Below are positions 1-23,040 of a DNA stretch of 23,040 nt, piece after piece. The stretch is from Ochromonadaceae sp. CCMP2298. Taxonomy: Eukaryota; Sar; Synurophyceae; Ochromonadales; Ochromonadaceae. A program made the translations under genes and the position numbers. Location of the stretch: assembly GCA_026770595.1 (NCBI GenBank), contig MU633809.1, forward strand, positions 1 through 23,040, read 5' to 3'. The notes beneath the pieces are model-generated. The model searched no databases, had not been told where the DNA came from, and saw nothing but the letters and a program-made list of their open reading frames with translations. Position 1 is the first letter of the stretch. Each line of letters begins with the position of its first letter.

Positions 1-97
1 CCAGGTCTGCGATGGGCATCTCTTCCCTGTTGATGGGCGAGCTCTCTGCAGAGGCAGAGTCATCAGCGAAGGTTCTCTTGGACTTGCTGTAGATCAT
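1..97 (-). CDS. 5' end of an unidentified protein-coding gene (runs off the window)
   Basis: A reading frame on the minus strand starts with ATG at 95-97 in good context (AACACCATG) and stays open for 32 codons to the left edge. The start reads MIYSKSKRTF, then an acidic Ser/Ala-rich stretch (ADDSASAESS). The frame is also open upstream of this ATG back to a TAG near 265, without another ATG, so an upstream exon cannot be excluded. A longer overlapping frame at 63-335 has no homology-like features and I treat it as a shadow. Too little is visible to name a function. The position fits the alternating gene order, because the next gene is on the plus strand. Confidence 0.35.
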   Translation of the reverse strand, partial: MIYSKSKRTFADDSASAESSPINREEMPIADL

Positions 98-914
98 GGT
101 GTTCTTGGTGATGTTCTTGGCGGTGGTCGTGCAGGTCTCTGGAGCTATAATTGTGAACGGCGATCCATAACGGCGAGCAGATGGCAACCCAATTGGCAGC
201 GATCCAGCTGCCTGGTTCCAAGTTGAAGACAAATTTTTGGGGAGAACCCGTGCTGGAAAAGTCTAACGGCAGCTTTTGACAGAGAAGTCGTGCTGGAAAA
301 GTGGGTTTTCGTTTTCCAGCGCGAGTTCCCGCCAAAATCTAACCCGGCCCACTCGCGAGGGAAAACGCTCCTACCGGCCGGATTTTAGGGGGTAAAAAAG
401 CCCAAAAAAACACCACTCAGGTAATAAAACAAAATCAAGGCGCCAATTCATGGTAATTTTTCAATAGTATTAATCTCTAATTAGATTATCTAATATAGAT
501 TTAAATACGTTTAAAATATAATTTTAGTACAGTAATAGATTCATTGCACATCTTTATGATGCCAAGGTTTGTAAAGCTAGCTATCCCTTCGCTCGTCGAC
601 GGTTTCAATCTTCAACTGCAAACCCAGTCCCGTAGGCAAAAACCAAAAAAATGTGGGCTTTGATCGAAGAAGTCCCCACTCTTTCAGTCTTTTCGAAATT
701 CAGGGGACAGAATTCCCTCCATTTCCGAGACCACTCCCCCTCTTTCCCCCTTTCCACAAATATTCCACCCAACACGCACGCACCCCACCCCAACAGATTC
801 TGAGTCCACACGCCGCAGACTCCAAACAGCCGCCAACAGTCACCCCACGTGAGAGTGTTGCAATTGCGCAATTAATCCTTGTACAGAGTCACTCTTGCGA
901 AATTCACGCACGTG
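98..914. promoter_or_regulatory. Divergent intergenic region with AT-rich core and shared promoter motifs
   Basis: No gene is visible. The left part has two copies of CGTGCTGGAAAAGT (near 249-262 and 287-300) and CCCGCCAAA at 328-336, an E2F-like TTTGGCGGG on the minus strand. The middle is very AT-rich, with AATAAAAC (423-430) and TAGTACAGTAA-N10-GCACAT (525-551). The same elements recur in the same order in the 7636-8160 divergent region. The right part is pyrimidine-rich and carries two CACGTG boxes (846-851, 909-914) around a 12-bp palindrome AATTGCGCAATT (862-873), just before the ATG of the peroxiredoxin-like gene. Confidence 0.5.
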
Positions 915-1656
915 ATGATGAAGAACGGGGGGAAGACGTTGGGCGAAGGGGATCTCTTCCCGCGTATCTTTCTCTGCAGCGAGGATGGGGAACAGCTGGC
1001 GATTCATGCGGAGGGGAGACGGAAGCTCGTTGTTTTTTATCGAGGGTCGTTCTGCCGATTCTGTGCACGTAAGTCGATACTGCTCCTCGTTTTTCTATCC
1101 CGAATACTGTTGGCTCACCTTCTCCTTCTTCCAAATTATAGATACCCTGCAGGAGGTAAATGACAGGATGGATATAATGGAGAAGTCCGGGTTTGACGTC
1201 GTGGCCGTGTCGGTGGACGGTCGAGAAGCATCAGCCATCTTCAAGCGCGACCTCAAGCTCCGCTACTCGTTGGGCTGCGGGCTCACCAGATCGCACATGC
1301 AGGAGATCGGCTTGAAAATCAGCGGAGCCTCCCTTACCCCCCGCCACACGGCCTGCTGCTGTGAGGAGGGCCCTGGCTACTGCTCAGGCTCGCAGGCCTA
1401 CGCGCCCCACTTTAGCAAGGGCACCCGCATCGCGCCCTTCTCCCAATACGAATCCAGAATGCGTCACGACAGCGGCGCCACTACGAGCAGCAGCTCGGAC
1501 AGCGGCTCCTCCTTCTGCAGTCTGAGCAGCTCGGCGAAACTCAAGCTGGGCGAGGCAGCGGCGCCAGTGATCTACTGCGAGCCCGCACACTTCCTGCTGA
1601 ACGCCGACAACACCATCAACTGCACGTTCAACCCCGACAACCTCTGCCACATCTAA
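915..1656 (+). CDS. AhpC/TSA peroxiredoxin-like (thioredoxin-fold) protein
   Basis: Two exons, 915-1068 and 1142-1656, with a 73-nt GT-AG intron, give 222 aa. Splicing joins RGSFCRFCA to HTLQEVND and so rebuilds the family pattern FYRGSFCxFCxxHLxEL with a CxxC redox site near residues 47-50. The next part (GFDVVAVSVDGREAS, then FKRDLKLRYSLGCG) is the usual strand-helix core. CEPAHFLLNADNTI near the end matches the FxEPxxFLIxPDGT strand of the PRX_like2 group. These proteins are predicted thiol-dependent reductases; the substrate is unknown. About 80 residues rich in Ser and Cys (ACCCEEGPGYC, then a poly-Ser tract) are inserted between the core and the last strand. The protein stops right after that strand, so the usual C-terminal helix is missing. 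The start is the first in-frame ATG. No organelle signal is obvious. Confidence 0.85.
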
Positions 1657-1660
1657 CGAT

Positions 1661-1687
1661 GCACACACACCCTAACACTGTGTGTGC
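1661..1687 (+). other. Perfect 9-bp inverted repeat just after the stop codon
   Basis: GCACACACA (1661-1669) and TGTGTGTGC (1679-1687) pair perfectly around a 9-nt loop, four bases after the TAA of the peroxiredoxin-like gene. In the mRNA this would be a 3' UTR hairpin. Whether it acts in 3' end formation or stability is unknown. Confidence 0.5.
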
Positions 1688-2216
1688 CCCACTCCCGGTC
1701 TGCTGGTCAGGGGAGCCAGCTCAGACTGGCTTCTTTGCCACTACCTATTGATTTTCCTTTTCACACGGCCCCTCAAGGCCGCTTCTCATTTGCCGGTCTC
1801 TTGCCGAGCTTTTCCTAGAAGTTCCGAGTTAAAATCGCTAGCCCCTGCCGCCTACGAACCTTTTCCGCGTTCGTGGTGGGCGGTAGGGCCTCGCTATGTT
1901 CCACATCCACAGCACTACATCCAGCACAGAGCTGAGATACAAGAGGCATCCATGGAAAACTTTGCTTCCATTGATTTTAAGATTTTGTGGTGCTGGCTAT
2001 GTTCTACAGGGACGTAGCCACCCACAGGACATTGTTTGTTTTCATTTCCATAGCAGATACGCAAGACTATAGTGTACAGTACCTGCCGTCGCCGGTAGCT
2101 CAGCGAAAGACTAAATGTCTGACTTTTGCTCGGGTGAATTTAAATACCGGTACTAGAGTGATTCATAATCTTCTTTTTTAAGTTGCGGGCCGGGTGAATA
2201 CAGTTGAATCTTCGGT
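1688..2216. other. Convergent intergenic region, no gene seen
   Basis: This lies between the 3' ends of the peroxiredoxin-like and SGNH hydrolase genes. Short open frames here lack family features and good starts. It becomes AT-richer towards the right. I see no clear repeat or RNA gene. Confidence 0.5.
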
Positions 2217-4219
2217 TTATACAAATGACATGTTTTTACATTCGCGGTTGTTGCTGGCGGAGAGCAGCGCGAACAGCTGCACGGTGTGGCCTACCACCCA
2301 CGTGTTGGCCGGCTCGTTGGAGACCACCAGGGTCAGCTCGTGCGCAGTGTCCGCCAGGTCCTCGAAGAGGGTCATGATCTCAGACCTGCCTGTGTTATTC
2401 TTCTCCATCGCCCAGCTGTAGCCCTTAAAAAAACCCGACGCGCGGGCCCTTTTGTTGCGGTTTCCGTCTACGTATGCGTCCACGATGCCCATACCGTCTC
2501 GCCTTTGCCAGATGGCGATCTTCACCGCAGAGCCGTAGAACTTGAAGGAGATCTCAGAGCCGGGCGTCTCTGCCTGCCAGCTGCGCCGGAAGCTCTTGGT
2601 GACCCCGATCTTCTGCCCGGCGGCGCTGCTGCCCGAGCTGCTGAGGCCTGTGCGCTCGTCCCCGCCTGCAGTAGAGGAGCCTGCGTTGAACCCCCCGAAG
2701 CCAATCTTCATACGCACTACTTTGCGGAAGCCCTTGGGCGGGCGCACAGGTGTCAGCAGGCCGTTGGCGTCGTCGCTCAGCGCGTCACAGCGTGTGCAGT
2801 GGCCTAGCGGGTTTGTGGGGTACATGGGGGGCGGCAGCTGGACCGTGGTGGGCTTAAGGGTGTCGTAGGAATGGGCGTGGCGGGTGATGCTCCCGTCTGT
2901 CTCCATGGTGACGTCGAACGATACGGCGTTGGACAGCTTATTCCACCAGGCGAACAGCAGGTCCCCCAAAAAGGGCACGCCCCTGCTGCCCCAGGGGTGC
3001 ACCCCATCAGTGAGCGAGTACTGGCTATAGATGCGTTGGGGCAGGTGGTCCTTGCCGAAGCACAGCACCACCGCGGGGCACACGTCGATCAGCGGTATGC
3101 CGTAGTAGTACGAGTGCAGTAGGTAGCGGGGACTGCCGCAGTCGGGCTTCACCCACAGATCCACTATGGCCACTACAGGTTGGGAGGCGAGGGTGAGCGT
3201 CTTTCTAAGGAGCGCGTCCATGAGCTTTGGGTGGCCGTAGTCGTTGACGGAGAAGTCCACTAGCACTAGGTCCACGTTGGGGTACTTGTCCACGTCCACG
3301 CAGAAGATGGAGTCTGAGGGGAGGATTTGGGGAGGGAGGGGGTGTCGATGGGCAGTGGGGGAGTGGGGGAGTGGGGTAGGATGAGAGGAGGTGAGGAGAT
3401 CAGCGGGTCAGAAGGAGAGACTCGGTGCGGTCGCAGCATGTCAGATACGCAATAGGGCAATAGGGCAACACAGCAGGGTAAGAGTGCAGAGCTCAGTGAT
3501 TCAAAGTGGATCAACAGTGGCCGAAGCCTTTAGTCCCTTAGATGTCAATTTTGTGAATCGTCACCGCTCCCACACAGACCACAGCCACATAATACAGCCA
3601 TAGACAGCAGGCACAAACAGCAGGCAGGCACTGGGAGGACAGGGGCTCTGTGCCGGTGCTTACATTGAAGCTCAGTAGCGCCGTGCCCGTGGTTGTACAC
3701 GTTGACCGTCAAGCTGTGCTTTTCCCTTAGCAGCTTCACGAACTGCATGAAGTACCCGCCGGCGGTGATGCTGCCCCCCAAAGCCAGGATGTCGATGGTG
3801 CCGCGGCTCTTGACTCGCTGAAGCACCCTCACGAACCGCATCATATCGCCCATATTCGGCACCAAACCCAGCTCCTGCATCATCCTGTCGGCATCGTCGC
3901 ACACGCGGTGGTACATGAAGTCGTCTGGCCGGTAGACGGCGACCATCACGTAGGGGTCGCCCAGCGGCAGGCTGTTGAGCACCTCGTCGTTGATCTTCTT
4001 GATCGAGCTGATGTTGAAGCCGTTGGACACGAAGGTGTGGAAGTCAGGGAAGGACCTGCGCAGGCCGTTCTGTATATGGAAGAGGGCGTTGCGGTTGCCC
4101 TTCACCACCTGCCCCTCGTGCTCGTGCGCCGCCGCAGTGTTGGGCACCCGCCCGGTGCGTGGGGGCGGGGCGTACACCACGCAGCATACTGCGAGGTAGA
4201 GCACAACCCAGCGCAGCAT
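2217..4219 (-). CDS. Secreted or membrane-anchored SGNH (GDSL-type) hydrolase with extra C-terminal domain
   Basis: Two exons, 4219-3664 and 3313-2217, give 550 aa; the 350-nt intron 3314-3663 has donor GTAAGC and acceptor CAG. The first ATG gives MLRWVVLYLAVCCVVYA, a signal peptide or anchor. The SGNH blocks are in order: GGSITAGG with Ser150 as nucleophile, HGHGAT near 178-182 as the Gly block, DFSVND with Asn209, and DGVHP with Asp288 and His291. The splice joins ELQ to YSIFCVDVDKYP, giving one continuous fold. Such enzymes are esterases or acetylesterases, often on polysaccharides or lipids; the substrate cannot be told. After about residue 330 comes a Gly/Ser-rich linker, then a probable beta-rich domain (KFYGSAVKIAIWQRRDGMGIVDAYVDG) that resembles accessory or carbohydrate-binding modules; this is inference. 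It is divergent from RSP3 (367 bp between starts). Confidence 0.85.
3318..3378 (+). repeat. G-rich tract inside the SGNH hydrolase intron
   Basis: On the plus strand several runs of three to five G occur in about 60 bases, including GGGGGAGTGGGGGAGTGGGG, which could form a G-quadruplex. In the transcript, read from the minus strand, it is C-rich and makes up the pyrimidine-rich stretch before the acceptor at 3314. Confidence 0.5.
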
Positions 4220-4586
4220 CAGCTCCGTGGCCCTGAACACTCTCAACTGTGGCTGCACGGCTGACTGATCTCACTCTGACTCTGGCAATCTCGTCACATC
4301 GAAAGGATGGACCAACACTGGGTAAAGTGAGCGTACTTTCGCAGTACGTACCGCCATAGTACGTCAGTTTCGTTTCCGTACGAAACCGGCGATAATTTTG
4401 GCAGTTTCGTCCAAGAAGGTTGGAGGGCGAGAAAGCGAACCAAAGTGCAAAGTGATCTGCCAGCGAGCGCGGGAGATCTCTCTCGCTCTGCAACACAATT
4501 GTATTGATTCACTGCTGGACTGAGAAGGCAGCTCATAATTCACAACCCCTCTCTTCTACTGGCCATCGCTAGAGACAGGTTGCAGA
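4220..4586. promoter_or_regulatory. Divergent promoter region between SGNH hydrolase and RSP3
   Basis: The two start codons lie 367 bp apart, back to back. The region holds two copies of AGTACGT (4343-4349, 4358-4364), two of CAGTTTCGT (4365-4373, 4402-4410), and an inverted repeat GTTTCG/CGAAAC (4367-4372, 4381-4386). No TATA box is obvious. It may drive both genes; a match to the ciliary RFX X-box was considered but is imperfect. Confidence 0.45.
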
Positions 4587-5681
4587 ATGCAGACGGAGGA
4601 GACGTTCGAGTACTCGACACAGCCGCATGCGGCGCCCACCAAGAAGAAGAACAAATATAGAAGCGAGGGCGAGGAAAATGTCGGGCCTGATGGAATATCG
4701 AACATCATGTACGACGCGCGAGTGGTGCGCGGCAACACATATGCTGCGAAGGTGATGACCACGAGCTTGAAGAAGGATCTCGATAGGACAAGCAAAAAGC
4801 AACCCAAGCAGTCGAAGATGCTCGGCTATGCCCGGCGATCATCAACACCGCCCCCCGTGAGCGGCCGGACACACATGAATATGCAGACTGAGGATTTCCT
4901 TGAGGAGATTACGGACCGGCCTATCGAGCAGGACGTAGAGACGCAGACCACTGCCGCGTTGGACCGCCCAGCCTCGCCTTTGTTTGTGCGAGCCAAGATC
5001 GGGTTCGACGCAGAGACGCAGATCGAGAACGGAGATTTGTTCGACTTTGATCTGGAGGTGGAGCCTATTTTGGAGGTGCTGGTGGGTAAGACCATCCACG
5101 TGTCTATGCTGGAGTTGATGCAGGAGGAGGAGCTGGATGCCATCAGACTGCAGCAGGAGGAGTTCGAGGCAGTGCGCAACGTAGAGCTCGCAGAGGTGCA
5201 GCGCCTAGAAGCCGAGATCAAGCGGAAAGCGGCCGAGAAGGACCGCCGCATTGCGCAGGAGAAGAAGCGGCTGGAGGATCGCAGACGTCTGGAGGAGACA
5301 GTAGCAGCGCGTGCCTTCTCGGATCAGTTCCTGGGAGACCTGCACCTCAACGTGTTCGACATGCTGCAGGAGCAGGGGCACTTCTTCGACCCCGTGCAGA
5401 GGGAGGTGGAGCAGCTGTTCATGCCTGCGCTGATCGAGGGCCTCACGAGGGGCGGGGGTTGCTATGAGGCGGCCTCGATTATTGCCGCAGAGCTGCTGGA
5501 GGGGGCCAGGGCCAAGGCCAAAGCCTTCGAAGCAGAGGCAATCAAGCTGCGCAAAGAGATGCAGGCCCGCGTCGCCGCAGAGCAGGAGAAGCAACTCGCG
5601 ATCGCAGAGGAGGCACGGCTGGCGGCAGAGGCGGCGGCGAAGAGTGCAGAGGATGCGGAGAACGCGGGCGAGGAGGAGTAG
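4587..5681 (+). CDS. RSP3: Radial spoke protein 3 (axonemal A-kinase anchoring protein)
   Basis: Single exon, 364 aa. RSP3 forms the dimeric backbone of the radial spoke and anchors it to the outer doublet microtubules of the flagellum. The N-terminal signature NIMYDARVVRGNTYA sits at residues 39-53, followed by the conserved GRTHMNMQTEDFLEE at 93-107 and an ETQT segment at 118-121. The core VEPILEVLVGKTIHVSMLELMQEEE (about 157-182, cited in part) is the amphipathic helix that binds PKA RII or RIIa-like subunits in this family. A charged coiled coil follows (about 178-240), then LGDLHLNVFDMLQEQGHF and an Ala/Glu-rich C-terminal helix. The length is shorter than the Chlamydomonas protein but covers the conserved core. 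Its presence shows that the organism makes motile flagella. Confidence 0.95.
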   Translation: MQTEETFEYSTQPHAAPTKKKNKYRSEGEENVGPDGISNIMYDARVVRGNTYAAKVMTTSLKKDLDRTSKKQPKQSKMLGYARRSSTPPPVSGRTHMNMQTEDFLEEITDRPIEQDVETQTTAALDRPASPLFVRAKIGFDAETQIENGDLFDFDLEVEPILEVLVGKTIHVSMLELMQEEELDAIRLQQEEFEAVRNVELAEVQRLEAEIKRKAAEKDRRIAQEKKRLEDRRRLEETVAARAFSDQFLGDLHLNVFDMLQEQGHFFDPVQREVEQLFMPALIEGLTRGGGCYEAASIIAAELLEGARAKAKAFEAEAIKLRKEMQARVAAEQEKQLAIAEEARLAAEAAAKSAEDAENAGEEE

Positions 5682-5796
5682 TGCCTCTAGTCCCAGGTTC
5701 CCTTATTCCACCATTTTCCCCCAACCACCACCCCCACGCACATAGTCTTTGTAAAGTACACAACACACAACGTTAGCGTTCTCAGAGTGTAGAGTT

Positions 5797-5833
5797 CACG
5801 TGACATATTCCGCGCGTATAAATATAACACGTG
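5797..5833 (+). promoter_or_regulatory. TATA box flanked by two CACGTG boxes, without an assigned gene
   Basis: TATAAATATA at 5817-5826 lies between CACGTG at 5797-5802 and CACGTG at 5828-5833. This looks like a strong promoter core, yet both flanking genes end here (convergent). It could drive an unrecognised RNA, or be chance. No known snRNA or tRNA sequence follows it as far as I can tell. Confidence 0.35.
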
Positions 5834-6090
5834 GAGATTATACGAACCTGCTTCTTTTTCAGCCGCGCTGCGTAGTTCCCAGGAAGCCTCTGCATCGGCA
5901 GTGGGCTGCTCTGCTATCTAATAATCTACGAGTCTACGCTTTTCCTGTGTACATGTCTGCCAATCTTGTTTGCAGTTCTGTGCGACGGAAGCAAGCAGCT
6001 TGATGTGCGGAAAGAAAAGACAGTGGTCTGAATCTTAGAATAGTATACAACTTGGGAGAATGACCTTGGGGGACAATGGTCACCAGCATA

Positions 6091-6125
6091 ACTCACAACC
6101 CACAACTCACAACTCACAACTCACA
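6091..6125 (+). repeat. Heptanucleotide tandem repeat ACTCACA x5
   Basis: Five 7-bp units run head to tail, four identical ACTCACA and one ACCCACA (second unit). The array ends in ACTGATAC. It is in the convergent 3' region. Confidence 0.9.
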
Positions 6126-6207
6126 ACTGATACATGGGATACGCCTATAAACAGCATGTGCATTTCCTATCTTGTAGTTTCCCATCTTTGTACTTTCCTA
6201 TCTGTAA

Positions 6208-7635
6208 CTATGTTGAGTTTAGGGCTCGGCGGGAGATCGCGAATTGCTCCAGCCTGCGACACGCCTCCGCCACCGCCTCTAGCCCCACCCAGCAGAAGCA
6301 CACGCGGAAGAATCCCGGCAGGGGGTGGTGGCAGGCTTCGCCGGGGGTGAGAGATATCTTGAGCTGGGCTAGGTCTCGGTGCAGGGCCCTCTCTCCCTGG
6401 AAGGACTGCTCCCCCAGTAGCGAGCGCAGGTCTGCGAAGAGGAAGATGCCCGCGCCCGCGTGGTAGAAGGGTAGACCCAGGCGGGTGAGGCTGGCGGTCA
6501 GGCAGCGATGGGAGGCGGCGATGCGGGTGCTGTTGAGAGTCAGGAAGTTCTCTAGGAAGGGCGCGTCGGAGAGCACGCCTGCTAGCAGCTCCTGCACTGG
6601 GTTGCTCACCTGAGAGGCGCAGAGAGGGAGTTTCAGGTTACAAAGGTTGCATAGGTTACACAGGTAACATAGGTTACATAAGTTACACAGAATATTTCGC
6701 ATAGGGACACAGGGGTATAGATTACATAGGGGAGTATGTATATTAGACCCCCTTACCTGGTGAGCCATGTTGTTAGTCCCCAGGGCCTTCAGCAGGCGCT
6801 GGTTCTGGCTGTACAGTACACCTATACGTAGACCCGATCCCCCCAGGTCCTTAGAAGCCCCCCACAGCAGGTGCACTGTGTCACCTAGCTGGTTGCCCAG
6901 CAACGAGGCGAGTGACTGGAAGGCGCCCTCTGTAGTAGTATCGAACACAGACAGCGCATATATCTCGTCACATAGCAGGTGCAGCTCGCGCTCCCGGCAC
7001 CACTCCACCAACATCAGCAATTCGTCTGCGGGGTATATCTTTCCTAGGGGGTTGTGGGGGTTGGTGAGCAGGAAGCACTTGGGGGGCGCGCCCTGCAAAA
7101 AGGCTGATTCGTAGGCTGCATCCAGGTCCTCCCGTCGTAGGGAGAAGTCTCCCTCGGCCGCAGTAGAGGAGTGCACAGGCATAGTACGTACACGTCCTAG
7201 GTCGAGGAAGTCCCTATCGAAGGCTGCGTAGTAGGGGGTGGGGACGAGGACAGAGTCCCCTGGCTCGAACAGCATCACGGCCAGTTGCACGAGCAGAGAG
7301 GTCACGCCCGCACTCACGATCAGGTGCTCAGCCTTCACGTCGCACTCCGTGAACACGTGCTGGCCCAGGAAGGAGCTGAGCGCGCTCTTCAGCACGGGTA
7401 GGCCGGTGGGGTCGGTGTAGTTGAGGCATTGCGGCGTGAAATCTTCGCTGTTGTTCAGTCGCTCGAGCAGGAGGTCGCTGTTCAGCTTGTTCTCCGCGAC
7501 GGAAAAGAGGATCGCTCCGCCTGGGTTGGACACTGGATCATACTGATCACCCAGGAAGGACATGTGGACACCGATATAGGTGTTGAACGACGAAGCCGCT
7601 AGAAAATCTTCCGCTCTGGATCCCAGTTTCGCCAT
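6208..7635 (-). CDS. Class I/II PLP-dependent aminotransferase, ACC-synthase-like
   Basis: Two exons, 7635-6757 and 6609-6208, give 426 aa. The start is the only in-frame ATG upstream of the domain. The N-terminus (SRAEDFL, YDPVSNPGGAILFSVAENKL) is typical of 1-aminocyclopropane-1-carboxylate synthase-like proteins. Other marks are NYTDPTGLP (72-80), TNPHNPLGKI (191-200), CDEIYALSVF (222-231), and SKDLGGSGLRIG (261-272), where Lys262 should bind PLP; GFFRVCFCW near the end holds the substrate-carboxylate Arg. In this family some members make ACC (ethylene precursor) and others are plain transaminases, so activity is not settled. No targeting peptide is seen, suggesting the cytosol. The 147-nt intron (6610-6756) is CAG|GTAAGG...CAG|GTGAGC and is free of stops in frame, so retention would insert 49 Cys/Asn/Leu-rich residues. 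Confidence 0.9.
   Translation of the reverse strand: MAKLGSRAEDFLAASSFNTYIGVHMSFLGDQYDPVSNPGGAILFSVAENKLNSDLLLERLNNSEDFTPQCLNYTDPTGLPVLKSALSSFLGQHVFTECDVKAEHLIVSAGVTSLLVQLAVMLFEPGDSVLVPTPYYAAFDRDFLDLGRVRTMPVHSSTAAEGDFSLRREDLDAAYESAFLQGAPPKCFLLTNPHNPLGKIYPADELLMLVEWCRERELHLLCDEIYALSVFDTTTEGAFQSLASLLGNQLGDTVHLLWGASKDLGGSGLRIGVLYSQNQRLLKALGTNNMAHQVRGSNIHTPLCNLYPCVPMRNILCNLCNLCYLCNLCNLCNLKLPLCASQVSNPVQELLAGVLSDAPFLENFLTLNSTRIAASHRCLTASLTRLGLPFYHAGAGIFLFADLRSLLGEQSFQGERALHRDLAQLKISLTPGEACHHPLPGFFRVCFCWVGLEAVAEACRRLEQFAISRRALNST
6610..6756 (-). other. Frame-preserving, stop-free intron with a degenerate 9-bp tandem repeat
   Basis: The intron is 49 codons long and open in the reading frame of both exons. 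Its middle consists of degenerate TGTAACCTA-type units (plus-strand AGGTTACAn between about 6635 and 6690), which would encode CNL/CYL triplets. It interrupts the aminotransferase fold between AHQ and SNPVQELL, where the family has no such insertion, so splicing is expected. Confidence 0.75.
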
Positions 7636-8160
7636 CGTGCACTGATCTGATCGAGGGAAGCTCTGTGCCTCGTGAGGTGCTTTCAATGGATCTCCAGCAA
7701 CGAGTACGGGTACGGAATGAGGGATACCAGGAGTTATGATGAAGTCTGGGGTTTCGAAAAATAGCCAAAGTTGCAAAAACGTCAAAACTCCCGCCAAACG
7801 CGCCTACACGAGTCATAAAAATCACATTTTGAGGCAATAAAACGATCATCAATCGATTAATAAGGAAAGTTTAGTACAGTAACATATAGATTGCACATTT
7901 TTCCAATAAGTCTTAAATCGCTGGTCCTTGACTGCGGTTGTGTTAGTATTTTTTAGGGGGGTTTTTGGCGCGTAACGGTAATGGAGGGGACCTTCCCAGC
8001 TTCCTGGAATTTTGTCATCACACATCGCACACCTGGAACTGAGGCTGATGCTCTGGAGCTGGAGAGGTTCGTTCTCGGTTCAGAGTTTTCCTGTTCTGCG
8101 GTGGTACTTTTTATTGAAAGAAGGGAGGGTCTGTGTAGAGGACCGACCAAATCTTTGGTT
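7636..8160. promoter_or_regulatory. Divergent promoter region, aminotransferase / DUF1499
   Basis: Both genes start outwards from here (525 bp). It has CCCGCCAAA (7790-7798; TTTGGCGGG on the aminotransferase strand), AATAAAAC (7836-7843) and TAGTACAGTAA-N10-GCACAT (7872-7898). The same three elements occur in the same order at 328-551. An open frame in phase with DUF1499 extends upstream of 8161, but its nominal start at 7981 lies far before the signal peptide, so I do not use it. Confidence 0.45.
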
Positions 8161-8892
8161 ATGCGAGCCTTTTCATTTTGGCTTGTACAATTACTGGGCG
8201 CCTTGGCAATCAGCGCAGCCTTCACCAGGGGCAGTCAGTGCCGCACCTCTCGCCTTGTGCTTCTCTCGCCTATCCGGTCACTGCGAGGAATGAGCAAGAT
8301 CAGTGCTTCAAGCGATGACAACGGACAATCCGACGGGGGAGGAGCGGTCACTGTACCTGCCATCGCGAAGGTCGCGGCGGTCTTCCTGCTCACCATGCTG
8401 GCTCCCATATACGGTGTGGGAATCCCACTGCTCGGCCAGATGACGGACTTCAGCACAGTGGAGAACAGGCCATCTCCCAACGAGTGCTTCGTGGCACCTG
8501 CTGGCTTCCTACGCGCAAGGGCTCAGATCGAAGCTCCGACGTATGCTGTGACTCCAGACGAGCTGCTGATCAAGCTGGACTACGCCGTCAGAGGCCTCGA
8601 TCGCGTCGACTTCATCGCGGAGGACAAAGACACGCGGCGTCGCGAGTATGTCGTCAGAAGCAAGATTTTCCAGTGGCCAGACGTTGTCACAGTCACCACG
8701 ATGCCAGCAGAAGAAGTGTCATCGGGCACACTGTCGGGCAGCAAGTACCGGAGTACTCTGGCCCTGCACTCCTACTCCATCTACGGCGAAGGCGACCTGG
8801 GCGTCAATCGAGCCAGAGCCGAAGACATTCTGCAGCGCCTTCAGTTCTCACTTTGCGGGACAGATCCCAGCAAGTCTCTATACTGCAGGTGA
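8161..8892 (+). CDS. Plastid-targeted DUF1499 family protein
   Basis: Single exon, 243 aa from the ATG that opens the signal peptide. MRAFSFWLVQLLGALAISAA is followed by Phe21 and a Ser/Arg-rich stretch (FTRGSQCRTSRL), the bipartite signal of complex red plastids. A second hydrophobic segment at about 65-90 (IAKVAAVFLLTMLAPIYGVG) could be a thylakoid-transfer or membrane segment. The body fits DUF1499: a SPNECF motif (in place of the usual PNCVSS), RREYVVRSKIFQWPDVVTV, and EGDLGVNRARAEDIL near the end, matching the GYSDLGVNRKRVE motif. The usual RSASR motif before it is changed to LALHSYS. The function of DUF1499 is unknown; plastid members are often lumenal or thylakoid-associated. Targeting is inferred. 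Confidence 0.85.
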   Translation: MRAFSFWLVQLLGALAISAAFTRGSQCRTSRLVLLSPIRSLRGMSKISASSDDNGQSDGGGAVTVPAIAKVAAVFLLTMLAPIYGVGIPLLGQMTDFSTVENRPSPNECFVAPAGFLRARAQIEAPTYAVTPDELLIKLDYAVRGLDRVDFIAEDKDTRRREYVVRSKIFQWPDVVTVTTMPAEEVSSGTLSGSKYRSTLALHSYSIYGEGDLGVNRARAEDILQRLQFSLCGTDPSKSLYCR

Positions 8893-9250
8893 CGACAGCG
8901 CTGCCAAGAGATGCGTGAGTTAGTAGGATGACAGCGGATGGAACTGGATGTGTGCCTTGGACAATCGGCTTTCTTGTTTTTTTAGCGTTGAATATTATCA
9001 ACACAATTATAGGAACCAATAAAACGCTCGAGTAGATCCCTAAACAAGACCTCCTACATCGGGTGCCATTTTTGCAGCGGGTGCCATTTTTGTTCCAGCT
9101 TCGGACAGAGAACAGTGGAAGCACGAGCTGCCGAGTGCAATGGAATGGAAGAAGCCTTTGGATTGTGATGAAGTTCATGTATGGGGTTTCGAAGAATACT
9201 TATGGAGTTTAATGTACAAATAATACCATGACCGGCGCAAGATCCGGTCC
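8893..9250. other. Convergent intergenic region with an 18-bp-period direct repeat
   Basis: No gene. CCAATAAAAC near 9016-9025 could serve as a poly(A)-type signal for the DUF1499 gene. GGGTGCCATTTTTG occurs twice (9061-9074, 9079-9092). Confidence 0.45.
9061..9092 (+). repeat. Direct repeat GGGTGCCATTTTTG x2, period 18
   Basis: Two identical 14-bp copies start 18 bp apart. No role is evident. Confidence 0.8.
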
Positions 9251-10723
9251 CTAGTTGAGGGATGTCTCGAAGGTGTGCGAGTAGTCGACCTGCTGCGCGT
9301 GCTGGTTCACGTACGCCGCGTAGCGCCGCAGCAGCTCTCCGCCTGGGGACTCTGCCCCCACACCCACACCCTGGCCGTGGGCGAAATTGAGGCGCATCTG
9401 CTCGGCCATCACGACGCGCTCCCATGTGTCCTCTGGCCCTCTGCGGGGGGCCTGCGCCAGCGCCTGCTGTATGGTCCCCACCCCCCTGGCCACGGCGCTC
9501 CCGTATGGCGGAGCGTTAAGGGCCAGCATGGCGGCCAGGAAGGACTCCTTCTCGCCCAGATCCAGGTCCCCATCAACCTCACCCAGGTCCCCACTAGGGT
9601 CCCCTCCCAGGTCCCCACCCAGTTCCAGGTCCAGGTCCTCACCATCGGCACTGTCCGAGCGGCTGGTCCCGAAGCCCCCCCCTGAACGCTGTGCCCCCTG
9701 CGCCCCCACAACCATCTCCACCCCCGCCCCTGCTAATACTGCTCCTGTGGGCTGAGCGCGGTCCACCAGCGCCTGCAGCTTCTGGCCCAGCAGCAGTGCC
9801 CTCTGCCTCAGCTGCGCAGCGCTCTTGCGGGGGGTGGTGCGGCAAGCCAGCTTAGCCCGCAGCACGTCCAGCTGAAGGCGCAGCTCCACCTCCGCCTGCA
9901 GCAGCTCCCACTGATCCCACCGCTCCCGCTCCGACACCAGCGCCCCGCCCTGCACCTGCGCCTGCTGAGCGTCCGGGGGCGCGCTGATGGGGATAGGGGC
10001 GGATCCGTATAGCATCTCCACAAAGAGCGGGCTGGAGATCAGACTCAGGTCCAGAGGAGGCGGGATCTCTGGAGAACTCTTAGACCCCTTAGACAGAGAC
10101 CCCTGAGACCCACCGGACTGCAGGAACAGCAGAGAGTCCGCATCGATCTCGCCCATCTGCGCCTGTGCCTGCTTCTTCTGCTTCTGCGCGCCCTTCTTGG
10201 CCTTCTTCTGGCTCAGCCGGCTGCTCTGCGCATTGGTGCGGCAGCGTCTGCGCAGGAGCAGGTCCTCAGTTATCACCATAACGCCCACCCCCAGGTTCCC
10301 CTGCACCCACCTTACATCTCTGGACAAGACGTCGTCTGCGGACTTGCGCGGGCCCGCGAAGACCACGCACAGGCCTGAGGGTAGGACGAAGGCCTGATGG
10401 CGCTGAGCGTGATCGAAGACGATTCCTACCCGCCCGCGCACACCAGCTGCCTCGCTCCACCTCTCCACGTCCTCGCAGAGGCGCTCCTTGTCCACGCTGA
10501 ACTTGGTCTTGCCCCGCACGTTGTCTCCGTCGATGAGGATGATCCCGCTGTGCTCGCTGCTCCACTGCACGATCTTCTCGTGTAGATAGGTGGCGCGCTC
10601 CGTGCCCGAGTGGCCCAGCTGCGCGATGCCAGGGACGAGGCCCAGCGAGTTTGCTGTGTGCAGCAGCACCAGCAGGAGGGAGAGGATGCACCCCAAAGCC
10701 CTCAGAAAGCGCCCACCGCTCAT
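9251..10723 (-). CDS. NYN (YacP/Rae1-like) putative ribonuclease with signal peptide
   Basis: Single exon, 490 aa from ATG 10723 (the frame extends further up only with non-ATG codons). MSGGRFLRALGCILSLLLVLLHTANS is a signal peptide. The NYN fold follows: IILIDGDNVRG (61-71) with Asp65 and Asp67, IVFDHAQ (101-107) with Asp104, CVVFAGPRKSADDVLSRDV (119-137), and GVMVITEDLLLRRRC (147-161) with Asp154. These acidic residues match the metal-binding set of YacP/PIN-type nucleases, which cut RNA; bacterial Rae1 acts on mRNA at the ribosome. After residue 170 comes a basic KKAKKGAQKQKKQ tract and a long low-complexity region, including a Gly/Asp/Leu-rich repeat (DLDLELGGDLGGDPSGDLG). A plastid location is possible given the signal peptide, but there is no Phe at the cleavage site (SLGLVPG). 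Confidence 0.75.
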   Translation of the reverse strand: MSGGRFLRALGCILSLLLVLLHTANSLGLVPGIAQLGHSGTERATYLHEKIVQWSSEHSGIILIDGDNVRGKTKFSVDKERLCEDVERWSEAAGVRGRVGIVFDHAQRHQAFVLPSGLCVVFAGPRKSADDVLSRDVRWVQGNLGVGVMVITEDLLLRRRCRTNAQSSRLSQKKAKKGAQKQKKQAQAQMGEIDADSLLFLQSGGSQGSLSKGSKSSPEIPPPLDLSLISSPLFVEMLYGSAPIPISAPPDAQQAQVQGGALVSERERWDQWELLQAEVELRLQLDVLRAKLACRTTPRKSAAQLRQRALLLGQKLQALVDRAQPTGAVLAGAGVEMVVGAQGAQRSGGGFGTSRSDSADGEDLDLELGGDLGGDPSGDLGEVDGDLDLGEKESFLAAMLALNAPPYGSAVARGVGTIQQALAQAPRRGPEDTWERVVMAEQMRLNFAHGQGVGVGAESPGGELLRRYAAYVNQHAQQVDYSHTFETSLN

Positions 10724-11096
10724 GTCTGCGGTGTGGTATCTCTCTACACACAGGAGACTGCGAGGCACATGTCAGCACTTGTCCAGCATGGCCAATGAGG
10801 TGCTCACCTTCGAACACCTTGCATGCATCTCTGCAGGCAGGAAAAGAGGCGATGATGATGGGTGAGAGATGAGATGATTATGTTTGGGGCTCCCGAAATT
10901 ATCAAATAAACCCTCCACAGATGACTGTATTTTTCTTCAAAAGATTGTTATTTTCCAAATTGAAGTAGGTTCCTACTCTACCTCGACAGAAAACAGAGAG
11001 CTCCCGAAGCTCTGAATCATTCTGAGCCCGCTGGTGGCATTCTACTGTTCGCATCTACTCAGAGCTGCTTCAGCACTCTTCCACTCCCTTAAAAAG
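10724..11096. promoter_or_regulatory. Divergent promoter region, NYN protein / ETFB
   Basis: The 373-bp region separates two outward genes. It holds GGTTCCTACTCTA-N5-ACAGAA (10968-10991), a motif repeated at 19592-19615, directly followed by the inverted repeat AGAGCT-CCCGA-AGCTCT, about 100 bp upstream of the ETFB start. It also has an AT-rich stretch around 10890-10965. No gene is visible. Confidence 0.4.
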
Positions 11097-12323
11097 ATGA
11101 GAGTCATCGTTGGCGTCAAGCGCGTGGTGGATTACGCCGTGAAGGTGCGCGTGCTGGCGGACAAGACCGGTGTGGATCTGAACAATGTGAAGATGTCGCT
11201 GAACCCGTTCTGCGAGATCGCCATTGGTAAGTGACCTCGAACAACCGCATACCTGTGCCACTTCGCGAGTGCATGGCGATTCGGCACCCTGCTCCTATCT
11301 CTCTCTGACCCAATCCCTTGCCCTCCAGAGGAGGCGATTCGGTTGAAGGAGAAGAAGATGGTCACAGAAATCATCGCTGTCTCCATCGGCTCGAAGACTT
11401 CCCAGGAGACACTGCGCACAGCTCTGGCCATGGGCGCGGACAAGGGCATCCACATTGAGACTAGCAAGCGCACGGACCAGGAGGTGCAGCCTCTGGACGT
11501 GGCCAAGGTGCTCAAGTTCCTCGCAGAGGTAGGTGGGGGATTCTCTAGGATGGAGGGTGCAGGGTATAGTATGGAGGATGGTGTATGAAATGACTCCCGA
11601 CTTCTGACTCGTGACTCATGAGAATATGAGGAACTGCAACTGACTTTACCTTTCTCCTGCACTCCTTCATCGCTGCTCTGCTGCTCTACTCTCCGCACCC
11701 CTTCTCCTGCACCCCAGCGAGACGCCGCAGACATGGTGATCGTGGGCAAGCAGTCGATCGACGCAGACAGCTGCCAGACGGGCCAGATGACGGCGGCCCT
11801 GCTGGGCTGGGCGCAGTGCACGTTCGCATCATCCGTGGAGGTGGAGGGAAAGGTGAGGGCTACTGCCCTACTACCCTACAATCCTTATTCTTTGCCTCTA
11901 TCTCTGTCCATCTCCCTCCACTCTATCCATATTCCTCCATCTCTGCCTCTGCCTCTATCTCTAACTCTATCTCTGCCCCTGCCTCTATCTCTGCCCCCAT
12001 CTCTGTCTCTACCTCTCTCCCCACAGACTCTCAAGGTCAGCCGGGAGACCGACGCTGGCTCCGAGAAGTTGCTCATCCAGCTACCCGCCGTCATAACGGC
12101 CGATCTGCGTCTGAACGAGCCCCGCTACGCCACGCTGCCCAACATCATGAAGGCTAAGAAGAAGCCCATCGAGGTGCTGAGCCCGGCTGACGTGGGCTTG
12201 GATTTCGCCCCCCAGAATGCAGTAGTGAGTGTGGAGGAGCCGCCTGTAAGAGCGGCGGGCATAATGGTATCAGATGTGGACGAGCTCATCGGCCACCTCA
12301 AGAATACCGCCAAGGTCATCTGA
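11097..12323 (+). CDS. ETFB: Electron transfer flavoprotein subunit beta (mitochondrial)
   Basis: Four exons, 11097-11226, 11329-11528, 11718-11852 and 12027-12323, give 253 aa, the usual length for the family. ETF is an FAD/AMP heterodimer that passes electrons from acyl-CoA and other matrix dehydrogenases to ETF-ubiquinone oxidoreductase. [19 protein letters not shown] opens the protein; [20 protein letters not shown] is rebuilt across intron 1; [20 protein letters not shown] is the nucleotide-binding part; [20 protein letters not shown] (about 184-203) is the beta recognition loop that docks to partner dehydrogenases. All introns are GT-AG (102, 189 and 174 nt); the third is almost pure pyrimidine before its acceptor. 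No cleavable presequence is seen, which is normal for ETF beta. Confidence 0.96.
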
Positions 12324-12784
12324 GCTCTCGTTAGGCCGAGCTACCATAGCCACCATATACCATAGGCAGACCCACCAAAAGGCATTGTGAGCCCTCTAAC
12401 CCTTACTCTAATTTTAACCTCCCTGTACTGAATGCTGCGTGCTTTTTGCACGTGTTTGTGCTTTCTGTGTACTGTAGGCACAGTAGGCCAGTTGATTACT
12501 CGTCCGGTAGTTGATTACTCGTCCGGGTTAACCAGTTGATAACTCGTCTGGGTAAAACAGTTAAACTTACAAACAGTTGTAGATGCCCGCAGAATTCATG
12601 CCCAGTCCTCTGTTCCCCCGGGAGACGGCACTTGAATTTGATCGATTGTCGACCAAAAACGCCACAATGCGTGTGTGCTTCGCTCTCCATGTGGGTCGCC
12701 TAATGCCTAATGCCTAATGCCTATTGCCCATCACACAGTGCCCGTGCCCACTGCCTAACACCGCATCTATTCAGTTACTCACAG
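12324..12784. other. Convergent intergenic region with short repeats
   Basis: No gene. It contains three copies of an 18-bp unit (12490-12551) and a short TAATGCC run (about 12700-12722). A weak open frame at 12496-12690 overlaps these repeats and is not supported. Confidence 0.5.
12490..12551 (+). repeat. Three copies of AGTTGATTACTCGTCCGG
   Basis: Copies are at 12490-12507, 12509-12526 (identical) and 12534-12551 (two changes). Spacing is 19 then 25 bp. It lies in the shared 3' region of ETFB and trpD. Confidence 0.85.
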
Positions 12785-14244
12785 TTACTCGGCACTGGGT
12801 GTGGAGGTCCACACAGCCTGCGTCGTCTCGATCCACTGGTCAAGCTTCTCTAACCCTCTCCCAGAGTTGAGTGCTTCCCTCGCCTGCTGCACGCCCTCCG
12901 CGATGCTGCCCGCGCTCCCGTACACGTACAGGCCGACGCCCGCATTCAGCGTCACCGCGTCCCTCTTGGCGCTGCTGTGCTCTCCGCCGCGCAGCACCTC
13001 CCTGTGTATTGTGTTAAGAGCAGGGGAGATAGGGTGAGCCGAGCTGTTCGGGGAAAAATGCGAGTAGATTAGCAGTACTGGGGCGGCCTCCTCTACCTCA
13101 GCGCGAGTGCGTTCTGGTCTCTGTCGCCGCCCTTCAGGTCCAGCAATGTGCATCGCGGGATCCCGATGGACAAAGGGTCGAACTGGTACCTGGTGTCGTG
13201 TGAAGACGGGAGCGTGGGAACATGGGAACACGGAACACGAGCAAGCAAAGGAAACAAGTCAGAGACAAGTAAGAAACGTAGCGCGTGTGAGAGCAGTGGG
13301 GCGGGATTTGCAGAGAGGCTGGAATGTTAATCTAAAATACACCGTGCAGTTGTGCAGTGGTGCAGTGGTGCAGAGCAGTTGACTCACTTCCTGGTCTCGT
13401 AGACCTTGGGCCTGCCTGCAGCTGCCGTGTTGCGGATCTCGAATATGGTAGACTCGCCCAGGGGGGAAATCTCGTCCAGCCCGCAGCCGTGCACCACCAC
13501 GCCGTGCTCGATGGAGCCGATCTCCAGCAATGCGCGGCCTATGAGGTCCACCAGGTCCTTCTCGAACACACCGATGACCACCCGCGTTGCTCCAGCTGCG
13601 TTGGTAATTGGCCCCAGCAGGTTGAAGGCCGTGCGCACGCCGAGGGCCTTGCGCACAGGCGCGACTGACTTCATAGAGGGGTGGTTCATGGGCGCGTACA
13701 TGAAGCAGATGCCTGCCTGCTGTACGCACTGGGCCATCTGCTCCGCGCTGATCTCGATCCGCACACCTAACGCCTCCAGCACATCCGCGCTGCCGCACTT
13801 GCTCGACACAGAGCGGTTGCCAGCCTTCGCTATGCGGCAGCCTGCTGCTGCTGCGAGGATCGCGGAGGCTGTGGAGATGTTGATGGTGTCTGCGCCGTCT
13901 CCGCCTGTGCCCACTATGTCTAGCAGTTTACCGTCCACAGGTACGCGCACGGAGGCCTTCTTCATCGACCTCACCATGCCAGATATCTCCACAGGAGTCT
14001 CGCCCTTCGCCCGCAGGAGGACCAACAAAGCGGCTGTGGAGATGGGGTCTGTTCCGGCGAGGATGAAGTCCCAGGCGCTCTCGGTCTCGTCCGCAGTGAG
14101 GTCTTCCCTTGAGATCAGCTTCGTGATCTGTGGCTTCAACGACGTGATCGGGCTAGGAGCCTGGTTGAACCAGAAGGCTGCGTGTAGGAACACGCCCTGT
14201 GTGCATAAGACAACTGCCAGTAGATACAGCGAAAGCAGCTTCAT
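12785..14244 (-). CDS. trpD: Anthranilate phosphoribosyltransferase, plastid-targeted
   Basis: Three exons, 14244-13388, 13189-13097 and 13001-12785, give 388 aa. The enzyme transfers the phosphoribosyl group of PRPP to anthranilate, the second step from chorismate to tryptophan. MKLLSLYLLAVVLCTQGVFLHAAF is a signal peptide with Phe24 at the probable cleavage point, a plastid bipartite signal. DIVGTGGDGADTINIST (109-125) binds PRPP; KAGNRSVSSKCGSADVLEALG (140-160, given in part) and HPSMKSVAPVRKALGVRTAFN (188-208) form the rest of the active site. Splicing joins VYETRK to YQFDPLSIGIPRC and then DQNALALR to EVLRGG, which restores the family pattern RDAVxLNAxxxLY. Introns are 198 and 95 nt. The start is the first in-frame ATG. 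The plus-strand frame opposite exon 1 is a shadow. Confidence 0.95.
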
Positions 14245-15240
14245 TCCTGCGCGCTTCTCTCGGGTTGTGGGTCGTGTGTGGGGGGTGTCTCTGAGGTCGA
14301 CTTGCAGGCAGGAGTGTGCGCTGCTGAGAACGTGGGGAGGAGCACCCGATCCGGTCTGTGGCAGCGGCTGTGTCGGTCGACTCAACACAACAGCACAACT
14401 CACAACAACACAACCCCAATCCTCACACAAAACATTTCAAAAACCCAAAACGCAAAAAGTAGACACAAACGCAAAAAGCCCTCCACGTCTATTGGGTTCT
14501 TGAAGAAGGATGCAAATTTTTTCAAAAAAAATCCAAAAAGCCCAAAATTTTACTAAAAATTCGGAAGTTCAAGAGAGTCTCTTCTCATCAATATTTCACC
14601 CTCCCTCTTTCCTCAGCACTGGCGCGGTTCGTTGATGAGAGCAACGTATCGAACACAACAATACATCGAACATAACAATACAAGAGACGACCACAGTGAG
14701 ATCTTTACCGATACAAGAGTAGAGAAGCCCTCTTTCCTTCTTATTTTGGGTTCTTGAATAGCCAGGTTGAAAACTTGGCAGGGTTGAATTCCAAAACCCC
14801 ATCTTCCTTCCACCGGGCCAATGGGTTTTGCACTCCCTCAAATAATTCGGAAGTTGACTTCAAAAAAGTTCAACTCCCTGTTGACTTCTTACGCACCAGG
14901 GAACTTTCAAGTTTTCGGGGACCTTTCTGGGTTTATAAATCGGGGTTTATATGGATGCACGCGCACAGAGGAGGAGGGAGTTTTGAATCCGACGTCAAAT
15001 CCTTCCTAGGAACAAGGGGGTGTTTGTTGAGGTCCAGGGAGGTGCTTCTTTCACCGAATGGTGTTGAACCTTTTCGTGGAAATTGGGAGATTCTGAACAA
15101 CAACTGCTCCCTGCGTCACTCCATTCGTCATTCTTGGAGCCTGGACTGACTGTTGATCCCCTCCAATTCGATCCAATCGCGCGCTCCAATACGCCATCGA
15201 GTCAAAGTGTGCTGCTTCAACCAAATTAAGATTGGGAAAT
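14245..15240. other. Long divergent intergenic region (996 bp), contents unknown
   Basis: This is the largest gap in the window. Around 14400-14560 it is A-rich, with ACGCAAAAAG twice (about 14450-14480) and AAAAAGCCCAAAA (14535-14547; the same 13-mer occurs at 395-407). From about 14750 to 15240 base composition is more even. An open frame at 14754-15149 has no ATG at its start and no family-like sequence. TTGGGTTCTTGAA occurs near 14490 and again near 14747. It may hold the two promoters and decayed repeat DNA; I see no gene. Confidence 0.4.
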
Positions 15241-16332
15241 ATGCAAGCAGATTTAGAATTCTCCGCCCTCAACTTCGCCAGCGCGCTGCTCGCTCTCCGG
15301 AAGAACTCAATCCCATCGGTAAATAACCTCTCTCTGCCTTTGGCTTTGCCGCCTTGTCCTGGTTCTGACCTATGTGACCTAACCTGTGACCGGCTTTCAT
15401 CTACTTACACTTGCATCCGCTGCAGGAGACTTTCGACCAGGAGGGAGATAAACACGCATACATCGACTCTACTTCCTCGGAGAGTAACGATAGCATCGAG
15501 GTACGCCGTTGGTCTTTCATCCTTACCTTGCTGCGACTTGCGGCCTCGCTCAATCACTCATCTGCTCTTGCTTTCTTCCCTTGTTGTTCAACAGGGCTAC
15601 AGCGACACTGGGAAGTTTTGGCGGTCCTCCCTGAAGAGAGGGTACGACTGTGTCGAGATGCCGCAAGATAGGAATGTGAAGAACAGGGAGGACGTGGCGT
15701 CTTTGGCCTTGCGTGCCTCTCAGGAGCAGGCCGCACTGGACAGAAAGCAACGCTGCCGGGGCAGGTACAAGTGCTCCCGCTGCGGAGTGCCAAAGGTAAG
15801 ACTTGTGCTAAGCCCCTAGTTGTTGCTTCTACGTGCCATGCTGGCTTGTACTGACCCATTTCCCCTCCTGACTCTTCTACTCCTGTCTCAGATCAACCAC
15901 GTATGCAAGCTAGCAGCGGACAAGGTCGTGCTCTCCGTAGGAACAAGCACCATCCACGCTGAAGCGCAGTGGCTCCGCGTCGTGGCGGCTGTGCGCGGCA
16001 TCGCTGTGGAAGGTTATTATGCTGAAGGGCGTCCCTATGCGGCCAGTTCGTCTGGCGCCGGTGACTCCACATTCATGCCCGACACGTTCGACAGCTCTTC
16101 ATCGGAGGTGGAAGTTGATGAGCAAGAGGATGAGGGCGATGTCAGCGCCGACGTAGCAGCCTACAAGGCATCCTTCGACGCATTCACTGCGCAAAAGGGC
16201 GGCCAGGTTTTGCCCTACTCTCTCCCACTCCCACACCACCAAGCCAAGGAGGCGCCCACTGTGCAGGACTTGCCCCGGCGGTTCACCGGGCGGGTGATCA
16301 CCGTCACGCGCAATAGGAAGAGCATACAGTAA
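15241..16332 (+). CDS. C2HC zinc-knuckle protein of unknown function
   Basis: Four exons, 15241-15318, 15426-15500, 15595-15795 and 15892-16332, all in phase 0, give 264 aa. The introns are 107, 94 and 96 nt. The start is the first ATG (MQADLEFSALNFASALLALR, helical). Exon 3 begins GYSDTGKFWRSSLKRGYD and ends in YKCSRCGVPK; exon 4 continues INHVC. Together they give Cys-x2-Cys-x6-His-x2-Cys, a short zinc knuckle of the YKCxxCGxPKxxHxC type found in many plant and algal proteins. After it comes INHVCKLAADKV, then a long acidic tail (SSSSEVEVDEQEDEGD). Such knuckles bind nucleic acid or protein; nothing more specific can be said. The codons and conserved splice sites support a real gene. Confidence 0.75.
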
Positions 16333-16830
16333 GACTCGAGGTTCGTATGCGCAAACAGTCGGAGACATCGGAGTCTGACCAATTACCAAAGGGTTTTACT
16401 TTTTCATGGAGAATGGAGGAGAGACCAACCTTATAGTCTCGAAATAGGCAGTAGGGCAGTAGGGATCGCAATTTCGACTACCTTACAGTCGGGTTAAGTA
16501 TAGCTAGTCAGAGTTGTCGTTGATCCAGTATCAACCGGTTGAAAGCCGAATCCTATCGGTTTACAGTGGATTCGGGTGTGTAGTTCAGTTTTTGCTACGC
16601 ACTTACATATACGCACTATAACATAAACACAGCACTCATTCAATAGCTCGATCCAAAAAATGTAAGATGTTTTAAAGATGCAATGGCTCAATTAAGTCAT
16701 TACATTGGAACAGTTAGAAATCGCGCGCCCTCGAGTGATTGAAATGCTAAAAATAACTGGGGTGCGGATTCAGTAGAGGAGTCTGATAAAATATTGCTGC
16801 CTGCAGACGCTGGCAAAGCGGAGCGTACAC
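16333..16830. other. Convergent intergenic region, no gene seen
   Basis: This AT-rich stretch lies between the ends of the zinc-knuckle and small secreted protein genes. It has a small GGCAGTA/GGGCAGTA repeat near 16448. A minus frame at 16494-16691 lacks coding character. Confidence 0.5.
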
Positions 16831-17208
16831 TCAGAGCTTGGGCCACACGTTTCCGTCCTCCCACCGGATCTCGTGAGCGCCATAGGCACCTACATCCCCG
16901 TACTTGCCCGTCAGATTTTCGGGCCCACCCTTGGAGCTGAAGTTAGCAACAATCACAAGCGCGTCCAGCACTGCAGGCACCTCCCAAGCAACGTCGGTGG
17001 TTCCATCGCATGAGGCACCCTCACCGCCGGCAGCGTCGGCTCCCTTGATAACCGCCAAGAACTGCGACTGTGCCTCCACGGTCCTCTGACACGAGGGGTG
17101 GTTGGGGTCGCTGTAGTCGCCGTTGAGCACGGACTTGGCGAGGGGCTCCGCGGAGACAAGCGCTGCCACAAGGGCGGCGAAGGCGAAGAAGCAGAAAAGG
17201 GACAGCAT
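16831..17208 (-). CDS. Small secreted protein of unknown function
   Basis: Single exon, 125 aa. MLSLFCFFAFAALVAALVSA is a clear signal peptide, predicted to be cut before EPLAKS. The mature part has DYSDPNHPSCQR, GEGASCDGTTD, VANFSSKGGPENLTGKYGD and the ending IRWEDGNVWPKL. This pattern (two Cys, an FSSKGGPxxLTG loop and a final WEDGNxWPKL) looks like a compact conserved domain; I believe similar small secreted proteins occur in other marine protists, but I cannot name a family. The lack of Phe after the cleavage site argues against plastid targeting; it is more likely secreted or in the endomembrane system. It starts 240 bp from the divergent plus-strand frame at 17449. Confidence 0.75.
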   Translation of the reverse strand: MLSLFCFFAFAALVAALVSAEPLAKSVLNGDYSDPNHPSCQRTVEAQSQFLAVIKGADAAGGEGASCDGTTDVAWEVPAVLDALVIVANFSSKGGPENLTGKYGDVGAYGAHEIRWEDGNVWPKL

Positions 17209-17448
17209 GGTGAAGAATGTGAGGTTGAACAGGAGGGGAGACCTCGATGGAGCTTCTTCTACAGCAGTTTTTGTGAGTCAGTCAAGAACGAGTGGATTGT
17301 TGGGAGGTTTCCCAAAAAGAGGGGGACCACTCGATGGCACTTTCAACTCCGGGGAACGTTCCCTACTCCCGGTGCTCCATGTTTCGCCGCTAACAATGTC
17401 TATTTTTCGTTTCCTATGTAATAACCGTTGTCTTATGCCTCTCGATAA

Positions 17449-17714
17449 ATGACACAGATACAGACCCTGCCGAGCGAGCGTTGGCTATTGGCTCTGAAGG
17501 AGCAGCAGAAGCAGCAGTTGTTGTTGAGGCACGAGGCCAATGCCGGCACGGCGCAGCTGATCGAGCAGGGCGACGGCACAGTGGTTCCAATCACCCCTAC
17601 GTCGTTGTCCACGCATACTAGGGCGTCGTCTGGTTACGCTGTGACGACGGCAGCGACAAAACGGGAGTGCTGGACTCGGCCGCGGTCGCTGATGAGAAGA
17701 AGCAGTGGAAGTAG
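17449..17714 (+). CDS. Small uncertain gene (two possible readings)
   Basis: ATG at 17449 opens a frame with protein-like codons: MTQIQTLPSERWLLALKEQQ, then a Gln/Leu-rich helix and AGTAQLIEQGDGT. The same frame stays open to 17976, but after about residue 60 it runs into AT-rich, non-coding-like sequence. A neighbouring frame between 17622 and 17714 looks much better (GVVWLRCDDGSDKTGVLDSA, ending KKQWK and TAG). Removing 17581-17621, a 41-nt GT...AG segment, joins them exactly and gives 74 aa. That intron would be much shorter than any other here, so a frameshift or chance must be considered. The gene would keep the alternating strand order. I do not recognise the product. Confidence 0.35.
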
Positions 17715-18083
17715 CTCTGTGGAAGTCGACATTAGCATGTGCATGTCTGGAGTAGGCAAATTACTACAATGCATAGACATTTTAGGGCACTGTCGTATGT
17801 TAGGGTGTGTATACTTGTACCCTCACCTTAGCGCCCTTACCCAAATTTGTATCTCATCCTTTTCGAATATATTTCTTAAATTTCTATTATATACGGACGC
17901 AGTAGTCGGCAGACGACGGCTGCGGACTAAAACCGCAAAGCGCAAAAACAGATGCGCATATTGCGCTCTTGCTTAGGCCACGCTGAACAACATGTACAGG
18001 GTTGGGTTGTGTTGAGCAAGCAAATGCTCACTTGCCCTGCTGAGAAATCTCGCAAATCCTCAACAGGTTGGATGGCGCCTCTC

Positions 18084-18407
18084 TCAAACGTCGAATTCCG
18101 CATCCGCAGCCTCTCCGAACATCTTCTTCCTCTTGTTGTTGTAAATATTTGGCTCTTTGAAGGCAGCGCCGACGCCGTACTTGGAGGGCATAGCGAGGAG
18201 CGGCCTGGTGGTGAGCACCTGCTCGTAGTGCTTTATGCGCGCAACCTGCTCGTGAGGAACGCCGTTGTCGAACAGAGATCCCCAGGCTTCGTTCCACTTC
18301 GTGGGGGCCTCCTGCTCAGACCGCAGCCGCTGCTCCCAGTTCTTGCAATCAGCCTCGGGGTTTGGCGCCTTCTTCCCGGCTCCGTCCGCTGCTGCTGCCG
18401 CCGCCAT
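18084..18407 (-). CDS. Small protein resembling ciliary microtubule inner protein CIMIP1 (C20orf85)
   Basis: Single exon, 107 aa, with an Ala-rich start (MAAAAAADGAGKK). The core DCKNWEQRLRSEQEAPTKW, followed by NEAWGSLFD, matches the pattern W-x3-L-x2-E-...-W-x2-NWG-x-L of the C20orf85/CIMIP1 family as I remember it. The next part (RPLLAMPSKYGVGAAFKEP, then NNKRKKMF) would be the extended arm. Members of that family sit on the inner wall of ciliary doublet microtubules. The assignment rests on a short motif, so it is tentative, but the window also encodes RSP3 and the organism therefore has flagella. The ATG at 18407 is the first in frame; no targeting signal is seen. Confidence 0.6.
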   Translation of the reverse strand: MAAAAAADGAGKKAPNPEADCKNWEQRLRSEQEAPTKWNEAWGSLFDNGVPHEQVARIKHYEQVLTTRPLLAMPSKYGVGAAFKEPNIYNNKRKKMFGEAADAEFDV

Positions 18408-18832
18408 TTATGTCTATTTATCCGAGTAATGTGCCGTTTACGCTGGCTGGGTTCCGCAGCTCCTTCGAATGGTACCTTTTGGCCGACTGGAATAGTGAGT
18501 AAATGCTGCGCTGGCACTTGCTGCAGCTTTGGTCCTTCGCAACAAGCACATCACATCACCCTCGCTCGCTGTTTTGTTGAGCCAACCTCTTCGGGTGAAA
18601 CGGCGTAACGGCTGGCTCCGTTTTCACAGTTTATCCGGGTTATTTTTATCCCAGGCTAAATTTATCTCGATCACCTTCCCTCCTGAACCTAACTGATGAG
18701 GCTGCGCCTTCGCTCACAACTGCAGTGCAGCCCTGGATTCAAAGAGGTTCTCTCAAAGACGATACACTGAAGCTGCGCCTTCGCTCACAATTGTAGCGCA
18801 CCACCTGTATTCAAAGAAGTTCTACAGACAAT
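18408..18832. promoter_or_regulatory. Divergent promoter region with a tandem duplication before RBX1
   Basis: The 425-bp region lies between two outward genes. The part next to RBX1 holds two imperfect copies of a roughly 65-bp unit (18698-18764 and 18769-18833). No other structure stands out. Confidence 0.45.
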
Positions 18833-18833
18833 A
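18698..18833 (+). repeat. Imperfect tandem duplication, period 71 bp
   Basis: Both copies begin GAnGCTGCGCCTTCGCTCACAA and contain ATTCAAAGAnGTTCT. The second copy ends at the RBX1 start codon, so the RBX1 5' UTR probably derives from one unit. Confidence 0.8.
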
Positions 18834-19434
18834 TGGCGGAGGAGAAAAAGGTCGACGTGGGGGAGAAGATGGACGAGGCCACCAAGGAGGACTCCTCGTC
18901 CAGCAGCGCGATGCGGTTCGAAATCAAGAAGTGGAATGCGGTGACCATGTGGTCGTGGGACATCTGCGCAGATACGTGCGCCATTTGCAGGAACTCGCTG
19001 AATGAGCCCTCCATCGAATACCAGGTGCGAATTCCGCCTCTCTGCCTCTGCCATCCCTAGCGCAGAATTTCGTTTACCGCTCTCCTTTTCCCTCCCATCT
19101 GCTGACAATCTAACATCCGCCATCCTATATCCGCCATCTTGACACCTGACACCTGACACCTGACACCTGACACCTGACACCTGACACCTGACACCTGACA
19201 CCTGACACCTGACCTCCATCTGACATCGAACACCTTGACATCGGATGACAGGCAAGTCCATCCCCCAACAACGAGAACGGGCTGTCCATCGCGTTCGGCA
19301 CGTGCGGACACGTGTTCCACCTGGACTGCATCCAGCGGTGGCTGAAGACGCGGTCTGTGTGCCCGCTGTGCAACAAGGAGTGGGACTTTGCGAAGATCGA
19401 GCGCATTCCTGGATATGGGAACAACCACGCATAA
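18833..19434 (+). CDS. RBX1: RBX1-like RING-H2 protein with altered zinc ligands
   Basis: Two exons, 18833-19024 and 19252-19434, give 124 aa. RBX1 is the RING subunit of cullin-RING ubiquitin ligases; its N-terminal strand sits in the cullin and the RING recruits the E2. [18 protein letters not shown] is the cullin-binding strand; [27 protein letters not shown] and VCPLCNKEW are RING parts. Against human RBX1 the spacing between CAIC and the next Cys is identical (29 residues), yet Cys53, Cys56, Cys68 and His82 (the third zinc) are Ser, Tyr, Leu and Asp, while the ligands of the other two zincs are kept, Asp97 being Cys. It therefore looks like a two-zinc RING. The C-terminus has an extra [12 protein letters not shown]. 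The 227-nt intron carries a 7-bp tandem repeat. Confidence 0.9.
19141..19213 (+). repeat. Heptanucleotide tandem repeat GACACCT, about 10 copies, in RBX1 intron 1
   Basis: Ten perfect 7-bp units (19141-19210) plus a partial one. The minus-strand frame through it reads a repeating RCQVSGV and is not a gene. The acceptor follows about 40 bp downstream. Confidence 0.95.
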
Positions 19435-19807
19435 GTGTATTCTGTCCGCGAAGGCGCGTGGGGGGCGTAGCGTTGAAAGCCTGTCAGTCGGCATGTAGGA
19501 GTGGGTCGATAGGTGTTAGGGGTGGGTGAATAGCGATAGTCGTGCTCTCGGGACGCAAGGACGGCGGTGGGTTTCGAGGACACGAAGGGTTGGTTCCTAC
19601 TCTAACATAACAGAACCAGAGTAGTGACGAGTGACCGCTCCACAGAGCTTCTTTCTTACAATTAATACGCGGTAAATCCCTACGACATACCCTATGCTAC
19701 CTCTGCTCCTCCACTGTTTATGCATCTGTATATGCAATTTGCCCCACCACCTAATCCCCGGCGCATGCCTGCATGCCTGCCTATCTGCCGCTAATCCTGA
19801 CCTAGCT
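19435..19807. other. Convergent intergenic region, RBX1 / repeat protein
   Basis: No gene. It contains GGTTCCTACTCTA-N5-ACAGAA-N-CAGAG at 19592-19621, a copy of the motif found upstream of ETFB (10968-10998). Confidence 0.45.
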
Positions 19808-22800
19808 TTATCTGCCGCCGATCCTGACTTTGATGCGCTTCCCCGACTGCAAGAAGGTGAGCTCTGAGTTGCCCGCCAGCTTGCTCTTGGCCACCTTCAG
19901 GTTCAACTCGGACAAAAGCTCATCCACCTCGCTGTATACCAGCCGAGGCATGCCGGAGATGCCCGATAGGCAGTAGCCGATGTCCTTCACCGAGTACTCG
20001 TCCTCCGCACCCGCATACGCACTCCCCGCATCCACACCCACACTCACACCCAAACCCACACCTGCGTCTGAGTTGCCCCCCTGCCGCATTTTCTGCAGCA
20101 GCACGTCCAGCGCGGCGCGCACCTCTGGCACATTCACGTCCATACCTTGCATCCCGAACAACGCGTTCCCCACATCCCTAGGCCGCATTATCTCCCCACT
20201 GGCCTCTGCCACGTCCGCCAGCAGACCCAGTGTGTCTGTCACCACAGAGGAGTCGGTGTTAGACATGCTCTGCAGACCCGAGAAGCTGTTGCCCACACCC
20301 TGTGCTGTGAACTTCAAGGGCGCCGGAACCCAACTAGCCCCCGCACCGGCCCCCCCACCCACACAGCGCTCCTTATACTGTGCTAGCTTCTCGTTCAGCA
20401 CGCTGAGCACACTGATCACTTCTTCAAACCGAGAATCCATATTTTGCATTCCGTAGAGAGCGTTGCTCAGCTCCTGTGCGCTCAAGGGGCCAATCTGCCC
20501 CCGCGCCGCCGCCCCCGCCACCGCTGCCAGGAATGCCCTGACGTCGGGCTCTGCGGATGTCATGCGGAAGAGCGAATAAAGAGAGTTACCCAAAGCCTGA
20601 GCGTCCAGAGTGCGCACCCTGGAGGTGAGGGCTGCCAACACCGTCAAGGCGGCGGGTTTCCTTTGGGGCCCCGTCTCTGCCCCTGCCCCTGCCTCTACCC
20701 CTGCCTCTAACCCTGTCTCTGCCTCTGCCCCCACATCCGCCCCCGATCCATTCTTGGTTTTCTTGAACCTGCTGCAGCTGCCCTTGATGCCTAGCAACCC
20801 CATCGACAGAGTCTGGGCGCTGAGGGGCTCCCCAGAGGCCGCGATCTTCTCCGCCAATGCCAGCAGCACCGCCTCCACTGCCTGCACGTCCGCCGGTCCC
20901 ACCATGGACTTCATGCCGTACAGGGCCAGACCCACGTGGCGACTCAGCAGAGGCTCAGGACTGCTGTGGATGCGGCTGGCCAGCTTGAGCAGCAGGGGTC
21001 GCACCTGGGGCAGTTTCTTTATGTCTACGTGCTGCAGGCCGTACAGAGAGAGGGCAATGTCTACCGAGCGGAAGGTCTGGGTAGAGCGACGCTCCATCTT
21101 CTCGTTCAGCGCCTGCAGCAAAGCCCCCTAAAGAAATTGTGTGCAAGATTAAATAAGAGTAAATCAGTCAGTACTTCAACACTACCTTTAACATCACGGT
21201 GCAAAATAGGAAACTTACCACTTCGGGGGCGTTGTTTCTGGCGCTGCCCAGGCCGGAGAGTATGTTGGCCACTGCTGAGGGCTCCACCTCGTGGGGTGAG
21301 GCGCGCAAAGCGGCAGTCAGCAGAGCCATGGCGCGCCTGACCTCTGGCCCGTCGCTTAGACCCCGCAGGCCGTTAAAGGCAGAGGAGATGGTGAAGGGGG
21401 TGAGGGGCTCGCTCTGCCCCTGCAGATGCCCCTTTGCCTGCCCCTGTGTCTGCCCCTGTGCCTGCCCCTGTGTTTGTCCCTGCGTCTGTCCTGCCACTGT
21501 GCGCTCCAGCTTGTCGCACAGCAGACTCACCATGCGCAGCACCTGCGGGCAGTCTCCCATGCACCGCAGCCCCATAAAGGCACTGCCCACGCCCCTACGG
21601 GAGAGGCTGGAGGCCGCGGCTGGGTGCGAGAAGCGTTTGCTGAGGGCGGTCAGCAGGCCCCGTACCTCGGGATGGTCACTAGAGCACCCCTGCAGGCCGT
21701 TCAGTGCGCTGCTCATGCTTTGCTCGTTGAAGAAACCTGTGCTGGTGGTGACCTTGTAGTCTAGCAGGGACAGGAGCTGCTTCAGCTCCGCGTTCCCCCT
21801 GCCGCCTGTGCCAGCACCTAGACCTGTGCCTGTGCCCTCGCTGTCAGGCAGCTGCATGCGCCGCAGGCCGTAGAGGGCGTTGGACACCTCTTGTGTGTTC
21901 ATATTGTGCGTGCTCACTGAGAACCGGTCCGCCAAGGCCCTGAGTAGCTTGCGCACCTGGGCCGAGCACGCACCCCAGTTCTCGAAATTCTGCAGCCCGT
22001 AGATACTGTTCCCCATCTCCTGGCCTGTAAATCCTTGGCCCTGCACCTGCGCCTGCGCCTGCACCTCGGCTTGTCCCTCCACTTGGACTATGGAGACTGT
22101 GGGGACTGTGGGGGTCGTGGGGACTGTGGGGGACGTAGGTACCTCCAGCAGTCGCTGTGTGATCAGCTCCAGGTACGCCTGCACGTGTGGCGTATGTGCG
22201 CTCATCAGAGAGAGAGAGTAGAGGGCGTGCGCGATGTCCACGGTCGAGAAGGAGCCAGCCACCACCCCCTTGCCCTGCTGGGACTGAGACTGGGACTGGG
22301 ACCGGGACTGAGTGCGGCTCATCACGGCCACCACCTGGTCCAGCGGAAACAGCGCCAGGATGTTGAAGCGCGCCTTTGCAGAGCGCTGCAGCAGCGTGAC
22401 GGCGTGCACGTGGTTGAACTCATCTCTGTGTGCCTCTAGCAGTGCAGTCACCTCGGCCGCGTAACTGCGGGGATCCGCGTCTGCCCGGAAGATGCCGCTG
22501 ATGCGTGCGTTTATGGCCGCGCCGGTGCCCTTCTTGAACGACTTGCGTGCTGCCGGAGCCCCCTTGACTGGGATCGGCGGCAGCTTCAAGTTCGCCGGCT
22601 TGTCTGGTGCTGCTGGCCGCTGTTGCTGCTGCTGCTGCTGTCCCTGCCCTTTCCTCGGCCTCTGCACACCGCCGCCTATCATTCCCTCCGAATCGCCTGC
22701 GCTGGACTCGACATAGAGACGTACTGGGGGCTCAACTGCACGTGAGGCCCAGCGGCCCTGCCGAGGGGCAACGAAGGCACCCGAGAAGACAGCCACCTGC

Positions 22801-22847
22801 AACAGCACCCACCACACCACGGCCACTTTAGCAGTCATCACAGGCAT
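19808..22847 (-). CDS. Plastid-targeted helical-repeat protein (15 OPR/HPR-like repeats)
   Basis: Two exons, 22847-21219 and 21127-19808, give 982 aa; the 91-nt intron (21128-21218) falls inside repeat 7, and splicing rebuilds it (NNAPEV joined to GALLQALNEKM). MPVMTAKVAVVWWVLLQVAVFSGAFVAP is a signal peptide followed by GAFVAP with Phe25, a textbook complex-plastid signal. From about residue 195 on I count 15 units of about 35-40 residues: S-x2-[VI]-GNALYGLQxM, a loop, then PEVRxLLxxLxxKL. Low-complexity insertions (GQTQGQ, TVPTTPTVP) separate some units. The pattern resembles octotricopeptide and heptatricopeptide alpha-solenoids, which bind organellar RNA and act in plastid gene expression; but the LYGLQ signature differs from the classic OPR PPPEW, and no RAP domain is visible. 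Function is inferred. Confidence 0.85.
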
Positions 22848-22954
22848 CGAACCAGGCAATCGCTTCTCCCAAGCTCGGAATGCCGGTCAATGCTGAATGG
22901 CTTGCAGTGTCGCAGAACTCAAAGAGAAGCTGCGGAAACAGAGGGCCAGTGAGC

Positions 22955-22987
22955 GGAAAAAGGCGTCACAAGGGAAAAAGGCGTCAC
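22955..22987 (+). repeat. Direct repeat GGAAAAAGGCGTCAC x2, period 18, upstream of the repeat-protein gene
   Basis: Two identical 15-bp copies (22955-22969, 22973-22987) about 110-140 bp upstream of the minus-strand ATG. On that strand each contains TGACGC, a bZIP-like half site. They are promoter element candidates. Confidence 0.6.
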
Positions 22988-23040
22988 TTTTTTTTGTGGA
23001 TTTCGAAAATGTGGATCACAATTTAGAGCAATCTGCACTG

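What the first reader, a model, noticed from the sequence alone, without database searches (positions are those of the whole stretch)
1..23040. Perfect strand alternation across 15 neighbouring genes
Counting all called genes the order is - + - + - + - + - + - + - + -, so every intergenic region is either divergent (240-996 bp between starts) or convergent (about 360-560 bp for well-supported pairs). With random orientation, 14 opposite pairs in a row would have probability 1 in 16384. If the uncertain frame at 17449 is dropped, 12 of 13 pairs still alternate. This suggests a genome built from bidirectional promoters and shared 3' regions, unlike the one-directional clusters of dinoflagellates.
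Basis: partly seen in the sequence, partly recalled or inferred. Interest (0 to 1): 0.75.

Follow-up and report, generated by a model that had tools for sequence, protein, structure and literature searches.

The report
Alternating gene strands in a chrysophyte
In this golden alga neighbouring genes nearly always point in opposite directions, so most genes seem to share their start region with one neighbour and their end region with the other; brown algae show a milder form of the same habit.

Summary
The window is contig C84 of Ochromonadaceae sp. CCMP2298, a chrysophyte alga: its spliced ETF-beta protein is 100% identical to that strain's record. A self-trained gene finder returns the 15-gene order - + - + ... 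-, also when trained without the window. Two calls are weak: the cut gene at 1-97, and the + frame at 17449, which has no homologue. Without 17449, 12 of 13 pairs alternate.

The pattern is not local. In 191.7 kb (window plus sampled stretches) 63 of 72 neighbour pairs are opposite-strand, 50 of 59 outside the window. The same finder on gene units in shuffled orientation gives 0.505 on average and at most 0.656 in 400 runs. Pairs with Pfam hits on both sides give 18 of 21.

Perfect alternation is the same thing as every gene belonging to a divergent pair, so one rule suffices; the likeliest is that two genes share one promoter region. That is inferred, not shown. The brown alga Ectocarpus has a weaker form (61.7%; PMC7784034). 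The degree, not the kind, is new. Relatives' gene order and RNA data could not be reached.

The parts
1..97 (-). Gene 1, 5' end of a gene cut by the contig edge (a longer 5' end to about 160 is possible)
   Evidence: gene finder, score 12, 11 without the window in training; weak
915..1656 (+). Gene 2, peroxiredoxin-like (AhpC/TSA), exons about 915-1068 and 1142-1656; the finder starts it at 1177
   Evidence: (AhpC-TSA E 2.5e-4, below Pfam's cut-off); first exon by eye
2217..4219 (-). Gene 3, esterase-like secreted protein, one intron 3314-3663
   Evidence: (CE2_N E 9.8e-5, below cut-off)
4220..4586 (.). Divergent gap, 367 bp, putative shared promoter region
   Evidence: function inferred
4587..5681 (+). 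Gene 4, radial spoke protein 3
   Evidence: Pfam E 2.7e-78; relatives up to 87% identical
6208..7635 (-). Gene 5, class I/II aminotransferase, one intron
   Evidence: Pfam E 3.4e-52
7870..7898 (+). 29-nt repeated word TTTAGTAY-N13-TTGCACAT in a divergent gap (second window copy at 523-551 +)
   Evidence: 54 matches in G000, 0 for the reversed control
8161..8892 (+). Gene 6, DUF1499 protein; start uncertain (7981, 8161 or 8290)
   Evidence: Pfam E 2.3e-7; start at 8161 preferred by eye for its signal-like N-terminus (recalled presequence type)
9251..10723 (-). Gene 7, NYN-domain-like protein
   Evidence: (NYN_YacP E 9.6e-4, below cut-off)
10724..11096 (.). Divergent gap, 373 bp, putative shared promoter region
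   Evidence: function inferred
11097..12323 (+). Gene 8, electron transfer flavoprotein beta subunit, four exons
   Evidence: 253 of 253 residues identical to the Ochromonadaceae sp. CCMP2298 record; the finder's first base is one off a codon start at 11098
12785..14244 (-). Gene 9, anthranilate phosphoribosyltransferase-like, three exons
   Evidence: Pfam Glycos_transf_3 E 6.3e-67
15241..16332 (+). Gene 10, unknown protein with CxxC motifs, four exons; the finder starts it at 15658
   Evidence: no Pfam match
16831..17208 (-). Gene 11, small secreted-type protein
   Evidence: score 44; no Pfam match
17449..17714 (+). Gene 12, uncertain frame on which perfect alternation depends
   Evidence: score 21, 14 without the window in training; no homologue
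18084..18407 (-). Gene 13, LLC1-like small protein
   Evidence: score 42; weak LLC1 match E 0.0017
18408..18832 (.). Divergent gap, 425 bp
18833..19434 (+). Gene 14, RBX1 RING protein, one intron
   Evidence: PDB RBX1 sequences E 5.6e-33; zf-rbx1 E 1.2e-21
19435..19807 (.). Convergent gap, 373 bp, putative overlapping 3' ends
   Evidence: function inferred
19808..22847 (-). Gene 15, long protein with repeated xNALYGLQ-type units, one intron
   Evidence: score 398; no Pfam match

Best explanation
The window is ordinary nuclear DNA of the chrysophyte Ochromonadaceae sp. CCMP2298, whose genes, in the parts of the assembly sampled here, alternate strands at about 85-89% of neighbour junctions. Alternation needs only one rule: if every gene belongs to a head-to-head pair, any string of such pairs reads - + - + ..., because the junction between two pairs is always tail-to-tail. 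Shown: the orientation excess and the short gaps. [quoted passage not shown] in a compact genome this is kept because the arrangement shields both promoters from read-through of an upstream gene and shares regulatory space; convergent gaps then hold two facing 3' ends.
For: 63 of 72 neighbour pairs opposite, 50 of 59 without the window; 26 of 27 parameter sets give 65 of 73 and one 63 of 72. Finder control: gene units in random order and orientation give mean 0.505, maximum 0.656, longest alternating run 12 in 400 runs; 0 of 660 natural tandem junctions merged in 20 runs. Pfam-supported adjacent pairs 18 of 21, or 14 of 17 above Pfam's cut-offs (hand count). Divergent gaps: median 567 bp, 19 of 32 under 600. 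Divergent and convergent gaps differ in words. In Ectocarpus, divergent genes closer than about 600 bp share one nucleosome-depleted region (PMC7784034, section 9 read).
Against: No transcript or chromatin data, so promoter sharing is not shown. With a filter of score 60 and 300 nt the fraction falls to 33 of 48, read here as dropped genes because tandem gaps then widen to a median of 1317 bp. At least three tandem pairs have homology on both sides. Tandem gaps (median 710, n 9) are not clearly longer than divergent ones, unlike Ectocarpus. TGTAA is not sense-biased after stop codons (32 sense, 30 antisense) and 26 of 71 genes carrying it lies within a shuffled control (mean 17.7, maximum 30). 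In Ectocarpus divergent partners are not co-expressed. The sample is about 0.3% of a 61-Mb genome, from longer contigs, and denser than the genome mean.
Confidence: 0.62

Rival explanations
1. The constraint sits at the 3' ends: genes need a facing convergent partner because termination is leaky or poly(A) regions are shared, and divergent promoters follow as a by-product.
For: Perfect alternation is equally a string of tail-to-tail pairs, so orientation alone cannot tell. Convergent gaps are the shorter class (median 358 bp, 28 of 31 under 600) and rich in TGTA-type words.
Against: Convergent gaps as short as 105 bp and as long as 2287 bp both occur; no strand-specific 3' signal was found; the Ectocarpus chromatin data point to the promoter side.
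Confidence: 0.25
2. Palindromic mobile elements carry mirror-image promoters and, by inserting, created divergent promoter regions.
For: Two divergent gaps are themselves inverted repeats of about 370-380 bp (88% and 76% self-complementary). A 29-nt word has 54 matches in G000 and none for its reversed control. All 6 local profile hits lie between divergent genes, one of them beside the cut gene 1. Inverted repeats show in 7 of 33 divergent gaps, 1 of 33 convergent and 2 of 13 tandem (hand count).
Against: The 29-nt word is in only 4 of 34 divergent gaps. A related copy lies at both ends, in opposite orientation, of a stretch of about 1.3 kb on C32, the look of a terminal inverted repeat of an ordinary transposon. 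Promoter-bearing gaps may simply tolerate insertions, and they are the longer gap class.
Confidence: 0.04
3. Artefact: the gene finder merges same-strand neighbours or calls spurious opposite-strand frames, or the window is a chance run.
For: With gaps trimmed to at most 140 bp the finder merged 34 of 660 tandem junctions; gene 12 of the window has no support.
Against: Controls; Pfam-supported pairs 18 of 21; result unchanged by intron and gap priors; ETF-beta splicing exact.
Confidence: 0.03

Closest known systems
Ectocarpus (brown alga) genome: adjacent genes tend to lie on opposite strands (PMC7784034, section 9 read; its source genome paper not read)
   Same: An ochrophyte alga; excess of opposite-strand neighbours; short divergent gaps (median 409 bp there, 567 bp between start codons here).
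   Different: 61.7% of genes beside TSS-adjacent gaps are in divergent pairs there; here 64 of 73 gene starts face another start. Tandem gaps are far longer there (median 2293 bp) but not clearly so here (710 bp, n 9).
Chromera and Vitrella (PMC4501334, passage seen)
   Same: Closely spaced genes are head-to-head more often than chance.
   Different: Reported there as an excess among close genes (data not shown), not as near-complete alternation.
Eukaryotes with non-random gene direction among 64 species (PMC2871058, section 6 read): Monosiga, Cyanidioschyzon, Thalassiosira pseudonana, Cryptococcus
   Same: Departure from 50% co-directional pairs; T. pseudonana is also a stramenopile.
   Different: Size and direction of the departure are in a supplement that I did not see.
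Unidirectional gene blocks of dinoflagellates (named in the finding) and Leishmania polycistrons
   Same: Non-random strand order.
   Different: The opposite extreme: same-strand runs (98% co-directional in Leishmania).

Membership tests
Ectocarpus-type alternating genome | Excess of opposite-strand neighbours | tested here: met
   63 of 72, 50 of 59 without the window; controls
Ectocarpus-type alternating genome | Divergent gaps much shorter than tandem gaps | tested here: inconclusive
   median 567 against 710 bp with 9 tandem gaps
Ectocarpus-type alternating genome | One nucleosome-depleted region shared by close divergent TSSs | not testable with these tools
   no chromatin or TSS data; 19 of 32 divergent gaps are under 600 bp between start codons
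Ectocarpus-type alternating genome | Divergent partners not co-expressed | not testable with these tools
   no expression data
Dinoflagellate-type unidirectional gene blocks | Long runs of same-strand genes | tested here: not met
   longest same-strand run is 2 at score >=15; 3 at score >=20 (C15, where a Pfam-supported kinase gene is dropped) and 3 unfiltered (L033, weak frames)
Terminal-inverted-repeat or fold-back transposon (for the 29-nt word) | Inverted copies at the two ends of repeated elements | tested here: inconclusive
   inverted pairs; ends, target-site duplications and a matching transposase were not established

The most novel reading that the evidence does not exclude
In this chrysophyte the divergent pair, not the single gene, is the unit of the nuclear genome: nearly every gene lacks a promoter region of its own, and the residual tandem pairs are recent, transient breaks. 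This would be among the strongest strand alternations described for a eukaryotic nucleus.
Probability: 0.35. Interest if true: 0.75.

Novelty: new member of a known kind. Interest (0 to 1): 0.55.

Why it matters
If about 88% holds over the whole 61-Mb genome, this alga is close to a limit case: a nucleus in which genes are almost never transcribed behind one another. That makes a general question directly testable, namely whether strand order in compact genomes is set by promoter sharing or by avoiding read-through, because the rare tandem pairs serve as built-in exceptions. Together with Ectocarpus it suggests that the habit may be widespread in ochrophyte algae and graded in strength, which annotated genomes could settle at once.

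Tried and rejected
Universal promoter word: word counts of divergent against convergent gaps gave A/T-rich words and TTTTGGC(G). Of 8 TTTTGGCG sites in non-coding gaps, 4 lie in gaps with the 29-nt repeat and a fifth near a degenerate copy, so this is partly a repeat signal; one further site counted as divergent (window 15616) is in an exon of gene 10 that the finder missed. Strand-specific 3' signal: TGTAA is rich in convergent gaps but not sense-biased. Hidden genes in the 9 tandem gaps: one on C15 holds an inositol polyphosphate kinase (score 18, Pfam E 8.4e-27), which turns that tandem pair into two opposite pairs; the 2173-bp C15 gap has a weak + frame (score 9.1); the other seven show frames no stronger than those in other gaps. 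Relatives' gene order: scans of genome contigs and viral contigs with a radial spoke alignment found no relative; the protein collection gives no context. RNA genes: none found in the window. Search for the fact in print: (open-licence PMC papers only) listed nothing on gene orientation in chrysophytes; in the CCMP2298 genome paper 'orientation' and 'intergenic' occur 0 times and the 'strand' passage shown is about cDNA (12 of 21 places shown). PMC13076208 and PMC12477816 were looked at by search terms only and had nothing on it. Chance or a local cluster: rejected.

Full report
What the window is. The window is the whole of contig C84 (23,040 bases) of a genome held as G000 with 11,247,203 bases in 724 contigs. 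The spliced protein of gene 8 is identical over 253 residues to the electron transfer flavoprotein beta subunit recorded for Ochromonadaceae sp. CCMP2298, on a contig of 23,040 bases; NCBI places the strain in Ochrophyta, Ochromonadales. Its genome paper (PMC9756366; passages seen) reports 61.1 Mb, 12,764 scaffolds and 20,195 gene models, so G000 is a part of that assembly, probably the longer contigs. Gene content fits: radial spoke protein 3, RBX1, and proteins with plastid-type presequences (the last by eye and recall).

Checking the order. I wrote a small gene-finding hidden Markov model (start, stop, GT-AG introns of any phase, mirrored strands, equal chance of either strand after every gene) and trained it on the sequence itself. 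Gene 1 is a cut fragment and gene 12 (17449) has neither a homologue nor a strong score; the other 13 have scores of 42 or more, and some of them homology too. Perfect alternation thus depends on gene 12; without it 12 of 13 pairs alternate.

Beyond the window. I fetched 25 stretches of 10 kb from G000, one of them part of the window. Of the 240,000 letters outside the window 86,650 are withheld; these parts, and one stretch with only 664 letters left, were dropped. With six small loci the set is 191,729 bases with 103 predicted genes, 91 of them at score 20 and 150 nt or more. It includes 8,245 bases of L011, which look bacterial and gave no gene under the algal model; they did enter the training as non-coding, and their two long frames, both on +, were not counted. 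Opposite-strand neighbours: 63 of 72 in all, 50 of 59 without the window, 36 of 42 without the window and contig C15. Other filters: none, 67 of 83; score 30 and 200 nt, 58 of 69; score 40 and 300 nt, 52 of 62; score 60 and 300 nt, 33 of 48, where tandem gaps widen to a median of 1317 bp, as expected if true genes are dropped. Of 27 settings of intron and gap priors 26 give 65 of 73 and one 63 of 72.

Is the finder to blame? I cut the sequence into 65 gene units at mid-gap, shuffled order and orientation, and ran the same finder: mean 0.505, maximum 0.656 in 400 runs, longest alternating run 12, none of 14. In a first set of 20 runs it merged 0 of 660 natural tandem junctions; with gaps trimmed to at most 140 bp it merged 34 of 660. 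A second look takes strand from homology: 70 of the 88 predicted genes outside the window were scanned with Pfam, by their largest exon. Counted by hand, adjacent pairs with hits (E<=0.001) on both sides are opposite in 18 of 21 (7 of 7 in the window; 11 of 14 outside); with hits above Pfam's cut-offs only, 14 of 17. The three tandem pairs among them (ParcG and L7Ae on C15; GNAT and a trypsin/PDZ protein on L018; asparaginase and PhyH on L023) show that alternation is strong, not absolute.

Why it alternates. A row of head-to-head pairs always reads - + - +, and so does a row of tail-to-tail pairs, so one constraint is enough, and the excess of divergent and of convergent pairs is one observation. 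Divergent gaps have a median of 567 bp between start codons, 19 of 32 under 600; convergent gaps have a median of 358. The two gap types differ in words: TTTTGGC 0.81 per kb against 0.18, TGTAA 0.81 against 3.50, the first partly from a repeat. I take shared promoter regions as the likelier driver because Ectocarpus, which shows the milder form, has one nucleosome-depleted region between divergent genes closer than about 600 bp (PMC7784034, section 9 read). The same paper finds no expression correlation between such partners, so the benefit is more likely protection of promoters and economy of space than co-regulation. A terminator-driven origin is not excluded.

Compared with what is known. 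Ectocarpus: 61.7% of genes beside TSS-adjacent gaps are in divergent pairs; here 64 of 73 gene starts face another start. Against a fixed 0.617 the pair counts give p 1.2e-6, or 1e-4 without the window (pairs taken as independent). But the sample is about 0.3% of the 61-Mb genome, from long contigs, and denser (2.1 kb per gene at score 20) than the genome mean (about 3.0 kb per gene model). Among 64 eukaryotes a majority have about 50% co-directional pairs, with four named exceptions, one of them a diatom (PMC2871058, section 6 read; its supplement not seen). Chromerids have a head-to-head excess among close genes (PMC4501334, passage seen). The searches listed under Tried and rejected gave no report on chrysophytes.

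A side finding. Two divergent gaps of the window (523-551, 7870-7898) share a 29-nt word, TTTAGTAY-N13-TTGCACAT, found 54 times in G000 with none for the reversed control, often as inverted pairs. Elsewhere in the sample it lies in two gaps that are inverted repeats about 370-380 bp long (L023, C15), and relatives of the L023 repeat sit in opposite orientation about 1.3 kb apart on C32. This looks like a family of fold-back or terminal-inverted-repeat elements lodged in promoter gaps; it covers 4 of 34 divergent gaps of the sample and does not explain the alternation.

Verdict. The pattern is real and typical of the sampled sequence, strong by the standards found, and of a known kind. The mechanism is inferred, not shown.

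Noticed in passing
window 523-551 and 7870-7898; L023 4842-4984: A 29-nt word (TTTAGTAY-N13-TTGCACAT) repeated 54 times in the held genome with 0 for the reversed control, often as inverted pairs pointing inwards or outwards; all 6 sample hits lie between divergent genes.
   Followed up: partly
L023 4727-5099 and L030 691-1061 (C15 20691-21061): Two divergent gaps are themselves inverted repeats of about 370-380 bp with the 29-nt word in both arms; relatives of the L023 repeat lie in opposite orientation about 1.3 kb apart on contig C32.
   Followed up: partly
L011 1756-10000 (contig C10): Looks bacterial: GC 0.425, a 5.9-kb frame of repeated adhesin-like units, no gene under the algal model. 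The held assembly seems to contain bacterial contigs.
   Followed up: partly
L024 3266-5107: A MULE transposase-like frame (Pfam E 5.2e-9) beside a divergent gap with several inverted repeats.
   Followed up: no
window 19140-19213: A perfect 7-nt tandem repeat (TGACACC, 10.6 copies) inside the intron of the RBX1 gene.
   Followed up: no
window 11895-12016, 20677-20731, 21413-21488: Low-complexity CTCTGCCCCTGC-type repeats in an ETF-beta intron and in gene 15; similar stretches match 25 other places of the held genome, one of them in the window itself.
   Followed up: no
window 19808-22847: Gene 15 encodes a protein of about 980 residues built of repeated xNALYGLQ-type units with no Pfam match; by recall it resembles helical-repeat organelle proteins.
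   Followed up: no
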